DNA from: Ignavibacteria bacterium
Lineage (GTDB): Bacteria > Bacteroidota > Ignavibacteria > Ch128b
NCBI GenBank assembly: GCA_013177855.1
Contig: JABLYA010000007.1
Location: forward strand, 1-64,000
DNA length: 64,000 nt
Reading direction: 5' to 3'
The notes beneath the pieces are model-generated. The model searched no databases, was not told where the DNA came from, and worked only from the letters and a program-made list of their open reading frames with translations. This document shows, piece after piece, positions 1 through 64,000 of this stretch. Every line of letters begins with the position of its first letter. The stretch's first letter is position 1. The position numbers and the translations under genes are program-made.

Positions 1-1069
<1,069 letters not shown>

Positions 1070-1094
1070 CGAGGCGGAAAGTTTGGCTGTATGA

Positions 1095-1798
<704 letters not shown>

Positions 1799-1834
1799 AT
1801 TAGAAAAACATTGCAAAATTAAAGGGGTTACACC
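1799..1834. CRISPR. Single CRISPR-like repeat (array 3 remnant)
   Basis: One perfect copy of the array 1 repeat follows gene copy 3, with no second direct repeat. The following sequence (1835-1902) is partly an inverted, scrambled piece of the small gene. It could be a one-repeat array or the left end of a collapsed one. Confidence 0.5.
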
Positions 1835-1875
1835 CCGACCCCAATAAAGATTTTTATCTAATGAATTGTGGATCA

Positions 1876-2140
<265 letters not shown>

Positions 2141-2713
2141 AAGATTATCTTTCTTTTAGCTTCATCATCATAAATTTTGTTCCAGTTTGTGTCACCAACA
2201 ACATTGTTCTTGAATGATTCAAACTGTCTGTCTACAACAAACATTGGAACTTTTGACCTATCAACACCTTCAGAAATATCTTTCAATATTCTTTCTTTTG
2301 ATAGTTCAATATTAGGTTCAAAAACAATTGCAACTTTTTGAACATCGGTGTATTTCTTCAAAAATTTTCTTCCTGAAGCAGAAACACCAGTTGAATCAAA
2401 TACGCAATATCCGTAAACATCTAAGTTCTTTTTCATTCTAGAATCAGCCAACTCCCAAACGTAGTTATCTCTTGATATATCAGACACATCACCACAAACT
2501 TCTCTACGAATGTCATCAGGACAAACCTTTATAGATTCTAAAGTCATACCTCTTTCTTTCAAGAAGTTAGCAACTTCTGGAAAATCAATTAAAAACTGGT
2601 TTTTATAGTAAGTTGATTTACCAGTTCCCGATATACCTATGCTGAAATAAAGTTTTTTCATATTATGGTTTAATTTTATTTTATATATAATTCAAATACA
2701 AAGATACTAATTT

Positions 2714-3541
2714 ATGGACAAAGAAAAAAAATTTTTTGATGATATATTGGATGATGAAGATGGTGAAAATAAACTTCAAAATGAAACCGAAGAAACTGAA
2801 TTGACAGAAAATGATGAAGTTGTTGGTTTTGATTTTGAAAGTGATATACCATCAGAAAACTATAAAACTGATTATGATAAAATAGATAATTATAATAGGA
2901 CAAAGGAGGATATTAAAGATAGTGTTGCTGAATTACAAAGTAATATAAATAGTATGCTAGATAAAATTTCAACAAAACCTGAAGATATGTTTCCAGACAA
3001 GGATTTATTACCTAATTTAGATATACAGGTTGAATATCACGATTATGAAAAAGATATAGAACTAATTAAAATAGAGTCAAAAGAAACATTGGAATGTCTT
3101 GCTAATCTTTATCTTACTGAAAAAATGATGAATACTAAGAATATTTACAAAATTATTAAAGATGACTCTATGAATTTGGCTAAGTTAAATTTTTCAATAG
3201 AAATGTCACAAAGAGCAATGATATCATGTATGAGACAATTGGATATGGGTGTTAATGATCCTGATATGTACCAATCAGTGGCTTTATTTCAAAAAGAATT
3301 AAGAGATTCTATTAAAATGGCTTATGATTTACAAAAGAAAATGAAAGACTTTTATAAAGAGTTGAAATCGGAATTACAAGAAATTGATACGGGAGATGAA
3401 ATTACAACACAAGAAGAATCTAACTATATTATTGGTGATCCAAAAATGTTGAATAATTTATTTGAACAAATGAAGAATGATCCGACATTATTAAATGATA
3501 TGTTAAATAAAGATAAAAAGAATGATGATAAGAAGGATTAG
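2714..3541 (+). CDS. Acidic coiled-coil protein, unknown
   Basis: 275 residues. The N-terminal ~60 residues are highly acidic (FFDDILDDEDGE), the middle is predicted helical with repeated hydrophobic spacing, and the C-terminus is very charged (LNKDKKNDDKKD). There is no catalytic motif. A helix-rich, charged protein with an acidic tail could be a scaffold, small terminase-like or prohead core protein, but nothing decides this. Its stop overlaps the end of the convergent minus-strand gene by 4 bp. Confidence 0.6.
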   Translation: MDKEKKFFDDILDDEDGENKLQNETEETELTENDEVVGFDFESDIPSENYKTDYDKIDNYNRTKEDIKDSVAELQSNINSMLDKISTKPEDMFPDKDLLPNLDIQVEYHDYEKDIELIKIESKETLECLANLYLTEKMMNTKNIYKIIKDDSMNLAKLNFSIEMSQRAMISCMRQLDMGVNDPDMYQSVALFQKELRDSIKMAYDLQKKMKDFYKELKSELQEIDTGDEITTQEESNYIIGDPKMLNNLFEQMKNDPTLLNDMLNKDKKNDDKKD

Positions 3542-4812
3542 TATTTCAACATTTTTTGGAATGTTTTCCAATCTTCAAAATTTTTATTTATATCTAAATC
3601 TATAAAATCTTTATAATCGATTTTATCTAAGTCTACTAATTCGCTTAAATATTCAAGATATATTTTTGACGTTTCCTCATCTAATAAATGTACTATATCT
3701 GTTTTATTCAAAAGTTTTATCACTTCTTCAACACCAATCATATCATATATTTGTTGCCATATTTCTCTAGGACTTTTTTTATTTGTATCAATATTTAAAT
3801 TATATTTTTTAATATAAAAATTGGCATCTAAATTTATTGAAAGTATATCTACTACAATTTGTTTATTTATGCTATTTTCATTTTCTAAAAACATATCTGA
3901 GACAGCATTATAAATATCACTATCTCCCTCATTTATTATATAACATAATAAATCATTTACTTTTTTATTTTTAATTGCCCATTCTAAAGTTTCATCAAAA
4001 TTAGGATTAAAATTATCCCACATATTATCTAAACTATCACCGATATATGTATCTGGATCAATTCCATTTTTTTCTATTTTGTCTAAAACATCCAATATTT
4101 CTCTAATTGATGTTATATTGTATTTTTCACACCATTTTGAAAGTTCATGTTTAAAATCATCATAAGTACCATTATATATATGGTCATTATTGGCGTCCCA
4201 TATTGTTATTTCTAAAGGTGTTTCCTCATAATCATAACTATATATACTATTTATATTATCTATTTGAATTGCAAGATTTTTATAAGAATTTATTTTATTA
4301 ATACATTGAATGACACCACCATAAGAAGCTTTATATTCATCTCCGTAAAAGTATTGAGGTTCACGATTTATACACCAAGAATGGTCACCATATTTATAAG
4401 CGGTATCAAAATCTAAAGGTGAAAAAATTATATATTCTTCACCATTGTAATAAAGACCCAAAGACCATTCATTTTCTATATTATCATATTTTTTTGTGAT
4501 TATACTTTTAAGTGAGTCAAGTGTTTTTAGTTTTGTGATGTCTTTTATATGAAGTGTTTCTTTTTCTTTTTTGAAAAAGTCTAACTAATTCAAAAATAAA
4601 TTTCTCTAATTCAACTTTTTTATATTTATTATTATCTTTGTTATCAACATAATATTTTAACATTATTTCAAGCAAAACTGATCCAGCACCATCCATTTTT
4701 TAGCCATATTTGACAAAAAATAATTAAAAATTTCCTCTGGAACAACATCTTTATACTTTACTTTAAGATCATCTATTTTACCTTCAAATATATAATTTAG
4801 ATAATTCTTCAT
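3538..4812 (-). pseudogene. Protein with capsid-targeting-like N-terminus, split by two frameshifts
   Basis: ATG at 4812 gives MKNYLNYIFEGKIDDL. The frame is lost near 4690 (AAAAAATGG), continues in a second frame (SVLLEIMLKYYVDNKDNN), and shifts again at the A6 run near 4575 into the long frame ending at 3538. The fused protein would be ~420 residues. The first twelve residues resemble the T4 capsid-targeting peptide. A region around GDHSWCINREPQYFYGDEY is a conserved-looking WCI motif of unknown function. The gene is divergent from the NUDIX gene, which carries the same kind of N-terminus. The indels lie in homopolymers and may be sequencing errors. Confidence 0.6.
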
Positions 4813-4847
4813 AACATTTTATATATTAATTTTTACTATATATAAAA

Positions 4848-5352
4848 ATGAAATCATATAAGAAATTTATAGAAGGTATAGGTTCTGGTGATTACGCTAT
4901 ATTTACCAACACTGCAGGAGATTCGTTCTGGGGTGATGTAGGTGGTGGTGTTCTACCAATTTGTAAAAAAAAAAACAAAAAGAATCCTACTTAATTATCG
5001 TTCTAAATATGTTAATGAACCATATACTTGGGGCATCTATGGTGGTAAATTAGATTCTGATGAAGATATTATAAATACTGTAAAAAGAGAATTCCTAGAA
5101 GAAAGTGGTTACGATGGTCAAATAGATTTGATTCCCGCCTATGTTTTTAGAAGTGTTAATGGTACATTTGAATATCACAATTTTATAGGTGTTATAAATG
5201 ATGAATTTGAACCAGAATTGGATTGGGAATCAGAAGGATATAAATGGGTAACATTTGATGAATTATTGTCAATAAAGCCTAAACATTTTGGGTTAGAAGA
5301 ACTTTTAGCTGATAGTCAGAGTATACAAACAATAAAAAATATAATTAAATAA
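4848..5352 (+). CDS. NUDIX hydrolase with capsid-targeting-like N-terminus (frameshift in A11 run)
   Basis: ATG at 4848 gives MKSYKKFIEGIGSGDYAIF, then a glycine-rich strand (GDVGGGVLPICKK). At the A11 run (about 4964-4974) the frame shifts. The downstream frame carries the NUDIX box GGKLDSDEDIINTVKREFLE plus EESGYDG, a good match to GX5EX7REUXEEXGU. NUDIX enzymes hydrolyse nucleoside diphosphates linked to another group, such as ADP-ribose, NAD(H), capped RNA or oxidised dNTPs; the substrate here is unknown. The first ~10 residues fit the MK-x-Y-x-x-F-I-E pattern of T4 capsid-targeted proteins. The split may be a sequencing error. Confidence 0.75.
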
Positions 5353-5354
5353 AT

Positions 5355-5393
5355 ATGAAACATTTAAAAAATTGGAATGAAAAAATTAAGTGA
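5355..5393 (+). pseudogene. Remnant of a capsid-targeting N-terminus
   Basis: ATG at 5355, two bases after the NUDIX stop, encodes MKHLKNWNEKIK and a stop. This closely matches the first residues of the genes at 57012 and 58667. It is followed by a duplicated 18-bp unit (GAAAAATTAAGTGAAATA) around 5378-5416. Probably the stub of a lost gene. Confidence 0.45.
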
Positions 5394-5420
5394 AATAGAA
5401 AAATTAAGTGAAATAGAAAA

Positions 5421-6353
5421 TTAATATTTTTCTTTAAATATCTTTACAATATTTTCAAATTCAGATAATAATTCTTGATTATCTGATTTTTTTATTTTCT
5501 CTCTTATGATTTCTTCAATATTTAATGTATTATTATCAACAACCTCAACATTTTCAACATCATTTGTGTATGTTATAGATTTGAAATTATATTTTGAAAG
5601 CAACATATCAATTTTTATTTTCTTATCATCAATTAATGATTTATCAATTACAATATTAACAAAATTCTTATTTACAAAATCCACATCAATATCATCTATT
5701 TGAGATATATCGGTTATTGTTATAGTATTATAAATCGGTGAATAGTTGTTTTTAATAAATTTATACTTTTTTGTTTCTATATCAACAACATAGAAACCTT
5801 TATCTGATGAAGTTTTATCAAATTGATATGGTGCGCCAACGTGTATAACATTTGCATCTTCTTTTCTATCATCAGAATAACCGCATAAAAATAAAATATC
5901 TGGGAATTTTTTTAATAATTCTGTATCGATTCTATTATTAATAAATACTATTCTATCATTACTTGTAATATGTTCTAATGGATTTTTATTAGGTATGAAT
6001 TTAACACCATATAATTCTTCGACATTATTTATATTATAAACAAAAAATGGTGCTAGACCGTTTATAAATAGTTTTGAAACACCATTTTTTTCATTATATC
6101 CATCAATTAAATAAACTGGTGTAACATAAGACATTCGTATAAATAACTCACGAACTGTTAATAATGTTGATATATTAACAGTTTCAGTTGTGTTTAAAAT
6201 GTTTCCTAGGTGAATTATTTTATCGCCAGGTTTGGCGTTCTTTTTTAGAAATGGTATAAATTGATTATCAAAATAATCAACCATATTTTTTAACCATTCT
6301 TTTGAATTGTTTTTATAACCAAATTTGGTGTTATTTATTACCCATAATTTCAT
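5421..6353 (-). CDS. Catalytically degenerate Mre11/SbcD (T4 gp47)-like phosphoesterase
   Basis: 310 residues with the layout of the gp47/SbcD metallophosphoesterase family. It has an N-terminal strand, a GDKIIHLGNILN segment where active members have GDxxD, and a VYLIDGYNEKN segment where they have GNHD. An FLCGYSDDRK segment stands where GHxH is expected, followed by a cap-like HVGAPYQFD and GFYVVDIETKKYKFIKNN, typical of gp47. Every metal-binding motif is substituted (D-x-H is NNT). The protein probably keeps the fold and perhaps the gp46/Rad50 interaction but not nuclease activity. C-terminal ~90 residues are helical. Family call moderate. Confidence 0.6.
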   Translation of the reverse strand: MKLWVINNTKFGYKNNSKEWLKNMVDYFDNQFIPFLKKNAKPGDKIIHLGNILNTTETVNISTLLTVRELFIRMSYVTPVYLIDGYNEKNGVSKLFINGLAPFFVYNINNVEELYGVKFIPNKNPLEHITSNDRIVFINNRIDTELLKKFPDILFLCGYSDDRKEDANVIHVGAPYQFDKTSSDKGFYVVDIETKKYKFIKNNYSPIYNTITITDISQIDDIDVDFVNKNFVNIVIDKSLIDDKKIKIDMLLSKYNFKSITYTNDVENVEVVDNNTLNIEEIIREKIKKSDNQELLSEFENIVKIFKEKY

Positions 6354-6370
6354 ATGAATTATAGGTATAA

Positions 6371-7168
6371 TTAGATTGGAAGTTTTATATTTTGTAAAAC
6401 ATTGGTAGAAATTTGTGTATAGATTTCGGTTGTTTTTATATTATTGTGTCCAGCTAATTTTTGAATGATTCTACAATCTGTTCCATTTTCAATTAAGTGT
6501 GTAAAACACGAATGTCTTAGAGTATGAAAATGATAGTCTTTTCCTAAGTATTCTTTCACAATTTTATTACAAGAATTAGATGAATATTGTGATGAATTCT
6601 GACCATTAAACAAATATTCTTTGGGTTTATATTCTAACCAATATTTTCTTAATAATTCTAGAACATTTTGAGAAAGTGGAACAATTCTATCTTTTCTTCC
6701 CTTTCCATTTTTAATATGTATAATCATTCTTTTAGAATCAATATCCTCAATTTTAAGATTAATAACTTCAGAAACTCTTAATCCAACTGAATATCCTAAT
6801 GAGATAATTGCTTTATGTTTTAAATTTTTAATTTCATTTATTCGTTTGATTAAAAACTCTTTATCAATAATCTGTGGTAAATGTTTTTCTTTACGTGGTC
6901 TTTCAAATAATACTTTATCGTATTTTTTATCTAGAATTTTCTCATATAAAAATTTAATTGCATTTATTATCTGATTTTGTTGTGATATTGATGAAAATTT
7001 ATATGAATCTAAATAAGATTGAAAATCTTTTGAAACAATATGTTGAGGATATTTTTTTGTTGATATTAGAAATTTATGAATGTAATGAAGATAAATTTTT
7101 CGTGTACATTCAGAATAATTAAGATTTTTAAACTTTAGTTCGGCAATCTTTAAAATTTTATCATACAT
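6371..7168 (-). CDS. Tyrosine recombinase (XerC/D-like integrase)
   Basis: 265 residues. N-terminal SAM-like core-binding domain (residues ~1-90), then a catalytic domain with Arg in GLRVSEVINL, Lys in NGKGRKDRIVPL, HTLRHSCFTHL (H-x-x-R), GHNNIKTTEIY (H and the nucleophilic Tyr). All five catalytic positions are present. There is no extra ~20-residue insertion before HxxR of the kind that marks integron IntI. It catalyses site-specific DNA strand exchange, with possible roles in integration, resolution or shuffling. Its 5' end faces the array of tiny genes and repeated modules at 7.2-9 kb, transcribed in the same direction. Confidence 0.9.
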   Translation of the reverse strand: MYDKILKIAELKFKNLNYSECTRKIYLHYIHKFLISTKKYPQHIVSKDFQSYLDSYKFSSISQQNQIINAIKFLYEKILDKKYDKVLFERPRKEKHLPQIIDKEFLIKRINEIKNLKHKAIISLGYSVGLRVSEVINLKIEDIDSKRMIIHIKNGKGRKDRIVPLSQNVLELLRKYWLEYKPKEYLFNGQNSSQYSSNSCNKIVKEYLGKDYHFHTLRHSCFTHLIENGTDCRIIQKLAGHNNIKTTEIYTQISTNVLQNIKLPI

Positions 7169-7228
7169 TTAATTGAACATTAAATAGTTAGAATTGAGTG
7201 TTTATATATAATAGTTATAAACAATAAA

Positions 7229-7405
7229 TTAAAATTGTTTACGTTTCCACTTTTTACGAGTTTTTTTAATCCATTTATCAAAAGATTTTGCTTTATTCTC
7301 ATCAATGTTTTCTGGTTCTACCATGTGTCCTGCTGTTGCTTTATTTGCTGCATCAAATAATTTATCAGCAAAATCTTTTACGTCTTTGTCTGTAAAGTTT
7401 TCCAT
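7229..7405 (-). CDS. Small basic-tailed protein (58 aa)
   Basis: ATG at 7405, stop at 7229. It begins MENFTDKDVKDFADKLFDAA and ends with a basic KKTRKKWKRKQF tail. The start lies ~25 bp downstream of a TATATTTG promoter-like box read on the minus strand (inside 7421-7546), which supports it. Function unknown; the acidic helix plus basic tail could suit a nucleic-acid-binding or DNA-mimic protein, but this is a guess. Confidence 0.7.
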   Translation of the reverse strand: MENFTDKDVKDFADKLFDAANKATAGHMVEPENIDENKAKSFDKWIKKTRKKWKRKQF

Positions 7406-7420
7406 AATTTTAATTTACAT

Positions 7421-7546
7421 GTTTATAACAACAAATATAAAACATTGCTGTCGTGTTTCTATTTATATTATACGTTATTTTTTTAAATTTGTTTCATTTA
7501 ATTTACTTCAGTGCTGCAACGTTTTATATTTGCGACCGTTATAACC
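7421..7546. repeat. Intergenic module copy 1 with imperfect terminal inverted repeats
   Basis: ~125 bp. The left end (TTATAACAACAAATATAAAA) and the right end (GTTTTATATTTG...GTTATAA) are imperfect inverted repeats of about 25 bp. Nearly the same sequence recurs at 7739-7861, and a diverged version at 8021-8146. Each end holds an outward-facing TATATTTG box matching the Bacteroidota -7 consensus TAnnTTTG. The left end would drive the gene at 7405. Confidence 0.75.
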
Positions 7547-7559
7547 AATAAAATGAAAA

Positions 7560-7721
7560 TCACTCTGCATCTTTATAAACATAAATATCTTTCTTAAATA
7601 ATCCACCTTTTATAATCTCTTTTTTAAGAATACCAAATTCAACATAAGTATTAAGCACACCAATAAGAAAGATATTCCTTTGTGTGTATTTTAATTTTAC
7701 TGTTCCCATAAAGTTTTTCAT
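7560..7721 (-). CDS. Small hypothetical protein (53 aa)
   Basis: ATG at 7721, TGA at 7560-7562. Sequence starts MKNFMGTVKLKYTQRNIFLI and has a central hydrophobic strand followed by KKEIIKGGLFKKDIYVYK. Probably a small beta-rich protein. It is downstream of a TATATTTG box in the module at 7739-7861 at the same spacing as its neighbour. Function unknown. Confidence 0.65.
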   Translation of the reverse strand: MKNFMGTVKLKYTQRNIFLIGVLNTYVEFGILKKEIIKGGLFKKDIYVYKDAE

Positions 7722-7738
7722 ATATTTTCATTTAAAAG

Positions 7739-7861
7739 TTTATAACAACAAATATAAAACATTGCTGTCGTGTTTCTATTTATATTATACGTTAATTTTT
7801 AAATTTTGTTCTATTAATTATCATTAGTGTTGCAACGTTTCATATTTGCAGTCGTTATAAG
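7739..7861. repeat. Intergenic module copy 2
   Basis: ~80-90% identical by eye to 7421-7546, including the same core (ATTGCTGTCGTGTTTCTATT) and both imperfect inverted ends. It separates the 53-aa gene from the tRNA-like RNA. Repetition of the whole module between unrelated genes suggests duplication by recombination or a mobile-cassette boundary. Confidence 0.75.
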
Positions 7862-7864
7862 TAA

Positions 7865-8018
7865 TGTTTTGGGAGCGTGGACTCGAACCACTTTCGCAAT
7901 CCAGCGTTACGCCTAAACAATTGGAATCGAACCAATTCTACGTTAACCAAACTTTAATCAGGAATCGAACCTGAACGTCTCAGGGAGCTACCCTTGCCAC
8001 CTTGGAACTCCCAAAACA
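7865..8018 (-). ncRNA. RNA with three tRNA T-arm-like hairpins closed by an 11-bp stem
   Basis: The ends TGTTTTGGGAG (7865-7875) and CTCCCAAAACA (8008-8018) are perfectly complementary. On the minus strand the interior holds three T-arm-like hairpins, each with a 7-nt TTCGAKT-type loop: TCAGG-TTCGATT-CCTGA, AATTGG-TTCGATT-CCAATT and GTGG-TTCGAGT-CCAC. A fourth small hairpin is AGGG-TAGCT-CCCT. Complete D and anticodon arms are not visible, and the units are ~40 nt, too short for tRNAs. A TATATTTG promoter box in the 8021-8146 module ends a few bases upstream of the minus-strand 5' end. It is either a novel structured RNA mimicking tRNA T-arms or a collapsed tRNA cluster. Confidence 0.55.
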
Positions 8019-8020
8019 CA

Positions 8021-8146
8021 TACTTATAACAACAAATATAAAACATTTTATTCTTATTTCAAAATAAAATTTATAGTAATTGTTAAGTTTATTATTTCAA
8101 TTTAAGTTCTGTGTTAAAACGTTTTATATTTGCAATTGTTATAAAC
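8021..8146. repeat. Intergenic module copy 3 (diverged)
   Basis: It has the same terminal sequences as copies 1 and 2 (TTATAACAACAAATATAAAA at left, AACGTTTTATATTTGC near right) around a different core. The left end provides a minus-strand promoter-like box for the T-arm RNA. Further diverged spacers lie at about 8300-8408, 8640-8693 and 8874-8990. Confidence 0.6.
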
Positions 8147-8148
8147 AA

Positions 8149-8292
8149 TTAATTTTTAAATAACCTATTGAAAAAATTCACCCATGATTCTGGAAAATAT
8201 GTATAACAATTTTTGATATATTCATCATAATCCTTCTGCGGTTTTTGAATTTTTTCAATCATTTCTTTTAAAGGTATATTTTCTATTTCCAT
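8149..8292 (-). CDS. Small hypothetical protein (47 aa)
   Basis: ATG at 8292, TAA at 8149. It begins MEIENIPLKEMIEKIQKPQK and ends SWVNFFNRLFKN. Amphipathic helices are likely. The upstream ATAAACAGTTAATTTT matches the leader of the next gene (8873), supporting the start. Function unknown. Confidence 0.65.
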   Translation of the reverse strand: MEIENIPLKEMIEKIQKPQKDYDEYIKNCYTYFPESWVNFFNRLFKN

Positions 8293-8299
8293 AAAATTA

Positions 8300-8408
8300 A
8301 CTGTTTATAACAAGGTATATGTGAAATACCTCATAAGGTTTTTACTAATTATTTAAGTTTGTCGTTAGGTACTTCTACCAAAAAACGTTGTATATTTGCA
8401 ATCGTTAG
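8300..8408. repeat. Diverged intergenic module with hairpin and GTTAGGT
   Basis: It contains a hairpin AGGTAT/ATACCT near 8316-8334, GTTAGGT at about 8362, and the shared right end ACGTTGTATATTTGCAATCG. GTTAGGT fits the GTTRRRY core of integron attC sites, and a similar GTTAGGC occurs near 8951. The match is short and could be chance. Confidence 0.4.
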
Positions 8409-8629
8409 TTGTCATTTTCTTTAATTATCTTAATAGCATCATCTATAAGTTCATCCATTTTACCCAAGTAAGTGTCCATTCCCCATACATCACCTTTACT
8501 ATCTTCATAAGCACTAAGTTCTATTATCTTCCTTAATGTTTCTCGTGATAGAAAACGACAACTAACATCAGATATATGTAATTTTTTATCTGTGTTATCA
8601 AATTCTGTGTCTTTATTTACTTCTTCCAT
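8405..8629 (-). CDS. Acidic small protein (74 aa)
   Basis: Begins MEEVNKDTEFDNTDKKLHIS. A central CRFLSRETLRKIIEL helix is followed by YEDSKGDVWGMDTYLGKMDE. Charged and soluble, no known motif. Third or fourth member of the small-gene array, same strand as the recombinase. Confidence 0.65.
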   Translation of the reverse strand: MEEVNKDTEFDNTDKKLHISDVSCRFLSRETLRKIIELSAYEDSKGDVWGMDTYLGKMDELIDDAIKIIKENDN

Positions 8630-8693
8630 ATTATTTAAGTTTGGGTTTCAATTTAAGAAAAAACTACATATATCTGAGTATCGTTATGTGCCA

Positions 8694-8873
8694 TTAAGAA
8701 TTGACAAACTTATATAGTTCAATCAACAATAACGAAGCCTCTTCTTTATTAAGCACCATCTTCCCTTTCATGTTAATGTAGTTATGAACTGTCAATGTTT
8801 TTTCTTCATTGTAAAAATCATCAATAGTTACAACTGGTGATTCAATAATTTTGTTATCTGTTTCGTAACTCAT
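8694..8873 (-). CDS. Small hypothetical protein (59 aa)
   Basis: I prefer the ATG at 8873 (MSYETDNKIIESPVVTIDDF) over an upstream start, because the palindromic spacer 8889-8919 and a GTTAATTTT leader like that of the gene at 8292 lie just upstream. It has mixed alpha/beta character with KEEASLLLIELYKF at the end. Function unknown. Confidence 0.6.
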   Translation of the reverse strand: MSYETDNKIIESPVVTIDDFYNEEKTLTVHNYINMKGKMVLNKEEASLLLIELYKFVNS

Positions 8874-8888
8874 AGTTTTAAAATTAAC

Positions 8889-8919
8889 GGCATATAACAT
8901 GGTATATATGTTATATGCC
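8889..8919. promoter_or_regulatory. Perfect 12-bp inverted repeat (possible operator or cassette palindrome)
   Basis: GGCATATAACAT and ATGTTATATGCC are perfect inverted repeats separated by 7 bp, in the leader of the 8694-8873 gene. Dyad symmetry of this quality suits a dimeric repressor site or a folded recombination site. It is one of several GTTATAT/ATATAAC-containing spacers in the array. Confidence 0.45.
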
Positions 8920-8991
8920 AAATTAGTGTCGTACTTATTTTTAGAGTTTGTGGTTAGGCGTACAACACATATACCCAACCGTTACCGCCAA

Positions 8992-9177
8992 TTAATATAA
9001 GTCTTTATCGAGGTTAATGTCAATGCGAATGATTTTTGAACTATATCCTATATCTCCTTCTTCCGGAATAAATCGGAAATGTTCAATTGGATATGCAGCA
9101 TATCCTTCCGTTCCTCTTTCGTTTTCAGGTATTGTTTTAGTAGCTCCGATTATTACATCGAAATCATCATCAGCCAT
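8992..9177 (-). CDS. Acidic small protein (61 aa)
   Basis: ATG at 9177 chosen (MADDDFDVIIGATKTIPENE); an in-frame TTG two codons earlier is less likely. It contains a YAAYPIEHFRFIPEEGDIGY stretch with prolines and aromatics. Small, acidic, unknown function. Confidence 0.6.
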   Translation of the reverse strand: MADDDFDVIIGATKTIPENERGTEGYAAYPIEHFRFIPEEGDIGYSSKIIRIDINLDKDLY

Positions 9178-9186
9178 GTTCAAAAA

Positions 9187-9267
9187 TTATTTAAGTTCTT
9201 TTACTTTCATATTTTTAAAATTTCTTTTTAATTTTATTTCATCTTTGAAAATCCTTTTTAATTTCAT
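9187..9267 (-). CDS. 26-residue peptide made of KLKRI-type motif
   Basis: ATG at 9267, TAA at 9187. It encodes MKLKRIFKDEIKLKRNF and nine further residues. The first half equals the C-terminal tag of the neighbouring LRR protein (KLKRIFKDDE), and a 26-bp DNA segment is duplicated between 9240-9265 and 9358-9383. It may be a duplicated tag that lost its carrier protein, or an expressed micropeptide. Confidence 0.4.
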   Translation of the reverse strand: MKLKRIFKDEIKLKRNFKNMKVKELK

Positions 9268-9345
9268 AATTTATATATTTCACCAACAGTTAATGTAATA
9301 CCAAATACTTCATTGACGGGATAAGGTTCAATATAACCAATATAT

Positions 9346-9615
9346 TTAACATATTTCATCATCTTTGAAAATCCTTTTTAATTTCTTTTCTCTATTTCTT
9401 CTATATTTTATTCTAACAAATAACGCATCATCTAAAGTAGTCATATTATTATAACAATAAAAATTACCTTTAACCTTCTCTGGATTACCTTTTAAAGTAA
9501 TTAATTTATTATTACAATCAAAATAGCTTTCAACTATTTCTGGATGATTAATTTTTGTTTGTTTTCTTGTCATATTACTAATTAATATTTTAAATATTCT
9601 TTTATATCTGTTCAT
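9346..9615 (-). CDS. Short leucine-rich-repeat protein with C-terminal RExKLxRI tag
   Basis: 89 residues. The middle holds about two ~20-residue repeats (ESYFDCNNKLITLKGNPEK, then VKGNFYCYNNMTTL) of the same class as the long repeat protein at 58667. The C-terminus is NREKKLKRIFKDDEIC, a clear copy of the tag shared by many minus-strand genes here. It overlaps the Dam gene stop region by 14 bp. Likely a truncated LRR interaction module; partner unknown. Confidence 0.7.
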   Translation of the reverse strand: MNRYKRIFKILISNMTRKQTKINHPEIVESYFDCNNKLITLKGNPEKVKGNFYCYNNMTTLDDALFVRIKYRRNREKKLKRIFKDDEIC

Positions 9616-10375
9616 AATTATACCACAATGATTCTATTTTTGATTTACTAATTCTATTATTATTTTGGGTTTTTATTTCCATATCAATTCTATTCCAACC
9701 ATTTTTTTCTAAAATTGAATATCTTTCACAATTATAACCACTAACTAAAATTTTAGCATTTTTAATAGATAATAAAATTTTTAAATATTCATCTTGTTGT
9801 TTATCTGTCATATCATGTTTATATTTTCCAGAACTTCTTGTTTCGTTTGCATATGGTGAATCACAATACATAAATGTATTTTGTTTATCCCATTTTTTAA
9901 TTAAATTTAAAGCATTAGTATTGTGAATTATAACAGAACTTAATCTATTGTGAATTTCATATAATCCATCTATTGCAGAAAGATAATCTGAAACCGGTTT
10001 TGACATTTTCCTACGAATTACTCCAGATGATGAAAATCCACCAACACCATTATAAGAGGTACGATTACAATAAAAAAACTTATAAGCTCTTTCTAATATA
10101 TTTAAATCATCTTTTTTTAAGTCGTTAGTGTATTCTTTTAATAATTCTTCCGAATATGGTGTTAAATCACATAATTCTTTAAATTCCAAAAATAATTTTT
10201 TATCTATCAATACTTTAAACAAAGAGTAAATATTTTGATCTAAATCATTAATTATTTCAATATCTGACTTTTCTTTATGAAAAAGTAATGCAGCCGAACC
10301 ACAAAAAGGTTCTATATAATTCATTTTTTCATAATCTATTCTCTTTATTTTTGTCTTAAATATATAATTATACAA
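9602..10375 (-). CDS. dam: DNA adenine-N6 methyltransferase, D12/Dam class (N-terminus unusual)
   Basis: 257 residues. Motif I (SAM binding) is IEPFCGSAALLF and motif IV is CDSPYANE, a DPPY variant with Ser. A target-recognition helical insert lies between them (RTSYNGVGGFSSSG is typical). The usual N-terminal GGKxxL motif is absent: the frame begins with TTG at 10375, or with ATG at M18. The 5' part may be lost or altered. Dam-type enzymes methylate adenine in short palindromes such as GATC, which can protect phage DNA. Confident family, less sure of activity. Confidence 0.85.
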   Translation of the reverse strand: MYNYIFKTKIKRIDYEKMNYIEPFCGSAALLFHKEKSDIEIINDLDQNIYSLFKVLIDKKLFLEFKELCDLTPYSEELLKEYTNDLKKDDLNILERAYKFFYCNRTSYNGVGGFSSSGVIRRKMSKPVSDYLSAIDGLYEIHNRLSSVIIHNTNALNLIKKWDKQNTFMYCDSPYANETRSSGKYKHDMTDKQQDEYLKILLSIKNAKILVSGYNCERYSILEKNGWNRIDMEIKTQNNNRISKSKIESLWYNYEQI

Positions 10376-10479
10376 AGATATAAAAAATTCTTTAAAATAA
10401 AAAATTTAAAGTGGTTATTGGTCTTTTTAATTACCTCCTACTATAATCTTCAAACACTTCAACCTGATAAAATCTTCTT

Positions 10480-10920
10480 TTACCCCTTGTTGCTGATAGC
10501 TACTGATTCATCGAGCTTGATAACATAACCAAGTCTATCATCATACACACAAAAAGGTATAAGATCTTTGAAAGCATCAATACCGTATTCTTCGTATATT
10601 TTAATCATAAGATCAAATATCGTTTTTACACGATATCGAACTGGAGAAACTTGATTAATATGTTTTAACTCTAAAAACTCCTTAAACTCATCAGAGTTAA
10701 TCGTACCAGACTCTGAATGAAAATCAATTTTAGGCTCTTGTTCAAGTTTATTAATAACGACATTAAGCTCTTTATAACGGTCTTCGTACTGTTGATGAAT
10801 ACTTTCATAAAGACTCTTTTCGACTTGACCTAAACAGAAGGCTTGTTCTATTTGCCTCTTCTTTTCGATAAGAGAACCTTGTTCTCTTTTTAACGATTCG
10901 ATTGTATATTTGTAATCCAT
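10480..10920 (-). CDS. Coiled-coil hypothetical protein (146 aa)
   Basis: Residues ~5-65 form a strong charged coiled coil (SLKREQGSLIEKKRQIEQ). The C-terminal half (RYRVKTIFDLMIKIYEEYGI) looks globular. No known motif. The spacer before it (10921-10989) contains ATATAACAAGGT, similar to the small-gene spacers. Confidence 0.6.
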   Translation of the reverse strand: MDYKYTIESLKREQGSLIEKKRQIEQAFCLGQVEKSLYESIHQQYEDRYKELNVVINKLEQEPKIDFHSESGTINSDEFKEFLELKHINQVSPVRYRVKTIFDLMIKIYEEYGIDAFKDLIPFCVYDDRLGYVIKLDESVAISNKG

Positions 10921-10989
10921 ATCAATTTAATTTATTTAAAGTTTTTTAATAATTGACATCCACACCTACATATAACAAGGTGCACCATA

Positions 10990-11283
10990 TTATAAACTCC
11001 TATACACAATAGCTTTATTTAACTCTCTGATATTGTAAGCGTTTAGCTCAAAAAAGTGAATGTTATTATTTTCACCTTGAACTAATGCTGTCATACCGAG
11101 AGCCATTTTTGTTGCTGGTATTTGAAGTTGTTCAGACATATTTAAAAAGTCTTCTTCAATAATTCTTCGTATTTCTGTAATTATTGGTCGAATATTATCA
11201 TTAACAAATAAATATGGTGATTCTGTTAATATAATTTTCTTATTTATATCTTTATATAAGATATTAAAAGATACAATAAACAT
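10990..11283 (-). CDS. Hypothetical protein (97 aa)
   Basis: It begins MFIVSFNILYKDINKKIILT and contains EIRRIIEEDFLNMSEQLQIP and GMTALVQGENNNIHFFELNA. Predicted alpha/beta fold, cytoplasmic. Function not recognised. It is followed upstream by a TTATAAC-containing leader, as in the rest of this group. Confidence 0.6.
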   Translation of the reverse strand: MFIVSFNILYKDINKKIILTESPYLFVNDNIRPIITEIRRIIEEDFLNMSEQLQIPATKMALGMTALVQGENNNIHFFELNAYNIRELNKAIVYRSL

Positions 11284-11332
11284 ATATATATTTTTATTTA
11301 TTTTTATTAATTATAACAGCAAAAGTTTGAAT

Positions 11333-11366
11333 AAAAAAACCTTCATTTTTTGGTGAAGGTTTTTAA
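11333..11366. terminator. Rho-independent terminator-like hairpin
   Basis: AAACCTTCA and TGAAGGTTT pair around a T-rich loop, with A-run on one side and T-run on the other, so it could terminate in both directions. It bounds the small-gene array from the tail module. Confidence 0.7.
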
Positions 11367-11491
11367 AGATAAATTCCTTTTGTATCAATAATTATTTGTG
11401 TTAAAATACAAAATTCAATAAACTAAATAATTTCGATTTTTAACTTCAAGAAAAAATTTATAAATTTGTTATATTTTTTCATTTTCTTTTT

Positions 11492-11632
11492 TCATTTCTT
11501 TTCTACAAAACTATAATTCTCAGCATCTAATGTATCTCCTTGTGCAACATTTGATAATATTTGTGAAGTAGTCATCCAAGTTTCAAGTCTATCATTTTCT
11601 CCTTTAACAGTAAAATACCAAGATATTTTCAA
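11492..11632 (-). pseudogene. 3' fragment of an unrecognised phage gene
   Basis: An open frame without ATG ends at TGA 11492-11494 and reads WYFTVKGENDRLETWMTTSQ then ILSNVAQGDTLDAENYSF. The sequence is strongly protein-like but has no start, suggesting the surviving C-terminus of a longer gene cut near 11632 where the plus-strand membrane gene begins. Confidence 0.45.
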
Positions 11633-11666
11633 TCAATTGATTGGTTTCTTAAAACCTTTGATTCCT

Positions 11667-11837
11667 ATGTTTCAATCGGCAAACGAAGGATTTAAAGACA
11701 CAATATTTTGGGATATTTTTATTGAACCTTGGCAAGAAAAAGATTATGGTATTGGTATTATAACAGCCATATTAGGTTTAATTGTGGCATTCGGTATTTA
11801 TATACTTTATAATTACTTAAATATTTCATTATCGTGA
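11667..11837 (+). CDS. Small single-span membrane protein (56 aa)
   Basis: ATG at 11667 chosen (MFQSANEGFKDTIFWDIFIE); a TTG ten codons upstream is possible. Residues ~28-50 form a membrane segment (GIGIITAILGLIVAFGIYIL). It could be a holin-like or tail-associated protein, but size alone does not decide. Convergent with the 2079-aa gene. Confidence 0.5.
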   Translation: MFQSANEGFKDTIFWDIFIEPWQEKDYGIGIITAILGLIVAFGIYILYNYLNISLS

Positions 11838-11864
11838 TTATTATTTTATTATATATTAAAAATA

Positions 11865-14800
11865 TCATTTAATATACGAAAACTCCCACAATGATGGTAA
11901 GTTTTTCATATATCCAACAGCATTAAATAATCCTACACAGATATTTACTATGAATTTTGGTACACAACAAAGTATATTAATAATCGTTGGTAGCCATGTT
12001 ATAACGTTTTTAAATCTATTTTTCTTGTCATTATTTTGTTGTTCAAATTCTTGTTGATTTTGTTTTAATGTATTTAATTCTTTACTTAATTTATCTAACT
12101 CTTTTTCCATTTCTAATTTAGTTTGTAATAACTGTTCATTTGTTCCAATTGAAATTTTAATATTATCTAGTTGGTTTTTGAGATCAATGTTAAGTCTTTT
12201 TAATTCTTCATTTTTTGATAATTTATTAGAAAACTCAAAATCACTCATAGTTTCTTTATTTAAGCACAAATCACTTTCTAACTGATTTATTTGTACATTA
12301 TTTTGTTGTATTTTAGCATTTAAACTATTTACTAAATCTAAATTACTCTGATCATTTTGATTATTATTGATATTATCCTGCAATTTATTTAATTTTTTCT
12401 TTAAATTATCAATTTGTTTTTGTTTTTCTATAATTTGTTTATTATAAGGAGTTATTTTATTTTCACTATCTAAGAAATCATTCATAATTTGTATAAGTTT
12501 ATCAATATTATTCTTAAATGAACATAAATTACCAAATAATGAAATTTTTTCATTTAGTTCCGAAATTTTTGCCTTTTTATCATTTATATCAGATTGTATA
12601 GAATCAATATCATAAACATTATCTAAATTTTGTAGTTGTGTTTCCAATTTTATTTTATCAGCTTGTAATTGTGATAATGATTTGTTTTTTAATTCATTTA
12701 ATTTTTTATTGTTCTCTTGAATTTGATTTTCTAAGTCATTTACAATTAAACAATTTTCTTTTAATTGTTTTTCTAATATTAATAATATGTTCTCAGATAT
12801 CGAATCATTGCTTTTGATATTATTTTCAATAACTTCAATGTTTTTGGCATGAACTATTTGTAAATTTTTAAGTTTTGTGTTAAATCTTTCTATATCAGAT
12901 AAATCACCATTTATGATAGAATTGGTTAATATTAATTGACTATTTAATTCGTTTTGTCTTTTATTTTTTGCTTTAGTTACAGTATCTAATTTATCATATA
13001 AATTATTTAAATTTTGGTTTAAATTCTTTACTTGATTTGAGAATTTTGATGATAATTGTTTCAATGTGGTCATAAATTCAGCAAAACCTTTTACAAAAAT
13101 ATCAATTAACATCAAACCATCAGAATTTGTAAATAAAAATTCCATCATACCATCTAATGTTGGTAATTTTTTAATAAGTTCTACAAGTTTTCCGAATCTT
13201 GTAATAATTCCCCAATCATTTTCATTTGTAGATGAAGGATTTCCAATAATCCAATCTGGAATTTTCATTGGATTTAATGGTATGCTTATTACTTTAATAA
13301 TCAAATCCACAAGTTTTTTTATGAGTTCAAATATAAATTTCATAGGCATTGTGATGACGGTAGTTATCGTATTTATAATGGTTTTAGTCCACTCCAATAT
13401 AGGATTTCTAGGAATTAAATACATAACATCTTTTAGCAATGACTTCCAATCATCCATACCAAAATTAAAAGGATATTCTAATAATTTAGCAATATTTTTT
13501 GACCAATTTGGATCATAAAAATTAACACCTATTTTATCTAATGCTTCAAATTTTTCTAATTCAGCAAGTATTAAATCGGTATTTAACTTATAAACTTTAT
13601 TATCTAATTTGGATTTTTCTTCATTCAACAATAATAATTCAGCATCAATATCTACTTTTTTTAATTTCAATATTTTATTTCTTTCATCTAATAATTTATT
13701 TATTTCGTCATTTAACTTTGTTATCAATGAACATTTTTTATCTAAATTATTTGATAAATTGTTTAATTCTATTGCGGTAAAATTTGAAACATTCGTATTT
13801 TTCAAATTTTTAATATCTGTTAATGTTGTTGCTTGTAAAATTCTTAGTTTTTTAAGTTTATTGTCAATATCAATTATTAGTGAACCATTTAGAATATTTT
13901 CCAGATACGATATTCTTTTTAATATTTTAGACATCTTTTCTTCTCTGTTTTTCAAATATTCTATCTTAGCATCTACAACATATTGAGGTATAGAAATTAA
14001 TTTTAATTGAACAAGTGATTCAATTTTTTGCATATAATCATCTTCTGGTTGTTCAAAATCAACACCTAATTTATTAAGTATAGCAATCTTCTGCCTGTTT
14101 TCTATTTCTAAATAATCTATACCTAATTTTTTTAAATTTACAGCTTTATTATAATCTAATAACCAATTATCTTTTCTAAAATCTATACCAAGTGAATTCA
14201 AATTTGACATTTGAGATATCCATTTTTTAGTACCCGATTGAACATAACTATTTGTAACATTTACAATAGTGGAAAAATTAATACCCAATTCTTTTAATTT
14301 CTGAATTTTATTACTCCAATCATTATCTTTAAAATTAATACCAAAAGAAATTAATTCTTCAATAGCATTTTCAAAATCCTTATCATTTATATTTAAGCCT
14401 ATTGAATGCAATTCGTTAATCATAGTTAACCATTCTGGTCTATTAAAATTAAATCCTATATTATTTAAAGCATTTAATTTATCATCCATATCCACACCAT
14501 TTGTAACTGTTTCATTTGATATATTGAAACTAAAACCTAATTGACTTAAGCTATCTAATTTATTCATACTTTCTACACTATTATAATGCCAACCTAAAGC
14601 ACACAAAGCATCCACTATATTAGCAGTTTGAAATGCACTAATATTAAATGATAAACCGTTCAATTTATTTAAAAAAGCATCATATGTTGGATTTTGAAAG
14701 TTAAATCCCATTTTATTAAGTGAGTCGAGCTGAATAATTGTTTTTGTTGGTTGTTTAGGTTTATTAGGATCTATAATATTAGTAATTTCTATACGAGCAT

Positions 14801-17800
14801 TATATCTCGCATCATCAAAAACTTTAGGATTTGGTTTTGTTGATGATAAATCAATAACCTTTTTTATATCATAAGCACCATTATTACTATTTCTATCATA
14901 ATATGTTAATGTTACTTTTCTTTTTGTTTCAAGTATATTTATTTCATCTATTTTTACTTTTAATATGCTCATCATTTTCTGGAATTTATAATCGTATTCT
15001 TTATCTCTAATATTCAAACCTAATTTATCAAAATTACCATAAATGCCTGACAATTGATCGTAATTAATTTCATTGGTATTTGGTGTTGCACCTGTTGTCA
15101 AAACTAAATTTGGGTTTGTTGCAACCATTCGTTCATAATCACTAACCGATGTTGCAAAATTATCAGCAACTCTTACACCTTCAATAACCCAACCACGATT
15201 TAAAACAAAATCTCTCAACAAATCTAACATTACATAAATTTCTTTTGTACCATTAGACAATACCATTTTTTCTACATTTTTATTATTACCAGTAAATCTT
15301 TCATTTCCTTTATATGGTAAAATAGGAGGTATTAAATCTTCACCTTGTATGTTTTTATTTTTAGATATAAATTTTACCTTGACATTATATTTTGTCCACC
15401 TATTTATAATATTTATTATTGGAGTTGATGATAATGGTATACAGTATAATTTATCATAAGTATATGAAATAGATGTTACAGTTTCCCAAGTAACAGCTGT
15501 TGTTGAACCACTGCCTGTTATACCGCTAATTTGTTCAGATGTATAATTAGTTGTTACTTTATAAATTAACCCATTATCATGATATAATTGAATTTTTAAA
15601 GGTTTGCCTTCTTCTATAATTGGAACATAATGTGTGCCTTGATTTATAAGTGTTGTATAAGCGCCGGCAATTTGGCTTTTTACTGGTATTTCTTCATACC
15701 ATTGTGGTTTATTTGGTATTATATCTTCTTTATATTCAAAATTACCAGAAATTACTAATCCAGCTGTATCACCAGCATTCATATATGATAAAGTTTTATC
15801 AATATCAAATGTATATATGTATTTTATAAATTCATTATTTTCTAAATTATTCTTACTGAAAAAATAATTTAAATCTGTGTTAGGATCTTCAAAAAAATTT
15901 AAAATTTGTTTAACTCTGTCAATTTGCTGTACTGTTACAGTTGATAAAATTTCAGCTTCAGTTGCTAAGAAATTGTCATTATTCCAATTCAAATTCAATG
16001 TAAAATATTTTCTTAACAAAGGTTCAATATATGGATTATTTAAATTTACATTCTTTTTTATAGCATTATCATAACCTGCAACAGTTTTAATATCAACATA
16101 TTTACTTAATATTTTTAACCTCTCAACAGCATTAGTGTTATTGAAATTAAATCCTATTGTATTTAGTTTTTTAAGTATTTCTAAATCATTTATATTTATT
16201 CCAAGTTCATTTTTCAAAACATTGATAATATTAAATAAAAATATATTATTTAAATTCATTCCAAGTTCTTGTAATAATAACATTAAATCTTCATTTTTTA
16301 TATCTATATTATATCTGTATAATAAATTTAATTTTTCCAAATGATTAGGATCATTAAGATTAAAACCAAGTTGATATAATTTAAATAAATGAGTTGCATT
16401 ATTAAACTTTAAACCAAATTTATCTCTAAGTGTCTTTATTTCATAAATATATTTATCTTTAGTTAAGTCATAACCTATTTTTTGTAAAAATTCTGTAACT
16501 TGATTATCAAAAATATTCACACCTATATCCCAAAGACCAGAAAGTTTTTCTACCAAACTATCTTGAGGAATATTTTGTTCAAACGATAATAATATAGCTT
16601 TTTTAGCAAATTGTCTATATGTTATAATAGGTTTTTCTTTATCTGTTAATTCTTTTAAATCATTATTATATTCTAATAATTTTGATTCCAATTCTATTCT
16701 ATTTAATAAACTTAATCGTTTTTGTTCATTATTATACAATTTTTTTAAATTATTAAGATTTTTTACTTCTTCACTAATCAATTCACAATTCGTTTTTAGT
16801 TCTTTCTCTTTGTTTATGAAATAGTTTAGATTTGAAGAATCTTTATTGGAAGTTAAATCTTCTTTTAACTTATTATTATTTAATGTTAAAATTTTTATTT
16901 TTCTTTCGGATGCCTTTATAAGAGATTCATATTTATTTACACCATTTAAATCATTTAATATTTTTTGTATTTTATCTTGTAATACTTTTATTTTTTGTAA
17001 TTGGAGTTTTTTGAAATTTATTTCAATTTCTTTATCTTCTTTGCCAATTTCTTCAGCCATAATTTCATACCAATTTGATGGTATCTGTGTTGGATCGGCT
17101 TTTATATTAAATGATGTCAATTTATTAAAATAATCAAAAGGATCTATTTTAGGTATTCTAATTGCAAATGGTAAAAACGGTATCATAGCACCAAGGTCAA
17201 ATTTAAAAGATGGTATAGGAATATTTATATCAAATAAAGGACCCAATATCTTTTTAAACATCCATTGACTTGGATTTGTGAATAATAATTTTATATCTTT
17301 TAAAATATTAACAAGACCTGGAATCATAGTACCCAACAACTCACCTATCTCCAAACCTGCTATTAAATCAACAGTATTCTTAAAAAAGAAAAATTGTTTT
17401 ACGAAACCTTGACCAATAGTTTTTAATAATGTATCTATAAATACACTTAATAATGTTGGTAATCCAGGCATTTGTATATTTGAAATGCTTTTTATAACTT
17501 CATTTTTTGTCATGAAGTAATTTTCTGGTATAGTATTTAGACCAGCACCATATATACATTTTATAGTTTCAGATATAACAGCATTTTTAGGATAATTTAT
17601 ATAGATACCAAAGTTTTCATCAATAATAATTTTTTGATATTCATTCATTGAACTATTTTCTTCAAGACCTTTATATTTATTATTAGTATTTTGTTTTTGG
17701 CGTTCTAATTCTCTTTCTTTTGCAATTTGTTCATTGACTTTTGATAAGTCATCATATAATTTATCTATTTCGGCTTGATATTCTGTTGGTAATTTAGATA

Positions 17801-18104
17801 AATTCGTTTTTGTTTTAGAATCGAGTTCTTGATTTAACTGCCTTATAATTTCTTCATTTTTTGATAAATCATTACATATCTGTACTAATTTACTATAGAT
17901 ATTATTTAAAACAATAGGATTATTTTCAATTCTTGAATTAGATATTAAAGTATTGTATTGAGATAATAGATTATCTCTTTGTTTCTTTGCATCATTAATT
18001 TTACCAGTGATTTTTTTATCAGGTACACCAGCAAGAATATTTTGTTTTTCTACAATTTGTTCTATTATCCTATTCTTCTTTTCTAGTTGATATTCCAGAC
18101 TCAT
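11865..18104 (-). CDS. Giant coiled-coil virion protein (2079 aa), probably tail or baseplate
   Basis: The N-terminal ~150 residues and the C-terminal ~350 residues are long charged coiled coils. Residues ~200-330 contain hydrophobic stretches (IAGLEIGELLGTMIPGLVNI). Two blocks, about 530-720 and 1120-1340, hold irregular ~25-residue repeats of the type LxxLGINFNDxxWxxKIxxL. Between them is a beta-rich region with GITGSGSTTAVTWETVTSIS. A second hydrophobic part around 1560-1700 includes ITMPMKFIFELIKKLVDLI. It overlaps the HAD gene by 35 bp and neighbours a T4_baseplate-like gene, so a tail structural role is likely. No enzymatic motif seen. Confidence 0.6.
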   Translation of the reverse strand: MSLEYQLEKKNRIIEQIVEKQNILAGVPDKKITGKINDAKKQRDNLLSQYNTLISNSRIENNPIVLNNIYSKLVQICNDLSKNEEIIRQLNQELDSKTKTNLSKLPTEYQAEIDKLYDDLSKVNEQIAKERELERQKQNTNNKYKGLEENSSMNEYQKIIIDENFGIYINYPKNAVISETIKCIYGAGLNTIPENYFMTKNEVIKSISNIQMPGLPTLLSVFIDTLLKTIGQGFVKQFFFFKNTVDLIAGLEIGELLGTMIPGLVNILKDIKLLFTNPSQWMFKKILGPLFDINIPIPSFKFDLGAMIPFLPFAIRIPKIDPFDYFNKLTSFNIKADPTQIPSNWYEIMAEEIGKEDKEIEINFKKLQLQKIKVLQDKIQKILNDLNGVNKYESLIKASERKIKILTLNNNKLKEDLTSNKDSSNLNYFINKEKELKTNCELISEEVKNLNNLKKLYNNEQKRLSLLNRIELESKLLEYNNDLKELTDKEKPIITYRQFAKKAILLSFEQNIPQDSLVEKLSGLWDIGVNIFDNQVTEFLQKIGYDLTKDKYIYEIKTLRDKFGLKFNNATHLFKLYQLGFNLNDPNHLEKLNLLYRYNIDIKNEDLMLLLQELGMNLNNIFLFNIINVLKNELGININDLEILKKLNTIGFNFNNTNAVERLKILSKYVDIKTVAGYDNAIKKNVNLNNPYIEPLLRKYFTLNLNWNNDNFLATEAEILSTVTVQQIDRVKQILNFFEDPNTDLNYFFSKNNLENNEFIKYIYTFDIDKTLSYMNAGDTAGLVISGNFEYKEDIIPNKPQWYEEIPVKSQIAGAYTTLINQGTHYVPIIEEGKPLKIQLYHDNGLIYKVTTNYTSEQISGITGSGSTTAVTWETVTSISYTYDKLYCIPLSSTPIINIINRWTKYNVKVKFISKNKNIQGEDLIPPILPYKGNERFTGNNKNVEKMVLSNGTKEIYVMLDLLRDFVLNRGWVIEGVRVADNFATSVSDYERMVATNPNLVLTTGATPNTNEINYDQLSGIYGNFDKLGLNIRDKEYDYKFQKMMSILKVKIDEINILETKRKVTLTYYDRNSNNGAYDIKKVIDLSSTKPNPKVFDDARYNARIEITNIIDPNKPKQPTKTIIQLDSLNKMGFNFQNPTYDAFLNKLNGLSFNISAFQTANIVDALCALGWHYNSVESMNKLDSLSQLGFSFNISNETVTNGVDMDDKLNALNNIGFNFNRPEWLTMINELHSIGLNINDKDFENAIEELISFGINFKDNDWSNKIQKLKELGINFSTIVNVTNSYVQSGTKKWISQMSNLNSLGIDFRKDNWLLDYNKAVNLKKLGIDYLEIENRQKIAILNKLGVDFEQPEDDYMQKIESLVQLKLISIPQYVVDAKIEYLKNREEKMSKILKRISYLENILNGSLIIDIDNKLKKLRILQATTLTDIKNLKNTNVSNFTAIELNNLSNNLDKKCSLITKLNDEINKLLDERNKILKLKKVDIDAELLLLNEEKSKLDNKVYKLNTDLILAELEKFEALDKIGVNFYDPNWSKNIAKLLEYPFNFGMDDWKSLLKDVMYLIPRNPILEWTKTIINTITTVITMPMKFIFELIKKLVDLIIKVISIPLNPMKIPDWIIGNPSSTNENDWGIITRFGKLVELIKKLPTLDGMMEFLFTNSDGLMLIDIFVKGFAEFMTTLKQLSSKFSNQVKNLNQNLNNLYDKLDTVTKAKNKRQNELNSQLILTNSIINGDLSDIERFNTKLKNLQIVHAKNIEVIENNIKSNDSISENILLILEKQLKENCLIVNDLENQIQENNKKLNELKNKSLSQLQADKIKLETQLQNLDNVYDIDSIQSDINDKKAKISELNEKISLFGNLCSFKNNIDKLIQIMNDFLDSENKITPYNKQIIEKQKQIDNLKKKLNKLQDNINNNQNDQSNLDLVNSLNAKIQQNNVQINQLESDLCLNKETMSDFEFSNKLSKNEELKRLNIDLKNQLDNIKISIGTNEQLLQTKLEMEKELDKLSKELNTLKQNQQEFEQQNNDKKNRFKNVITWLPTIINILCCVPKFIVNICVGLFNAVGYMKNLPSLWEFSYIK

Positions 18105-18978
18105 TTATAAACCCATTAAAATTTTTAATGCGTTCATTAACTTTTATAGGATATTTTAAAGGTGCTTTTAATTGAATCTTTTTAGTTTTAAAAGGATTTA
18201 TTTCATTATTTGTTATTAAATTGGTAGTCAAATTTATTTCATTTTTATTCACTCTATCTATAACCATTTTAAATAAATCATCATCTGTGTTTTTTAATAC
18301 CCTATCAAAAATCATTTGAACATCATTTGCATAATCAATATTCATTTTTTCATCATCGTAAAAATAAACATTATTAAACCAATCCTGTTTATATGCTTTA
18401 AATTTACCATCGTCTATTTTGAGACCTACCAAATGTTCAATAAGTATATATAATTTATTCAAACTTATTGTTTCATCATGTCTATAATAAAACTTATCAG
18501 CCACAAAATATATTTTATATATTTCTATACCGATGTCCTGTAATTTTTTTCTTAAAGTATTTAAAATATCACCATATCTTTCTCTATGAGCTCTACCACT
18601 TAATAAACAAATGTATTCATTTTTATTTCTTAAATGATATATGTTATTAAATAAAAATGTAACTTTAGTATTATTTATATATTTTTCATCATAGAATTCT
18701 ATCCAAGATATACCAAGTCTTTCAATAGGAATTTTCTTTTTCTTATTAATTTCATTAAATAAATTATTTGATATAAAATAAGTTTCACCATTATATTCAA
18801 TTTTTAAGTTATCTTTAATATATAAACCAGAAAGTATTTTACTTTCTTCAAATTTATCTAAACGGATTATTGGTTTGTGAGGTTCTTCTTTATCAATAAT
18901 CCAAGATTTACAATCTATATCCCATAGCGTTCCATCTAAATCAAAAAAATGTAAACTTTTACTATTTGGTATCATCAA
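18070..18978 (-). CDS. HAD-superfamily phosphatase-like protein
   Basis: 302 residues. HAD motif I is HFFDLDGTLWD near residue 11. Motif II is in ICLLSGRAHRER. A later YFYDDEKMN provides the acidic motif IV. The ~100-residue insertion between motifs may be a cap. The C-terminus reads RIKNFNGFINESGIS, similar to the capsid-targeting consensus but at the wrong end. HAD enzymes cleave phosphate esters by an Asp nucleophile; substrate unknown. It overlaps the giant gene start, so the two are probably co-transcribed. Confidence 0.75.
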   Translation of the reverse strand: MMIPNSKSLHFFDLDGTLWDIDCKSWIIDKEEPHKPIIRLDKFEESKILSGLYIKDNLKIEYNGETYFISNNLFNEINKKKKIPIERLGISWIEFYDEKYINNTKVTFLFNNIYHLRNKNEYICLLSGRAHRERYGDILNTLRKKLQDIGIEIYKIYFVADKFYYRHDETISLNKLYILIEHLVGLKIDDGKFKAYKQDWFNNVYFYDDEKMNIDYANDVQMIFDRVLKNTDDDLFKMVIDRVNKNEINLTTNLITNNEINPFKTKKIQLKAPLKYPIKVNERIKNFNGFINESGISTRKEE

Positions 18979-19086
18979 ATTTCTATATTTTTTATTTATA
19001 TATTAAAATTATGAATCGAATATAAAAAATATATTGTGTTTGGATTGATATTCTATAATATATAATTAAAAAAATAATTAATCTTT

Positions 19087-20028
19087 ATGGGTGAAAACGA
19101 TAAAAAACAACAAGAAGAATATTTAGCAAAATTCTTAACTGAAACAAAAGATGAGATTAAAGAAATAAAAACAACTCTAAAAACAATTAGTCAAGATAGT
19201 TCATTGGGATATCTTAATGTAGATTTGGATTTATTACCATTAGGTATTTTTTATCAAGATGGTACAAAGATCAAAATTAGAGCCGCAAAAGTACATGAAG
19301 TACAAGCATATTCGGTTGTAGATGATAAAAACTTCTTAGATGTAACTGAAAAAATGAACCAATTATTATCAAGTTGTGTAAAAGTAACATTACCAAACGG
19401 AAATAATGGATCATATAAAGATATTAAAGATGGTGATAGATTGTCTATTATATTTATGATTAGAGAATTAACTTTCCAAAAAGGTGCTTCATTAGCCAAG
19501 GAAGTTACTTGTCCTCATTGCAAACATGAATTTTTAATTCCGTTTAGAGCAACATCAAATAGTGAATATCCAAGAACCTTTGAAAACCACGAAATGCCAG
19601 AAAATATTAAAAAATTCTTTAATAAAGAAAGTAAATGTTTTGAATTTAACATTAATGGTGTTGTTTATAAATTAGCTCCACCTAATATAGGAATTCAAGA
19701 AATTTTCTATGGGGATATAAAATCAAAGGTTCAAGCACAAAAAAATCCTAACGTATCATTCTTAAAAATTATTCCATTTATGTTATGGGATAGAACATCG
19801 ATAACAGAAGAAGGTATAAAAGCAAAAGAAGATGAATTTAAAAGAATGGATATGTACACTTTTCAAGTGATTAATAAAGCTGTAGATAATATGGTTTTTG
19901 GTCTTAAAGGATTAAAAATAAATTGTCCAGAGTGTCAAGGGGAGGTGCACTCAGACATGACCTTTCCCGACGGAGCGTCAAGTCTTTTCGTTATTTCAGA
20001 TCCATTTAACGACTTTATTAAAGAATAA
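19087..20028 (+). CDS. T4_baseplate-family protein (gp26/gp51-like)
   Basis: 313 residues. Two zinc-knuckle-like CxxC pairs (VTCPHCKHEFLIPF near 150 and INCPECQGEVHSDM near 285) bracket a conserved core, as in the T4 baseplate hub assembly proteins gp26/gp51. The following 71-residue gene starts with a WQ...MDYWEFEEYI pattern, in the style of small baseplate partners. A TATATAATT promoter-like box lies upstream (19058-19070). Assignment rests on motif memory, hence moderate. Confidence 0.5.
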   Translation: MGENDKKQQEEYLAKFLTETKDEIKEIKTTLKTISQDSSLGYLNVDLDLLPLGIFYQDGTKIKIRAAKVHEVQAYSVVDDKNFLDVTEKMNQLLSSCVKVTLPNGNNGSYKDIKDGDRLSIIFMIRELTFQKGASLAKEVTCPHCKHEFLIPFRATSNSEYPRTFENHEMPENIKKFFNKESKCFEFNINGVVYKLAPPNIGIQEIFYGDIKSKVQAQKNPNVSFLKIIPFMLWDRTSITEEGIKAKEDEFKRMDMYTFQVINKAVDNMVFGLKGLKINCPECQGEVHSDMTFPDGASSLFVISDPFNDFIKE

Positions 20029-20038
20029 GTTTGAGTTC

Positions 20039-20254
20039 ATGTGGCAAAAACAAATTTCTCCATCTGAAATAGATAGGATGGACTATTGGGAATTTGAAGA
20101 ATATATTAAATATATGAACGAAAGAAATAAAGAGGAACATGATAGAAATAAGAAACAACAAGAAGAACAACAAGAGTATCAAAACAAAATAACACCAAAG
20201 ATACCGAACTTCAGTGATTTCAAACCTGGCAATTTTAAGATACCTAAATTTTAA
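20039..20254 (+). CDS. Small partner of baseplate protein (71 aa)
   Basis: ATG at 20039, 10 bp after the previous stop. N-terminal SPSEIDRMDYWEFEEYIKYM is helical. Then come a highly charged EEQQEYQ stretch and a Pro/Phe-rich end (PNFSDFKPGNFKIPKF). Co-transcribed with the gp26-like gene and ends at a terminator, so a baseplate assembly role is likely. Confidence 0.6.
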   Translation: MWQKQISPSEIDRMDYWEFEEYIKYMNERNKEEHDRNKKQQEEQQEYQNKITPKIPNFSDFKPGNFKIPKF

Positions 20255-20263
20255 AAAAAAAAT

Positions 20264-20290
20264 AAACCCACAAGAAATTGTGGGTTTTTT
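20264..20290 (+). terminator. Rho-independent terminator after the baseplate pair
   Basis: AAACCCACAA and TTGTGGGTTT form a stem followed by TTTT. It lies 10 bp after the 71-aa gene stop. Confidence 0.8.
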
Positions 20291-20291
20291 A

Positions 20292-20387
20292 TTATCTATC
20301 TGTTTTATTCAAATTTCCTTCATATATAATCCCATCTACTTTTTCTGGAATAATGTGACAATTGAAAGAACACCATTGAAAAATTAT
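20292..20387 (-). pseudogene. C-terminal fragment of an unknown gene
   Basis: Open frame without start reading FQWCSFNCHIIPEKVDGIIY and ending NLNKTDR at TAA 20292. It is clearly protein-like, with a Cys-rich FQWCSFNC start, and is probably a relic of a gene that once preceded the tagged family. Confidence 0.35.
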
Positions 20388-20394
20388 TCACACC

Positions 20395-21021
20395 TCAAAT
20401 GGAAAAATCATGGTGAATGGCATCTTTATTTATACGTTTTAGTTTTTTATATCTATCTTTATACATTAAATATTTAGATGGTTTACCATTTTCTAAGTGA
20501 AAACAATTAGGACACATAATTTCACCATGTATCTTAACATATTCTGTATAACCACAAAATTTATTATGATTATTAACTGGTGTTTTACATTCTTGCCAAA
20601 CATTTGTTCTTTGATAAAAAAGATTCCTTTCCAAGTCAAAAAAATTGACATTTTCTTGAACTTTATTCCAATTAATCGAACCAGGACAATTAACATCTTC
20701 CAATTCTGGATAAATATCTATCGCATTGTCTTCATTTAAATCTGAATATACATCTCCCCAATCTTCGTTATTACAAGTTGTTACAAAGTAGTGTTCTCCA
20801 TACTTGTTAATCCAAGTATCGTAATTACAAGAATAAAACATTACAGGTTGATCCAAGTCTTTACATTCCTTTAACCTTTGTAATACTTCATTCACTTGAG
20901 GTTTATATTCAACTCTTTTTATCATATATTCTGCTAACTCAGAAATATTATTCCATCTATTTTGATCAATGATAAATGAACTTGAACTAGAATTGCTTAC
21001 AAATCCGTTTCTTACTTTCAT
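20395..21021 (-). CDS. FVSNSSSSSF-tagged zinc-ribbon protein with KLKRI tag (208 aa)
   Basis: The N-terminus MKVRNGFVSNSSSSSFIID is the shared tag of this region. The C-terminal part holds Cys pairs (CKTPV...CGYTEY and MCPNCF) suggesting a zinc ribbon, followed by KYLMYKDRYKKLKRINKD. The same order (tag, body, zinc ribbon, KLKRI) occurs in the gene at 26346. Its ATG overlaps the TGA of the preceding frame (ATGA). Function unknown. Confidence 0.7.
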   Translation of the reverse strand: MKVRNGFVSNSSSSSFIIDQNRWNNISELAEYMIKRVEYKPQVNEVLQRLKECKDLDQPVMFYSCNYDTWINKYGEHYFVTTCNNEDWGDVYSDLNEDNAIDIYPELEDVNCPGSINWNKVQENVNFFDLERNLFYQRTNVWQECKTPVNNHNKFCGYTEYVKIHGEIMCPNCFHLENGKPSKYLMYKDRYKKLKRINKDAIHHDFSI

Positions 21022-21253
21022 ATTATTCTTTTTAATTTTAAATATTTCTTCCTTTCCATATCATTTGTATAGTGATATTCAATTAAATAACCATATTCCC
21101 AAAAATTTATTAATATTGATTTTGCAACACTAAACATAAATCCTGTTATACCCATTCCTGGTTTTTCATCTGCTTCAGAAGAAAATTTTTCAATAATTTC
21201 CTTTATAACAGGTTCATTATTATTAATTTTTAATTCTAAAATTTCTACCCCCT
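21018..21253 (-). pseudogene. Frameshifted C-terminal part of the membrane metalloprotease
   Basis: The frame ending at 21018 reads VEILELKINNNEPVIKEIIE and later GMGITGFMFSVAKSILINFW, ending RKKYLKLKRII. It has no ATG upstream of the body. It joins the protease frame (stop 21223) smoothly if one base is changed in the G5 run at about 21250. The natural product probably was one protein ending in the KLKRI tag. Confidence 0.5.
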
Positions 21254-21714
21254 GTGTAAAACCAATACACTGGAAAATAAAGAACTTGTTTCCAAATTGG
21301 AAAATGTTCTTTGAATAATTTAACAGCATAATAATCAGCTCTTTTTTCAGAATGATCATTCTCTTTTAAAGCATAGTGGTGTCCGAGTTCATGAGCAAAT
21401 GTCATTAAAGAAAATAAAGTTTTTGTTTTACCAAACATATGTTCTTTACACCATTCAATTCTAGGCAATTGTTTTACAAAATTTTCTATAGGTGTGGCGT
21501 TTGTAATATATACATACCTTCCAAATACTCTTTCAGAATAATTTTTTACATTTACGTTAATATCTTTAATGGTATCATAAGATTTCACATATATTAATTC
21601 TTTTTGTGATTTCTCCATAAGAAAATTGTGGAATTTTTCATAATCACCTTTTAATATAAAGCCACCTATAGTAATAAAAAAAACGAAGTATAACATTACT
21701 ACAAATAAAAACAT
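21223..21714 (-). CDS. Membrane-anchored zinc metalloprotease (HELGHH)
   Basis: 163 residues before the frame break. An N-terminal membrane segment (MFLFVVMLYFVFFITIGGFI) is followed by a domain with FAHELGHHYAL, the HExxH zinc site, and SEKRADYYAVKLF, whose Glu is the likely third ligand. This suits small M48/ImmA-type peptidases. It may cleave host envelope or regulatory proteins; substrate unknown. Downstream the frame is broken at a G5 run (see 21018-21253). Confidence 0.65.
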   Translation of the reverse strand: MFLFVVMLYFVFFITIGGFILKGDYEKFHNFLMEKSQKELIYVKSYDTIKDINVNVKNYSERVFGRYVYITNATPIENFVKQLPRIEWCKEHMFGKTKTLFSLMTFAHELGHHYALKENDHSEKRADYYAVKLFKEHFPIWKQVLYFPVYWFYTGGRNFRIKN

Positions 21715-21820
21715 ATATAAAAACCAACATATTAAAAAATTTTGAAATACTACAATATTTTTAGTTTTTTAAGTTTATAACACAAAGGTAGGAAACTTTT
21801 ATTAAATTAAAAAAATAAAT

Positions 21821-22621
21821 TTAATTTTTTATATATTTTAAAACAGCCAATTCTTTTTGCTTACATTCTAATTCTGTATCAAAAATATGACCAAAAGTTT
21901 CAATTTTTTCATATATAATCAGCGTGAGCAGTTTTCTTAACACCTTGAGATTCTAACAATTTTGAAGAACTCATATGTGTTAAAGGTGTTGTTTGCCAAG
22001 TTGATAAAGCTAATTCAAGCGCTTGTTGCATTGTTTGATCTTGTTTACCACATACAAAATGAAATTGGTCAAATATAATAGGTATACCAATAACTTTATA
22101 AATACCATTATATAAGTCTTTTACAGAAAATTGATTCGGTGAATCATCATTTTCAACGGTCAAACGAGATTTACAAGAAGCAGAAAGTTTGCTAAAATTT
22201 GTACAAAAATTCTTCATAGCAGTTTGTAAATCTGGTTTAGTGACACCAACATGAATGTTGATAGGATAATATGTTGATTTGTCAAGTAACATAAGATCCA
22301 TTAATTCTGCATGTTTATTAAGTTCTACAATAGTCTTATCAACAACTGAAGGTGTCAAACTTGCAAGTATATTAAAGGGACCTGGATGGTACGAGACTCT
22401 GATTTTATTGTTTTTAATATAGTTGCCTATACTTTCTAATTTAGATTTGATTGTTTTGAAGTCTGGTAAATCTGAAAAGTTATATTCAGACATCCAAGGG
22501 AATGAGTCAGATGATAGTCTATAAACAAAAATATTATTGCGAACATTCCACTTCAATATAGTTAAAGTGTCGTCAAGATTTTGTTTGACTAATTTTGATA
22601 CATAAGGTAAACCCTTGTCAT
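21821..22621 (-). pseudogene. uvsE: UV damage endonuclease UvdE/UvsE, broken by frameshifts
   Basis: The main frame (21909-22556, no ATG) contains the UVDE core: VYRLSSDSFPW, RVSYHPGPFNILASL, NIHVGVTKPD, RLTVENDDSP and IIFDQFHFVCG. Upstream the same frame reads GLPYVSKLVKQNLDD and meets TAA near 22620, so the first ~45 residues are missing. Downstream the normal end (YEKIETFGHIF...ECKQKELAVLKYIKN) is in a shifted frame ending at 21821. UVDE nicks DNA 5' of UV photoproducts. Either two sequencing indels or a recent loss. Confidence 0.75.
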
Positions 22622-22804
22622 TATTTTAAATCTTGCTGGTTTATTTCTATATTTTATAGATTTAATAAACCACTTGGTTGTTTTCTTTCTCAAAAAGAAA
22701 TCTTCTCTATCTTCACGGCAAAATTCATCAATGCCATGAGAAAAGTATATCTTAATATACTTGAATGATCTACAACTTTTTCTATTTCTTTTGAGAATTT
22801 TCAT
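22589..22804 (-). CDS. Basic small protein (71 aa)
   Basis: MKILKRNRKSCRSFKYIKIY followed by an HGIDEFCREDREDFFLRKK segment and a basic KYRNKPARFKIM end. Strongly basic, perhaps nucleic-acid or ribosome binding. The last residues overlap the decayed UvdE start in another frame. It lies ~30 bp downstream of a terminator-linked structured RNA. Confidence 0.55.
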   Translation of the reverse strand: MKILKRNRKSCRSFKYIKIYFSHGIDEFCREDREDFFLRKKTTKWFIKSIKYRNKPARFKIMTRVYLMYQN

Positions 22805-22834
22805 AATTTACAAATATACAACAAAATTTCGAAT

Positions 22835-22864
22835 AAAAAAAGAGCCCGTTGTTAAAACGGGCTC
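22835..22864 (-). terminator. Strong rho-independent terminator
   Basis: GAGCCCGT and ACGGGCTC pair perfectly with a 7-nt loop, and on the minus strand a run of seven T follows. It directly follows the structured RNA at 22865-22935. Confidence 0.85.
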
Positions 22865-22935
22865 TGTCAGCTTATTACAGGAGTTTAACCTGTAGCTCCA
22901 TACTTTAATGAGCCGCTTTTCTGCATTTGCTGACA
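22865..22935 (-). ncRNA. Structured RNA, riboswitch-like or small RNA, linked to a terminator
   Basis: Outer stem TGTCAGC/GCTGACA encloses two hairpins. One is TACAGG-TTAAACT-CCTGTA, with a 7-nt loop close to a tRNA T-loop. The other pairs GCTCAT with ATGGAGC around TAAAGT. The A-rich segment AAATGCAGAAAAGCGG lies unpaired between. Being followed at once by a terminator, it could be a small RNA end or a transcription-attenuation riboswitch for the basic protein gene at 22804. It does not fold as a canonical tRNA (4 nt separate T-arm and outer stem). Confidence 0.45.
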
Positions 22936-22974
22936 ATTATCTTATATCTAAACTTATATATTAAATTTTAAGAG

Positions 22975-23145
22975 TTATAATGCTTTTAAAGCATTTTCTA
23001 ATGCTTTTTGTTGATAGTCAAAAAGCGATTTTTCTTTTGAAAATTCTTTAAAATCCAATCCAAGCCAATTGGCTGGAAGGTTGTTTTGATTAAAATTTTC
23101 TCTATGTTTTGAAGGTATAGGTTCATATTGTTGTCCTTTTAACAT
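22975..23145 (-). pseudogene. N-terminal stub of a helicase/type III restriction (Res)-like protein
   Basis: ATG at 23145, TAA at 22975, 56 residues: MLKGQQYEPIPSKHRENFNQ and ending SLFDYQQKALENALKAL. FDYQQKALENAL resembles the Q-motif region of DEAD/DEAH Res subunits, where the enzyme would continue for ~900 residues. Only the stub remains. Probably debris of a host restriction gene. Confidence 0.45.
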
Positions 23146-23228
23146 TTCATTTAGTATTTGTTTTCATGTCAAATATTTTCATTTTTTTTAACTTGATAAA
23201 CTCATCATGTTAAATAATAAATTTTTTT

Positions 23229-23549
23229 TTAACTTGATTCGGTAAATAGTTTGTATAATGGTTCGTTGATGTAATAATTGTTTTTCCATATTTTTACCTT
23301 TTTTAGTATCCCATATTTTTCTAATTCATCTAAATATTTCGCTGCAGTTTGCCTTGATACTTTTAGGTCATTTGCTAAAAATTCAATTTTAGTGTAAGGA
23401 TGAGAAAACAAATTATTTAGTAAATCTTGCGAATAAAAATTAAAATTATTTCTAATTTTATGTTTATATTCTTGCATTAAAGTTTTAATGTTTTCTATAA
23501 GTTTAATTGTAAATATATAACCAATCTTTGATTTCGTTTTCATCTTCAT
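23229..23549 (-). pseudogene. C-terminal fragment of a Fic-family protein
   Basis: LIENIKTLMQEYKHKI then FSHPYTKIEFLANDLKVSRQ and TAAKYLDELEKYGILKKVKI match the C-terminal winged-helix domain of bacterial Fic (AMPylation) proteins. The catalytic HxFx(D/E)GNGRxxR motif is absent, so this is a truncated piece. Start shown is the in-frame ATG (MKMKTK); the N-terminal catalytic domain is gone. It lies next to the Res-like stub, suggesting a recombination scar of host origin. Confidence 0.65.
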
Positions 23550-23721
23550 ATCCAAGGTCAGGACCATTGTATAAATAAAGAATATCTAAATATTTATGGT
23601 GATTTAACCATTCTGTAAAATCAGTCATATCCATATTCATATGAATTCTATATGATGGTTGTATATCTACAATAATGATTTTTTTATTAGGATATTTTTC
23701 TGTTCTAAAATTTTCAAACAT
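23503..23721 (-). CDS. Hypothetical protein (72 aa), possibly truncated
   Basis: MFENFRTEKYPNKKIIIVDI, then RIHMNMDMTDFTEWLNHHKY and ILYLYNGPDLGYEDENEIKD. The strand-loop pattern looks like the first third of a larger alpha/beta protein. ATG overlaps the stop of the preceding gene. Its 3' end runs into the Fic fragment. Confidence 0.5.
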   Translation of the reverse strand: MFENFRTEKYPNKKIIIVDIQPSYRIHMNMDMTDFTEWLNHHKYLDILYLYNGPDLGYEDENEIKDWLYIYN

Positions 23722-23971
23722 CGTTATCATCCTTAAATTGTTTTATTTTAATATTGAAATCAAACCATTCATCAATAGCTTGTTTACATTGTATAATAGA
23801 AACTGTATCAAATCCTTTTTTTATTTCATTAGCAAACACTCTGTAATATAAATCTGGTACAGACCAATAACCAACTTCGCCAGGTGATTTTTCAGGATTT
23901 TTAACTAATTTATATCCTTTATACCACCTAATATTTTTTGATTTATTATATCTTTCAAAGTTAGTTTCCAT
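23714..23971 (-). CDS. Hypothetical protein (85 aa)
   Basis: METNFERYNKSKNIRWYKGY, then an SVPDLYYRVFANEIKKGFD segment and a KQAIDEWFDFNIKIKQF end. No known motif; W/Y-rich small cytoplasmic protein. Overlaps both neighbours by a few bases, so part of one operon. Confidence 0.55.
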   Translation of the reverse strand: METNFERYNKSKNIRWYKGYKLVKNPEKSPGEVGYWSVPDLYYRVFANEIKKGFDTVSIIQCKQAIDEWFDFNIKIKQFKDDNDV

Positions 23972-24368
23972 TAGGATTAAAATTTGGTCTATTTGTATTT
24001 AAATTTTTTGGTCTTTCCACATTACCATTTATGGCATCATTTCTTGAATTAGTTCTATCATATAAAACTTTTATATCTCCATCTTGTCTGTAATCCATTT
24101 GAATATTAGCTTTTATATCTTCTGTTTCAATTTTATCTACTTTCGCTTCAACTTTTTCAATTTTATCCAATATTCTATTTTCAGTTGAATTAATTTTACT
24201 TTCCAAACTTACTTTAAACCCCCAAGCAACACCTAATATTAATAATGATAATGAAATAATAATTCCAACAATCCATTTGAACGATTTCATACTGATTGTA
24301 ACAGTACCTTTATCTGTAATAGCATTATCTATTATATCAATATTGTCTTGTAATGTTTTTTTAGCCAT
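23961..24368 (-). CDS. Single-span membrane protein with coiled coil (135 aa)
   Basis: N-terminal cytoplasmic ~25 residues, membrane span at ~29-52 (WIVGIIISLSLLILGVAWGF), then a coiled coil (ENRILDKIEKVEAKVDKIE) and an Asn/Pro-rich tail. The topology resembles some phage spanins or holin partners, but there is no decisive signature. Confidence 0.6.
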   Translation of the reverse strand: MAKKTLQDNIDIIDNAITDKGTVTISMKSFKWIVGIIISLSLLILGVAWGFKVSLESKINSTENRILDKIEKVEAKVDKIETEDIKANIQMDYRQDGDIKVLYDRTNSRNDAINGNVERPKNLNTNRPNFNPNGN

Positions 24369-24370
24369 AA

Positions 24371-24889
24371 TTATTTCTTTATTTTTGTATCATGAAATGG
24401 ATAACATTTATCAAATTTAATTTTAAATGTATTAATTTTAGATTTTGAAGAAAAAAAAGCCACATATAAACTTGGATCTAAATATTCATGGTGGTCACAA
24501 ATTATATAAGGTTTGTGATAGTCATATACAACTATTGGTTTACCATTTAAATTATATTCTGTCATATAAATGTGTATATCACTTATGTATGTAATAGCTT
24601 TTTGATAATTACCTTTTTCATCTACTTTATTAAAGAATGAATTTGAATAAAAATAAACATAATACCAATAATTACCATTTTTATCACTATTATAAGTTCT
24701 TATAACACACCACATGAAAGAACCCCATTCATTTTCGTTTTCGGTAATCCAATCAACTTGTGTATGAAATTTCAAATCATGTTTTAATTCTTTTTGTTTG
24801 TATTGATAATATATTTCTTTTTTATTCTTTTGGGAATATGTTGAGAAAAAACAAATTAACATTAATAGAAAAAGCAATGTTCGTTTCAT
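24371..24889 (-). CDS. Secreted protein of unknown function (172 aa)
   Basis: A Bacteroidota-style signal peptide (MKRTLLFLLMLICFFSTYSQ) precedes a W/Y-rich domain (FMWCVIRTYNSDKNGNYWYY). The predicted site after SYSQ or TYSQ is typical of Flavobacteriia. Host-derived or envelope-acting protein; function not recognised. Confidence 0.65.
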   Translation of the reverse strand: MKRTLLFLLMLICFFSTYSQKNKKEIYYQYKQKELKHDLKFHTQVDWITENENEWGSFMWCVIRTYNSDKNGNYWYYVYFYSNSFFNKVDEKGNYQKAITYISDIHIYMTEYNLNGKPIVVYDYHKPYIICDHHEYLDPSLYVAFFSSKSKINTFKIKFDKCYPFHDTKIKK

Positions 24890-24923
24890 AAGATATAAAT
24901 ATTTTTAAGTATATATTAAAAAT

Positions 24924-25151
24924 CTAATTTTTTTTATTTTTAGCTTCTTCCTTTATTTCATGAAACCTAATTGCTAGTTTTTTACATAGTTTGAAACCTT
25001 TAAAATTTTTTATACACCAATCAATATATTCTGGGTAACTTTTCATAATTTCTCCGATAGATTTACCTTCAAACTGACCAAAATTCAAAATCTGATCTTC
25101 TGATTTAAAGGAATAACTTATCTTTTTCCATTTTTTATTTTCTTCTGACAT
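24924..25151 (-). CDS. Exonuclease X C-terminal-like domain protein (75 aa)
   Basis: ILNFGQFEGKSIGEIMKSYP then EYIDWCIKNFKGFKLCKKL matches the small domain found at the C-terminus of ExoX-type DnaQ exonucleases and as stand-alone phage proteins (fGkykGksi...pdYl.Wc). The nuclease domain itself is absent. Probably a nucleic-acid-related accessory. Confidence 0.6.
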   Translation of the reverse strand: MSEENKKWKKISYSFKSEDQILNFGQFEGKSIGEIMKSYPEYIDWCIKNFKGFKLCKKLAIRFHEIKEEAKNKKN

Positions 25152-25279
25152 ATATCAATTTTTTTAAATTATATATTATTCTCTCTTTTACTTATTGTAC
25201 CAAACAATGTGAGTTACATTTAATAGTGGATATTGGATTAAAGGTGGACTTAAAAGTAATGATAAATTTTTTTTCGTTC

Positions 25280-25558
25280 CTACATCAAAACTAACTGTAA
25301 CCACTCTTCTACTGACGTAACTCCATAATTAAAATTGGGTACTAATTGACACTGCTTTAAGTTGTCAAAATATTTTTCCGATATAAAGTTTGATCCGGTC
25401 ATATCTTTCATCATTCTACCACGTTCAACTATATTTTCAATAGTTTCATCTTTTGAGTAGATAAACGGTATTGAGCAAGGGTAAATTCCTTTTTCAAGTA
25501 AGTTGGCATCAACATACTGTCCGCAGTGCATTAGTGCCTTAAATTCTGTTTCTTTCAT
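25280..25558 (-). CDS. Hypothetical protein (92 aa)
   Basis: MKETEFKALMHCGQYVDANL with an ERGRMMKDMTGSNFISEKYF middle and VTSVEEWLQLVLM end. No motif known. Just upstream a 17-bp unit (TTTTTTATGTTAATAAT) is directly repeated at 25559-25592. Confidence 0.5.
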   Translation of the reverse strand: MKETEFKALMHCGQYVDANLLEKGIYPCSIPFIYSKDETIENIVERGRMMKDMTGSNFISEKYFDNLKQCQLVPNFNYGVTSVEEWLQLVLM

Positions 25559-25592
25559 TTTTTTATGTTAATAATTTTTTATGTTAATAATT
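25559..25592. repeat. Direct repeat of 17 bp
   Basis: TTTTTTATGTTAATAAT occurs twice in tandem in the leader of the 25280-25558 gene. Likely slipped-strand duplication. Confidence 0.7.
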
Positions 25593-25669
25593 TAAGTATT
25601 TTGGTATAATCTTTCATTACACTTGGATAAAATAAAGATAAATCAAAAATTTGTGTTCGATAACATATA

Positions 25670-26356
25670 TTAATGATGACTTATTTGCCAATGTTTTAGT
25701 TTATCAAAAACACCACTATGTTCAAGATATGCTTGAATATCTCCATTATTATCCGAATAATGATAATATGATATAAACTTATCACCAAAATCATTGATGA
25801 ACTTTTCAGCAGATTCTTCTACCAATTTATCCATAGTTTCATTCGATTCCCAAAGCGCTTTTCTAACTTCTCTTAATTTTTCAACTGCTTCAAAGTACAG
25901 TCTTTCTCTTTCATTTTCAGTCTTTTCATTAAGAACTCTTTCGAGTTTGTTTTTTCTAAGAAAGGTTTGTTTTTCTTTATCTGAAAACTTTTTTAATACA
26001 TCTTCCCAATATTTCTCTTGGTCTGAAGCAATTTTCATTTCTTCTTCATATTTTCTACAAAGTTCTTTGTTTGGTTTGTAACCTTTTGAATACCAATAAT
26101 TCTTATCACTCCAAGAATTATATTGATATAGTTCTCTTTGTATCTTTATAATTTCGTCTTTTGATAATTGTTTAGTATCATTAAATATAATTTGAGCAAG
26201 TTCTTTTGCATCATAAGAATCATCCCAATATGTATGTAGTTTTTCGCCATTAAATAAAATTTGATGTACTTCTTCTACTGAAGTTGGTTTTTTATCCCAA
26301 ACAACTATAAAAGAACTTGAACTACTATTACTTACAAAACCATTTCTAATTTTCAT
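25670..26356 (-). CDS. FVSNSSSSSF-tagged coiled-coil protein (228 aa)
   Basis: N-terminus MKIRNGFVSNSSSSSFIVVW. The rest is mostly charged helix, with LRKNKLERVLNEKTENERER at ~135-155, an internal relative of the RExKLxRI tag, then a YHYSDNNGDIQAYLEHSG end. The ATG overlaps the stop region of the upstream tagged gene (26346). Function unknown. Confidence 0.7.
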   Translation of the reverse strand: MKIRNGFVSNSSSSSFIVVWDKKPTSVEEVHQILFNGEKLHTYWDDSYDAKELAQIIFNDTKQLSKDEIIKIQRELYQYNSWSDKNYWYSKGYKPNKELCRKYEEEMKIASDQEKYWEDVLKKFSDKEKQTFLRKNKLERVLNEKTENERERLYFEAVEKLREVRKALWESNETMDKLVEESAEKFINDFGDKFISYYHYSDNNGDIQAYLEHSGVFDKLKHWQISHH

Positions 26357-26879
26357 CTTTTAAAATTCTTTTTAATTTTTCTTTTCTAAATAATTTTTGA
26401 TTTGGATTTCCATCTGGGTCACATAAACAACTAGGGCAAAACACAGAACCATCATCAAACTCTAAAAATCCACAATGACATTTATTACAAGAATTGTCTG
26501 TGTTTGCTAATTTACCAAGATACTTATTATCATATAAAGGAAAATAAAATTTTTCTTCATAAATTATATCATAATATTCACCTTCTTCTTCGCATTTTAT
26601 AAGATTCCATTCATAATGATAACTAGCTTCAACATATATTTTATCATCTTTCTTAACTATATAAATATTATCACAATATTCTATTAGAATTGATGTATCT
26701 TTATTTTTAAGTTTTTTAAGATTGTTTTTAATCTTTTTATATTTTTCTTTATAATTATTGTCTTCACTGACTAAAACATCAATTATTTGAAATGCAATGT
26801 CAACACAAGTATATTTATTACCATCGATAATGAATGATGAACTTGAACTATTACTTACAAAACCTTTTCTAATTTTCAT
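26346..26879 (-). CDS. FVSNSSSSSF-tagged zinc-ribbon protein with KLKRIL tag (177 aa)
   Basis: N-terminus MKIRKGFVSNSSSSSFIID, C-terminus FRKEKLKRILKDEN. Just before the tag is a compact zinc ribbon (CNKCHCGFLEFDDG, FCPSCLCDPDGNP). It shares this architecture with the gene at 20395, so the two are paralogues despite little similarity elsewhere. Unknown function; the zinc ribbon suggests nucleic-acid or protein binding. Confidence 0.7.
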   Translation of the reverse strand: MKIRKGFVSNSSSSSFIIDGNKYTCVDIAFQIIDVLVSEDNNYKEKYKKIKNNLKKLKNKDTSILIEYCDNIYIVKKDDKIYVEASYHYEWNLIKCEEEGEYYDIIYEEKFYFPLYDNKYLGKLANTDNSCNKCHCGFLEFDDGSVFCPSCLCDPDGNPNQKLFRKEKLKRILKDEN

Positions 26880-26929
26880 TTGTTTATCCTTTCTAATTTA
26901 TTTTCACGAAATAATTTTTTATATACTTT
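26876..26929 (-). pseudogene. C-terminal tag fragment (KLERINK)
   Basis: A frame without start reads KVYKKLFRENKLERINK and stops at a TGA overlapping the ATG of the next gene. It is the tail of a lost gene carrying the RExKLxRI tag. Confidence 0.4.
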
Positions 26930-26952
26930 TTATGACTATTTTGATGGGTAAT

Positions 26953-27195
26953 TCATAAAGACTTCATATAATCATCAATTTCTGATTCTTCGATAACTTG
27001 AACAACATCAAAATCTTTCTTCAAAGAATCAACTATTTCATCTATTTCCAAATTCGAAAATAGAGTGCCAACAGACGGATAAACACCATCTATTAATTCA
27101 AAATCCCACTCGTAGTTTCGTTGCAATTTTATAACAGATTTTTCACCACGATCTTCTAAGTAGAGGTAATATACATCATCAAATAAAAAATCCAT
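26953..27195 (-). CDS. Acidic hypothetical protein (80 aa)
   Basis: MDFLFDDVYYLYLEDRGEKS, a basic KLQRNYEWDFELIDG stretch, and an acidic EIDEIVDSLKKDFDVVQVIE helix. Followed upstream by a terminator, so a transcription unit starts here. Unknown function. Confidence 0.6.
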   Translation of the reverse strand: MDFLFDDVYYLYLEDRGEKSVIKLQRNYEWDFELIDGVYPSVGTLFSNLEIDEIVDSLKKDFDVVQVIEESEIDDYMKSL

Positions 27196-27236
27196 ATGTT
27201 TTGTTTAATTTACAAATATAAAACTAAAATCTATAC

Positions 27237-27264
27237 AAAAAAAGTCCTCTTCAGGACTTTTTTA
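27237..27264. terminator. Bidirectional terminator-like hairpin
   Basis: AAAGTCCT/AGGACTTT with a CTTC loop, flanked by A-run and T-run. It lies directly after the 27267-27599 minus-strand gene. Confidence 0.8.
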
Positions 27265-27266
27265 TT

Positions 27267-27599
27267 TTAACAGTAATATGAACCATAGAATAATTTAAAG
27301 TCACTATCTTTGACATCAGGAATTATTTTCTCTAACTCATTTCTTATTTTTAGTAGTTCTTCAAGAGAAACATTACCATTGTCTATTTCTGAATTTGAAC
27401 TGGTTGCCAATCTTCTTCCTAATTTTATTTTTCCATTTTCGTGTATGGTGTCAATTTTTGATTTGTGCATATTATTGTACCAAATGTCAGTCCAATCGAT
27501 ACCATCTTCACCGTATTCTTGTATTTGTTCATTTAATTCTTTTTTATACACATCTTCTGGTAAGAAACTTTCACAAAGCCATTGATAATCCTCAACCAT
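27267..27599 (-). CDS. Acidic hypothetical protein (110 aa)
   Basis: MVEDYQWLCESFLPEDVYKK, a central DGIDWTDIWYNNMHKSKIDT, and an end rich in Glu/Leu (SLEELLKIRNELEKIIPDV). No known motif. Ends at the hairpin 27237-27264. Confidence 0.55.
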   Translation of the reverse strand: MVEDYQWLCESFLPEDVYKKELNEQIQEYGEDGIDWTDIWYNNMHKSKIDTIHENGKIKLGRRLATSSNSEIDNGNVSLEELLKIRNELEKIIPDVKDSDFKLFYGSYYC

Positions 27600-27737
27600 A
27601 TGAGCACCCTCACTTATTTCTATTCCAAAAAGAACAAAAGAACATTATGTGTCTTATAATTAACATAATCATTATGACCAAAAGTCATCCTCATTTGATT
27701 TCTTCTTCGTGAATTTCTTCTTACATCGTATAACATA

Positions 27738-28262
27738 CTAGTTATCAAGGTAGTGTTTAAATTCGTCAATATCAACGAATTTTTCTTTCATTTCTAATTC
27801 TATTTGTTCTTTTGTCTTACCATTTTCCTTTAACAGATATTTAACCATATCTGAAGTGGTGATATGTTCCATTTGACAGATAGGACAGTATTGTGCAGGA
27901 AGTTCGTATCTATATTCATGTTGTTCTATAATTTCATCATAATCTAAATCTTCCTCACAAAGAGTCAATTTTTTTAATGTTTCTTCATTTTCTTTCAATG
28001 AATCAACATAATAATCCTTAGCACCGTAATTTTCAATTGCTTTTTTTGTTTTATTTATAGATTTTTCAACAAGAGCAATTGCAAATTCTCTATTAAATTC
28101 AAAATTTATAGCATGGTCTTCACAAAAAGTATGACCATTTTCACATTGATACATTTCAGCATCATGTAGTGACATATCCCAACCACTTACATCTTGTCCA
28201 CATACATCACAAACAAATGATGAAGAGGATGAATTACTTACAAAACCTTTTCTTATTTTCAT
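27738..28262 (-). CDS. FVSNSSSSSF-tagged zinc-binding protein (174 aa)
   Basis: N-terminus MKIRKGFVSNSSSSSFVCDV, directly followed by CDVCGQDVSGWDMS, CENGHTFCEDH and, late, YCPICQMEH: several Cys/His pairs forming likely zinc ribbons. The C-terminal DMVKYLLKENGKTKEQIELE helix follows. No KLKRI tag. Unknown function. Confidence 0.7.
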   Translation of the reverse strand: MKIRKGFVSNSSSSSFVCDVCGQDVSGWDMSLHDAEMYQCENGHTFCEDHAINFEFNREFAIALVEKSINKTKKAIENYGAKDYYVDSLKENEETLKKLTLCEEDLDYDEIIEQHEYRYELPAQYCPICQMEHITTSDMVKYLLKENGKTKEQIELEMKEKFVDIDEFKHYLDN

Positions 28263-28265
28263 ATC

Positions 28266-28383
28266 TTAACTTTTTAAAATTTTTTCAACTTTATCTGGAC
28301 TTATTAAAACACCACAACCTCTTAGGTAGTAAAACTACGAAATAGCTTGAACTTGAGTTGCTTACAAAACCATTTCTTTTTAT
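28266..28383 (-). pseudogene. Decayed FVSNSSSSS-tagged mini-gene
   Basis: The frame reads KRNGFVSNSSSSYFVVLLP, starting at ATA instead of ATG (28383). It then shifts frame near 28320 to RGCGVLISPDKVEKILKS, ending at TAA 28266. One serine is lost and the start is mutated. This shows that the tag sequence recurs as a gene start element. Confidence 0.5.
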
Positions 28384-28811
28384 TTTATTGTTAATATTCT
28401 ATTTAATTTTCTTTCTCTACTATTTAATCGTATGTTTGAAAAACATCTAACTTCTCTTTTAGTATTATCGACATCTATACGGTCTATCAGTTTATAGATT
28501 TTTAATTTTTGATTGTTTGGAATTTTTTCCAAAATTATCTTAGTTAAATAATAATCTGGTATAATAAATTCTTGTTCTGTCATAAGATTCATATAATAAT
28601 TTTCGAGAGGTTCTGTGTAATCTCTTTTAAACCTTTCTTTAAAGGATTTTATCCATTCTTTATGTTTTAATTTGGTTTGATTGTTAAAATCTGACCAATC
28701 CAATTTATAAACATCACAAGGTTCATTTCCATTTCTACTACTATTAGTAGTTATTCCAATTTTTATAAGAACAGGAAATCTCAAACCATAATTTGTTTTG
28801 TTAATTATCAT
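28380..28811 (-). CDS. Hypothetical protein with C-terminal RERKLNRIL tag (143 aa)
   Basis: MIINKTNYGLRFPVLIKIGI with TTNSSRNGNEPCDVYKLDWS, a basic central helix, and an end SRERKLNRILTIK. The N-terminal TTNSSRNGNE might be a degenerate serine tag. ATG overlaps the upstream TGA. Unknown function. Confidence 0.6.
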   Translation of the reverse strand: MIINKTNYGLRFPVLIKIGITTNSSRNGNEPCDVYKLDWSDFNNQTKLKHKEWIKSFKERFKRDYTEPLENYYMNLMTEQEFIIPDYYLTKIILEKIPNNQKLKIYKLIDRIDVDNTKREVRCFSNIRLNSRERKLNRILTIK

Positions 28812-28960
28812 TTTGTAATCCTTATTAATTTTTTAATTCTTAATTCTTTATTTATTTGTTTAACAGACCATTTATCGTTCAAATATTTACCATATGTATT
28901 AAAGTTTATATGTGTTGTTGCATCGATATGCACATTAATATTGTACTTTATATCAACAGT
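28808..28960 (-). pseudogene. Fragment with KKLIRITK tail
   Basis: VDIKYNINVHIDATTHINFN then YGKYLNDKWSVKQINKELRI and IKKLIRITK. The frame continues upstream only through a poly-T run and a terminator hairpin, so the true 5' end is missing. It ends in the RxxKLxRI-type tag and overla 4 bp of the next gene. Confidence 0.4.
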
Positions 28961-28965
28961 TGGCC

Positions 28966-29015
28966 CAAAAAAAAAAAAATAAAAACAGTGTATGATATGA
29001 GCCATACACTGTTTT
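28966..29015 (-). terminator. Terminator for the IMPDH/GMP reductase unit
   Basis: CAGTGTATG/CATACACTG stem followed, on the minus strand, by a long T run (28966-28980 region on the complementary strand). Located 165 bp after the IMPDH-like stop. Confidence 0.75.
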
Positions 29016-29179
29016 ATTTCATATGCTGTTTGACGCAAGCTACCCCATTTATAACTTATTTCACTAAAATAAACTTCGTCTTTTAATTTATCAAATGTTC
29101 TTTGATTTTTAATCCAGTTTTATCATTTTTCTAAACGATTGCTGTTTATTGATTTCTTTTTATTATTTTATGACTTATA

Positions 29180-30235
29180 TTATTTATTATATCTTTTAAA
29201 CGCATTTTCTGTAATCATATTAAATTCTACTTGACCAATAAAATCTTTTAGTGAAGTTTTATTTGTATAACTCATTGCACTTGATAGATAATGTTTAAAA
29301 TTATCACACCAACCTTCAAGTGTATATTCAACTTGATTCATTCTAGTTATACCTTCTGATGTTTTAAGTATTTCGTTACCTAATGACTTCTGAACTTCTT
29401 TGGTACTCATACCTCTAAATTTTTTAAAAAATTTAGAACCATTTTTAAACATTAATTTAGTCGTATCTGAATATTGGTCTACAAGTTCACCTGGTTCTGT
29501 ACCCCAATCGTGTTTAACATTTTGTGTATAAGTGTCAGCACAACTTTCAAGAGCTTTATTTAATATTGAACCAAGCATAACATAATCAGCTCCAAGTGCT
29601 AATGCTTTAATAATGTCAGAATATTTTTTAAAACCACCATCAGCCACAATTTTTGCAGGTTTATCAAATTTACAAGATTCTTCATAACATTCTCTAATAA
29701 GAGATGCCATAGGATAACCAACGCCTGTTTGTTCTGTTGTAAGACAACCACCACCATTACCTATACCAATTCTAATATAGTCTGCACCAGTATCAGATAA
29801 TAAAGTATATGTCTTTGGATTTGCAATATTACCAACCATTAATGTTAATTTATCACCATATTTTTCTTTTGCTTTTTTTACAATTTCAAATAATTTTGAC
29901 ATATGACCATTGGCTATATCTATCAAAACAAGACCATTTAGGCTTTCTGCTTTTCTTTTAATATAAAATTCTTCAAATGCATCCAAACCAATAGCCACAC
30001 CTTCACCTTTCAATGGAAACAGTATTTTTTCTGTTCTTGGTAGAATTGGATATATTTTATTATTATTAAAATAAATAATATTTTTATAATTTATAACTGT
30101 GTCCATTGGAGCAGTAAATAATGGTAACCAACCATCATTATAAAAAACATTTACATTTTTTCTGCTTTCTACATCTGATTGTTCAGCAGGTTGTATTAAA
30201 ATATCATCAAAATCAAATTTTACATCGTTTTTCAT
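29180..30235 (-). CDS. GMP reductase / IMP dehydrogenase-family protein
   Basis: ~351 residues from ATG 30235 (MKNDVKFDFDDILIQPAE). TIM-barrel features: PLFTAPMDTV, DIANGHMSKL, LMVGNIANPKTY, the catalytic-Cys loop IGIGNGGGCLTTEQTGVGYP, and VADGGFKKYSDIIKALALGA (phosphate site). No CBS domains. The TGVGYP sequence favours GMP reductase (GMP to IMP with NADPH), while loop details leave IMPDH possible. Either would reshape purine pools during infection. Alternative starts 15 codons upstream lack support. Confidence 0.85.
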   Translation of the reverse strand: MKNDVKFDFDDILIQPAEQSDVESRKNVNVFYNDGWLPLFTAPMDTVINYKNIIYFNNNKIYPILPRTEKILFPLKGEGVAIGLDAFEEFYIKRKAESLNGLVLIDIANGHMSKLFEIVKKAKEKYGDKLTLMVGNIANPKTYTLLSDTGADYIRIGIGNGGGCLTTEQTGVGYPMASLIRECYEESCKFDKPAKIVADGGFKKYSDIIKALALGADYVMLGSILNKALESCADTYTQNVKHDWGTEPGELVDQYSDTTKLMFKNGSKFFKKFRGMSTKEVQKSLGNEILKTSEGITRMNQVEYTLEGWCDNFKHYLSSAMSYTNKTSLKDFIGQVEFNMITENAFKRYNK

Positions 30236-30346
30236 TTTTATTTGTTTTAATTTTTGAATTCTCATATAGTTTTTGTACATTATTTCTAATACAAAAAATT
30301 TTAATCTATTTCTAAAATATCCTTATATATTTATCAAGTAAATTCA

Positions 30347-31456
30347 TTAAATAAAGTCTTTTGTATCAACCGATTTAATAAACTTAGAAAAATCAAAATA
30401 TTTGTTATATACAGACATAACTTTATCAAATGTTATATCTTTCAAAATTGGTTCAACTTGCCATTCTCTCGGTATAATATATTTACCAACATTATTATAT
30501 CTATTAATCTCATTCTTTTTAAATTTGATTTCTAAACTTTGTTTTACAATATCAAACCTTTCTTGTGTCATAAATTTTTCGGGATTTCCTAAAACAAACG
30601 CTGTAATTTTTTCAATTTCTTCAACATTTTCATCAGATGTTTCAGATGTTATATTAATAATACCACTATTATTTGTTATTCTGTCAATATAGCAATTTAT
30701 ATAATAAACCAATCCTCTTTTTTCTCTTATTTCTTGATAAAGAGGTGATTTAAGACCCATGCCTAACATATTACAAATAAAATCTATATAAGCAAAATCT
30801 TCAGATAATACTTGTGAATTATAAATTACCGATGATTTTCCGTTTCTGCTCTTATATGGCTCAAGAATATTTGGATATTCACCAGCAACTATATTTTGTA
30901 TGAATGTTTGTGTGGAAAATTCAATATCTGTAACAAATTCAGAATTCCTAGATACATTTATAATTTCATGCGGTTTTGAAAACTGTAATTTGAAATAGTC
31001 CTTAATATCTTGATATTTAAGACTTTGTAAATCTTCTTTTAGACCGATTGGTCCATAATTGTTATATAATTTTCTATAAAGATTTAATTGATGATTATAA
31101 TTTTGCTTATTAAAATAATCTTTATATTCTTCTAACACAATCTTTCTTTCATTTTCAAATTGTTCTTCTGTTATTGAAAATGTTAATAATTTTTTGAGTA
31201 TTATGTCTCTATATTTTGATAGATATTCATCTAAACCAATATAATAAAAAACTACTTCATTGTCTGAAGTATATGCGTTCCAAGCAATACCATCTCTATC
31301 AAAATCATCCAACATATCATCAAGATGATGACATATAAGATGTTCCATAAGATGGCTTAAACCAAACCAACCTTTCTTTTCATTTCTTACTGATCCTTTA
31401 AAAACAATATAGAATCCACTTAAATCTGTTTGACTTTTTATATTTATTACTGCCAT
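30347..31456 (-). CDS. M16-family (insulinase-like) zinc peptidase
   Basis: 369 residues. The inverted zinc motif HLMEH (H-x-x-E-H) lies near residue 35, with downstream FENERKIVLEEYKDY supplying the third ligand Glu. A later GLKSPLYQEIREKRGLVYYI matches the conserved second-half R/Y motif of M16 enzymes. So one complete half-barrel pair is present. Such enzymes degrade short peptides or process precursors. In a phage it could process prohead or host peptides; target unknown. Confidence 0.85.
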   Translation of the reverse strand: MAVINIKSQTDLSGFYIVFKGSVRNEKKGWFGLSHLMEHLICHHLDDMLDDFDRDGIAWNAYTSDNEVVFYYIGLDEYLSKYRDIILKKLLTFSITEEQFENERKIVLEEYKDYFNKQNYNHQLNLYRKLYNNYGPIGLKEDLQSLKYQDIKDYFKLQFSKPHEIINVSRNSEFVTDIEFSTQTFIQNIVAGEYPNILEPYKSRNGKSSVIYNSQVLSEDFAYIDFICNMLGMGLKSPLYQEIREKRGLVYYINCYIDRITNNSGIINITSETSDENVEEIEKITAFVLGNPEKFMTQERFDIVKQSLEIKFKKNEINRYNNVGKYIIPREWQVEPILKDITFDKVMSVYNKYFDFSKFIKSVDTKDFI

Positions 31457-31589
31457 GTTATTATTTATTTTTTGACTTCTATATATATATCATTTATTAA
31501 CCAAAATGTTTTGGAAATTAAAAATTAAATTGAACAAACGGTGTGGAAAGTTTATTAGATTTGATAAAGTTGAAATAAGAATTTTTTAA

Positions 31590-31871
31590 TTAAAGACCTT
31601 TTATAACTTTTTGATAATCAAAACCATCTGCAAAATAATAAACTTTATAAATATAATCATCATCTTTTTTTCTAATGTATTGAATATCAGCAAATTTATC
31701 TATAAGAAGAATGATTTTGTTTTTATTTCTGCTAAAAGAAATAACTATTTCATTATCTTCATTTTTTGATATTTCTGCAGATCCTACTATATTTAGTATA
31801 CTATTTGCAACATCAAGAATATTTTTGTTATTAAAACCACATTCTTGATATATTTCATATAACTTTTCCAT
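31590..31871 (-). CDS. Hypothetical protein (93 aa)
   Basis: MEKLYEIYQECGFNNKNILD, a beta-rich centre (NEIVISFSRNKNKIILLIDK), and a YKVYYFADGFDYQKVIKGL end. Probably small alpha/beta fold. Unknown. Confidence 0.55.
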   Translation of the reverse strand: MEKLYEIYQECGFNNKNILDVANSILNIVGSAEISKNEDNEIVISFSRNKNKIILLIDKFADIQYIRKKDDDYIYKVYYFADGFDYQKVIKGL

Positions 31872-31875
31872 AAAA

Positions 31876-32285
31876 TTATATATTCTTATTTAATAGTCTT
31901 TTTAGTTTAATTTCTCTTAATTCTGGTCTTTTTTTCATTCTTCTTTTGTATATTTCTGACCATTAATGAAATAATATTCATGAAAAATATAATCACCATA
32001 ATTAAAATGTTTTCTTTTAATATATGCTGGTCCTTCTATTCTATGTAATTCATTATTCTTTAAATAATATTCGGTAATACCTTCATTAAATTTTTCAATT
32101 CTAATATATGTTAAATTGTTTTTATTTTTGTTAATAAAATCATTTGCTTCTTTTATACTTTTGAAATTACCGACTATATATGATTTACCACTTATGATAA
32201 ATTCTTTAATATCTTCTATCATAACGGATGTTTCTATAGTGGTATAAAAACCTTTTAAAAATTCTATTCTATAATATTCAATCAT
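31876..32285 (-). pseudogene. MORN-like repeat protein with KLKRLL tag, frameshifted at the end
   Basis: ATG at 32285 (MIEYYRIEFLKGFYTTIETS) overlaps the upstream TGA (ATGA). The end of the first frame reads NNELHRIEGPAYIKR and YYFINGQKYTKEE, a phage 'HREDGPA...ING..Y' repeat, stopping at 31935. The +1 frame continues KKRPELREIKLKRLLNKNI to 31876, the expected ending for this repeat class. One-base shift near 31937 in an A run. Confidence 0.55.
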
Positions 32286-32803
32286 ATACAACCTCCACAG
32301 CTTCCTGAACGCCAATCACATTCACTTATTTTAGAGTATATTTCAGAATATAAATCTCTGTCACCAACAAATTTTATCGAATAACCTTCTTCAAGACACT
32401 GTATTGCATATCTTAACCAATTATCTTCTTGTTTCCAACAATCAGCATCATCTTCGTAGTAATATTCGGTTTCTTCAAAATGCTGTATTGAATATGTGCC
32501 ACGAGTACCCATACTATCACTTTTAATAATTTCTGGTATTGGTAATTCCATATTGTCAATTTTGATTGTCCATAAACCAGAACATAGGTTAGGATATTTT
32601 CCTGACCAATTAACATATATTTTAGATTTTGTTACATCGTAAGGTATTATTTCTTTTACTTTTTCTGAAACAGAAATATTAAGAATTCTTTTTAATTTGA
32701 ATTCTCTTTCCATTTTCTTAGGTAATTTTTTGAAATGAGTCTTATCAAAACCTTGAATGATACCATTAGAATTACGAACATAGTAAATAGAATTTTTTTT
32801 CAA
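32282..32803 (-). CDS. Hypothetical protein with internal REFKLKRIL motif (173 aa)
   Basis: The frame starts at TTG 32803; the first ATG is at 32713 (MEREFKLKRILNISVSEKVK). Either the motif is at the N-terminus of the mature protein or follows ~30 residues (SIYYVRNSNGIIQGFDKTHF). The body is acidic (ETEYYYEDDADCWKQEDNW) and ends CDWRSGSCGGCI, Cys-rich. It is divergent from NADAR, 35 bp away. Function unknown. Confidence 0.55.
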   Translation of the reverse strand: MKKNSIYYVRNSNGIIQGFDKTHFKKLPKKMEREFKLKRILNISVSEKVKEIIPYDVTKSKIYVNWSGKYPNLCSGLWTIKIDNMELPIPEIIKSDSMGTRGTYSIQHFEETEYYYEDDADCWKQEDNWLRYAIQCLEEGYSIKFVGDRDLYSEIYSKISECDWRSGSCGGCI

Positions 32804-32838
32804 ACAAATAATTTGTATTTTTACTAAAATATATTATT

Positions 32839-33309
32839 ATGGATAAATGTATTATGGACATAAGTAGCAAAGGTAAATACCCCTCAAACGCATTAAGTAA
32901 TTTCTCACCACATCCTTTTGTATTAGATGGTGTGGAAATATCTTCGATGGAAGGCTTTCTTCAAAGCCTCAAATTTAAATCACCTGAAATGCAAGTTGAA
33001 GTATGTAAACTTGTTGGTCTTGCTGCAAAAATGAAAGGTAAGAACAAGAAGTGGTTCAAAACTCAAACTTTATATTGGAGAGGTGTTGAAATAAAAAGAG
33101 ATTCAGATGAATATCAGGAACTATTAGACAGAGCATATAATGCAATGTATGAACAATCAGATTCATTTAGAAAAGCACTTGCTGCTTCGGTTGGTTGTAC
33201 TTTAACACACTCTATGGGTAAGAACAAAAAGAATGAAACCGTTTTAACAACTCAGGAATTTTGTTCAAGATTATCTATATTAAGAGATTATGGAAAAATT
33301 GAAAGATAA
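32839..33309 (+). CDS. NADAR (YbiA-like) N-glycosidase
   Basis: 156 residues. YPSNALSNFSPHPFVLDGVE then SMEGFLQSLKFKS carry the conserved NADAR pattern (LSNF...F..dG....sxEhxlqaxKf). The later WRGVEIKRDSDEYQELLDRA and FCSRLSILRDYG complete the domain. NADAR proteins cleave N-glycosidic bonds on ADP-ribose-type substrates. Some remove ADP-ribose from guanine in DNA. In a phage this could reverse host DNA or RNA ADP-ribosylation or act on NAD derivatives. One of few plus-strand genes in this region. Confidence 0.8.
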   Translation: MDKCIMDISSKGKYPSNALSNFSPHPFVLDGVEISSMEGFLQSLKFKSPEMQVEVCKLVGLAAKMKGKNKKWFKTQTLYWRGVEIKRDSDEYQELLDRAYNAMYEQSDSFRKALAASVGCTLTHSMGKNKKNETVLTTQEFCSRLSILRDYGKIER

Positions 33310-33392
33310 TGTTAGTTCAGTCTAAAATAAATAATGGTTTATTAGATGTAAATGTTGCATATAACGTTTTCAGAGAAGATGAATACCATTAA
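33309..33392 (+). CDS. 27-residue peptide coupled to NADAR
   Basis: ATG overlaps the NADAR TAA (TAATG) and encodes MLVQSKINNGLLDVNVAYNV plus FREDEYH. It ends inside a terminator stem. It may be the stub of a lost partner gene. Confidence 0.35.
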   Translation: MLVQSKINNGLLDVNVAYNVFREDEYH

Positions 33393-33407
33393 TTTATCTT
33401 CTCTTTT
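33370..33407 (+). terminator. Terminator-like hairpin after NADAR
   Basis: AGAGAAGAT and ATCTTCTCT pair around a 15-nt loop, followed by TTT. Confidence 0.55.
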
Positions 33408-33428
33408 CGAGACTTTTATTCTAATTTT

Positions 33429-33556
33429 CTATTTAGTTGACCACATCTGACCTTCTGAAGTCTTGTGTATGCTACCAGTTTAAACATCTGCTTTTAAATG
33501 TCTTATTTCTTCTAAGGTAAGATTTTTTTTTTGATTTCTTCAACATTAATTTCCAT
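33429..33556 (-). pseudogene. Decayed small gene
   Basis: ATG at 33556 overlaps the stop of the upstream gene and encodes MEINVEEIKKK. The frame then shifts in an A8 run to NLTLEEIRHLKADV and hits TAA before TGSIHKTSEGQMWSTK. Two lesions in ~40 codons indicate decay. Confidence 0.4.
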
Positions 33557-33926
33557 CTTTATTAGGATTTAGATTTGATAAATATAAGAATTCCATATAT
33601 TTATTGAGAGCCACTTTCACTTCTTCTGATTTTTCATAATCATATTTATTGGCATATCTTTTCATTATATCACCACTTATTTCAATCATAAATTTTATTG
33701 GCGATTCTGATTTATGCATCTGTTCAAGATATTCATTAAAAATATCTTGTGAAAATTTTGATGAATCTTCTTCTACTTGTTCATATGACATATTATGTTT
33801 TTCAAGCATATAATCATAGAAATCATAAAAAGGTTTTACATCATTTATAAAACTTTCAACTTTTTCTTCTGGGAACTTTGATTGTAATAATTTTCTTAGT
33901 TCTTCTATCGTTATTTTATCTTTCAT
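33546..33926 (-). CDS. Hypothetical helical protein (126 aa)
   Basis: MKDKITIEELRKLLQSKFPE and repeated amphipathic helices, with YANKYDYEKSEEVKVALNKY near the end. Overlaps the PurN stop by 11 bp, so probably co-translated. Unknown function. Confidence 0.6.
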   Translation of the reverse strand: MKDKITIEELRKLLQSKFPEEKVESFINDVKPFYDFYDYMLEKHNMSYEQVEEDSSKFSQDIFNEYLEQMHKSESPIKFMIEISGDIMKRYANKYDYEKSEEVKVALNKYMEFLYLSNLNPNKDGN

Positions 33927-34515
33927 ATAGATATTTATATGTTCCTTTTATAAATTTTTCAATTACTAATGGATAGAATTTTAATTCTAATTCATGTACT
34001 TTTGATTTTATATCCTGCCAAGTATCTTCTGGTATAATTTTTATGATTTTTTGAAATATTATTTTACCAGTATTATATTCTTCATTCACTATATGTATTG
34101 ATATTCCTGTTTCAGCAACGCCAGATTTTTTTACAGCTTGATGAACATTATCACCATACATACCTTTACCACCAAATCTTGGAAGTAATGCAGGATGAAT
34201 ATTTATGATCTTATACATGTATTTTTTGCAAAAATTTATTGGAATTTTATCTAGGTAACCATCAAGCACAATATAATGGACTTTATGTTTTGTTAAAATC
34301 CGATCCATTTCTTTGTACCATTTTGTGCAGTATGTGGGCACTTTGTATCTTCTTAATCGTTTTAATACACCAACATTTTCTTTATTTGAAATAACACAAG
34401 CTACATTTGCATCTAAAAAAGGCTCAAAATACTGAATAATATTTTCAGCATTTGAACCTTCACCTGAAGCGAAAATCGCTATATTTATGGCATTTTCTAA
34501 TTTTTCAATTCTCAT
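33916..34515 (-). CDS. purN: Phosphoribosylglycinamide formyltransferase-like (PurN)
   Basis: 199 residues. IAIFASGEGSNAENIIQYF near the N-terminus (phosphate-binding loop), VISNKENVGVLKRL, LDGYLDKIPINF, the catalytic-region KIINIHPALLPRFGGKGMYG (Asn-His), and ISIHIVNEEYNTGKII (Asp replaced by Glu region) are characteristic. It transfers a formyl group to GAR in purine synthesis. With the GMP reductase/IMPDH gene nearby this suggests phage support of purine supply. Upstream lies a dyad TTACCCCGAATTCGGTGTAA at about 34600. Confidence 0.85.
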   Translation of the reverse strand: MRIEKLENAINIAIFASGEGSNAENIIQYFEPFLDANVACVISNKENVGVLKRLRRYKVPTYCTKWYKEMDRILTKHKVHYIVLDGYLDKIPINFCKKYMYKIINIHPALLPRFGGKGMYGDNVHQAVKKSGVAETGISIHIVNEEYNTGKIIFQKIIKIIPEDTWQDIKSKVHELELKFYPLVIEKFIKGTYKYLYER

Positions 34516-34668
34516 AAAATTCTATTATATTTTAATTTGTTTTTTCAATCCATTACCCTACAAACACAATGAAACGATTAACACCGCTTCATTTTCAATT
34601 ACCCCGAATTCGGTGTAATTAAACTTTGGATTATTAATTAATATTTTATATATAATAAAGTTAATAGT

Positions 34669-35196
34669 CTAATGAAAATGTAAAACGCAATTATTACCGC
34701 TTGTAGCTTTCATGAAATCTTCATACACTTTATAAAACCATTCGCTCATTTTTTCTTTGGCAAGTTCATTAAATTTTACAAAATCTTCATGTAATTTTTT
34801 ACAAACTTCTGGACCAATCACACCTTCACAATCACTGAAATGTAAAAGTTCAACAAATGGCTCATTATAAACATCAATAATAGACATTTTATTTTGTTTT
34901 CCTAAAATTCTGTTTAATTTCTTTTCTCTATGATATTTTGACCATTCAAACTCTGTAAAATACCAAACCCTATTACAATACTCGTCATATGTTTCATTAC
35001 TGAAAAGTTTTAAAACATCATTTCGCCACAAACTATAACTGCTATACGAGCCTACACGAAAACCATAAAAATAATCTACTATATATTCTTGATCGATTTT
35101 TAATGTTCCTAATTGATATACAAATGGTTGTTTATGAATTTTAAATTCTCCTTTACCTAATCTTACATTACAATAAGCACTAATATCTAAACCCAT
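34669..35196 (-). CDS. MGLDI-family phage protein with inserted REKKLNRIL motif (175 aa)
   Basis: MGLDISAYCNVRL, then FYGFRVGSYSSYSLWRNDVL and LLHFSDCEGVIGPEVCKKLH define a widespread phage family of unknown function. Between the two conserved halves, where I would expect only a short link, lies KYHREKKLNRILGKQNKMSI. The tag motif thus appears inserted inside an otherwise conserved protein. Ends with NNCVLHFH. Confidence 0.65.
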   Translation of the reverse strand: MGLDISAYCNVRLGKGEFKIHKQPFVYQLGTLKIDQEYIVDYFYGFRVGSYSSYSLWRNDVLKLFSNETYDEYCNRVWYFTEFEWSKYHREKKLNRILGKQNKMSIIDVYNEPFVELLHFSDCEGVIGPEVCKKLHEDFVKFNELAKEKMSEWFYKVYEDFMKATSGNNCVLHFH

Positions 35197-35197
35197 A

Positions 35198-35330
35198 TTA
35201 ATTTTCGTTTAATATTCTTTTTAATTTGTCTTTTATAAATTCTGCAATATTCTTTTCTTTTTCAAGCCAAATACTACCAACTCATGGGTAAGAAGATTAT
35301 TCTCATCGTATTGAAGGTTAATACTTATTA
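35198..35330 (-). pseudogene. Decayed gene ending in KLKRILNEN
   Basis: The frame ending at TAA 35198 reads IWLEKEKNIAEFIKDKLKRI then LNEN. Upstream another frame reads SINLQYDENNLLTHEL. A shift near 35275 joins them. No start codon survives. Confidence 0.4.
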
Positions 35331-35382
35331 ATGGTCAATTAATGCATGAAAACCTGAATATCTTTTATTTTCTCTTATTAAT

Positions 35383-36171
35383 TTATCCTTTATATTTTTC
35401 ACAAATTAATAAATCATTTTCCATATCACCAGTTTCCATTATCATTGGAATATTATATAATTTACACAGATTGATTATATTTTCAATTTCTGTTTTTGTA
35501 AATTTTGCAGTTTCATCAAACAATGAAACATCATGTTGGTCTTTGTGTTTGCCAAACTCAACATTAGAACTCGGATTGTTAAGATGTACCAGATTAATAT
35601 ATGATTTATATTTTTCAATATATTTGATAACATCATAACCTGCAGCGTACATATGAGCTGTATCAAAACACATACCTATTAAATAATCATTTTCATATTT
35701 GTCAATAAATTCTATGATTTTGTCAAATTTCAAACGATTTCCTCCTTCAGTAGTAGTTTCAATAAGCATTCTTGTGTTTGGTCTACCACCTACAGATTTT
35801 TCAAATCTTTGATAAGCATTATAGATATTCATTTGTGTGAGTGCCATACCATTAACTATGGATTTGTTTGAACCCATATGAATTACTAATCCTGATGCAC
35901 CGATTTTATCACAAAATTTTAGATTTTCTTCAATAGACTTTGGTATGACTGGTTTATCATCAGCGAGATTTATAAAATAATTACTATGAACAAACACAGG
36001 AATGTTCAATTTTTTCATTGCATTAAAATCTGCTTCAGTATATTTTGTACCTGGAAAGTAACTCTTTGGACTACCAGGAAAGATCTGAACAGCGGTCATT
36101 TTTTTATTTACTATATTGCTTGCAGTTTTTACAAGACCGCCACTTATCGATATGTGATATCCTATTTTCAT
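35383..36171 (-). CDS. nfo: Endonuclease IV (AP endonuclease family 2)
   Basis: 262 residues. TIM-barrel zinc enzyme: MKIGYHISISGG at the start, VIHMGSNKSIVNG, MLIETTTEGGN, MCFDTAHMYAAGYD, LVHLNNPSSNVEFGKHKDQH and PMIMETGDMENDL carry the expected metal ligands His/Glu/Asp/His. Cleaves DNA at abasic sites. Complete except that it is slightly shorter than cellular Nfo (~280). Together with UvdE and ligase it forms a repair set. Confidence 0.92.
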   Translation of the reverse strand: MKIGYHISISGGLVKTASNIVNKKMTAVQIFPGSPKSYFPGTKYTEADFNAMKKLNIPVFVHSNYFINLADDKPVIPKSIEENLKFCDKIGASGLVIHMGSNKSIVNGMALTQMNIYNAYQRFEKSVGGRPNTRMLIETTTEGGNRLKFDKIIEFIDKYENDYLIGMCFDTAHMYAAGYDVIKYIEKYKSYINLVHLNNPSSNVEFGKHKDQHDVSLFDETAKFTKTEIENIINLCKLYNIPMIMETGDMENDLLICEKYKG

Positions 36172-36221
36172 TTAATCAATTTTAACTGTAATAACTATAT
36201 AAATTTGTTTATTTCCATATC

Positions 36222-36641
36222 TTACATATTAATAATACATACGATTATCCACTTTTCTGGAATAGATTCAAACCAAAATAATTTTTCTCCATACTGATCC
36301 TTCCTCCGTATTGTTTGTCCATCAATAAAATATAGTTTATCTCCATATCGGTCTTTGTATCTGATAGTGTTTTTGTCAAAATAGAATAATTTCTCTCCGT
36401 ATTGGTCTTTTAATCTTACAGTTTCTCTATCAATAAAAAATAGCTTGTCACCATACATATCTTTTCGTCGAATAGTTTGTCCATCAAGATAATACAACTT
36501 CTCACCATATTGGTCTATTGACCTAAGAGTGTTTCCATCTTTCCAATACAATTTCTTGCCATATTGATCTAATAGTCGTATTTGTTGACAGCTAGCCCAA
36601 ATTGGTATTAATAGTAAGAAAAAAATAAAAATTGATTTCAT
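36222..36641 (-). CDS. Secreted protein with six 18-residue repeats (139 aa)
   Basis: ATG at 36641 gives signal peptide MKSIFIFFLLLIPIWASC. Mature part is six near-perfect 18-residue units of type IRxKDQYGEKLFYFDGQT (residues ~21-126), then WIIVCIINM. The repeats are visible in DNA as 54-bp units between about 36270 and 36590. The ASC could be a lipobox. Likely a surface or periplasmic beta-repeat protein; host adhesion or envelope function is a guess. A start further upstream would add residues before the signal and is unlikely. Confidence 0.7.
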   Translation of the reverse strand: MKSIFIFFLLLIPIWASCQQIRLLDQYGKKLYWKDGNTLRSIDQYGEKLYYLDGQTIRRKDMYGDKLFFIDRETVRLKDQYGEKLFYFDKNTIRYKDRYGDKLYFIDGQTIRRKDQYGEKLFWFESIPEKWIIVCIINM

Positions 36642-36747
36642 GATGTTTTTATTAACTGCAATCAAATCAGAAAGTTTTACACCAACTATAATTTTTGAAC
36701 AAGCAGTTGAACTCATATTTTTATTTTTTACAAAGTTAATAAATTTT

Positions 36748-36885
36748 TTATTTATCTTTCAAAATTCTTTCGAGTTTATGTTCTCTAAAATATTTTTGAA
36801 TTTCTCTCTCTATTTCATCATTTGAAATATCAAGATCATGATTTTTAATCACATCAAAGTAACTTTGTGAACAATAATTATTCAT
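36748..36885 (-). CDS. 45-residue protein with C-terminal REHKLERILKDK tag
   Basis: ATG at 36885 overlaps the stop region of the upstream tagged gene. MNNYCSQSYFDVIKNHDLDI, an IEREIQKYF helix and the tag REHKLERILKDK. The tag uses different codons (CTC, AGA, TTG) from other copies, showing protein-level conservation. Confidence 0.6.
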   Translation of the reverse strand: MNNYCSQSYFDVIKNHDLDISNDEIEREIQKYFREHKLERILKDK

Positions 36886-37232
36886 ATATCCATAGAGACA
36901 TTTTTTTTGAATTTTTTATAATATAAATTTTCTATTTGTAAACTATCATAGTCCCATAACTCATCTTTGTCAATACCGAGTATTTTTGAAATACGTGGTT
37001 CATATTTAAAATCTTCAATTAAATAAATATCAAAATAATCTGGATATTTACTAACCACATATAGTTTTTCATAATCATCTAAATCAAATACATCAAGACC
37101 TTCACCAAGGGTTGGTCCAACCACTACATAGTGATTGTTCAAATTCTTAATATCTTTTATATCAACTTTTGTTCCTACAAGTAAGAAAGAACTTGAACTA
37201 GAATTACTAACAAATCCGCTTCTTATTTTCAT
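36882..37232 (-). CDS. FVSNSSSSSF-tagged hypothetical protein (116 aa)
   Basis: MKIRSGFVSNSSSSSFLLVG followed by an acidic alpha/beta body (GLDVFDLDDYEKLYVVSKYP) and FKYEPRISKILGIDKDEL. No zinc motif and no C-terminal KLKRI. Unknown function. Confidence 0.7.
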   Translation of the reverse strand: MKIRSGFVSNSSSSSFLLVGTKVDIKDIKNLNNHYVVVGPTLGEGLDVFDLDDYEKLYVVSKYPDYFDIYLIEDFKYEPRISKILGIDKDELWDYDSLQIENLYYKKFKKNVSMDI

Positions 37233-37244
37233 ATTATCTTTATT

Positions 37245-37466
37245 TTAAGGTCTTTTAAATTTTTTGTCTATTCTTTTAAGTTTCACATCTCTTAGCGTTC
37301 TATTAGCAGCTATTATACAAAATCTACAACCTGTAGTTTCTTTTGATATAAATGGTGGACAAGACATACCATCAAGTATATTTTTATTTGAAATAAGCCA
37401 TTTAGCTTGTTCTATTGGATTAATAGACACGCTTTCAAAATTATATGTATTTATTTTATTCACCAA
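37245..37466 (-). CDS. Hypothetical Cys-containing protein with RDVKLKRID tag (73 aa)
   Basis: A conserved-looking GMSCPPFISKETTGCRFCII stretch and a C-terminus RTLRDVKLKRIDKKFKRP. Three cysteines could bind zinc. It overlaps the upstream gene by 11 bp. Confidence 0.6.
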   Translation of the reverse strand: MVNKINTYNFESVSINPIEQAKWLISNKNILDGMSCPPFISKETTGCRFCIIAANRTLRDVKLKRIDKKFKRP

Positions 37467-37656
37467 TTACACAATATAATTTTAAATCTTTTGACTTTTT
37501 TCTTACAAGACCATCTTTTACCCTTATGAGTAAATCAAATTGATTACAACCAATTTGTTCTTTGTGTAACAGTTCACCATCTACAAGAGTACCGTCACTA
37601 ATAAATACAAATTTATCGTTTATTTTAAGGTCTTTTACTTTTACGTTTTCTTTCAT
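37456..37656 (-). CDS. Small beta-rich protein (66 aa)
   Basis: MKENVKVKDLKINDKFVFIS, then DGELLHKEQIGCNQFDLLIR. Alternating hydrophobic strands resemble an SH3- or OB-like barrel. Unknown function. Confidence 0.6.
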   Translation of the reverse strand: MKENVKVKDLKINDKFVFISDGTLVDGELLHKEQIGCNQFDLLIRVKDGLVRKKSKDLKLYCVIGE

Positions 37657-37658
37657 AA

Positions 37659-38116
37659 TTATTCGCTTAAACTTGTTCCAAACTCATCTTCTTTGAACTC
37701 ACCATCTTCTGTGAGCCATATTTCAGCAACAAATATATAGTGGTCACAATCTGCTGCAAATCAATACACATTTTTACCATTTTCATCTTTGTAAAGAGAA
37801 ACAATACCACTAGTTTTATTCAAATCAATTGTACCTTTAAACTGAAATCTACCATTTTTAGTTTCTTCTTTCATTCTCTTTGTTAAGTAATTTTCAAACT
37901 TAACTTTGACATCTTTATCTAAAGACTTATCAAAATCATAATATTCTATGTCTTTAATAAATGTTAAATTGTTTGTATTCATATTTTTATTAGTTTTTGT
38001 TTCTATACTAATACCAGCATCCTTCATAACATCTTCCAAGGTAATTGTTTTTTACCAGACTGCTTTAATTTATGAAAACTTTCCATAAATTTTTCCTTCT
38101 TAGAATCTTCATTCAT
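37659..38116 (-). pseudogene. Hypothetical gene with frameshift and in-frame TGA
   Basis: ATG at 38116 (MNEDSKKEKFMESFHKLKQS) shifts near the A6 run at 38055 into DVMKDAGISIETKTNKN. It continues through FKGTIDLNKTSGIVSLYKDE to a TGA at about 37761, and beyond it reads FAADCDHYIFVAEIWLTEDG to TAA 37659. TGG at the TGA position would give an uninterrupted protein. The 5' end abuts the ligase stop. Confidence 0.55.
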
Positions 38117-38119
38117 ATA

Positions 38120-39373
38120 TTATTCATTAATAAATTCTTCAATTTCTTTCACGTATGCATCATGATTAGGAGACTTTTCAAGTACACCAGTAATATAAGG
38201 TATAATTTCTCCTGCTTTCTTCAAAGCCACTTTTGCACCAGGGAAAGTACCTTTTTTCAGAATAGTTCCAAGATTGGAAAGACTTGCTTTGCCAACCATT
38301 GTACCATCAAGTTCAACAGGTTCAAGAATAGCAAGTGGTGTTAAATGACCATCTTTACCCATCTTCCATTCAATATCAAGAATGATTGTAGAAACTTCTC
38401 TTGCAGGGAATTTGATAGCAACAGCCCACTTTGGTTCGTGATTGTTTTCACCTAACCTAAGTCTTTTGTTCTCTGGAAATTTAATAACGATACCATCCAT
38501 TAAAAATGGACATACATTATCTTTATAATTTTTGAACTTATTATAAATTTCAATAAAACCTTCTTTAGTGGCAGGAGTCTTAACTAAAAATGGTTTATAG
38601 TTTACATTAAAACCAAAATCAGCAAGTAATTGCATAGAATTATCAGGATAAAATTTCTTACCTGTTTTTTCATCAATTACTACTAATGAATAAGCAATAA
38701 ATACTAAATCTTTCAATTCATTAATATTGTATTCATCACGATTCAATACACCTGCAACAAAATTTCTTGGATTGTCAACTTTATTAGGGTCAGAATATCT
38801 TTTTTTCCAAAGTTCAACATCAATTACAACTTCACCACGTATTTCGAGAGTTTTATCTTTAAAATCATCTATATTTTTAAGAACTGTAGGTACTATATGT
38901 TTCATTTTATTAGTCTTATCAAGACCAAATTTCTTATCACCTCTTGTAAGAGCTTGACTTAATTCACCATTACGGTAAATAAGTTCTTGACCATTACCAT
39001 CATATTTACCACTTGCTTCAATAAAATCTGATTTGATACGATTTAAAAATAATTCTATATCATGAAATGGCATATTTGATTCATCATTAATCTGTATCTT
39101 CTGTAAGGAAAGCATAGGTGTAAGATGAGGATATTTAGTTTCATCCCTTTCATCTGAATCAAGAATGTTAGCAACATCAAGACCCAATTCTTTTATTTCT
39201 CTAACAGTTGGAAAATCAACAAAACTGATAACCTTTAATGCCAATGGGTTACCAGTATCTTTAAGATTTTTTTCAAATTTATCAAAGTCTGAGTCTAAGA
39301 TAGTTGGAGTACCAAGTACATAATACTCATATTTATACCTTAAATATTCTTCGCAACGTTCTTTAATCGTCAT
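38120..39373 (-). CDS. ligA: NAD-dependent DNA ligase, compact form (417 aa)
   Basis: ATG at 39373 (MTIKERCEEYLRYKYEYYVL). Domain Ia, needed for NAD use, is visible as YYVLGTPTILDSDFDKFE. The nucleotidyltransferase motif I is KYDGNGQELIYRNGE (Lys nucleophile). LEIRGEVVIDV and WAVAIKFPAREVST are motifs III/IV, then an OB fold (MGKDGHLTPLAILEPVEL). Zinc finger, HhH and BRCT domains of the ~670-residue cellular enzyme are absent. Seals nicks in duplex DNA. Confidence 0.9.
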   Translation of the reverse strand: MTIKERCEEYLRYKYEYYVLGTPTILDSDFDKFEKNLKDTGNPLALKVISFVDFPTVREIKELGLDVANILDSDERDETKYPHLTPMLSLQKIQINDESNMPFHDIELFLNRIKSDFIEASGKYDGNGQELIYRNGELSQALTRGDKKFGLDKTNKMKHIVPTVLKNIDDFKDKTLEIRGEVVIDVELWKKRYSDPNKVDNPRNFVAGVLNRDEYNINELKDLVFIAYSLVVIDEKTGKKFYPDNSMQLLADFGFNVNYKPFLVKTPATKEGFIEIYNKFKNYKDNVCPFLMDGIVIKFPENKRLRLGENNHEPKWAVAIKFPAREVSTIILDIEWKMGKDGHLTPLAILEPVELDGTMVGKASLSNLGTILKKGTFPGAKVALKKAGEIIPYITGVLEKSPNHDAYVKEIEEFINE

Positions 39374-39477
39374 ATTTAAACTTTTTAATATTTTACAAAG
39401 ATAAAAAAGATTATTCAGAAAATAAAATTTTAACAATTTTTTTATAAATCTGAGTATAATTCTTCTTTAATATTTTC

Positions 39478-39524
39478 TCAGCCGTATACATTCAAAATCC
39501 TTTTAAGTTAATACTATCTATCAT
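39478..39524 (-). pseudogene. Mini-ORF ending in LKRILNVYG
   Basis: ATG at 39524 reads MIDSINLK. Adding one base to the A4 run restores SINLKRILNVYG and a stop at 39478. Another trace of the RExKLxRI-type tag. Confidence 0.3.
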
Positions 39525-39588
39525 TTCAAATTTTTTTTAATTTTTAATGCCAACATTCATTACCATAATCATTTTAAGCCAATAATAC

Positions 39589-39870
39589 CTAATAATTTTT
39601 AAACCAATAATACCAATATTTACCAAAATCTTCATTATGATAAATACTTTCAAAAATTCTAACTTTAATACTATTAATTTCAAAGACTAAATCTTTACCA
39701 TCATGTTTTTCAATTAGTTTCATTCATTCAAAATCTTTTAGCATTTCTTGATTTATAACCCAATTCGTAATGTTGATATTTTTCTGGACACAATTTACTG
39801 TAAAAGTGGTAGAAAGTGTCAAATTACAATGTCGTGAATATTTTTTATATGTTACTTCAAACTTTTCCAT
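39589..39870 (-). pseudogene. Hypothetical gene with in-frame TGA (94 codons)
   Basis: ATG at 39870 (MEKFEVTYKKYSRHCNLTLS) continues to MLKDFE, TGA at 39724-39726, then MKLIEKHDGKDLVFEINSIK and TAG at 39589. Protein-like on both sides of TGA. The end overlaps a tandem duplication of an 18-bp unit (GTATTATTGG...) at about 39569-39610. Confidence 0.5.
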
Positions 39871-40063
39871 AAACTAATTTATTTATCTTTTTTCTAAAAG
39901 TTGTTTATATTTTTTTCATCTATATCTTAAATCCAAACTTATTGTCTTTATTTTTTCATTTTTAGCCAACTTTAATTATAAGTTATAAATATAAGAAATA
40001 AATATAAAATTAAAAAATTAACAAACCTAATAATAGTATAATTTTTTTAATATATAAATCGTT

Positions 40064-41773
40064 ATGAATAAAAAACACACTTTTTATAGAATAGCGCTTG
40101 CTTTTGGCGCAATATCACTTGCTGGACCAGCCGCTTATTTTTCTATTTTTGGTTTATCTAAACTTTATATAGGCGCTGGAATAGCAGGTATCATTCTTTT
40201 TGGCGCTATTGAATTTGGTAAAATAGTTACTGTTAGTTACTTATATGCCTTTTGGAAAACAATATCCTTGGTAAGAAAAACTTACCTAACATTTGCTGTT
40301 ATTGTTGCAATGACTTTAACATCAATTGGTATTTACGGATTTCTGAGCGCAGCATTTCAAACAACTTCCACAAGTATAGAAACCATCAATAGTCAGATTC
40401 AAGTTATTGAAAATAAACAAAATATGTTCAATAAAAGAATAGATAATATTAAAGAACATGTGCAATTTAGAACAGATCGTGTTAATAAATTATCAAATTT
40501 GAGAACTCAACAAGAAGTAAGACTTGATACTCTTTATCAAAGAGGTAATTTTGCAAGTGCAAAGGCAACAGAAACTAATATAAAAGAAACTAATATAACT
40601 ATAGATAAATTAAATGATGAAATATTGGAATTGAATAGTGAAATAGCTTCACTTAATGATTCTGTAAGTACTTACGATGTTAAGATTATGGAGTTAAAAA
40701 ATAATCAATATCAACATGATTTAGGTCCATTAAAATATGTGAGTGAATTATTAAGTATTCCAATGAATAAAATTGTGAATTGGTTAACATTGGCTATTAT
40801 ATTTGTATTTGACCCTTTTGCAATAGCATTATTAATAGCATTCAATCATCTTACTATACTTTCAAAAAAACGTAAAGATGATGAAGATAAAATTTCTGAA
40901 AACAAACCAAAATATAAAAATCCGTTTGACAAATTAATAAAAAAGTTTAATAAAGTACAATCTGAAGAAATACAATCTGAAAAAGTACAATCTGAAGAAG
41001 AAATACAATCTGAAAAAGTACAATCTGAAAAAGTACAATCTGAAGAAATACAATCTGAAAAAGTACAATCTGAAGAAGAAATACAATCTGAAATTATTAT
41101 AGGGGAAACAGAAGAATCTAAAACAAAAGAATCTAAACCTGATGAAAAACAAGAAATACAGTATATAATTGAACCTGTAAAAGGGGAAACTGAACCTGTA
41201 ATTGAACCTATAAAAGAAATAGATTATTGGCAAGAAACACACAAATCATCTGACATTGAAGAATATTTTGGGGAATTTAAAAATATTCCAGAAGTTAATA
41301 TGCAAGATAAAATAAAAGATGAATTACAATTTGAATTAAATACAAGGTTAAATAAAGAAAAGGAACGTTATGAACATGAAATATCAGAAAAACTCAATGA
41401 ACATATTAATAAGATAACAAATGAAAAAGAACAATTTGAAAAAAAATTAGAAGATAAACTCAACGAACATCTTAATAAGGTAACAGTGGAAATACAGAAA
41501 TATGAAGAAAATATACAAACTATAATCGATGAAAAACAGAAAATAAAAGAAGAAACAATAAAATTGAAAGAAAAATTATTATCACTGGAAGACAAATTAA
41601 AAAATGCTCATAAGTTTACTCAGAAATTTATTGATGAAATTGAAACCAAAATACGAGAAAAAATAACAGAAGAAATGCAAGAAAAAATGAATGAACGAAT
41701 AGAAACTATAAAAGAACAATTGGTTGATAAATATGAAGGCAAAAGAAAAATTATTTTCAAAAATAAACAATAA
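40064..41773 (+). CDS. Multi-span membrane protein with long coiled coil (569 aa)
   Basis: Three or four membrane segments in the first ~105 residues (IALAFGAISLAGPAAYFSIF, GAGIAGIILFGAIEFGKIVT, YLTFAVIVAMTLTSIGIYGF). A coiled coil spans ~110-215, with another span at ~245-268 (LTLAIIFVFDPFAIALLIAF). Residues ~300-345 are low-complexity VQSEEIQSEK repeats (DNA repeat 40955-41090). The last 150 residues are a coiled coil. It could anchor phage machinery to the inner membrane; function unknown. Preceded by TTAATATATAAA box. Confidence 0.65.
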   Translation: MNKKHTFYRIALAFGAISLAGPAAYFSIFGLSKLYIGAGIAGIILFGAIEFGKIVTVSYLYAFWKTISLVRKTYLTFAVIVAMTLTSIGIYGFLSAAFQTTSTSIETINSQIQVIENKQNMFNKRIDNIKEHVQFRTDRVNKLSNLRTQQEVRLDTLYQRGNFASAKATETNIKETNITIDKLNDEILELNSEIASLNDSVSTYDVKIMELKNNQYQHDLGPLKYVSELLSIPMNKIVNWLTLAIIFVFDPFAIALLIAFNHLTILSKKRKDDEDKISENKPKYKNPFDKLIKKFNKVQSEEIQSEKVQSEEEIQSEKVQSEKVQSEEIQSEKVQSEEEIQSEIIIGETEESKTKESKPDEKQEIQYIIEPVKGETEPVIEPIKEIDYWQETHKSSDIEEYFGEFKNIPEVNMQDKIKDELQFELNTRLNKEKERYEHEISEKLNEHINKITNEKEQFEKKLEDKLNEHLNKVTVEIQKYEENIQTIIDEKQKIKEETIKLKEKLLSLEDKLKNAHKFTQKFIDEIETKIREKITEEMQEKMNERIETIKEQLVDKYEGKRKIIFKNKQ

Positions 41774-41774
41774 A

Positions 41775-41806
41775 ATAAAAACCTCTCAATTTGAGAGGTT
41801 TTATTT
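41775..41806. terminator. Bidirectional terminator between convergent genes
   Basis: ACCTCTCAA/TTGAGAGGT hairpin flanked by A- and T-rich runs, between the membrane protein (plus) and the 41806 gene (minus). Confidence 0.85.
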
Positions 41807-42267
41807 TATTTATTTTCTTTTCTTTTCATTAATTTATTAAATATATAACTTGCGAATATTTCTGGTTCATAATTATTTTCTAACCATTCTTCAATATACG
41901 TTATAGAACAATCAATATCTGGATCATGTTCTTCCATAAATTTATTATAAAGTTCTTCGCCTTTTTCATAATATTGTTGTTCTTTGTCAATTTCTTGTCG
42001 TTTATGCATCAAAAACTCTTCTTCTGATTGTTCATATCTTTCATTAACAAAATTATCAAAACTCAAAATGAATTTTTCTTCAGTTAAACCTCTTTTGCGG
42101 TTTGCATAATATTCTGATTTTGTTCTCTTTTGATATTTCTTTTTAAGACCAGCATCTTGTATTGATGATGAACAAATTGCGTAAGGATTTGCATTAGGAT
42201 TTTTCTCTTTTACCTTTTTAACACAACGGTCCCATTTTGCTGTATGTTTTGATTTTGCATCTGGCAT
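41806..42267 (-). CDS. Hypothetical phage protein (153 aa)
   Basis: The N-terminus (KHTAKWDRCVKKVKEKNP, NPYAICSSSIQDAG) matches a short conserved segment often seen at the start of phage structural or head-associated proteins. After it comes FILSFDNFVNERYEQSEEEF, in which SFDNFVNE resembles the capsid-targeting consensus but is internal. The rest is an acidic helix. Function unknown. Confidence 0.6.
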   Translation of the reverse strand: MPDAKSKHTAKWDRCVKKVKEKNPNANPYAICSSSIQDAGLKKKYQKRTKSEYYANRKRGLTEEKFILSFDNFVNERYEQSEEEFLMHKRQEIDKEQQYYEKGEELYNKFMEEHDPDIDCSITYIEEWLENNYEPEIFASYIFNKLMKRKENK

Positions 42268-42307
42268 AATTATATAATTTATTTTATATTATATATTAAT
42301 TAAAAAA

Positions 42308-42655
42308 TTACAATTCGCCAAATTCTGGTTCTTCATTATTTAAACAAATAAGTCTATATTCACAACCTTCTATATTAAAATTATCATATATTAAATCTAA
42401 ATATTCGTAAAAATCAACAGCACACATATTATAAAGCGTATTAAATAATTCATATTCATCATTATAACCTATTAATCCTATAGCTTCAAAAAATAAATTA
42501 TTTGTTTCAGAATCAATTTCTTCCATAATGGCCCATATTGCATCTTCTTTTGTTTCATAATCTCCAATGATTTCATCATTTAATCTTACTTGCCAATTTA
42601 AATCATTTTGATATTCTTCATAATCATCTAAATATTCATCCCAATCATTTCTCAT
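42308..42655 (-). CDS. Very acidic hypothetical protein (115 aa)
   Basis: Begins MRNDWDEYLDDYEEYQNDLN and is strongly acidic throughout, with NLFFEAIGLIGYNDEYELFN in the middle. A DNA-mimic or antirestriction role would suit the charge, but no motif supports it. Confidence 0.55.
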   Translation of the reverse strand: MRNDWDEYLDDYEEYQNDLNWQVRLNDEIIGDYETKEDAIWAIMEEIDSETNNLFFEAIGLIGYNDEYELFNTLYNMCAVDFYEYLDLIYDNFNIEGCEYRLICLNNEEPEFGEL

Positions 42656-42683
42656 AATTTTTGAATTATTTTTATGGTATATA

Positions 42684-43862
42684 TTAGATTTTAAACCCTA
42701 TTTTCTTTTCTACTAAATCATCTTCTATTATTTGATTAGAACCTTCATAAATTTCAGCCAAAGTAACAGATTCATCAAAATTTTTATCCAAACCTAATTT
42801 CTGTGCTAATTTATTTGCATCTTTTTTACTAAGTTTGCCAAATTTATAACTTACTTGTAACCTACCAGCTCTTCTTAAAGCATTATCTATAAGTTTGGCA
42901 TTTGTATTAAATGTTGCTATTATTTGAACATCCATATAATCATTCAACAAACCATCTGTCATATTTAAAATATTCGAAACAGCTTGTGTCCTATCATTTA
43001 TTGTTGTTGCTAAAACATTTTCCGCATCTTCTAAAATCAAAATTGTATTTTTAAAACCAGCAATAAAAGATATAAATTCTGGATCTGCTATATTACTCAT
43101 CATATATGACGGTATATAAATAATAGTCTTTTTTTCACTTAATAAACTTATAATTTTTCTGATATATGTTGTCTTACCTGTACCAGGATCACCATGAAAT
43201 AAGAATAATCCATGACTTTTTGTTTCCAACCTATTTAATATTTCTTGATGTATAGGTAAAAACTTTTCACCATAATTCAAATTTAAATCAATCTCCATAT
43301 CCTTTATATATGACGCTTTCAAAACAAAACCAAACTGATTTGTAGAGATTGTGAAAAATTGATTTTTAGTAGATGGTAAATATGAACAATCAATTAAATC
43401 TTTTACTATTGTATCTTCTAAATCTTTTGTACTTATTTGATCAGGATTATAATAAACTACCAAATTATATATCTTATTTGATTTATCTTCTTCCGTTACA
43501 TATTCATGGTAATCAGAATCTTCCCAACCTCTTAATTCATCATTAAATACTAAATAAATATAACTTTCTGTTGAATACTTATCTGAATAATCGTTGAGAA
43601 AACATTTAATAACATATTTGTATTTTTTATGCCTTTTATTTTTTTCATTAATTTCAACCTCTATATGTGTTATAATATTTTTTTCATCTTTTATATCAAA
43701 TTTTTTAGTTAAATATTCCCATACCGATTCTGAATATAATTCAGATTTTATATTATAACTATTTACAATTTTATTGTATTCAAGACATATTAATTCATAT
43801 TCTTTATCATCTGAATCTACGTAATTATATACATTTTTGTAATTAAAAGAAAATACACTCAT
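42684..43862 (-). CDS. AAA+ ATPase (BCS1/FtsH-like core), 392 aa
   Basis: Walker A FHGDPGTGKTTYI near residue 225, Walker B TILILEDAENVL, sensor-1 IIATFNTNA, and arginine fingers ALRRAGRLQ. The N-terminal ~200 residues are an unrecognised alpha/beta domain. AAA+ ATPases of this type remodel proteins; the substrate is unknown. Confidence 0.85.
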   Translation of the reverse strand: MSVFSFNYKNVYNYVDSDDKEYELICLEYNKIVNSYNIKSELYSESVWEYLTKKFDIKDEKNIITHIEVEINEKNKRHKKYKYVIKCFLNDYSDKYSTESYIYLVFNDELRGWEDSDYHEYVTEEDKSNKIYNLVVYYNPDQISTKDLEDTIVKDLIDCSYLPSTKNQFFTISTNQFGFVLKASYIKDMEIDLNLNYGEKFLPIHQEILNRLETKSHGLFLFHGDPGTGKTTYIRKIISLLSEKKTIIYIPSYMMSNIADPEFISFIAGFKNTILILEDAENVLATTINDRTQAVSNILNMTDGLLNDYMDVQIIATFNTNAKLIDNALRRAGRLQVSYKFGKLSKKDANKLAQKLGLDKNFDESVTLAEIYEGSNQIIEDDLVEKKIGFKI

Positions 43863-43930
43863 ATTTATCCCCTTCCTTTATTTTTTACTATTATAATTTT
43901 ATATATAATGTAAAATCAGTCCAAAGAATA

Positions 43931-44587
43931 GTGAAAACATTAAAGAATTATAACACTTTTATTTTTGAAAATGCTATTGAAATGCAAGAAATTTTCAATG
44001 ATGCTGATATTTTAGAATCTATCGTAACAGATTCTGATGAACTATTAAATACAATAAAAGCAAAAGAAGTTGACCTATTTCAAGTTTTTGAACTAAATCC
44101 AGATAAGTTGAAATCAAATTTCACAATTCAAGAATTATATGATAATAAATACTTTAATAAAGCACTTGTAAAAAAAGGATTTAAAAAGAATGAATTAGAA
44201 TCAACCGAAGAAACAGAAACTTTTTTGGATGATTCTATTGTTATTAAATTTTTCTCTATTTTCAAAAATAATGCTTCCGAATTAGAACAACCAGAATATA
44301 TTATCTACCAAAGTAAGAAAAGAAACCAAAAAGATTGGGGTCAGGTTAAATGTTATAAAGTTAATGATAATATGAAAAATTTTTATGATAAATTAACTAA
44401 TAAATCTATTGAAATTAAAAAAGGAGATAAAACATATATTTATGTTACAAGTAATTCAGGAAATGATTGGCAGTTACAAAAAAGTATGAAAAATCAACAA
44501 ACAGATAGATTTAAGGAATATATGACTAATGATGATATTAAAGCAATTCTATTAGACGATGATGTATCAATAACAATATTGGCTTAA
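43931..44587 (+). CDS. Capsid-targeting-like N-terminus on an unknown protein (218 aa)
   Basis: GTG start at 43931 gives MKTLKNYNTFIFENAIEMQE, one of the best matches to the T4-type capsid-targeting pattern (hydrophobic/aromatic at 7-11 and E at 13). The body is acidic alpha/beta with YIIYQSKKRNQKDWGQVKCY and ends AILLDDDVSITILA. No enzyme motif. Upstream box TTTTATATATAATG. Terminator follows. Confidence 0.65.
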   Translation: MKTLKNYNTFIFENAIEMQEIFNDADILESIVTDSDELLNTIKAKEVDLFQVFELNPDKLKSNFTIQELYDNKYFNKALVKKGFKKNELESTEETETFLDDSIVIKFFSIFKNNASELEQPEYIIYQSKKRNQKDWGQVKCYKVNDNMKNFYDKLTNKSIEIKKGDKTYIYVTSNSGNDWQLQKSMKNQQTDRFKEYMTNDDIKAILLDDDVSITILA

Positions 44588-44593
44588 ATAATA

Positions 44594-44622
44594 AAACCTC
44601 TCAAATCTGAGAGGTTTTTTTC
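44594..44622. terminator. Terminator hairpin
   Basis: ACCTCTCA/TGAGAGGT with a T7 tail on the plus strand, 10 bp after the 43931-44587 gene. Confidence 0.85.
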
Positions 44623-44640
44623 TTAACATATCATATTCAA

Positions 44641-45054
44641 TTATTTAAAGTTTGAAACATCGATAGAGTCAAACATATCTTCTTTCTCTGCGTATCGTAC
44701 TTTGTAATATGCAATTACATCAACTTCGCTTGGTAAAGTTCTACCAGGCACAAAGTTTGTAAGCTCGTAGACGAAAAAAACAAGACAAACTTTAGAAAAT
44801 ATTGCAAGAACGCCAATTAAAGCAACTGCTGCAAAAGGAGCAAAAGCTACAATAAATACTTTTCTCTTAGAGATTTCTCTTTTAGTACTGATTAAACATT
44901 CAATATTCATATTTTCATGCATTTTAATGTTTATTTTATCAATACCTGAATTGACTAAAATCATGGCAATAATATGAGAAAATTCATGAATAAGAATTGA
45001 TAAGTAACCATATAAGTTCCAAACACTCTTTAATATATCTTTTATTTTTTTCAT
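44641..45054 (-). CDS. Membrane metalloprotease-like protein (HEFSH), 137 aa
   Basis: ATG at 45054 (MKKIKDILKSVWNLYGYLSI). HEFSHIIAMIL is an HExxH zinc motif in a membrane helix, as in M50/site-2 proteases and DUF3267-type proteins. A second hydrophobic segment (VFIVAFAPFAAVALIGVLAI) follows. A PGRTLPSEVDVIAYYK loop may supply the third ligand (Asp). It could cut a membrane-bound host regulator; unproven. Confidence 0.65.
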   Translation of the reverse strand: MKKIKDILKSVWNLYGYLSILIHEFSHIIAMILVNSGIDKINIKMHENMNIECLISTKREISKRKVFIVAFAPFAAVALIGVLAIFSKVCLVFFVYELTNFVPGRTLPSEVDVIAYYKVRYAEKEDMFDSIDVSNFK

Positions 45055-45084
45055 AATACAAAGATACAGCAAAAAACCTAAAAT

Positions 45085-45117
45085 AAAAAATCATACTTAA
45101 ATAAAGTATGATTTTTT
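45085..45117 (-). terminator. Terminator after SmpB
   Basis: AAAAAATCATACTT/AAGTATGATTTTTT perfect stem on the minus strand, 16 bp beyond the SmpB stop. Confidence 0.8.
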
Positions 45118-45132
45118 ATCAATATATTATAA

Positions 45133-45579
45133 TTATTTTTCATTTTTCATATACCTATCTATATCACGCTTTTTGATAGTTTCTCTCTTATCGTAATCTT
45201 TCTTACCACGAGCCAAACCAATATCAAATTTAACTAATCCTTTATCTGTCGTATATATTCTTAATGGTACTATTGTATATCCTTTCTCAGTAACCTTTTC
45301 AGAAAGTTTCTTCAGTTCTCTTTTAGTCATAAGCAACTTTCTTTCTCTCAATGGTTCATGATTATTATATGTTCCATTCTCATATTCAGCAATATGAAAA
45401 TTTTTCAAATATAATTCTCCATTAACAAAATAACAATATGAATCATTGAAACTTATATTACCATTTCTAATAGATTTAATCTCAGTACCTTGTAACACCA
45501 CTCCAGCAATATAATTATCAAGTATTTCAAATTTGAAATACGCTTTCTTATTCTTAATATTTATATTATTGTTATTCAT
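45133..45579 (-). CDS. smpB: SsrA-binding protein SmpB
   Basis: 148 residues, near normal length. It has NKKAYFKFEILDNYIAGVVL, GTEIKSIRNGNISFNDSYC, LYLKNFHIAEYENG, NHEPLRERKLLMTKRELKKL and the C-terminal RGKKDYDKRETIKKRDIDRY tail. These are the full set of SmpB motifs, including the tail that enters the mRNA channel. SmpB binds tmRNA in ribosome rescue. It overlaps the bS21 gene by 8 bp. No tmRNA was seen in the window. A phage SmpB might boost or reprogram rescue during infection. Confidence 0.95.
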   Translation of the reverse strand: MNNNNINIKNKKAYFKFEILDNYIAGVVLQGTEIKSIRNGNISFNDSYCYFVNGELYLKNFHIAEYENGTYNNHEPLRERKLLMTKRELKKLSEKVTEKGYTIVPLRIYTTDKGLVKFDIGLARGKKDYDKRETIKKRDIDRYMKNEK

Positions 45580-45754
45580 TATTTTTAACTTGTTGTCTAT
45601 ATTTTGCTTTTATTAATATTTTTCTTCTTTTTACGGATTTTTTTTCATTGAACATTCTATCCTTTAATTGTTCCATTAACTTTGTTTTTCTGACTTTGTT
45701 TTTATATTTTTTCAAAGCCAATTCAAGTTCTTTTTCTACCTTTATTATTAACAT
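45572..45754 (-). CDS. rpsU: Ribosomal protein bS21
   Basis: 60 residues: MLIIKVEKELELALKKYKNK, VRKTKLMEQLKDRMFNEKKS, VKRRKILIKAKYRQQVKNNE, a clear bS21 sequence (KVRKT...L.e...r....kpSvkRr). bS21 sits near the 3' end of 16S rRNA and affects initiation; in Bacteroidota it helps hide the anti-SD. Phage-encoded bS21 has been reported in environmental phages and could bias ribosomes toward phage mRNA. It forms an overlapping pair with SmpB. Confidence 0.95.
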   Translation of the reverse strand: MLIIKVEKELELALKKYKNKVRKTKLMEQLKDRMFNEKKSVKRRKILIKAKYRQQVKNNE

Positions 45755-45785
45755 ATTATAATATTATTTTTTATCTTCTATTTAG

Positions 45786-45932
45786 TTATTTCATTTTCTT
45801 TGTCTTTCTAAGTCGTTCAAGTTCAATCTTTTCGACATAAGTTAATTCACTTTTTAATTCGAGTTCTTCAACTCTTCTTAACCACTGACGATAGTGAACG
45901 TTTATTCATTTTAAATAATTTCTTATATCCAT
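45786..45932 (-). pseudogene. Small helical gene with in-frame TGA upstream of bS21
   Basis: ATG at 45932 encodes MDIRNYLK, then TGA at 45906-45908, then INVHYRQWLRRVEELELKSE and a basic RKTKKMK end at 45786. If TGA were Trp (TGG) the product would be a 48-residue basic helical peptide. It lies 31 bp upstream of bS21, likely in the same transcript. Confidence 0.5.
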
Positions 45933-45942
45933 TATTATATAT

Positions 45943-46725
45943 TTATTTTACTACAAAAGGTGGATTAATCAATTTTTCTTTGTTGTATCTCAATTCTAAA
46001 CCACCTAAAGTATATACATTCTTTCCAGCAAATTTTACAATAGCATGAGCTGCAGCGGTGTCCCACTCTTTTATTGAAGTCATTCTTGGATAAATATCAG
46101 CTGTACCTTCTGCAACCATACAAAACTTTAACGAACTACTACTATTCTTATACGTAAAATCTTTACCTATTGTTATATTATTTATATAAAGTTGTGTATT
46201 TTTGTCCAAGTTTAATTTTGAAGCAACTACAGTGTATTTTTCAGTTTTGGTATAAGGTAATTTTTGTGATTTCTCAATAAGATTTTCTTCATAATCACCT
46301 ATCCACTTATAAGAACCAATATCTTTGTGTGCAAAATATAATTCTTTTGTTACAGGTACATATACTACACCTAAGATAACTTCATAATCTTCTATAAGCG
46401 CAATGTTTACTGTAAATTCTATTCCACCTTTTATAAATTCGCTTGTACCATCTAATGGATCTACTAACCAAATTCTTCTAGAATTTCTTCTAATTATATT
46501 GTTTTCTTTCAAAACATTAGGAATACTTTCTTCAGCCACAATAGGTATTCTTGTTTGTTCAAGTTGTTCAATAATAATCGAATTAGCAATAAGGTCAGCA
46601 TTAGTTACATAGGATTTATCTTTTTTGAGTTTGACTCCTTGTGTAATATTGTTTCTAACTTTAATGATTTCTTCACCTGCCAAGTAGGATGATTTGATTG
46701 CAATATTTAATAGGTTGTTTAACAT
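45943..46725 (-). CDS. cysQ: 3'(2'),5'-bisphosphate nucleotidase CysQ-like
   Basis: 260 residues. VAEESIPNV, WLVDPLDGTSEFIKG (the DPxDGT metal motif) and EWDTAAAHAIV (WDxAA) are the inositol-monophosphatase-superfamily signatures. CysQ removes the 3' phosphate from pAp/PAPS-derived nucleotides. In a phage it might recycle pAp or act on sugar phosphates. It is adjacent to the glycosyltransferase cluster, so a sugar-phosphate phosphatase role is also possible. Confidence 0.9.
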   Translation of the reverse strand: MLNNLLNIAIKSSYLAGEEIIKVRNNITQGVKLKKDKSYVTNADLIANSIIIEQLEQTRIPIVAEESIPNVLKENNIIRRNSRRIWLVDPLDGTSEFIKGGIEFTVNIALIEDYEVILGVVYVPVTKELYFAHKDIGSYKWIGDYEENLIEKSQKLPYTKTEKYTVVASKLNLDKNTQLYINNITIGKDFTYKNSSSSLKFCMVAEGTADIYPRMTSIKEWDTAAAHAIVKFAGKNVYTLGGLELRYNKEKLINPPFVVK

Positions 46726-46750
46726 TTGTATATTTTATTCCACCTTATAT

Positions 46751-46788
46751 AAGAAAAAACCAGAAATGTTTATTTCTGGTTTTCTTTT
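46751..46788. terminator. Bidirectional terminator-like hairpin
   Basis: AAAACCAGAAAT/ATTTCTGGTTTT with an A-run and T-run. It includes the stop codon of the glycosyltransferase at 46770. Confidence 0.8.
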
Positions 46789-47621
46789 ATTATTTCTAAA
46801 ATCCTTTTTGCTCTATGAGTATATGTGTGATTATTCTTTACATGATTGTAACCACTTTCAGCAATTTTTTCTCTAATTTGTGGATTACCAAGATAATAAT
46901 TTATTTTTTGTAATAAATCTTGTTTGTTTGTATATGTTACAAGATGTTCACCTATATTAAAAAGTTTGTCAAGATTTTCTGTATAATTGGTGAGTAAAAA
47001 AGTTTTACAACCAAGTGTTTCAAATGTTCTGTAATTAATATCATCTGCCATATTTCTATTAAAATGAATTTTAAAAGAATTTATAGCATTAACCATATCA
47101 TCTCCTATGACAAAAATATATTTCTTAATATTAGGTATTAAATTGATCCAATCAGCACGATTAACCCAGTTTCCACAAAAACCTATATCAATTGTTTTTT
47201 CTATATTTGGTTTCGGATAGATTAAATCATCTGGGTAAGCATTTGGTAGATAGTAACATTTTTGATTTGGAAAATATCTACTATGTGATTCAATAGCATT
47301 TAATACAATATCAATTTTGTTATGGTCACAAGTTTGTCTGTGTTGTTGTGGTATCACATGACTATCAATACTCCAAAATAATTTCAAACCTTTAAAATTT
47401 GAAATGTTAGGTAACCAACCATTATTATAATTTTCAATTAGAAGAATAACATCACAATCTTTTGAAACTTCTTCAAATTTAAGGTTATAATTAGGATAAT
47501 TTAAACCCCAAACCACAGAGTTTACACCTATTTTATCAAATGATTTTTTAAAACTTAAAGATTCTCTAAATTGCCAGTTTTTTTCGTGTCTACCCTTTTC
47601 TTGTATTATTAGTATTTTCAT
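46770..47621 (-). CDS. Glycosyltransferase, GT-B (CgeB-like), 283 aa
   Basis: It starts MKILIIQEKGRHEKNW. C-terminal nucleotide-sugar half: DIGFCGNWVNRADW, INYRTFETLGCKTFLLTNYT, LFNIGEHLVTYTNKQDLLQK and IREKIAESGYNHVKNNHTYT match the Glyco_trans_1_2/CgeB family. Transfers a sugar from a nucleotide donor. Possible targets are phage DNA bases, virion proteins or host surface glycans; the cluster context does not decide. Confidence 0.85.
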   Translation of the reverse strand: MKILIIQEKGRHEKNWQFRESLSFKKSFDKIGVNSVVWGLNYPNYNLKFEEVSKDCDVILLIENYNNGWLPNISNFKGLKLFWSIDSHVIPQQHRQTCDHNKIDIVLNAIESHSRYFPNQKCYYLPNAYPDDLIYPKPNIEKTIDIGFCGNWVNRADWINLIPNIKKYIFVIGDDMVNAINSFKIHFNRNMADDINYRTFETLGCKTFLLTNYTENLDKLFNIGEHLVTYTNKQDLLQKINYYLGNPQIREKIAESGYNHVKNNHTYTHRAKRILEIIKENQK

Positions 47622-47654
47622 TTAATTTGAATTATTTTTCACCAACTATCATAA

Positions 47655-47742
47655 AAGAATGATTTAAATCCCTTTCACTATAAAAAATATTTTTATATCC
47701 TTTATGAGTCATTTTGAACTAATATACTCATTAACAAAACAT
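47655..47742 (-). pseudogene. C-terminal gene fragment in the glycosyltransferase cluster
   Basis: Two frames join at an A4 run: NEYISSK and MTHKGYKNIFYSERDLNHSF then MIVGEK. The YSERDLN ending suits a class I methyltransferase or glycan enzyme tail. No complete gene. Confidence 0.35.
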
Positions 47743-47746
47743 AAAT

Positions 47747-48448
47747 CTATATACATAATATATCTATTTCTTTTTTATATTTATTATAAGGTCTTAATAA
47801 ATGCGAATCGATATAATAACTTTCTTTTAATTTATTTATATCATAGGTCCAATTACTTCTATCAATTCTATTTTTGAAATCTCTATCTCTTAATATTTCA
47901 CATTTTCCAATTCTATTAAATTTATTAATTGTGTTATATATATATTTTTCATCTGTGTTCCAATCCATATTCGAGTATGATCTCATTTTCATAATAAAAC
48001 TAACATAATCTTTTTCTATTTCTAACAAGTTTACAAAAGTTTGACCTTTGCCTAAAATATAACATATTGGATAAAATGGTACATTACTATATGGTTGGCC
48101 AGAATAAAACAACAATTTATTATCAGGTAAATTCTTCGCTTTATCTCTAAAATAATTACCATTTAATGGCAACATATCAATATCTGACATTAATAAATTT
48201 TTATCTCTTAATAATGAAGTAGCAAATAATCTAACATTCTGTGACTGAAACCCACTATCGATTCCATCTATAACCTTTATATTTTTTATTAAACCATATT
48301 TGGTTTCATTTATATCTGTTTCATTATTAGTTATATTTAAATAAAATACTTTATATCCGAGTTTATTCCATTGAGCTGAAACAATTGGATAAAAATCTTT
48401 ATATAAAGGATTATCATCCGATGATATTACAACATAATCTATATTCAT
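47747..48448 (-). CDS. Glycosyltransferase-like protein (233 aa)
   Basis: ATG at 48448 chosen (MNIDYVVISSDDNPLYKDFY). LLRDKNLLMSDIDMLPLNGN contains a DxD-like DID, FYSGQPYSNVPFYPICYILG and NMDWNTDEKYIYNTI follow. The pattern suits a GT-A nucleotide-sugar transferase. Family not identified precisely. Confidence 0.65.
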   Translation of the reverse strand: MNIDYVVISSDDNPLYKDFYPIVSAQWNKLGYKVFYLNITNNETDINETKYGLIKNIKVIDGIDSGFQSQNVRLFATSLLRDKNLLMSDIDMLPLNGNYFRDKAKNLPDNKLLFYSGQPYSNVPFYPICYILGKGQTFVNLLEIEKDYVSFIMKMRSYSNMDWNTDEKYIYNTINKFNRIGKCEILRDRDFKNRIDRSNWTYDINKLKESYYIDSHLLRPYNKYKKEIDILCI

Positions 48449-48489
48449 AATTCTTTTGTTATTTTTAATCAACTTTTTATTGTGTTATC

Positions 48490-48640
48490 CATATCATAAT
48501 ATTTATATTCTACCAATTTACCACCAAATATATATTTATTAACTTTTTATATTTGTTGTACAAACTAATATTTTTTATTATTTATCAGATAAAACGGACA
48601 ACCTACTATTAAATAATCATACGTTATTTTATCTTTTTAT
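48490..48640 (-). pseudogene. Remnant of a UDP-galactopyranose mutase-like gene
   Basis: YDYLIVGCPFYLINNKKY resembles the FAD-binding N-terminus of Glf (YDYLIVGAG). A shifted upstream segment (INIYFGGKLVEYKYYDMDNT) resembles its Y.....GkLeYRslxf part. Both are short and out of order, so a heavily deleted relic. Low confidence. Confidence 0.3.
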
Positions 48641-48722
48641 ATAATCATCATAAAAATTAGATTTTCTTTTATTCTTAAATAATCCAATGATGTTATATTA
48701 ATGTCTTATGGTATATCTATTA

Positions 48723-49451
48723 CTATTTCATTTTTTGTAATATGTTTTTAGCAATAGTAATATCTTTTACACCATGACATATATAGAAATCTACATTATT
48801 CATCCAACCATAACCATGTCTATCTTTTTCTATTTGAGTTGGATTTATAAAATATTCATAATATGGATCATAACAGTCTGCATATTTTGTACTATTATAT
48901 TTCCATAACATAACATTATATATTGTCTCATCATAATTTGGTGGATTTATATTATTTTTAAATAAATATTGTGATAAATCATAACAGTCTTTAAAAAAAT
49001 TCTTACATTTTTTCGAAAAAATATAAGTAGCATGAACATATGGTTGTGTTTTTTGTTTCACATTAAGTTCATTCATTATTCGAATTTGATTATTAGGATC
49101 ACTAGGGTGTAATGAACCAAAAGGTGTTTGTGAATCTACTACATATTTATATTTTTCAAATAAGTTATCGCTATATTTAGTCAATATCATATCTGCGTCT
49201 AATTGTACGCCAATATCAAATTCACTATTAAGAGAAGAATACAACTTACTATAACATATTGAAGCAAAATTTTCATTATTCACATTTATTCTTCTTGAAA
49301 TAACTCTATCACTATTATATTTGTAATTAAAATTAATAGCAAAAACCTCGATATTATATTTAGAGAAAGTTATCAAACTTTCTATCAATATATTTGTTAA
49401 TTGTATATATTTTTGATTATTATTTACAAAAGTTACATATCCTTTTTTCAT
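48723..49451 (-). CDS. Glycosyltransferase, GT-A (GT8-like), 242 aa
   Basis: MKKGYVTFVNNNQKYIQLTN is the donor-binding first strand. EFDIGVQLDADMILTKYSDN contains the DxD metal motif DAD. NPPNYDETIYNVMLWKYNST and the final FYICHGVKDITIAK (His for Mn) fit GT8-like galactosyl/glucosyltransferases. Confidence 0.75.
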   Translation of the reverse strand: MKKGYVTFVNNNQKYIQLTNILIESLITFSKYNIEVFAINFNYKYNSDRVISRRINVNNENFASICYSKLYSSLNSEFDIGVQLDADMILTKYSDNLFEKYKYVVDSQTPFGSLHPSDPNNQIRIMNELNVKQKTQPYVHATYIFSKKCKNFFKDCYDLSQYLFKNNINPPNYDETIYNVMLWKYNSTKYADCYDPYYEYFINPTQIEKDRHGYGWMNNVDFYICHGVKDITIAKNILQKMK

Positions 49452-49779
49452 AATTTATTATTCTCTTTTTTGTATAAATTAAAAACATCATCATCCCTAA
49501 TATAATGAAATGAAATTTGGTCAAGGAATGTAATATTTTTTATTTTATACGGCGTATCATAATTAAATTGTGTTAAATAATTTGAAATATATAATAAACC
49601 TGACATCACTTTTTTGGATACATAATTATAATCAGATCATTCTGTAACTTTGATATTATTTTTTTATATTATTACTATCATTGAATATAAAAAATCTTCA
49701 CCTTTAAGCCAAGTGTTAGTAATATCTAATAATTTTTTTTATATTTACCAGTACCAATCACACAATATAATATTTTCAT
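49448..49779 (-). pseudogene. Glycosyltransferase gene broken by frameshift and in-frame TGA
   Basis: ATG at 49779 (MKILYCVIGTGKYKK) shifts frame in an A7 run to LLDITNTWLKGEDFLYSMIV, shifts again to NNIKKNNIKVTE, meets TGA at 49637-49639, then reads SDYNYVSKKVMSGLLYISNY and DQISFHYIRDDDVFNLYKKE. TWLKGEDFLY and the acidic DDD suit a fringe-type GT. Decayed or error-laden. Confidence 0.45.
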
Positions 49780-49786
49780 AATCAAT

Positions 49787-50452
49787 TTAATTTTTTATCA
49801 TCATCCTATGTTTAATATTAAAAGGTTGGTCATATTCATCGAAAGCTTCACCAACAAATTCTTGTCCAATTCGTTTTGTTGGAAAAGGTTTCTTATGTTT
49901 TTCATAATTAAAGAATTCATCATGAACAAAGCAATCATCCTTTATTTTTTGATAAATATGTTCCTTTAAAAAATTTTGATCGACTTGCCAAAAATTTCCT
50001 TTTATATATTTTTCTATTAATTCTTTCATATCACTCAGTATTTTACCTCTAACTCCCCACATACCTCCTAGTATTTCTGTTCCGTGATATGGATGGTCTC
50101 TCATAATGTGGAAAGATTTGTTAGATTTTAACCATTCATCCACAGCATATTTTTCTCTCAAATTCAATCTACTATCCGTGTCACGACTTATCATAACTTC
50201 TACATCATTTTCACTCGCTGGTAAAAACCTATCAAACATACAAACCCAACCATCATTTAAAGTCATAACTATTTCCACATTATTTATATTTTTTAATTCT
50301 TTTATTATGTCATTTGGAGTAGATTTAGAAGAACAATAAAATCTAGATATCCAACCTGGATATATTTTATTTGTTAAATGTGCATTTTTTATAGCACCTA
50401 TAGTATATTTTGGATTGTTACCCCATAAACAAAAAGAAATAATTTTTTTCAT
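49787..50452 (-). CDS. Glycosyltransferase-like protein (221 aa)
   Basis: MKKIISFCLWGNNPKYTIGA, then CMFDRFLPASENDVEVMISR followed by DTDSRLNLREKYAVDEWL. RDTDSRL is a DxD motif. MRDHPYHGTEILGGMWGVRG and VDQNFLKEHIY complete a GT-A family common in bacterial capsule loci and viruses. Confidence 0.75.
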   Translation of the reverse strand: MKKIISFCLWGNNPKYTIGAIKNAHLTNKIYPGWISRFYCSSKSTPNDIIKELKNINNVEIVMTLNDGWVCMFDRFLPASENDVEVMISRDTDSRLNLREKYAVDEWLKSNKSFHIMRDHPYHGTEILGGMWGVRGKILSDMKELIEKYIKGNFWQVDQNFLKEHIYQKIKDDCFVHDEFFNYEKHKKPFPTKRIGQEFVGEAFDEYDQPFNIKHRMMIKN

Positions 50453-50544
50453 ATAATATTGTTATTTTTTAATATATCTATTATAAAAGTTAATTGGTTT
50501 TTTGAACTCTCAAATCACTAAGTACAAAATCATACTTTGCTAAA

Positions 50545-51225
50545 TTATTTTTTAAGCAAATGAATATCGAAATTTCTTTGCTTTCTTTGCATAAAGAACT
50601 GATAATCTTCCGGATAATACTTATGATTTATAGCATATAGTAGATCCATTTTATCCCTATATTTTGGAATATCAGGATGTTCATGTTTAATTATACAAAT
50701 ATCTATATAAGTTTGTTTACCTAATTTTTCAGCAACTAACATAAATTCATTATCACAATAAAAAGATTTATAACCAGGTTTATATAAATATCCAAAACGA
50801 TCAAAATATTTTTTACCCATAATAGATAATGTATTTAAATCTTTTCTATTACCATCAAAAAACCATAAAACACCATCTGTATCAGGATAATATTTTTTCA
50901 TATTTTCACGAATAATATTATCATATCCTTTTAATTGTGGTATCATATCATCTGATGCTAATAATACAATGTCAAATTGGCATTTATCTATATCAGCATT
51001 TACAGCTTCTATTTTATTTTTATTATTACCTACATAATATTTAAGGTTTTTATAAGTAGATAATCTATCTATAACTTTCTGATTATTCATGGTTTTATCA
51101 TCAATATCAATAGAAATACAGAATTCTGTGTTATCTTCATCATCTAAAAAAGCATAATATCTATCTAATACATTAAAAAACCTATCTACTCTGCCTCTTG
51201 TCGGAAACTTTATAAGTAATTTCAT
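50545..51225 (-). CDS. Glycosyltransferase, GT2-like (226 aa)
   Basis: MKLLIKFPTRGRVDRFFNVL, then FCISIDIDDKTMNN, DIVLLASDDMIPQLKGYDNI (SDD is the DxD equivalent), GVLWFFDGNRKDLNTLSIMG and YKSFYCDNEFMLVAEKLGK. The pattern is typical for GT2-type transferases of unknown specificity. ATG at 51225 preferred. Confidence 0.75.
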   Translation of the reverse strand: MKLLIKFPTRGRVDRFFNVLDRYYAFLDDEDNTEFCISIDIDDKTMNNQKVIDRLSTYKNLKYYVGNNKNKIEAVNADIDKCQFDIVLLASDDMIPQLKGYDNIIRENMKKYYPDTDGVLWFFDGNRKDLNTLSIMGKKYFDRFGYLYKPGYKSFYCDNEFMLVAEKLGKQTYIDICIIKHEHPDIPKYRDKMDLLYAINHKYYPEDYQFFMQRKQRNFDIHLLKK

Positions 51226-51288
51226 ATGCAAATTTTAATTTTTTTTATTTATATATTACAATTTATTTGTTCCAATTTTTAATATATA

Positions 51289-52041
51289 ATGAAAATAAAT
51301 TACAGAAAAATGATTCATAATTATAATACTTTCAAACGTCTTAACGAAGCAAAAAACAATTTTAATCATCTAATAGATTACACATATCTTAAAAAGAATG
51401 CGACAGTAGATGATATTAAGAAAATATGTGAAGAAGCAATAGAAAACCATTTCTATTCAGTTTGCATATATCCAGAAATGGTTGGTACTGCTAAAGCATT
51501 TCTTGAAAACGAAGACCCAATTGTTTGTACTGTAATATCTTTTCCTAATGGTGATGATTCAACTAATTACAAAGTTAAAGAAACACTTAAAGCAATATCT
51601 AATGGTGCAGATGAGATTGATATGGTTTTTAATTATAAAAAACTTAGAAAACTTGCCATATTAGAAGGTGAAGATTATGAATCAGTTTATAATGAATTGG
51701 TAACGGATGTTAGACAAGTTGCTCATAGTTGTCATAAAAATGGTGTTATTCTGAAAGTTATTATTGAAGTAGAAGAAATAAATTATAATGAAATAAAATT
51801 GGCTTGTGAGATATGTGTTGAAGCTGGTGCTGATTATATTCAAACATCAACAGGATTTTCAAAAATTAATAAATTTTTTTCTGAAAAAGTAGAACAATTA
51901 AAATATATGAGAAAGATTCTACCAGAATATATAAAAATTAAAGTATCTGGTGGTGTTAGAAATAAAGAACAAGTTGATATGGTTTTACCTTATGTTGATA
52001 GAATTGGAACATCTGTCATTATAAATGATATTAAAAATTAA
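51289..52041 (+). CDS. deoC: Deoxyribose-phosphate aldolase with N-terminal capsid-targeting-like leader
   Basis: Catalytic domain from residue ~27: LIDYTYLKKNATVDDIKKIC, VCIYPEMVGTAKAFLE, VISFPNGDDSTNYKVKE, ADEIDMVFNY, VILKVIIEVEEINYNE (with an active Lys), QTSTGFS and IKVSGGVRNKEQ (Schiff-base Lys). It cleaves 2-deoxyribose-5-phosphate. The first 26 residues (MKINYRKMIHNYNTFKRLNE) are extra relative to DeoC and fit the capsid-targeting style (YNTF...NE). If packaged, it would be injected to help scavenge deoxynucleosides. Confidence 0.9.
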   Translation: MKINYRKMIHNYNTFKRLNEAKNNFNHLIDYTYLKKNATVDDIKKICEEAIENHFYSVCIYPEMVGTAKAFLENEDPIVCTVISFPNGDDSTNYKVKETLKAISNGADEIDMVFNYKKLRKLAILEGEDYESVYNELVTDVRQVAHSCHKNGVILKVIIEVEEINYNEIKLACEICVEAGADYIQTSTGFSKINKFFSEKVEQLKYMRKILPEYIKIKVSGGVRNKEQVDMVLPYVDRIGTSVIINDIKN

Positions 52042-52259
52042 CAATAAAGAAGAGAAAGAATTGTTTAAACTTCAGCAATTAAATGAAGTTAAACAAAATT
52101 AAAAAGGATATACATATTCAATCAGATTTGATTTGACAAACTTACAAGAATTTTTAAATAAACACAAATAAAAAACAAAGATATTTGCTGAAGGTATCGT
52201 AAACAAAATAGGAATAAAATTAAAAAGCTAAAACCTTTTAGTATATTTATATAAGTTTG

Positions 52260-52575
52260 ATGAATTTAAACAAAAGATATTTAGGTATTGACTTAAATCC
52301 AGATACAATTGGTATTTCGGTTTTATAAAATGGATAGACTTGTTCATACTCAAGAATTTAGTTTAAAACCAATTTTCAATAAAATATTGAATGAAAAATT
52401 AAGTTCCAATTTGGATAGAATGAAATATTTTCAAAACAAATTAAAATTTGAAATATTTGAAATAAACTTGCTATTTCAATGCTGCTATTTCAATGCTAGA
52501 TTGATTACCATCAGTATAATTGTGTTGTAAGTTTCCAATAAAACTTGAATAAGTAGGATTAACAAAATATAGTTT
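52260..52575 (+). pseudogene. Decayed TnpB/IS605 OrfB-like fragment
   Basis: ATG at 52260 reads MNLNKRYLGIDLNPDTIGIS and stops at TAA 52326. GIDLNPDTIG is the RuvC-I motif shape of TnpB/Cas12-type nucleases. A second frame continues MDRLVHTQEFSLKPIFNKIL and DRMKYFQNKLKFEIFEINLL, as in the part after RuvC-I. A 13-bp tandem duplication at about 52467-52496 and stops end it. Upstream 52045-52255 holds further broken frames. Only part of the nuclease remains. Confidence 0.45.
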
Positions 52576-52614
52576 TATATTTTAATATATATATACTAAA
52601 AATAATTTAACAAT

Positions 52615-52950
52615 ATGAAAAATAATAAACACGTAGAAAGTTTCGAAGAGTTCAATGAAAAGTTAAATATATTTGGAAAGAAAAAAGAATCTAATATAAA
52701 TTTAGGTGATAGTAAATTAAAGAATTTTGGTTTAGATGAATTTATAAAACAATTCATTAGAGGATTAGATAATCCTATAATAATGAGTATGTTTTATAGA
52801 ATGTTAGATACAAATTCATTTACTAAATTTGGTCAAAAAATATTTACATTCACGGATGAGGAAAAAGAAAAATTAGAAAAAATTAAACCATTACTGGATG
52901 ATTTAGTTAATACTGTTTCAAAAATTAAAAATATACAGAATGGTGTGTAA
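52615..52950 (+). CDS. Capsid-targeting-like N-terminus on small protein (111 aa)
   Basis: MKNNKHVESFEEFNEKLNIF: ESFEEFNEKL fits the capsid-targeting pattern slightly displaced. The body is helical (FIKQFIRGLDNPIIMSMFYR) and ends INDDLVNTVSKIKNIQ-like coiled coil. Upstream TTTTAATATATATATA box. Unknown function. Confidence 0.6.
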   Translation: MKNNKHVESFEEFNEKLNIFGKKKESNINLGDSKLKNFGLDEFIKQFIRGLDNPIIMSMFYRMLDTNSFTKFGQKIFTFTDEEKEKLEKIKPLLDDLVNTVSKIKNIQNGV

Positions 52951-53410
52951 AAAATTATTATAAATAACGGTTGCAAATATAAAACGTTTATAACTAAACT
53001 TTAATGTTGGGATATAATCATCATTTGTAATACTATATTCAAATATATCAAATTCTTAAAATGAAAATAGTATCATTCAATCTTGAAATTTTTATTTTTT
53101 TTTAAGAAAAAAAAAATAAAAATTTAGAGATATTATCATGATCTTGCACTTTTCGAATTAAAATAATAATTATCAGAGACTATAGAAATTAAATATAATG
53201 ATGTTAAATATGGAAATTTAAGTATTAAGATATGCTTGATGGTGATAACTAAAACATATTCTTAATTGTTTGATTAAAATAAATTTATTAAAATGATGGA
53301 TTTTAAAATACCATTATTTGTGTTGCAATTTAAATATTTGGTATGGATAAAATAAAACTTATGAATGTCCAAAGTACGATACTATAGAATAACACATTTT
53401 ACAATGATTT
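52951..53410. other. 460-bp region without convincing gene
   Basis: It contains a copy of the small-gene promoter box in reverse (GGTTGCAAATATAAAACGTT at about 52969-52988) and a long A/T palindrome at 53083-53124 (AAATTTTTATTTTTTTTT and its complement). No frame longer than ~25 codons looks coding. Possibly decayed sequence. Confidence 0.5.
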
Positions 53411-53602
53411 TCATGTAGTATAATTTTCATAACGTAATTTGTGTTTTAATTTGCGAGTGTATGATTTCTTTGAATGATGAATTTTGTGTTTTGAAATAAA
53501 GCCTCTTTCGTTTTCATTATGAGCAAGCCATTCTCCATGACGATTTGCTTTAATGTAATTGTTAAGAGTTATTATTTTCTTTATGTTTTTTCTTGCTTTC
53601 AT
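53411..53602 (-). CDS. Basic small protein (63 aa)
   Basis: ATG at 53602: MKARKNIKKIITLNNYIKAN, RHGEWLAHNENERGFISKHK, then SKKSYTRKLKHKLRYENYTT. The pattern (KKI.TL.DY.KANR...E.E.......h.SKK.Y.RK) is seen in small Bacteroidota host proteins, so it is probably host-acquired. Function unknown. Confidence 0.6.
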   Translation of the reverse strand: MKARKNIKKIITLNNYIKANRHGEWLAHNENERGFISKHKIHHSKKSYTRKLKHKLRYENYTT

Positions 53603-53627
53603 AATTACAAAGATAATACAATAAAAA

Positions 53628-54068
53628 TTATACATTACCTTGACTTCTAAGATAATCTATTTCGTCTTTAGTTAGTGAGTTCCAACCACCTACTGATAGT
53701 TTATCTAACAAATCATCTATATTATATTCTTTCTTTTCAACTGGTTTAATTCCTTGAATATTTTTTAATTGATCAAATACATAATTATCATTATATTTAT
53801 CTTTGAGATATTGACCTAAAGCATTAATATTTTGTAAATACCAATTTGTATTTGATTTTACTGTTTCATCAAGCTTTTTAACACCTTCGATCAAGTCTTT
53901 GTTAATGTTCTCTAAGTCTTTAATTTCTTTACTTAGTGTTTTATTATCAGATTTAAGGTCATCGATATTTTGTTTCAATCTTTTTGGATCATGAATACTT
54001 ATAGCAAGTCGATATCCAACAAATACTAAAAATATAGAACATAATATAATTAATAAAATTAATAGCAT
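53628..54068 (-). CDS. Membrane-anchored coiled-coil protein (146 aa)
   Basis: N-terminal membrane segment MLLILLIILCSIFLVFVGYR, then coiled coil (RLKQNIDDLKSDNKTLSKEI). The C-terminal YNIDDLLDKLSVGGWNSLTK resembles a short domain found at the ends of phage/bacterial proteins (L..l...GW.sLt..E...L). Could be a spanin-like or anchor protein. Confidence 0.6.
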   Translation of the reverse strand: MLLILLIILCSIFLVFVGYRLAISIHDPKRLKQNIDDLKSDNKTLSKEIKDLENINKDLIEGVKKLDETVKSNTNWYLQNINALGQYLKDKYNDNYVFDQLKNIQGIKPVEKKEYNIDDLLDKLSVGGWNSLTKDEIDYLRSQGNV

Positions 54069-54070
54069 AT

Positions 54071-54196
54071 TTATATTGTTATATTATTTAACCATTCACT
54101 TTCAATTATATCAAGAATTTTGTAGATTTCTTTAATCATAATACCGTACTTTTCAGAAATCTTTTCAAGTTCTTTATTATATTCTTCTTCAGACAT
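54071..54196 (-). CDS. Small acidic helical protein (41 aa) or C-terminal part of the upstream gene
   Basis: ATG at 54196 gives MSEEEYNKELEKISEKYGIM and ends SEWLNNITI. The frame is open further upstream (DIKKLINKTTYDI) and would join the gene at 54228 if one base were changed in its A8 run near 54240. So it may be the rest of that protein. Confidence 0.5.
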   Translation of the reverse strand: MSEEEYNKELEKISEKYGIMIKEIYKILDIIESEWLNNITI

Positions 54197-54227
54197 TATA
54201 TCGTAAGTTGTTTTATTAATAAGTTTT

Positions 54228-54539
54228 TTAATATCTTTTTTTTAGAGAATTTGAAATAGAACCAGTCTTTTTAATCTCTAATATAGATTTTAATTTATCG
54301 TATTTTTCTTTATTAAAAGATGAATAGAATATACTAAGTGGTTTATCACTTACTTTTCTTTTATATTTATTTGAATAAAATACTTCAATTATAAATTCAA
54401 TTGATTTAATATCATAGGTTGTAGTACGTTCATTAAGTATTTTTTCAACATTTTTCCTTATGCTTTCATCAACAATTTCAGGTAATTTTCTTTTAAGAGA
54501 CTGTTTGTTGAGCTCAAAATCCGATAATTTATATTTCAT
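54228..54539 (-). CDS. Hypothetical protein (103 aa)
   Basis: MKYKLSDFELNKQSLKRKLP, then EFIIEVFYSNKYKRKVSDKP. Basic helical. It ends at an A8 run with SLKKRY, probably prematurely (see 54071-54196). Unknown function. Confidence 0.55.
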   Translation of the reverse strand: MKYKLSDFELNKQSLKRKLPEIVDESIRKNVEKILNERTTTYDIKSIEFIIEVFYSNKYKRKVSDKPLSIFYSSFNKEKYDKLKSILEIKKTGSISNSLKKRY

Positions 54540-54614
54540 AATACTTTATATTACTTATTTATATAAATTGCTTTATATATACAAAATTAATACAAATATA
54601 TTTCAAAAAAAAAA

Positions 54615-55004
54615 TTATTCTTCAGAATCGGCTTTCATTTCATTACAAAGTTTGCACATAGTTTGGAAATTAATTATCTTGTTTACACCACCTTTAGATT
54701 TTGGAATAATATGATCTATTGTAATAAGGACTTCTTCACCGTCTATAAGACCATATAAATCAAGATGTAATCCACCTCCTTTATCTTTTTCTAATGCAAA
54801 AAATGAACCTTTTACACCACAATTAACACAAACAATACCTTTCTTATGAAAAATTTTTGCTCTTTTTGTATTTATTTCAAAACCATCTTTTTCCCAGTAT
54901 ATTATTCTTGGATTTTTTTCAATCCATTTGAATACTTCTTCTATTGAGTAAGTTTTTAATCTTTCAAGTCCATTATGTGTAGGTATAATCTTAGGTTTGT
55001 TCAT
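54615..55004 (-). CDS. HNH endonuclease (129 aa)
   Basis: The zinc-linked HNH motif is IVCVNCGVKGSFF, HLDLYGL, EEVLITIDHIIPKSKGGVNK and NFQTMCKLCNEMKAD (DH...N...H-like, with two CxxC pairs). The N-terminal ~45 residues carry a helical IEEVFKWIEKNPRIIYWEKD segment. HNH enzymes nick or cut DNA; in phages they act as homing nucleases or packaging nickases. Small stand-alone type. Confidence 0.85.
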   Translation of the reverse strand: MNKPKIIPTHNGLERLKTYSIEEVFKWIEKNPRIIYWEKDGFEINTKRAKIFHKKGIVCVNCGVKGSFFALEKDKGGGLHLDLYGLIDGEEVLITIDHIIPKSKGGVNKIINFQTMCKLCNEMKADSEE

Positions 55005-55012
55005 CACGATTG

Positions 55013-55735
55013 TTATTTTTTATATTCATCAAAGGTTTTCATACTTCTTATATGTAATTTACACCTTCTGACAAATTCTTCTTTGTACTCTTCAAGAATT
55101 GTTAGATTTTGTCCAGTTTTGAATAGCATTTCAGATAAGTCTGGATATCTATCCGCAATTTCTTCTTTTGAGTAAACTTCTACACCATCAGTTAAAGCAA
55201 GAGACTGTCCTATCTGAAATGACATAGATTTCAAATAATCAACCCATTTTAGTCCAACATTTTGTCCTAAATCATCAATCTTTGAAAGATCAATAATATC
55301 TAAAACTTTTATTTTTTCTACAAAATTTCCTTTTAATGCTTTTTTAACTTCAAAACGATGTTGAGTATAAGAAAGGTTCATTAACATAAACCTTGCACTA
55401 CGCATTATTTTAATATCAACATCTCTATCAACAAGTTTTGTAATCTGTTGTTCGTGGAATTGTTTGTGTAGATTATAAGTTAAATATAATGAGTTGTTTA
55501 TTTCATCACTTATACCTTTAAATACTTCAACAATAATACCATCTTTTAATACTGCAAGGTTGCAGTTTATCTTTTTGATAGGCATACTAGTATCAAGAAA
55601 AGTGAAATACAGTTTCTTGTTCCATTTTTCGCATAGTTGTTTCGCTTCATCTGTTTGAGGAATTTTATCAACAAAAATCATAACATTATAATCTTCAGAT
55701 GATTTAGAACCAAATATTTGAAATATGTTACTCAT
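55013..55735 (-). CDS. Hypothetical protein (240 aa)
   Basis: MSNIFQIFGSKSSEDYNVMI followed by an alpha/beta first half and a helical second half (GLKWVDYLKSMSFQIGQSLA, DRYPDLSEMLFKTGQNL). C-terminus is SMKTFDEYKK, which looks like a capsid-targeting start but at the end. Unknown function. Confidence 0.6.
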   Translation of the reverse strand: MSNIFQIFGSKSSEDYNVMIFVDKIPQTDEAKQLCEKWNKKLYFTFLDTSMPIKKINCNLAVLKDGIIVEVFKGISDEINNSLYLTYNLHKQFHEQQITKLVDRDVDIKIMRSARFMLMNLSYTQHRFEVKKALKGNFVEKIKVLDIIDLSKIDDLGQNVGLKWVDYLKSMSFQIGQSLALTDGVEVYSKEEIADRYPDLSEMLFKTGQNLTILEEYKEEFVRRCKLHIRSMKTFDEYKK

Positions 55736-55906
55736 TTTACAAAATTAAACATTTTTTTCTTTATATAAAAAAATATCACAAGTTTATATATGAATATTTA
55801 TCTTTTGTTTTTTATATATATTATTAAATCGATTATAATGTAAATGATTTTTAAATTCAAAAAAATTTATTGTAGCAAAATACCAAGGAAATAAAATGTA
55901 TAATTT

Positions 55907-56924
55907 ATGAAATATTTAAAAACATATGAAAAATATAAAAAAGTAAAGCAATTAAGTCTTTTTCCTGATCAAGAAACCGATAAGGTTCAAAATGTTGCTA
56001 AAAAATTTGTTCAAAAATATAAAACAAATCAAAAGAAAAAATTTGAAAAACAAATTTGCCACAACCAATGATGTAATTAAATATTATGACGATAAAAAAA
56101 TCTTTAATAGAATTTGTGAGGATTTGTATAATAAAAATTTGTTTGATTCATATGAATATGATTATGTTGCAAAAATATATTTTGAAAATAATAAATACAT
56201 TTTGATTGATTATTTAAAAGACACTGGTGACTGGGGTGAGTATTTTAATGATATTGAAGATGAAGAAAAAAGAATAAACAAAGCCGAAAAATATATATTA
56301 AATTATGTAGATTTTGATGATATTATAAAATCAGAAATAATAACAAATGAAGAAGAATTTTTAAGATACATCCAAAAAGGATATAGTAATTTTTTTAATT
56401 ATTATGGTATTGTAGATGATCAATATTGGGACAAAATCATATATATTTTAAGATATGAAAGTGTTGATAATAAAATTCCTATATACAGGTCTATGATGAT
56501 TCCAAAAACTGTGCAAAGTTTAGAAAAAATGGAAGATTATAAAGGTGTTGGTATTTATTGGTCATATAGTGAAAATGGTGCTATTGCTCATTGTGGTCAT
56601 TATGGATCAGATATGCAAGAACTTATTTTAAAAGCTTGGGTTGAAGTAAAAAATGTAGAATGGGATATAACTTTTGAAAGAAGTATTTATAGTTTAAGAG
56701 ATGAACAAGAAGTGTATTTAATTCAAGGTTCAAGTGTAGAATTGTTTGAAATATATTTACCTGGTAAAAAAGGTAATATAATGAAAAATTTTAATCCAAA
56801 ATACTTCGAAGAAACATATGGTTTTGATAGTGATACAATATATAAGATAAGAAAGTCATATGAGGTTGATGCTAAGGATAAATCAACAATAGTATTTGAT
56901 CCACCAATTGATATTATAGTATAA
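55907..56924 (+). CDS. ADP-ribosyltransferase-like protein with capsid-targeting-like leader (frameshifted)
   Basis: ATG at 55907 gives MKYLKTYEKYKKVKQLSLFP. Its frame stops near 56071 after an A6 run, while the next frame continues FATTNDVIKYYDDKK to 56924. The C-terminal half has the R-S-E layout of ADP-ribosyltransferases: KIPIYRSMMIP (Arg), GVGIYWSYSENGAIAHCGHY (S-rich strand) and LRDEQEVYLIQGSS (E-x-E). T4 Alt is a packaged enzyme of this class. Target unknown; the S-T-S strand is atypical, so the call is moderate. Confidence 0.55.
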
Positions 56925-57011
56925 ATAAAAAATTGATAAAATATATTACAAATATTAAAAAAACCGTTTTAAAAAAATAATATATAATGTAAAAAAAATA
57001 ATTTATAAACT

Positions 57012-57866
57012 ATGAAAACATTAAAAAATTGGAAACAATTTAATGAAGAAAACATATACGGAGCTGGTTGGACAACTACAACAAGTAATGTATCAAAAAA
57101 ACCAGAACAAGTTAATCAACCTGTTGAAACACAATCACAACCAAAAATTAAAAAGACTGATGATTTCTACATTACCTATTTCAGAGTACCAGTCGCAATT
57201 GAAAAAAACGTAGATGAAAGTATTTTCTATAAAAATGAAGATCCAAAAGAAATAGCCAAAATACTTGATAAAGAAGGTATTGACGGTTGGTGGTTTGTTG
57301 AAGATTATGAAAGATGGAAAAAATATGCACAACCACAAGAATTAGGTGAAAAACCAAAAAGAGAAGATTTTGATGACGAAGATGATTACTTAGAAGAATT
57401 GGAAGATTGGTATGATGAATATAATAATTGGCAACCTTCAATAGATGCTTATGTTAAAGATAATTTTTATGATTGGGAACAATTTATTAATCAATTTAAA
57501 ATATATGGTAGTGTTGTAGAAAATACAACTCAACTTGAAAGAATTCAAATTTTTGATGTATTAAAAGATGATTTTAATGATTCTGATATAGTTCAATATT
57601 TTGATGAAGCAAAATCTCTTGGTATTGTTAGTATGGAAGTTATTGGTGTAGATTTTGATGATGAAAGCAGATTTACAATCGAGGTAAAATCTACAAAACC
57701 ATTAACAGACGATGATAAAAATAAAGTTAAAGAATATATTGAAGGTCAATGTTCTGATGGTTGGGGAGAAAGTCTTGAACAACAAGAAATTGAAGGGTAT
57801 TATGTTCATACCTGGTGGGATCACAAAACAATTAATGCACCAGATTATGAAATATTAGTAGATTAA
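57012..57866 (+). CDS. Capsid-targeting-like N-terminus on acidic protein (284 aa)
   Basis: MKTLKNWKQFNEENIYGAGW is the clearest capsid-targeting-like leader (F-N-E-E cut-like site at 10-13). The body is very acidic (EDFDDEDDYLEELEDWYDEY) with later beta segments (FTIEVKSTKPL) and WGESLEQQEIEGYYVHTWWD. The upstream ~45 bp closely match those of the gene at 58667. Function unknown. Terminator follows. Confidence 0.65.
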   Translation: MKTLKNWKQFNEENIYGAGWTTTTSNVSKKPEQVNQPVETQSQPKIKKTDDFYITYFRVPVAIEKNVDESIFYKNEDPKEIAKILDKEGIDGWWFVEDYERWKKYAQPQELGEKPKREDFDDEDDYLEELEDWYDEYNNWQPSIDAYVKDNFYDWEQFINQFKIYGSVVENTTQLERIQIFDVLKDDFNDSDIVQYFDEAKSLGIVSMEVIGVDFDDESRFTIEVKSTKPLTDDDKNKVKEYIEGQCSDGWGESLEQQEIEGYYVHTWWDHKTINAPDYEILVD

Positions 57867-57884
57867 TCAATAAAAAAAAATAAA

Positions 57885-57920
57885 AAAAAAGTTAGTCAAA
57901 ACGACTAACTTTTTTTATTT
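57885..57920 (+). terminator. Terminator hairpin
   Basis: AAAGTTAGTC/GACTAACTTT stem and T-run, 25 bp after the 57012-57866 gene. Confidence 0.85.
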
Positions 57921-57969
57921 ATACTCATCTGATTAAAATATATAAATCAAAAATAAATAAATATATATA

Positions 57970-58491
57970 ATGAAGAAACAAAATACTATTCCAGGAAATT
58001 TTTTCATTACAAAAGGTTCAGGTTGTGATGAGTATGAGATTCATGCTGGTGCAATGCACATGGCTATGTGGGATGCAGGTATTGCAGACTACAATTTAAT
58101 GACTTACACATCTGTTTTACCACCAACAAGCGAATTGGTTAAATTAGATGATATTGAGTTACCACCACCTGGATCAGAATTAAAAACTATTTCTGCTATA
58201 GCTACAGGTAGATATTCTGAATTTATATCGGCTGGGTTGGTATTTGCTTGGTTATATACTAATGATAGTATGGAAGAAAAATATATGGGTTTAGTTTGTG
58301 AAGTTGCTGGTCACTATAGATTAGAAGATTTAGAACAAAAACTAAGAGATGTGGTACAAAATTTATACGAAAAAACATATAAGACAAAAGGTTATGTATT
58401 AGGTGAGCCTGAAATATTTATGGAAGGTCTTAAAATAACTGATACTTACGGTTGTGCTATGGTTTGTCTTTGTTTCGTAGATTTTGATTAA
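57970..58491 (+). CDS. Pyruvoyl-dependent arginine decarboxylase-like (PvlArgDC)
   Basis: 173 residues. PGNFFITKGSGCDEYEIHAG, AMWDAGIADYNLMTYTSVLPP, GSELKTISAIATGRYSEFIS, AGLVFAWL and the C-terminal VLGEPEIFMEGLKITDTYGC match the PvlArgDC fold. TYTSVLPP is the self-cleavage site; the Ser would become the pyruvoyl group. It decarboxylates arginine to agmatine, leading to polyamines that could neutralise packaged DNA. No capsid-targeting leader. Start preceded by ATATATATAATG box. Confidence 0.8.
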   Translation: MKKQNTIPGNFFITKGSGCDEYEIHAGAMHMAMWDAGIADYNLMTYTSVLPPTSELVKLDDIELPPPGSELKTISAIATGRYSEFISAGLVFAWLYTNDSMEEKYMGLVCEVAGHYRLEDLEQKLRDVVQNLYEKTYKTKGYVLGEPEIFMEGLKITDTYGCAMVCLCFVDFD

Positions 58492-58503
58492 AAGTGCAAT
58501 ATA

Positions 58504-58536
58504 TTAAAAAAGTGCATTTTTAATGCACTTTTTTAA
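58504..58536 (+). terminator. Terminator hairpin
   Basis: AAAAAGTGCATT/AATGCACTTTTTT, 13 bp after the arginine decarboxylase stop. Confidence 0.85.
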
Positions 58537-58540
58537 TTGT

Positions 58541-58620
58541 CATTTATTATTTCTTCAATCTTTTCAAATTTATCGACATATTTTTTTAATATATCACTGT
58601 GATAAGATTTACTACTTTAA
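58541..58620 (-). pseudogene. Small minus-strand C-terminal fragment
   Basis: SKSYHSDILKKYVDKFEKIE then EIINDN in an open frame with an upstream stop and no ATG. Likely a relic. Confidence 0.3.
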
Positions 58621-58666
58621 AAAATGTTTAAAAAATAATATATATTATAAAAATAATTTATAAACT

Positions 58667-59355
58667 ATGAAAATATTGAAAAATTGGAAACGATTTAATA
58701 AAAATTCTATTAGATGGAAAAAAACACACTGGTAGGCTCACCAAAAATAGTTGAAGGCAATTTTGATTGTTCTGATAATAAATTAACATCATTAGAAGGT
58801 GCTCCAGAAATAGTTAAAGGTAATTTTGATTGTTCTTATAATCAATTAACTTCATTAGAAGGTGCACCAAAAAAGGTTAAAGGCAATTTTAATTGTTATT
58901 ATAATAAATTAACTTCATTAGAAGGTGCTCCAGAAAAGGTTGAAGGTTATTTTAATTGTTTTTCTAATAAATTAACTTCATTAAAAGGTGCACCAAAAAT
59001 AGTTGAAGGTTATTTTAATTGTTCTGATAATAAATTAATTTCGTTGGAAGGTGCTCCAAAAATGGTTGAAGGTGATTTTAATTGTTCTTTTAATCAATTA
59101 ACTTCATTGGAAGGTGCACCAGAAATATTTAAAGGTAGTTTTTATTGTTCTTATAATAACTTAATTTCATTAAAAGGTGCACCAAAAAAAGTTGAAGGTA
59201 ATTTTAATTGTTCTTATAATAAATTAATTTCATTAAAATATGCTCCAGAAATAGTTGAAGGTGATTTTATTTGTTATGATAATAATTTAACAGAAAAAGA
59301 TATAGAATGGTTAAAACAAAATTCTAAAATAAAGGGAAAAATTATATGGAAATAA
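58667..59355 (+). CDS. Leucine-rich-repeat protein with capsid-targeting-like leader (frameshift)
   Basis: ATG at 58667 reads MKILKNWKRFNKNSIRWKK and then shifts in an A7 run (about 58718) into NTLVGSPKIVEGNFDCSDNK. The remainder has ~9 repeats of 20 residues (GNFDCSYNQLTSLEGAPKK type). The LRR belongs to a phage class of unknown binding partner. The leader matches that of 57012. Ends DIEWLKQNSKIKGKI. Confidence 0.75.
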
Positions 59356-59358
59356 AAT

Positions 59359-59430
59359 ATGAAAAATTATAACAATTTCATATTAGAAAAAATCATTCGA
59401 AAAGAAAACATAGATCCATATACTTTTTGA
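59359..59430 (+). pseudogene. Capsid-targeting-like leader remnant
   Basis: ATG at 59359: MKNYNNFILEKIIRKENIDP, stop after YTF. It matches the leader pattern (YNNFILE) but the cargo is lost. Confidence 0.4.
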
Positions 59431-59551
59431 TTTTCATAATTGAAATCTTTAGTTCCGTGTCAAGTAACGATTCAAAAGAATCAGAAAAGATATAAATAAA
59501 AAACTTATTATTTAATCTTTTTTCTATTATTCTATTTAATCTGTTTTTGTT

Positions 59552-59935
59552 TTAATTTTGGTTATCTTTTTCTTTTAGTTCTTCATCAAGTAAATATCTA
59601 TGATCCTTTGGTAGGATATCAAATCCTATTTGTTTACCTAAAATTATTAATAGTAATGTTAATGGAACAGTAAAAGGAATTCCTTGAATTGCTATAATTG
59701 GTAATACTTTTACGAGGTCTACTGATTGTTTTTTAAGAAAAAGTTTTTCATTATCAAAAACATTTTCACTACGAATAAGTTTGACTAATATTTGATAAGC
59801 AATCTTTGTTTCTTCTCCTTCTACTTTAACAACATTCCAAACATTTTTAGATAAAGTTTTACCTTTATTCAATAAATGTTTGACTTTCATAAGAGTAGAT
59901 TCATTAATACCGCTTATATTTTCTTCATCTAACAT
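59552..59935 (-). CDS. LETM1-like domain protein (127 aa)
   Basis: KVEGEETKIAYQILVKLIRS, then VKVLPIIAIQGIPFTVPLTL, LIILGKQIGFDILPKDHRYL. The pattern (PG....PL...lgkklgfdiLP..HR) matches bacterial LETM1-like proteins. Membrane-associated (one hydrophobic hairpin). Downstream of it a frame reads KNRLNRIIEKRLNN, a possible RxKLxRI relative. Confidence 0.6.
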   Translation of the reverse strand: MLDEENISGINESTLMKVKHLLNKGKTLSKNVWNVVKVEGEETKIAYQILVKLIRSENVFDNEKLFLKKQSVDLVKVLPIIAIQGIPFTVPLTLLLIILGKQIGFDILPKDHRYLLDEELKEKDNQN

Positions 59936-60098
59936 TTCAATATTTTTTTTTTCATATTATATAAAAAAAATAATATCTATCCTATCAACTTTACTATATA
60001 TGTTTATATTAAAAATTTTCATATTTGTTTTTTATTATATATTAAAACTAAAATTCTTTTTTAATCTATATAAAGAAATTAAAAATTAATTGATATGA

Positions 60099-61232
60099 AT
60101 GAAAGTAAATTTAATTTTAGATTCCTCATACATTCTTTATAAAAATGTATTTATCCTTAAAAAACTACACAGAATCAAGCAAGACCTTGCTGATTTGCTA
60201 ATGAATGATTTCAACAAACTTACAAAATCTTTTGCATTTGATAACATATATTTTGTTTCTGACTCCAAACAAGGTAATTGGAGAAAACTCATATATAAAG
60301 AATATAAAGGTAACAGAAAAAGAGATGATAGTATAGATTGGGATTTTGTATATCAAGTTTTTGAAGAATTTAAAGAAAAAATTCGCAATAAAAAGAATAT
60401 AAAATCATTAGAACTAGTTGGATTAGAAGGAGATGATTTTATTGGATATATTGTAAGAAAAAGTAATGAGAAAGGTTATTCTAATGTAATACTTGGCTCT
60501 GATAGAGACCTTAATCAATTAATTAAATATGATTTAAATAAAAAATTTATAAACATTCAATGGAATTATAAATTTTCTGATGAAAGAATTTATTTACCAG
60601 AGAATTATCAATTGGTCATAGAAGAATTATCAAATTCTGTGAATGAAAATATATTTGAATTAGACAATAGTTCTGATTTTGTAAAATACATTGATAATTT
60701 AATTAATAAAACCAAAACAAAAACAGTTGTTGCTGAAGAAATAATGTTTTGTAAAATTCTTGAAGGTGATAATGCTGATAATATACCTTCTGTTATACAA
60801 ATAAAAGATGGTAAGGTAGATGAAAATGGTAGGGGTATAGGTAGAGATGGTGCTGCAACAATTTATAAATTGTACAAAGAAATACATCCAAAACCAATAG
60901 ATATAGATTCAGATGAATTTGTAGAAAATTTATCAGATATTATTATTTATCACAAAAAGATAAAAGACATTACTGCTAAGGATATAATAAAGAAAAACAT
61001 TATATTTAATCGTAAATTGGTGATATTAGACCCAAAATATATGCCACAAGTAACATATGAAAATATGAAAAACTTTTTTAATGAAGTTGATAATCGTGTA
61101 ATTAAATATGAACCTGAAGATTTGGAAGCAAAATTAGAAGAAGATAATTTCTTTGAAGAAAAAATACCAAAACAATTTAATTTAGAATCAGATGGTGAAG
61201 TATTTAATCCTGATTCTTTCTGGGAATTATAA
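60099..61232 (+). CDS. rnh: T4 RNase H-like 5'-3' exonuclease (FEN1/XPG family)
   Basis: 377 residues. LILDSSYILYKNVF (first metal Asp), KEYKGNRKRDDSIDWDFVYQ, LVGLEGDDFIGYIVRK (EGDD) and VILGSDRDLNQLI (SDRD) are the family's acidic clusters. LEGDNADNIPSV is the helix-hairpin-helix region. It removes RNA primers and 5' flaps. Slightly longer than T4 RNase H (305). Start ATG at 60099 follows a TTGATATGA context. Confidence 0.85.
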   Translation: MKVNLILDSSYILYKNVFILKKLHRIKQDLADLLMNDFNKLTKSFAFDNIYFVSDSKQGNWRKLIYKEYKGNRKRDDSIDWDFVYQVFEEFKEKIRNKKNIKSLELVGLEGDDFIGYIVRKSNEKGYSNVILGSDRDLNQLIKYDLNKKFINIQWNYKFSDERIYLPENYQLVIEELSNSVNENIFELDNSSDFVKYIDNLINKTKTKTVVAEEIMFCKILEGDNADNIPSVIQIKDGKVDENGRGIGRDGAATIYKLYKEIHPKPIDIDSDEFVENLSDIIIYHKKIKDITAKDIIKKNIIFNRKLVILDPKYMPQVTYENMKNFFNEVDNRVIKYEPEDLEAKLEEDNFFEEKIPKQFNLESDGEVFNPDSFWEL

Positions 61233-61234
61233 TT

Positions 61235-61390
61235 ATGAAAGAAAAATCATTAGAAGATAGAAAAGTAAAAGAATATATCATTATATACTACAAAAAACTT
61301 CTTGATGCTGCGATAAAAAGAGAAGATTATGAGAGTGCCATTAAATATAAAAAATGGATTGAAAATCTCGAAAAAAGTGGTAAAAAGTGA
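61235..61390 (+). CDS. Small helical protein (51 aa)
   Basis: MKEKSLEDRKVKEYIIIYYK, LDAAIKREDYESAIKYKKWI, ENLEKSGKK. The KREDYESAIKYKK stretch resembles a UVR (UvrB/C) interaction motif. It starts 3 bp after the RNase H stop and ends in a terminator, so likely co-expressed and related to DNA metabolism. Confidence 0.65.
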   Translation: MKEKSLEDRKVKEYIIIYYKKLLDAAIKREDYESAIKYKKWIENLEKSGKK

Positions 61391-61408
61391 TACACCACTT
61401 TTTTATTG
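61372..61408 (+). terminator. Terminator hairpin after RNase H unit
   Basis: AAAAGTGGT/ACCACTTTT with T-run. The TGA of the 51-aa gene lies in the loop region. Confidence 0.75.
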
Positions 61409-61460
61409 TCTGTAATTAATATATAAACTATAAATTGTTAAAAAATAAAAATTAGAAGTA

Positions 61461-62147
61461 ATGAAAGGATTATTTAAGCCTAAGAATTTATACGTATTTA
61501 ATGAAGACACACTAACTTATGAGAGTATTAAAAAAAAAAGAAAATTTGGATTATTTTTATTTATATTTTTATTCTTTGTCTTTGGTATGATTATCGGACA
61601 TTTTGTTGAAATGAAATATAAATATTTAAAAAACGACATAGACTATAAGACAAAATATGACCTTATAATAGGTACGACAGAATGGAAAGATTCTGTTTTC
61701 ACAGAATATGAAAAACAAGCAAATCTTTATTTATCACAAAAAGAATTTAAAAATACACCTATAAAAGGATCTATGCTGGCACTTGCTGCAAGAAACGCAT
61801 ATGATTCAACAAGTATAATAGTACCACTTGAGTTAGCATTAGCACAAGCACAATGGGAATCAGATATGGGTCGTAAAGGTCGTTCACCAATAAACAACCC
61901 ATTTAATGTTGGTGAATGGGAAACAGGAACAGTATTATTTTTTGAATCTACATTTGAAGGAATACAAGCATATTATTACCTAATGTGTAAAAATTATCTG
62001 AAATGTAAATCACTTAAAGAATTATTTAAAAATTTTACAAATTGTTCTGGTAATAGATATGCCACAAGTAATTATGAAAGTATTATTAGTACTGAATATT
62101 ATAAAATAAAAGGATGGTTGGAATCAAATTATAAAACTGAGAATTAG
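61461..62147 (+). CDS. Membrane-anchored peptidoglycan glucosaminidase (228 aa)
   Basis: Residues ~28-50 form a membrane anchor (FGLFLFIFLFFVFGMIIGHF). The catalytic domain contains PLELALAQAQWESDMGRKGR (Glu acid), SPINNPFNVGEWETGTVLFF, GIQAYYYLMCKNYL and NRYATSNYESII, typical of the Bax/mannosyl-glycoprotein endo-beta-N-acetylglucosaminidase family. It cleaves peptidoglycan glycan chains. An anchor points to an N-in signal-arrest-like lysin or an envelope enzyme. Confidence 0.85.
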   Translation: MKGLFKPKNLYVFNEDTLTYESIKKKRKFGLFLFIFLFFVFGMIIGHFVEMKYKYLKNDIDYKTKYDLIIGTTEWKDSVFTEYEKQANLYLSQKEFKNTPIKGSMLALAARNAYDSTSIIVPLELALAQAQWESDMGRKGRSPINNPFNVGEWETGTVLFFESTFEGIQAYYYLMCKNYLKCKSLKELFKNFTNCSGNRYATSNYESIISTEYYKIKGWLESNYKTEN

Positions 62148-62151
62148 ATTG

Positions 62152-62592
62152 ATGAAAATGATTAAAAAATTTGAAAAATTTTTAAAAGAAAATTACGAAA
62201 TAATATTTGAGAAAGGTGTATTGATTGCACCTGATTTAACTTACGAAATTTTGCCAGTAAGTGCAACGAAATTATCTTTAGAAAATTTTTTTAAAAATGT
62301 ATTTTCAGGTAGTTTAACTACTGAAAAACCATTTATTAAAGATAAAGATGGTTATGTTGAAATGGTTGGAATAGGTATCAATAATCCTAATTTAAGAGGT
62401 ATTGGGTTAGGAGAAAAAATGATTACTTTAATGTTAGAATATTTAAAAAAACAAGGTGTAGTAGGTATAAAATCGATCAATAATAGTAGTTATGCAGATA
62501 TAAAAGGAAGAACGAAATCGGCAGAAAAAATGTGGGAAAGGTTGCGAAAAAATAAAAAATTTATTGTATCTAAAAAAAAATATGGATTATAA
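62152..62592 (+). CDS. GNAT acetyltransferase-like protein with capsid-targeting-like leader
   Basis: ATG at 62152 (MKMIKKFEKFLKENYEIIFE). The leader fits K-x-F-x-x-F-L-x-E. Then VEMVGIGINNPNLRGIGLGE plus KMITLMLEYLKKQGV is the acetyl-CoA-binding R/Q-G-x-G-L-G signature. GNAT enzymes acetylate amines, including Lys of proteins. If packaged, it could modify a host target early. Starts 4 bp after the glucosaminidase stop. Confidence 0.65.
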   Translation: MKMIKKFEKFLKENYEIIFEKGVLIAPDLTYEILPVSATKLSLENFFKNVFSGSLTTEKPFIKDKDGYVEMVGIGINNPNLRGIGLGEKMITLMLEYLKKQGVVGIKSINNSSYADIKGRTKSAEKMWERLRKNKKFIVSKKKYGL

Positions 62593-62647
62593 AATCAAAC
62601 TTGCTAACGGCACCAAATTATAAAACTGATAATTAATATATAGTTTT

Positions 62648-63214
62648 ATGATTACTAAATTCAAACTATATGAATCTATAAATGAATGGTTATCAAAAAA
62701 AGGTAAATTCATAGGTAAAGGTGGATTTGGCGAAGTTTTTGAGATCGTAGGACATCCTAATCTAGTGTTAAAAATCACAACAGACCAATCAGAATATGAA
62801 ACTGCAAGAAGATTGATTGGTAAAAATACCGAATACATAGTTAATTATTATGAAGCTGAACCTTATCAGAAAGGTTCTTTTTTATTAATTATGGATAAAA
62901 TCAATACAAAATTACCTCAGAATCTAAATAATATATTAGACGAATTGAATATTTATTGTTATGATTATGATGAAAATTTCTATTATAAAACATTATTTGA
63001 TGCAGAAGAAATAGAATTTGTAATTGAAGATTATACTGAAGAGTATCCTGAAAAAGATGTAAAGTATGTTATTGAACAATTACAAGAGATTGTAAAAGAA
63101 TGTAAAGAAAATGATATTGATACCAACGATTTTCATTCAAAAAATATAGGTCAAAGGAACGGACACCTCATATTTTTTGATGTTGGTGCACAAAAATTAA
63201 ATATCAAACAATGA
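62648..63214 (+). CDS. Protein-kinase-like protein with capsid-targeting-like leader (188 aa)
   Basis: MITKFKLYESINEWLSKKGK followed by FIGKGGFGEVFEIVG (Gly loop), LVLKITTD (Lys), LLIMDKINTKL (hinge), DTNDFHSKNIGQRN (catalytic-loop-like, His-x-x-x-Asn) and LIFFDVGAQ (DFG-like Asp). The fold is abridged, and catalytic Asp is uncertain (DFHSKN). T4-like phages inject related kinases? That is inference; the leader suggests packaging. ATGA overlap with the next gene. Confidence 0.6.
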   Translation: MITKFKLYESINEWLSKKGKFIGKGGFGEVFEIVGHPNLVLKITTDQSEYETARRLIGKNTEYIVNYYEAEPYQKGSFLLIMDKINTKLPQNLNNILDELNIYCYDYDENFYYKTLFDAEEIEFVIEDYTEEYPEKDVKYVIEQLQEIVKECKENDIDTNDFHSKNIGQRNGHLIFFDVGAQKLNIKQ

Positions 63215-63504
63215 TAACTAAATTTAACGAATTTAATGAGGGTCTTTTCTCAAAAAAACATTATGAAGATGATGATATAGGTTTAAAAATGCTTACATAT
63301 TTAAACAAAAATGATTTTACATTATCAAATACTATCAAATCAGATGGATATTGTTATGAATTGATAAAAAAATTTGACTACAGAACTAAAAATGCCAAAA
63401 CAACTCATTCTAAAATGAAAATCAATTTGATGTTTGATTATAAATTCTTATATTGCGAACATTTTCGCAATGAATATTTTCGCAATTACTATGGAGACAA
63501 ATAA
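63211..63504 (+). CDS. Capsid-targeting-like N-terminus on small protein (97 aa)
   Basis: MITKFNEFNEGLFSKKHYED: leader F-N-E-F-N-E. ATG overlaps the kinase-like stop. The body has CYELIKKFDYRTKNAKTTHS. Ends YCEHFRNEYFRNYYGDK, where the DNA has a direct repeat (GAACATTTTCGCAATGAATATTTTCGCAAT). Probably truncated at the end by rearrangement. Confidence 0.55.
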   Translation: MITKFNEFNEGLFSKKHYEDDDIGLKMLTYLNKNDFTLSNTIKSDGYCYELIKKFDYRTKNAKTTHSKMKINLMFDYKFLYCEHFRNEYFRNYYGDK

Positions 63505-63790
63505 CCCTTTTAAATTCGGTTCTGTTGTTGATGATGTTTATTTTACAGATAGGAAGAATGAGATTAATGAAATAAAACAAACACTTAATAGTAAAAATCA
63601 TTTAATTCTGATTAGTCCCAGAAGATTCGGTAAAACCAGTCCATCCTAAAGTCTGTTAAAAATCTTCAAAAAAATTACATATACCTTGATTTGCAATTAA
63701 CCAACTCTGTTGAAGAGTTTGTATCACAATATCTGAAAAAAATATATACGCTTTTTCCTGCCGAAAATAGGTGGTCAAGGAAATGTTAAA
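63491..63790 (+). pseudogene. AAA ATPase fragment (archaeal ATPase/AAA_14-like)
   Basis: ATG at 63491: METNNPFKFGSVVDDVYFTD, RKNEINEIKQTLNS, LILISPRRFGKTS (Walker A variant), then a frameshift near 63645 and LKSVKNLQKNYIYLDLQLTN, SVEEFVSQYLKKIYTLFPAE. The rest of the ~380-residue host-type ATPase is missing. Host-gene debris. Confidence 0.6.
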
Positions 63791-63901
63791 AAGTTCTTAA
63801 ATTCTGATGGTAAATATGATTATGCTGATGCAAATGGTACTAAAATTTCAGAATATTTATCTAAATTTAGTGGATATAAAATAAATAATCTTATAAAATG
63901 A
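63777..63901 (+). pseudogene. C-terminal fragment of unknown gene
   Basis: GQGNVKKFLNSDGKYDYADA then NGTKISEYLSKFSGYKINNL and IK, stop TGA at 63899-63901. Protein-like, fused to the ATPase piece near 63775. Not recognised. Confidence 0.4.
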
Positions 63902-64000
63902 AAAAAGAATTGATAAAAGAAAAAGAAAGTTTGTTACAATGGTTGCAAAAAATAATGGAAAATAATCCAGAGGAAATTGAAAATTATCAAATGAAAGAAT
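63898..64000 (+). CDS. Coiled-coil protein, 5' part (truncated by window)
   Basis: ATG at 63898 overlaps the previous TGA (ATGA). MKKELIKEKESLLQWLQKIM, then NNPEEIENYQMKE to the window end. Helical and charged; function unknown. Confidence 0.5.
   Translation, partial: MKKELIKEKESLLQWLQKIMENNPEEIENYQMKE

Follow-up and report, generated by a model that had tools for sequence, protein, structure and literature searches.

Numerous proteins of a Mahaphage-like huge phage begin with a short leader that is most probably a capsid targeting sequence (CTS) of the T4 type, by which the cargo behind it would be docked in the prohead, cleaved, retained and finally injected. The DNA analyzed here, hereafter the window, is a stretch of 64,000 nucleotides (contig JABLYA010000007.1, positions 1 to 64,000) and belongs to a Mahaphage-like huge phage that comprises at least five contigs (521 kb). 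We infer docking, cleavage, retention, injection and the effector role of the cargo by analogy: During the late phase of infection, cargo would be docked by its leader (K-x-[FYW]-x-x-F-[I/N]-x-E or a shorter form) in the prohead core, the basis of which is probably a protein that combines protease and scaffold. Cleavage behind the glutamate by the S77 prohead protease would next free the cargo of its leader, which would leave; the mature cargo would remain inside the head and pass into the next host along with the DNA. There, part of it may act before phage gene expression, as do IPI, IPIII and Alt of T4, with defence, nucleotide pools, RNA and host regulation as conceivable targets.

T4 packs a handful of tagged proteins. 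This kind of tagging is therefore known from T4, and it is the scale that appears to be new: Each of four huge phages, one of them with a genome of 735 kb, has between tens and ~200 proteins that bear the tag, and the profile calls described below bear out the sequence-only reading in that the T4-type leader stands on a large and diverse protein set, far beyond the handful of T4. The chances seem to us about even that the particles of the largest known phages deliver proteins just as much as they deliver DNA. In this clade, between about one tenth and one fifth of all genes would then encode CTS-tagged cargo, among it PPK2, enzymes of nucleotides and RNA, and Acb1-like 2H phosphoesterases, as a toolkit for counter-defence and metabolism that precedes phage transcription, and new cargo would join by acquiring a ten-residue tag. 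Such cargo would explain in part the purpose of large genomes, and the leader would offer a simple sequence rule to predict virion-borne proteins among hundreds of uncharacterised huge-phage proteins. It also points to new counter-defence candidates; a review (PMC13282480) names Tad1 as the sole anti-defence protein that has so far been described for jumbo phages.

Leader Genes in the Window

We checked 12 leaders by reading the sequence, namely the eight leaders and two stubs listed in the sequence-only reading as well as those of a DeoC (51289) and a kinase-like (62648) gene, and all 12 are present. All of them lie on the plus strand except the first, MKNYLNYIFE followed by G, which opens a 49-aa ORF on the minus strand (4663..4812). 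This gene is one of three that are apparently broken by indels, for which reason leader and cargo are found in different frames: The 49-aa ORF has an apparent continuation in another frame, with an indel near 4700; MKSYKKFIEG constitutes the first frame (4848..4994) of a NUDIX gene, whose domain occupies the second frame (4942..5352, Pfam NUDIX E 1.1e-12), with an 11-A run at 4965; and MKILKNWKRFNKN at 58667 is followed, with a 7-A run, by an LRR-like repeat ORF in a different frame (58714-59355; entire feature 58667..59355).

VKTLKNYNTFIFE, followed by NA, initiates a 218-aa protein (43931..44587) from a GTG start codon that is supported by relatives. The leader of the DeoC/LacD aldolase (51289..52041, Pfam DeoC E 3.9e-16), MKINYRKMIHNYNTFKRLNE followed by A, differs from the others in being a longer variant, MKINYRKMIHNYNTFKRLNEA. 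MKNNKHVESFEEFNE stands on a 111-aa protein (52615..52950) called by the held-out profile, which also scores MKTLKNWKQFNE, followed by EN, on a 284-aa protein (57012..57866, score 18.3), MKMIKKFEKFLKE, followed by N, on a 146-aa protein (62152..62592, score 19.1), MITKFKLYESINE on a 188-aa protein (62648..63214, score 10.1) and MITKFNEFNE, followed by G, on a 97-aa protein (63211..63504, score 14.4). The two stubs are MKHLKNWNEKIK with 12 codons (5355..5393), seen by sequence reading, and MKNYNNFILEKIIRKENIDPYTF with 23 codons (59359..59430), which has near-copies at C5:20695 and C8:5938 (C denoting contigs). Altogether the profile makes ten calls within the window, eight of which are on the earlier list and two of which (23503, 44641) look doubtful. 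Both stubs, 43931 with its GTG start and the broken gene at 58667 were not part of this count.

Occurrence of the Leader in Huge Phages

The closest capsid proteins retrieved by tblastn are those of LR756501 and LR756503 (63% identity), LR745206 (53%), LR756502 (52%) and LR756504 (49%); the largest genomes are placed in Mahaphage by Al-Shayeb 2020. For the counts, the leader profile applied to this phage was trained on other phages only, and ORFs shorter than 45 aa or lacking an ATG start were dropped beforehand, which is why 43931 is missing from them. The profile called 101/632 ORFs in this phage's contigs, where 16.6 were expected, and located the leader on all five contigs, so that the expected occurrence elsewhere in the genome was found. 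False calls are expected to make up about 17 of the 101. Large excesses were likewise obtained for the 735-kb phage LR756501 (147/1020 called, 11.7 expected), LR756502 (207/975, 6.3 expected) and LR756500 (52/464, 9.4 expected). The bacterial sample gave 1/181 calls with 0.9 expected, and little or no excess was seen in Lak-B1 (16/495, 11.0 expected) and Tenacibaculum phage PTm1 (5/306, 3.1 expected), whose capsid identity is 28-29%. PTm1 resembles the present phage in that prohead core scaffolding protein and protease are annotated in one ORF, but has no clear leader cohort.

The strict motif K.[FYW]..F[IN].?E occurs near the start of 12/632 phage ORFs compared to an average of 0.25 in shuffled sequences (at most 3 in any of 500 shuffles), and in none of 8470 internal windows and 181 bacterial-sample ORFs. 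A count of gapped patterns that uses no model is headed, among the N-terminal patterns of this phage, by MK.LK, MKYL and MK....YE. Earlier cohorts chosen by a matrix included false-looking calls, namely a tail sheath protein and, by eye, PrkA, a D12 methylase and a PolB-type exonuclease; the profile cohort contains none of the four.

Comparison with the CTS of T4

A profile trained without T4 ranked IPIII, IPII and IPI second, third and fourth of 226 T4 ORFs, seven of which reached the threshold. The N-terminus of T4 gp61.1 reads MKTFKEFIKE, and gp61.1 should be a virion protein, a prediction that is testable in T4. As described in PMC9026906, residues 4 and 7 of the T4 CTS serve targeting and residues 8 and 10 processing; the spacing of the leader agrees with these functional positions (aromatic 4, aromatic 7, hydrophobic 8, Glu 10). 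The same spacing is evident in the model-free patterns Y..F.NE and FINE of the related genome W01 and is also given by alignments of cohorts that were matrix-chosen. In 73 nine-residue leaders, for which aromatics and Glu were fixed, position 8, which was left free, holds I, L or V in 56 cases. The T4 form of 10-19 residues is shared by the longer leaders, whereas shorter ones of the MKHLKKFNES type depart from it. Many short variants (MKHLKKFNES, MKYLKKYNES) carry F or Y where T4 has L or I before x-E. In this phage, hydrophobic-x-E[SANGDQKE] is found within residues 5-20 of 49/101 cohort leaders compared to 65/531 of the rest.

The likeness to IPI, IPII and IPIII (MKTYQEFIAE) thus encompasses N-terminal position, length and aromatic/Glu spacing, and extends to the diverse cargo behind one leader and to an encoded S77 protease. 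In contrast to the few tagged proteins of T4, however, the huge phages have many; their leaders mostly end in FINE, FNE or IFE, their recognisable cargo is mostly enzymatic, and protease and scaffold are apparently one protein. T4 Alt is an enzyme that travels in the phage head and is delivered along with the DNA (PMC9026906 and a record note), as the present cargo would be, but its N-terminus (MELITELFDED) differs, and the number of confirmed ADP-ribosyltransferases is zero here. As giant phages, phiKZ and SPN3US are comparable in that many head proteins are described as packed and ejected, with a gp21 relative cleaving them behind a Glu (PMC5694885, PMC9026906, PMC13282480). Their propeptides are for the most part much longer than the T4 CTS according to PMC5694885, and there is no shared ten-residue leader.

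Prohead Protease, Scaffold and Putative Cleavage Site

The gp21-like protease anticipated in the sequence-only reading is represented by one S77 match in the bin (C5:60939-61280), which lies above the Pfam cut-off; all six relatives have an S77 match, two of them above cut-off. Terminase_6C has no match in the bin; a gp17 homologue was found there by phmmer. The N-terminal region of the capsid protein contains [LMI]NE followed by N in this phage and in the relatives W01-W03, IHE followed by N in W04 and LYE followed by N in W05; these sites are near the T4 cleavage rule, which is L/I-x-E (PMC9026906). A glutamate could be placed in 234/507 leaders, where it occupies residues 5-18 and is followed by a residue enriched in S, A and N; propeptides of the phiKZ type with >100 residues are absent from these leaders.

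The tandem repeats of the apparently fused protease-scaffold protein (near IAYSEYIAE-NLDKN) resemble the leader. A matrix built on this repeat identified extra N-termini in W01 (12, 1.4 expected), with no clear excess in this phage (4, 1.6 expected) and W02 (3, 1.9 expected). Because it worked in W01 only, we consider leader and repeat similar, not identical, and rejected the matrix as an independent leader detector.

Cargo behind the Leader

The same leader fronts unrelated mature proteins. At E 0.001, Pfam scans yielded 29 families over 70 members of the W01 cohort and 35 over 86 members of the W02 cohort; these scans omit 3/89 W02 members crossing a 20-kb border and one member of at least 1000 aa from each cohort. 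Several Pfam families often occur on one cohort protein. Among the PHROGs families listed (25 of 40 for W02, 23 of 23 for W01) there is no internal virion protein. The cargo labels that had been given by eye to window proteins held in part: NUDIX and DeoC exceed the Pfam cut-offs, LRR and, on the 62152 protein, GNAT fall below, and the GNAT, kinase-like (62648) and ADP-ribosyltransferase-like labels are not supported; no kinase or ADP-ribosyltransferase family was found at E up to 0.05 in the ten window proteins scanned. C7:112971 and its relatives, by eye isochorismatase-like, were rejected as such: There is no Pfam family, and C7:112971 lacks a PDB sequence match.

Orthologues of the 43931 protein are also leader-initiated, in two huge phages and at seven IMG/VR loci (7/7, six distinct). 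The seven viral-contig relatives were retrieved by an alignment query; when the 43931 and 57012 proteins were each used singly as queries against viral contigs, no relatives were confirmed. In the model of the 43931 protein (mean pLDDT 71.6), residues 1-30 have pLDDT <50 and are followed by mostly folded cargo. We assign it no fold identity, including ADP-ribosyltransferase, because the best PDB match has an E of 0.015 and a TM of only 0.13.

Alternative Explanations for the Leader

Proteins of the core machinery bear on what the leader is for. The profile called 4/84 T4-homologous core proteins compared to 503/3007 others (p 0.0016); RNA ligase 1 of W02 looks genuine, the other three are apparently spurious. 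A leader on DNA polymerase had been named as evidence against a virion role; the phmmer-identified homologues of polymerase, helicase, primase, clamp loader and topoisomerase are uncalled, as are those of portal, capsid and sheath. The upstream motif TAATATA or TATATA[CG]T, which was selected on W01/W02 data, precedes 191/507 leader genes compared to 1/58 replication homologues, is found upstream of 7/22 structural homologues, and is not enriched in W05 (8/52 compared to 36/307). It is common to leader genes and some head genes. This motif, the near absence of the leader from replication homologues and the blind retrieval of the T4 internal proteins make it improbable that the leader is an address for another intracellular site, such as a replication compartment or host complex, even though a short N-terminal address on diverse proteins could suit any compartment. 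We assign a considerably higher, yet still minor, likelihood to a capsid-targeting and cleavage tag whose cargo mostly has a role within the head (core filling, head size, DNA condensation) rather than as injected effectors: T4 IPIII shows a phenotype in assembly (PMC9026906), family matches exist for few cohort proteins, and leader proteins and other proteins are similar in median length. However, the recognisable cargo is mostly enzymatic (PPK2, DeoC, NUDIX, HD-domain protein, methyltransferases and, in relatives, 2H/Acb1-like phosphoesterase and RNA ligase), and conservation is lower among leader genes than among the others (OR 0.37-0.43), unlike assembly proteins.

Two further explanations dispense with the peptide's function. 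The five contigs have a GC content of 25-28%, and a looser leader pattern often matches randomly (36 matches, 14 expected by chance), but that AT-rich codon use with its many K, N, F and E alone yields the leader is next to impossible, being refuted by shuffles, internal windows, internal Met starts and the bacterial and other-phage controls. A functionless peptide encoded by a DNA cassette (promoter and start codons) dispersed by recombination would account for the upstream motif that accompanies the leader and for stubs and near-copies (5355, 59359; C5:20695, C8:5938; two copies at C5:4287 and 4430). It is nevertheless very unlikely, since identical seven-residue starts in W02 have distinct codon spellings (4/5, 4/4 and 4/4) and are preceded by differing upstream DNA, and orthologues retain the leader though its letters change: It is kept in 15/28 reciprocal best pairs compared to 28/399, and in 12/25 (p 2e-7) once three falsely called tail-sheath pairs are removed.

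Contigs of the phage and its relatives

The source assembly (3.66 Mb, 10 contigs) holds five contigs of 25-28% GC, C5 (98 kb), C6 (213 kb), C7 (147 kb, its bases 1-64000 being the window), C8 (47 kb) and C9 (16 kb), together 521 kb, which are most simply read as the incomplete genome of one huge phage that was binned together with a bacterium. T4 queries found homologues in these contigs for 19 of 49 proteins, each single and distributed over all five, and gp23, the T4 portal and the S77 protease have one match apiece in the bin, all on C5; the sole hint that we followed up against a single phage is a pair of leader-bearing DeoC genes (C5, C7). By capsid protein identity the nearest relative is a 735-kb phage (LR756501/LR756503, 63%); LR745206, LR756502 and LR756504 (49-53%), LR756500 (33%) and the Lak phages (28-29%) are further away, and the Mahaphage clade is described as including the largest genomes of Al-Shayeb et al. 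2020 and Lak (PMC7162821). By eye, the bin has a further phage-like contig, C4 (54.8 kb), with one 5861-aa ORF, and the window encodes an SmpB-like (trans-translation) protein (45133-45579, minus strand) as well as metabolic-looking proteins: GMP reductase/IMPDH-like (29180), endonuclease IV-like (35383) and NAD ligase-like (38120).

A large cohort of proteins shares an N-terminal leader

The large cohort tagged with a probable capsid targeting sequence (CTS) is real; its kind is already known, and its scale and the phages that use it are apparently new. All 12 leaders checked can be read in the window. A strict pattern marks the start of 12 of the 632 phage ORFs, where shuffling gives 0.25; it occurs in none of 8470 internal windows and in 0 of 181 ORFs of a bacterial sample (nine 20-kb stretches of the 2.65-Mb contig C1 and one of C2); LR756501 has 13/1020 (0.29 expected) and LR756502 13/975 (0.21). 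With a position matrix whose training used only the other two genomes, there were 46, 71 and 90 matches at score 8, with 9-12 expected. In a model-free count of short gapped patterns the leader ranks first at the N-termini of this phage, LR756501, LR756502 and LR756500; nothing passed in the control phage PTm1, only weak unrelated patterns appeared in the bacterial sample, and the control Lak-B1 gave a different pattern.

Each genome was also scanned with a profile that had been trained without it, at a rate of expected false calls of 10%, and expected calls were estimated from internal Met starts. It called 101 of the 632 ORFs of this phage (16.6 expected), 147/1020 in LR756501 (11.7), 207/975 in LR756502 (6.3) and 52/464 in the 360 of 462 kb of LR756500 covered (9.4), compared with 1/181 in the bacterial sample (0.9), 5/306 in PTm1 (3.1) and 16/495 in the 400 of 548 kb of Lak-B1 covered (11.0). 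The same leader, which the sequence-only reading proposed to seek in the remaining genome, thus occurs on all five phage contigs (C5 21/106, C6 38/248, C7 24/206, C8 14/53, C9 4/19); elsewhere in the bin it was called in 1/21 ORFs of C3 (first 20 kb) and 1/53 of C4. Leader genes look broken around A or T runs near window positions 4700, 4965 and 58720, probably by long-read assembly errors. Near-identical stubs, MKNYNNFI[LI]EKIIRKENID, lie at window 59359, C5:20695 and C8:5938, by eye close to LRR-like genes; a longer ORF at C6:98305 is identical in its first eight residues, and the stubs may be debris of gene duplication.

The leader matches the T4 capsid targeting sequence

The T4 N-termini read MKTYQEFIAE in IPII and IPIII and MKTFKEF in IPI; the first ten residues of IPIII are enough for head entry, residues 4 and 7 mainly governing targeting and residues 8 and 10 processing (PMC9026906). 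The cohort alignments (LR756501, MxxKxYxxFxNE; LR756502, MKxxKxYxxFxxE) have spacing equal to that of the T4 CTS. Huge-phage endings vary (FINE, FNE, FIxE, IFE). When a T4-free profile, built from this phage, LR756501 and LR756502, was run on 226 mechanically called T4 ORFs (148 of 169 kb), seven reached threshold, headed by gp61.1 (MKTFKEFIKED), IPIII, IPII and IPI; Alt, with its different N-terminus, is not among them. The 54-aa gp61.1 (gene 61.1, L177:18966-19130), annotated as hypothetical, outscores the known internal proteins with this profile. By likeness to T4, the leader proteins would be packaged, cleaved and injected. The CTS has already been proposed to let T4-like phages package various proteins (PMC9026906), and papers on SPN3US mention jumbo phage and capsid targeting together; our search, mostly outside subscription journals, found no report joining huge phages with a CTS, and an earlier mention may exist.

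Leader-bearing proteins and their cargo

The sequence-only reading would be contradicted by the leader on proteins with clear non-virion roles, and there it is near absent: it was called in 4 of 84 T4-homologous core proteins versus 503 among the remaining 3007 ORFs (p 0.0016), and in no phmmer homologue of DNA polymerase, helicase, primase, clamp loader, topoisomerase, SSB, portal, capsid or sheath. Only the call on RNA ligase 1 of LR756502 looks genuine; those on a terminase fragment and UvsX of LR756500 and on gp4 of LR756502 look spurious. Because RNA ligase 1 lacks the leader in this phage and LR756501, the leader is a detachable module. Leader genes are conserved between genomes less often than others (19/84 versus 150/372 in this phage; OR 0.37-0.43 in three genomes). 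Orthologues of leader proteins carry it far above chance, with altered letters (15/28 versus 28/399; 12/25 without three tail-sheath pairs, which are false calls), as do all seven IMG/VR relatives, six distinct, of the protein at window 43931. The differing codons behind identical leader peptides suggest that it is the peptide which is under selection.

Cargo families are matches above Pfam cut-offs; the counts per ten refer to 10 window proteins and 10 from other contigs of this phage. The NUDIX and DeoC cargo recognized by the sequence-only reading held up (2/10), and the other contigs added a second DeoC, HD_4, AAA and DUF5856 (4/10), as well as PPK2. DHH matched under the cut-off only. PPK2 has the leader in 3/3 phages examined (this phage, in the weak form MAIEKNFKVFTINES, LR756501 and LR756502). 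LR756502 cargo includes NUDIX, T4 RNA ligase 1 and one 2H phosphoesterase whose Acb1 match barely clears the cut-off (28.4 versus 27); methyltransferases bear the leader in other phages, and IMG/VR contigs yielded a further 2H/Acb1 protein (27.9) along with a zeta-toxin-like kinase, NUDIX and DUF2201. There, counting repeats among contigs, the exact word MIKKYxxFINE occurs in 21 stretches, in 18 of them at an ORF start, while MKNYxxFIxE occurs in 70, with 47 at an ORF start that include, by eye, an IPII relative in a 162-kb contig. The T4 protein IPI is an inhibitor of a restriction system, and on one E. coli strain the phage needs IPIII in the cytoplasm of the host (PMC9391042); by analogy, an effector role is likely for part of the cargo.

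Protease, scaffold and expression

The gp21-like protease sought in the genome was found as a single S77 match on C5, whose ORF (60054-61379) continues, past what looks like a frame break, into one that resembles a scaffold (58877-60115). Protease and scaffold form one open frame in LR756501, LR756502, LR745206 and LR756504, and the corresponding PTm1 protein is annotated scaffold plus protease. The protease-scaffold contains 13 [YF]xx[YF][ILV]xE sites in this phage and 11-14 in those four, most of them sitting in repeats near IAYSEYIAE-NLDKN that are similar to the leader. A matrix from the scaffold repeat alone found extra leaders in LR756501 (12 versus 1.4 expected), with no clear excess in this phage (4 versus 1.6) or LR756502 (3 versus 1.9); the sequence likeness is a hint, not proof, that leader and core may have a common docking or cutting motif. 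gp21 cleaves after L/I-x-E (PMC9026906), and about 40-60 residues into the capsid proteins we found [LMI]NE/N (this phage, LR756501, LR756502, LR745206), IHE/N (LR756504) and LYE/N (LR756500).

TAATATA or TATATA[CG]T, sought at most 50 bases upstream, precedes 101/207 leader genes in LR756502 and 43/147 in LR756501, compared with 12-17% of other long ORFs, 1/58 replication homologues and 7/22 structural homologues. Since the motif was derived from these two genomes, this phage is a fair test: 39/101 leader genes versus 67/511 (p 1e-8). LR756500 has no excess (8/52). We read the motif as a late promoter common to leader and head genes.

Other N-terminal cohorts and tags

In LR756501 (L048-L084), 91 of 1020 ORFs contain the hexapeptide DPYGEE, which has 106 copies in all, most with xW directly after it. 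Of these ORFs, 33 bear the leader (p 3e-8); the hexapeptide is absent from six other sets. Its third codon positions are less conserved than the others, so DPYGEE looks selected as a peptide. Five window proteins (20395, 25670, 26346, 27738 and 36882, all minus strand) and a sixth on another contig of this phage begin MK[IV]RxGFVSNSSSSSF, the five then diverging; they are a second N-terminal cohort, with no such start in six other sets. In Lak-B1 (L157-L176), E-x-LFD[DE] lies within the first 50 residues of 10/495 ORFs and in 0/1585 internal windows; it is similar to the T4 Alt N-terminus, MELITELFDED, and could be a tag of the Alt type used by Lak phages.

Follow-up and report, generated by a model that had tools for sequence, protein, structure and literature searches.

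Results

The recombinase gene and the cassette array

The window, by which we mean the whole 64,000-nt stretch of DNA analysed, is a segment of a huge Caudoviricetes phage genome. A tyrosine recombinase gene, the only PF00589 match on contigs C6/C7, adjoins an array of small cassettes separated by attC-like sites, which satisfies one feature of an integron platform in the functional sense, a tyrosine recombinase gene next to a cassette array. The features are as follows.

6371..7168, minus strand: tyrosine recombinase, 265 aa, without the IntI-specific insertion
7203..7221, plus strand: attI-like site TATATATAATA-GTTATAAA, core G at 7214
7229..7405, minus strand: cassette 1 gene, 58 aa, function unknown, directed at the recombinase
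7422..7545, plus strand: attC-like site 1, z -2.6
7560..7721, minus strand: cassette 2 gene, 53 aa, function unknown
7739..7861, plus strand: attC-like site 2
7862..8022, minus strand: cassette 3, an RNA-like structured unit in which three hairpins resemble T-arms, with no notable ORF
8023..8145, plus strand: attC-like site 3, z -3.5
8149..8292, minus strand: cassette 4 gene, 47 aa, function unknown
8304..8411, plus strand: attC-like site 4, its stem degenerate or a hybrid (stem score 19.5, z -0.3)
8405..8629, minus strand: cassette 5 gene, 74 aa, start codon within attC-like site 5
8559..8690, plus strand: attC-like site 5, z -2.9
8694..8873, minus strand: cassette 6 gene, 59 aa, function unknown
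8891..8988, plus strand: attC-like site 6, distal limit of the intact array
8992..9177, minus strand: 61-aa gene past the last intact site, possibly a truncated cassette (inferred)

The recombination cores are the GTTA motifs at 7538, 7854, 8138, 8404, 8683 and 8981, together with the attI core at 7214. Three of the spacers (7421-7546, 7739-7861 and 8021-8146) represent a single module of ∼126 nt, with 68-71% identity over 126 nt, and bear imperfect terminal inverted repeats. When the 1L box of each site was compared with the preceding junction, 22 of the 24 variable bases agreed, a figure equalled by 6 of 720 permutations, and the variable bases of attI matched the 1L box of site 1 at 4/4 positions. 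Site 4 has no proper stem, and despite this both of its cores obey the junction rule; at site 6 the single-stranded DNA fold favours a local palindrome (z -1.3). As for the RNA-like unit, Rfam gave no match in the whole window at gathering scores or in 7700-8200 at E values up to 5, and since ARAGORN found no tRNA in the window the unit is not a standard tRNA.

An earlier sequence-only reading had proposed an integron-like array here, or a new phage cassette system. Its inventory of a recombinase, small genes, an RNA-like unit and spacers held, all parts being present, as did the inverted repeats common to the three similar spacers. Its proposed attC cores, GTTAGGT (8364) and GTTAGGC (8953), did not; both lie inside hairpin loops and the resemblance is coincidental. 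The palindrome it reported at 8889-8919 is merely a portion of attC-like site 6, and site 5 was overlooked. The absence of the IntI-specific insertion and the direction of the genes toward the recombinase were both confirmed, and we count them as novel features of the system.

The recombinase family

The catalytic residues R-K-H-R-H-Y are all there in the window recombinase, and are kept in nearly all of 14 aligned relatives. On the TIGR02249 profile the protein scored 146 bits, below the cut-off of 265, whereas true IntI controls reached 494 and 394 bits. This cut-off was exceeded in none of 18 phage records (from 17 of the 81 phage loci, plus LR756500.1) and in none of 14 genomes (G000 and 13 bacterial genomes). 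These searches covered selected sets only, namely the records of 17 of 81 phage loci and the genomes of 13 of 80 bacterial loci, and the bacterial search left out locus L111. The alignment with IntI (2a3v) is interrupted, with query residues 175-210 standing against chain residues 179-262. The window recombinase does not satisfy the classical IntI criterion of an IntI-specific insertion.

An AlphaFold model of the recombinase (mean pLDDT 84.8) was matched best by VIA-align to XerA (5hxy; Z 19.0, rmsd 13.2 over 257) and to integron IntI4 (2a3v; Z 17.8, rmsd 15.9 over 262). Many tyrosine recombinases give close scores, and the structural match alone can consequently not separate Xer from integron integrases. 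By sequence, the top PDB match is the XerA-like 4a8e, and the recombinase falls in a clade distinct from chromosomal XerC/D. The broad family also includes TnpF-like proteins of Acinetobacter plasmids (50% over residues 70-265). Loci L043-L046, with recombinases at 34-37% identity, carry no cassette array of the present type.

attC-like hairpins in related loci

We compared the window with 81 related IMG/VR loci. The density of attC-like hairpins was 0.83/kb upstream of the recombinase family versus 0.041/kb downstream, with a background of 0.016/kb in unrelated viral contigs and 0.009/kb in dinucleotide shuffles. Across 194 phage sites the stems vary, and the cores, a loop asymmetry and a mismatch are common. 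An asymmetry of ≥3 nt was present in 167/194 phage sites versus 0/13 sites of a Vibrio IntI control array, and the mismatch at 13-15 in 180/194 versus 1/13. Conversely, a 5'-arm bulge inside the first 20 nt was found in all 13 Vibrio sites, but in only 23 of the 194 phage sites; the phage sites do not meet the classical criterion of extrahelical bases in the attC 5' arm. The strict core GTTRRRY fits 0/6 window sites (at 1R) and 15/194 phage sites, and is a poor criterion since just 2/13 sites of the true Vibrio IntI array fit it. The stem statistics should be interpreted with some caution: our scanner demands arm complementarity and favours AACA/CGTT polarity when both strands match, so that these figures are in part a product of that selection. 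Neither the junction test nor the attI test is affected.

attI and the junction rule

An attI-like motif scoring ≥12 was found in 74/82 loci versus 39/380 shuffles, its core placed just before the recombinase start codon. An attI core beside the recombinase gene as cassette entry point is the second feature of such a platform that these loci show. The third is agreement between the 1L box of a site and the opening bases of the cassette to which it belongs, and this too is seen: 1L equals the start of its own cassette at 4/4 variable bases in 116 of 175 adjacent junctions, compared with 4.2% under random pairing and 9/194 in an own-site control. The count draws on those 59 loci, among 64 non-redundant ones, that had an attI score ≥12, and on gaps <1500 nt. 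Scanned identically, the Vibrio IntI array obeyed the rule exactly in 11/12 junctions. The remaining 59/175 phage junctions are inexact, a class in which missed sites, real divergence and chance are pooled; among the 45 non-redundant loci that had at least 1.5 kb of upstream sequence, 14 showed no exact junction.

Cassette turnover

Between L032 and L131 the recombinase genes show 98.9% identity and the downstream flank, compared over 9,997 nt, 99.9%, yet the cassettes differ from the attI core onward. Similarly, the recombinase genes of L132, L134, L135 and L136 are identical, and these loci share the upstream 55 nt through the attI core, after which they diverge, with the exception of a first cassette common to L132 and L135 (to nt 410). 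The break lies at the attI core also in the pairs L189/L190 and L133/L137. Downstream flanks have diverged too in some of these comparisons (80-93% for L189/L190, 92% for L133/L137, and 95% for L134 versus L132). In L151/L163, cassette blocks stand in changed order, rearranged at cores. Within L026, an identical stretch of 394 nt starts both at attI and at 3039, with no identity preceding either start; this locus holds one core-bounded cassette in two copies, one of them at attI.

Comparison thus shows that the G↓TTA cores are the exact points at which cassettes come and go, change their order and are duplicated. The sequence-only reading had named unchanging gene order in related phages as the result that would refute it, and this was not what we found, since cassettes differ and the break lies at the attI core; its proposal of an integron-like or new phage cassette system is supported by these comparative data. 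Sharing among loci was limited to 4 pairs among 108 cassette proteins, indicating either that distant phages in the sample seldom exchange cassettes or that cassettes are very diverse.

Direction, content and promoters of cassette genes

Among 125 filtered cassettes, retained only when 3 or 4 of 4 junction bases matched, 100 carried reverse genes, 6 forward genes and 19 no ORF. The classical criterion that cassette genes read from attI to attC is not met in the phages. Such reversed cassettes cannot rely on a promoter at attI, and would require their own or a borrowed one. The three resembling window modules carry a TATATTTG box, which looks like a Bacteroidota promoter. A promoter in every attC was considered and rejected: the box TAnnTTTG occurred in just 25/194 sites versus 358/3880 shuffles (9%), so that the cassette-promoter idea is valid at most for one site type. 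A generic sigma-70 scan gave 15 promoter-like sites, below the shuffle mean of 24.3.

Pfam matches among the 108 cassette proteins were few, with two D12 methyltransferases and one each of exoribonuclease, YopX, Lar, GNAT and DUF6527; DNA methyltransferases and a restriction-alleviation protein of the Lar type are among the cassette genes of known family.

Discussion

Our results very likely identify an integron-type platform for cassette capture, an integron in function but not an IntI integron. The support is comparative sequence evidence; recombination by the enzyme is inferred, as no assay was performed. Comparison shows each cassette to be built from TTAnnnn, then a gene, then a hairpin of the attC-like kind. 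In the mechanism we propose, the adjacent recombinase would bring a folded attC hairpin together with attI or with a second attC site. It may read the hairpin through the asymmetric internal loop and the fixed mismatch, without the extrahelical bases or the IntI-specific helix used by classical integrons. The cassettes are predicted to supply accessory and partly counter-defence genes.

The system shares with classical integrons (for example the Vibrio IntI array in phage Va_90-11-286_p16, locus L325) a recombinase beside attI, cassettes with hairpin sites, the G↓TTA core, the identity of the 1L box with its own cassette start, and cassette turnover at attI. It differs in the lack of the IntI-specific insertion and of 5'-arm extrahelical bases, in the asymmetric loop and mismatch of attC, and in the reversed cassette genes. 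The insertion is held essential for integrons in the published literature, which counts against our reading. Arrays in Bacteroidota genomes (among them L092, L106 and L114) are alike in their insertion-less recombinase family, attC geometry and junction rule (exact in 24/33), but lie 3' of the recombinase gene, with mostly forward genes (23/25) that are longer (median 178 aa versus 76 aa in phages). No paper naming these arrays as integrons was found in the literature searched, which excluded subscription papers and preprints. The CALINs and integrons that Qi et al. 2023 (PMC9892861) described in phages resemble our arrays as attC clusters in virulent phages, although those clusters had no recombinase; our scan of P12002L gave no array of the present type. 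Simple tyrosine recombinases of the Xer/XerA kind are similar in domain make-up and length, but the phage enzyme is linked to attI and cassettes and forms its own clade. Further literature drawn on comprises PMC2426708, PMC9668308, PMC9024848, PMC8138268 and PMC8618304.

Three other explanations should be considered. First, the attC-like sites could form a passive cluster on which a classical IntI acts in trans, encoded by the host or by some other element, and the recombinase beside them would be unrelated. In its favor, LR756500.1 holds arrays without a recombinase of this profile, so that arrays can exist without one, and IntI1 can use 5/6 phage attC sites (PMC9892861). We regard it as very unlikely, given the attI-like core directly before the recombinase gene in 74/82 loci, the failure of every phage record and genome searched to pass an IntI cut-off that true IntI proteins clear, and the absence from the sites of the extrahelical bases of the Vibrio control. 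Secondly, the enzyme could be an ordinary lysogeny integrase, with variability arising from the ordinary mosaicism of phages or from repeats that recombine by homology. Related temperate phages, Ingeline and Freya, do have similar integrases (35-40% identical). However, the breaks occur at a short core past which no sequence is shared, mosaicism does not predict the junction rule, and stems that vary between sites offer scant homology for recombination; this reading is also very improbable. Finally, an invasion by MITE-like elements (also raised by the sequence-only reading) or by common promoters is suggested by the likeness of the three window modules and their shared box, but is not supported and in our view very improbable, because hairpin stems vary across the 194 phage sites while cores, loop asymmetry and mismatch are common, and because the TAnnTTTG box is confined to so few of them.

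Returning to the integron-type platform, a bolder joint reading is likely in our view: a second lineage of integrons would exist in Bacteroidota and their huge phages, in which a Xer-like, helix-less recombinase reads the asymmetric loop and fixed mismatch. The phage branch, within this joint reading, would have short reversed cassettes with partly anti-restriction genes, and would provide a fast route of gene exchange between viruses. Loss of the helix and loss of the extrahelical bases coincide, and would on this reading reflect co-evolution of enzyme and site. The IntI-specific domain serves both to define integrons and to search for them. Because integron finders demand this domain, the second lineage would have been overlooked or taken for integrase-less arrays.

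If this is true, the definition of integrons and the surveys based on it would change, and some CALINs may gain their missing enzyme. A helix-less recombinase acting on bulge-less hairpins would make the choice of DNA strand by integrases directly testable. Huge phages, finally, would own a cassette-swapping engine, with turnover visible among near-identical viruses.

The phage and its locus

The 147-kb contig that carries the window, C7, was binned with a bacterial genome. Together with contig C6 of the same assembly it holds phage genes for T4-like baseplate proteins, a tail fibre, topoisomerase II, DNA polymerase, SbcC and a NAD-dependent DNA ligase, as well as tRNAs. Because copies of the same module lie on both contigs, we infer that they belong to one phage. 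The assembly has four PF00589 matches, and the window recombinase is the only one off contig C1. In region 6371-9000 this tyrosine recombinase is accompanied by small units arranged in a row. The window contains the following features.

769-1835: CRISPR-like mini-arrays with a ~36-nt repeat (ATTAGAAAAACATTGCAAAATTAAAGGGGTTACACC) and ~30-nt unlike spacers, broken up by copies of a 149-nt repeat
6371-7168 (-): tyrosine recombinase, 265 aa
7214 (+): core of the attI-like motif, TATATATAATA-GTTA, reading away from the recombinase
7862-8022 (-): structured RNA-like unit as a cassette, closed by an 11-bp stem and containing three T-arm-like GTTCGA hairpins
8304-8411: site 4, degenerate
8559-8690: site 5, containing the start codon of the adjoining gene
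9602-10375 (-): D12-type adenine methyltransferase gene directly past the array, of a family shared with two cassette genes in other phages
52964-52988: half module, a solitary site outside the array
58608-59363: 63-nt units repeated in tandem (nine overlapping copies of 252 nt); a related sequence lies at 9444-9528

A second solitary site, a lone module with 88% identity to those of the window, lies at C6:179427-179545.

Beyond the attI-like motif there are six sites, each opening with ..TAAC and closing with GTTA.., and five of the six have long stems. The sequence-only reading, which had proposed an integron-like cassette array, listed these sites incompletely and overlooked site 5. At this site, as at 13198-13377 of L009 (LR756500.1, a 462-kb phage), the hairpin overlaps the start of the neighbouring gene, and unlike proteins therefore have a common N-terminal peptide, K-L-H/N-I-S-D-V/A.

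From two scans of viral contigs we obtained 81 related loci, with identities of 51-71%; several of them lie on contigs 200-362 kb long. The attI motif was found in 74 of 82 loci, window included, versus 39 of 380 shuffles. Sites were 20x denser on the upstream side of the recombinase than on its downstream side, and >50x denser than in unrelated viral contigs.

Cassette turnover and polarity

Comparison of related phages had been named as decisive in the earlier reading; when it was run, the cassettes differed, with breaks at the attI core. Between loci L032 and L131 the recombinase genes are 98.9% identical and the downstream flanks 99.9% identical over 9,997 nt, but the sequences differ from the attI core onward. 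Four loci with identical recombinase genes, from four IMG metagenome ids (L132, L134, L135 and L136), are alike upstream for the 55 nt that run through the attI core and diverge beyond it, except that L132 and L135 have their first cassette in common and part again right after the next core. Downstream identity to L132 is 100% for L135 and L136, and 95% for L134. The pairs L189/L190 (recombinase 100% identical) and L133/L137 (99.5%) split at the same place, their downstream flanks having diverged too (80-93% and 92%, respectively). L151 and L163, with recombinase genes 90.8% and downstream flanks 99.8% identical, contain the same cassette blocks in changed order, with block edges at cores. In L026 one cassette occurs twice (394 nt identical), at attI and 3 kb further, and no identity was found ahead of either copy's start. 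MAG and IMG/VR contigs are possibly chimeric; the agreement is among many independent contigs.

Integron cassettes open between G and TT, and for this reason the 1L box of attC pairs with the bases at the start of its own cassette. An IntI array in a Vibrio phage, Va_90-11-286_p16, followed this junction rule at 11 of 12. In the window 22 of 24 variable bases obeyed it, a result equalled by 6 of 720 permutations since several boxes are alike. In the set of 59 non-redundant loci, all four variable bases matched at 116 of 175 adjacent junctions (random pairing, 4.2%); the control, 1L against 1R of the same site, gave 9 of 194. The junction test played no part in choosing sites. A third of junctions lacked an exact match; of the 45 non-redundant loci whose upstream sequence was long enough, 31 had at least one exact junction. 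Since the rule holds, we infer, from sequence alone and without experiment, that polarity is as in integrons, with cassette entry at the recombinase side and attC at the far cassette end.

Cassette genes

Direction was taken from the longest ORF of filtered cassettes, those without an ORF of at least 35 aa counting as none. Among 125 phage cassettes it pointed toward attI in 100, toward attC in 6 and was none in 19 (median 76 aa); among 27 from related Bacteroidota arrays, which lie 3' of the recombinase gene, the counts were 2, 23 and 2 (median 178 aa). In both groups, cassette genes share the recombinase gene's direction.

Pfam matched few of 108 cassette proteins: two D12 adenine methyltransferases, and one each of Lar restriction-alleviation protein, exoribonuclease, YopX, GNAT and DUF6527. 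Defence models also matched the methyltransferases. It is plausible that some cassettes serve counter-defence; the function of most is unknown. The RNA-like unit of the window had no match in Rfam. It also occurs in the phage of L189 (~7040-7195, +), and similar triple T-arm clusters, often adjoining tRNAs, occur in other viral contigs (L215, L245, L267, L301, L318 and L321).

Relation to integrons

We found no description of the present phage cassette system in the literature searched. Qi et al. (2023) reported virulent phages with attC clusters without a recombinase. L009 carries arrays of attC-like sites and small genes at 11.7-15.1 kb and 20.8-21.6 kb; the integron integrase model had no match in that record, and on this basis we regard its arrays as a cluster without a recombinase. 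According to IntegronFinder 2.0, Bacteroidetes proper contain just one complete integron, in Salinibacter ruber.

The window recombinase carries the tyrosine recombinase catalytic residues, which nearly all of 14 members keep. Its score against the integron integrase model TIGR02249 was 146 bits, below the cut-off of 265, which was reached in 0 of 14 genomes and 0 of 18 phage records; in genome searches the match was interrupted around the IntI-specific part. Two true IntI, as positive controls, scored 494 and 394 with the match in one piece. Alignment to the solved IntI4 (2a3v) halts at residue 175 and picks up at 210, where IntI4 spans 179 to 262. Smyshlyaev et al. (2021) described an integron-like subgroup in which the IntI insertion is incompletely conserved yet essential for function, and part of the present family may belong to it. 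A tree built from 71 proteins places the phage recombinases together on one side of a branch (99/96), apart from IntI and XerC/D; the grouping of the related Bacteroidota recombinases that have arrays is only weakly resolved (70/36). Four bacterial-genome sequences placed within the phage group (L048-L051) are possibly phage contigs in bins.

In 167 of 194 phage sites the inner loop of the hairpin has an excess of 3 nt or more on the 1R side; 180 have a single mismatch 13-15 nt from the core, and 23 have extrahelical bases on the 1L side. Related Bacteroidota sites are alike (53, 48 and 15 of 59, respectively), whereas the Vibrio control differs, with 0, 1 and 13 of 13. The IntI-specific helix contacts the extrahelical bases, and their joint absence would therefore make sense as co-evolution of recombinase and site.
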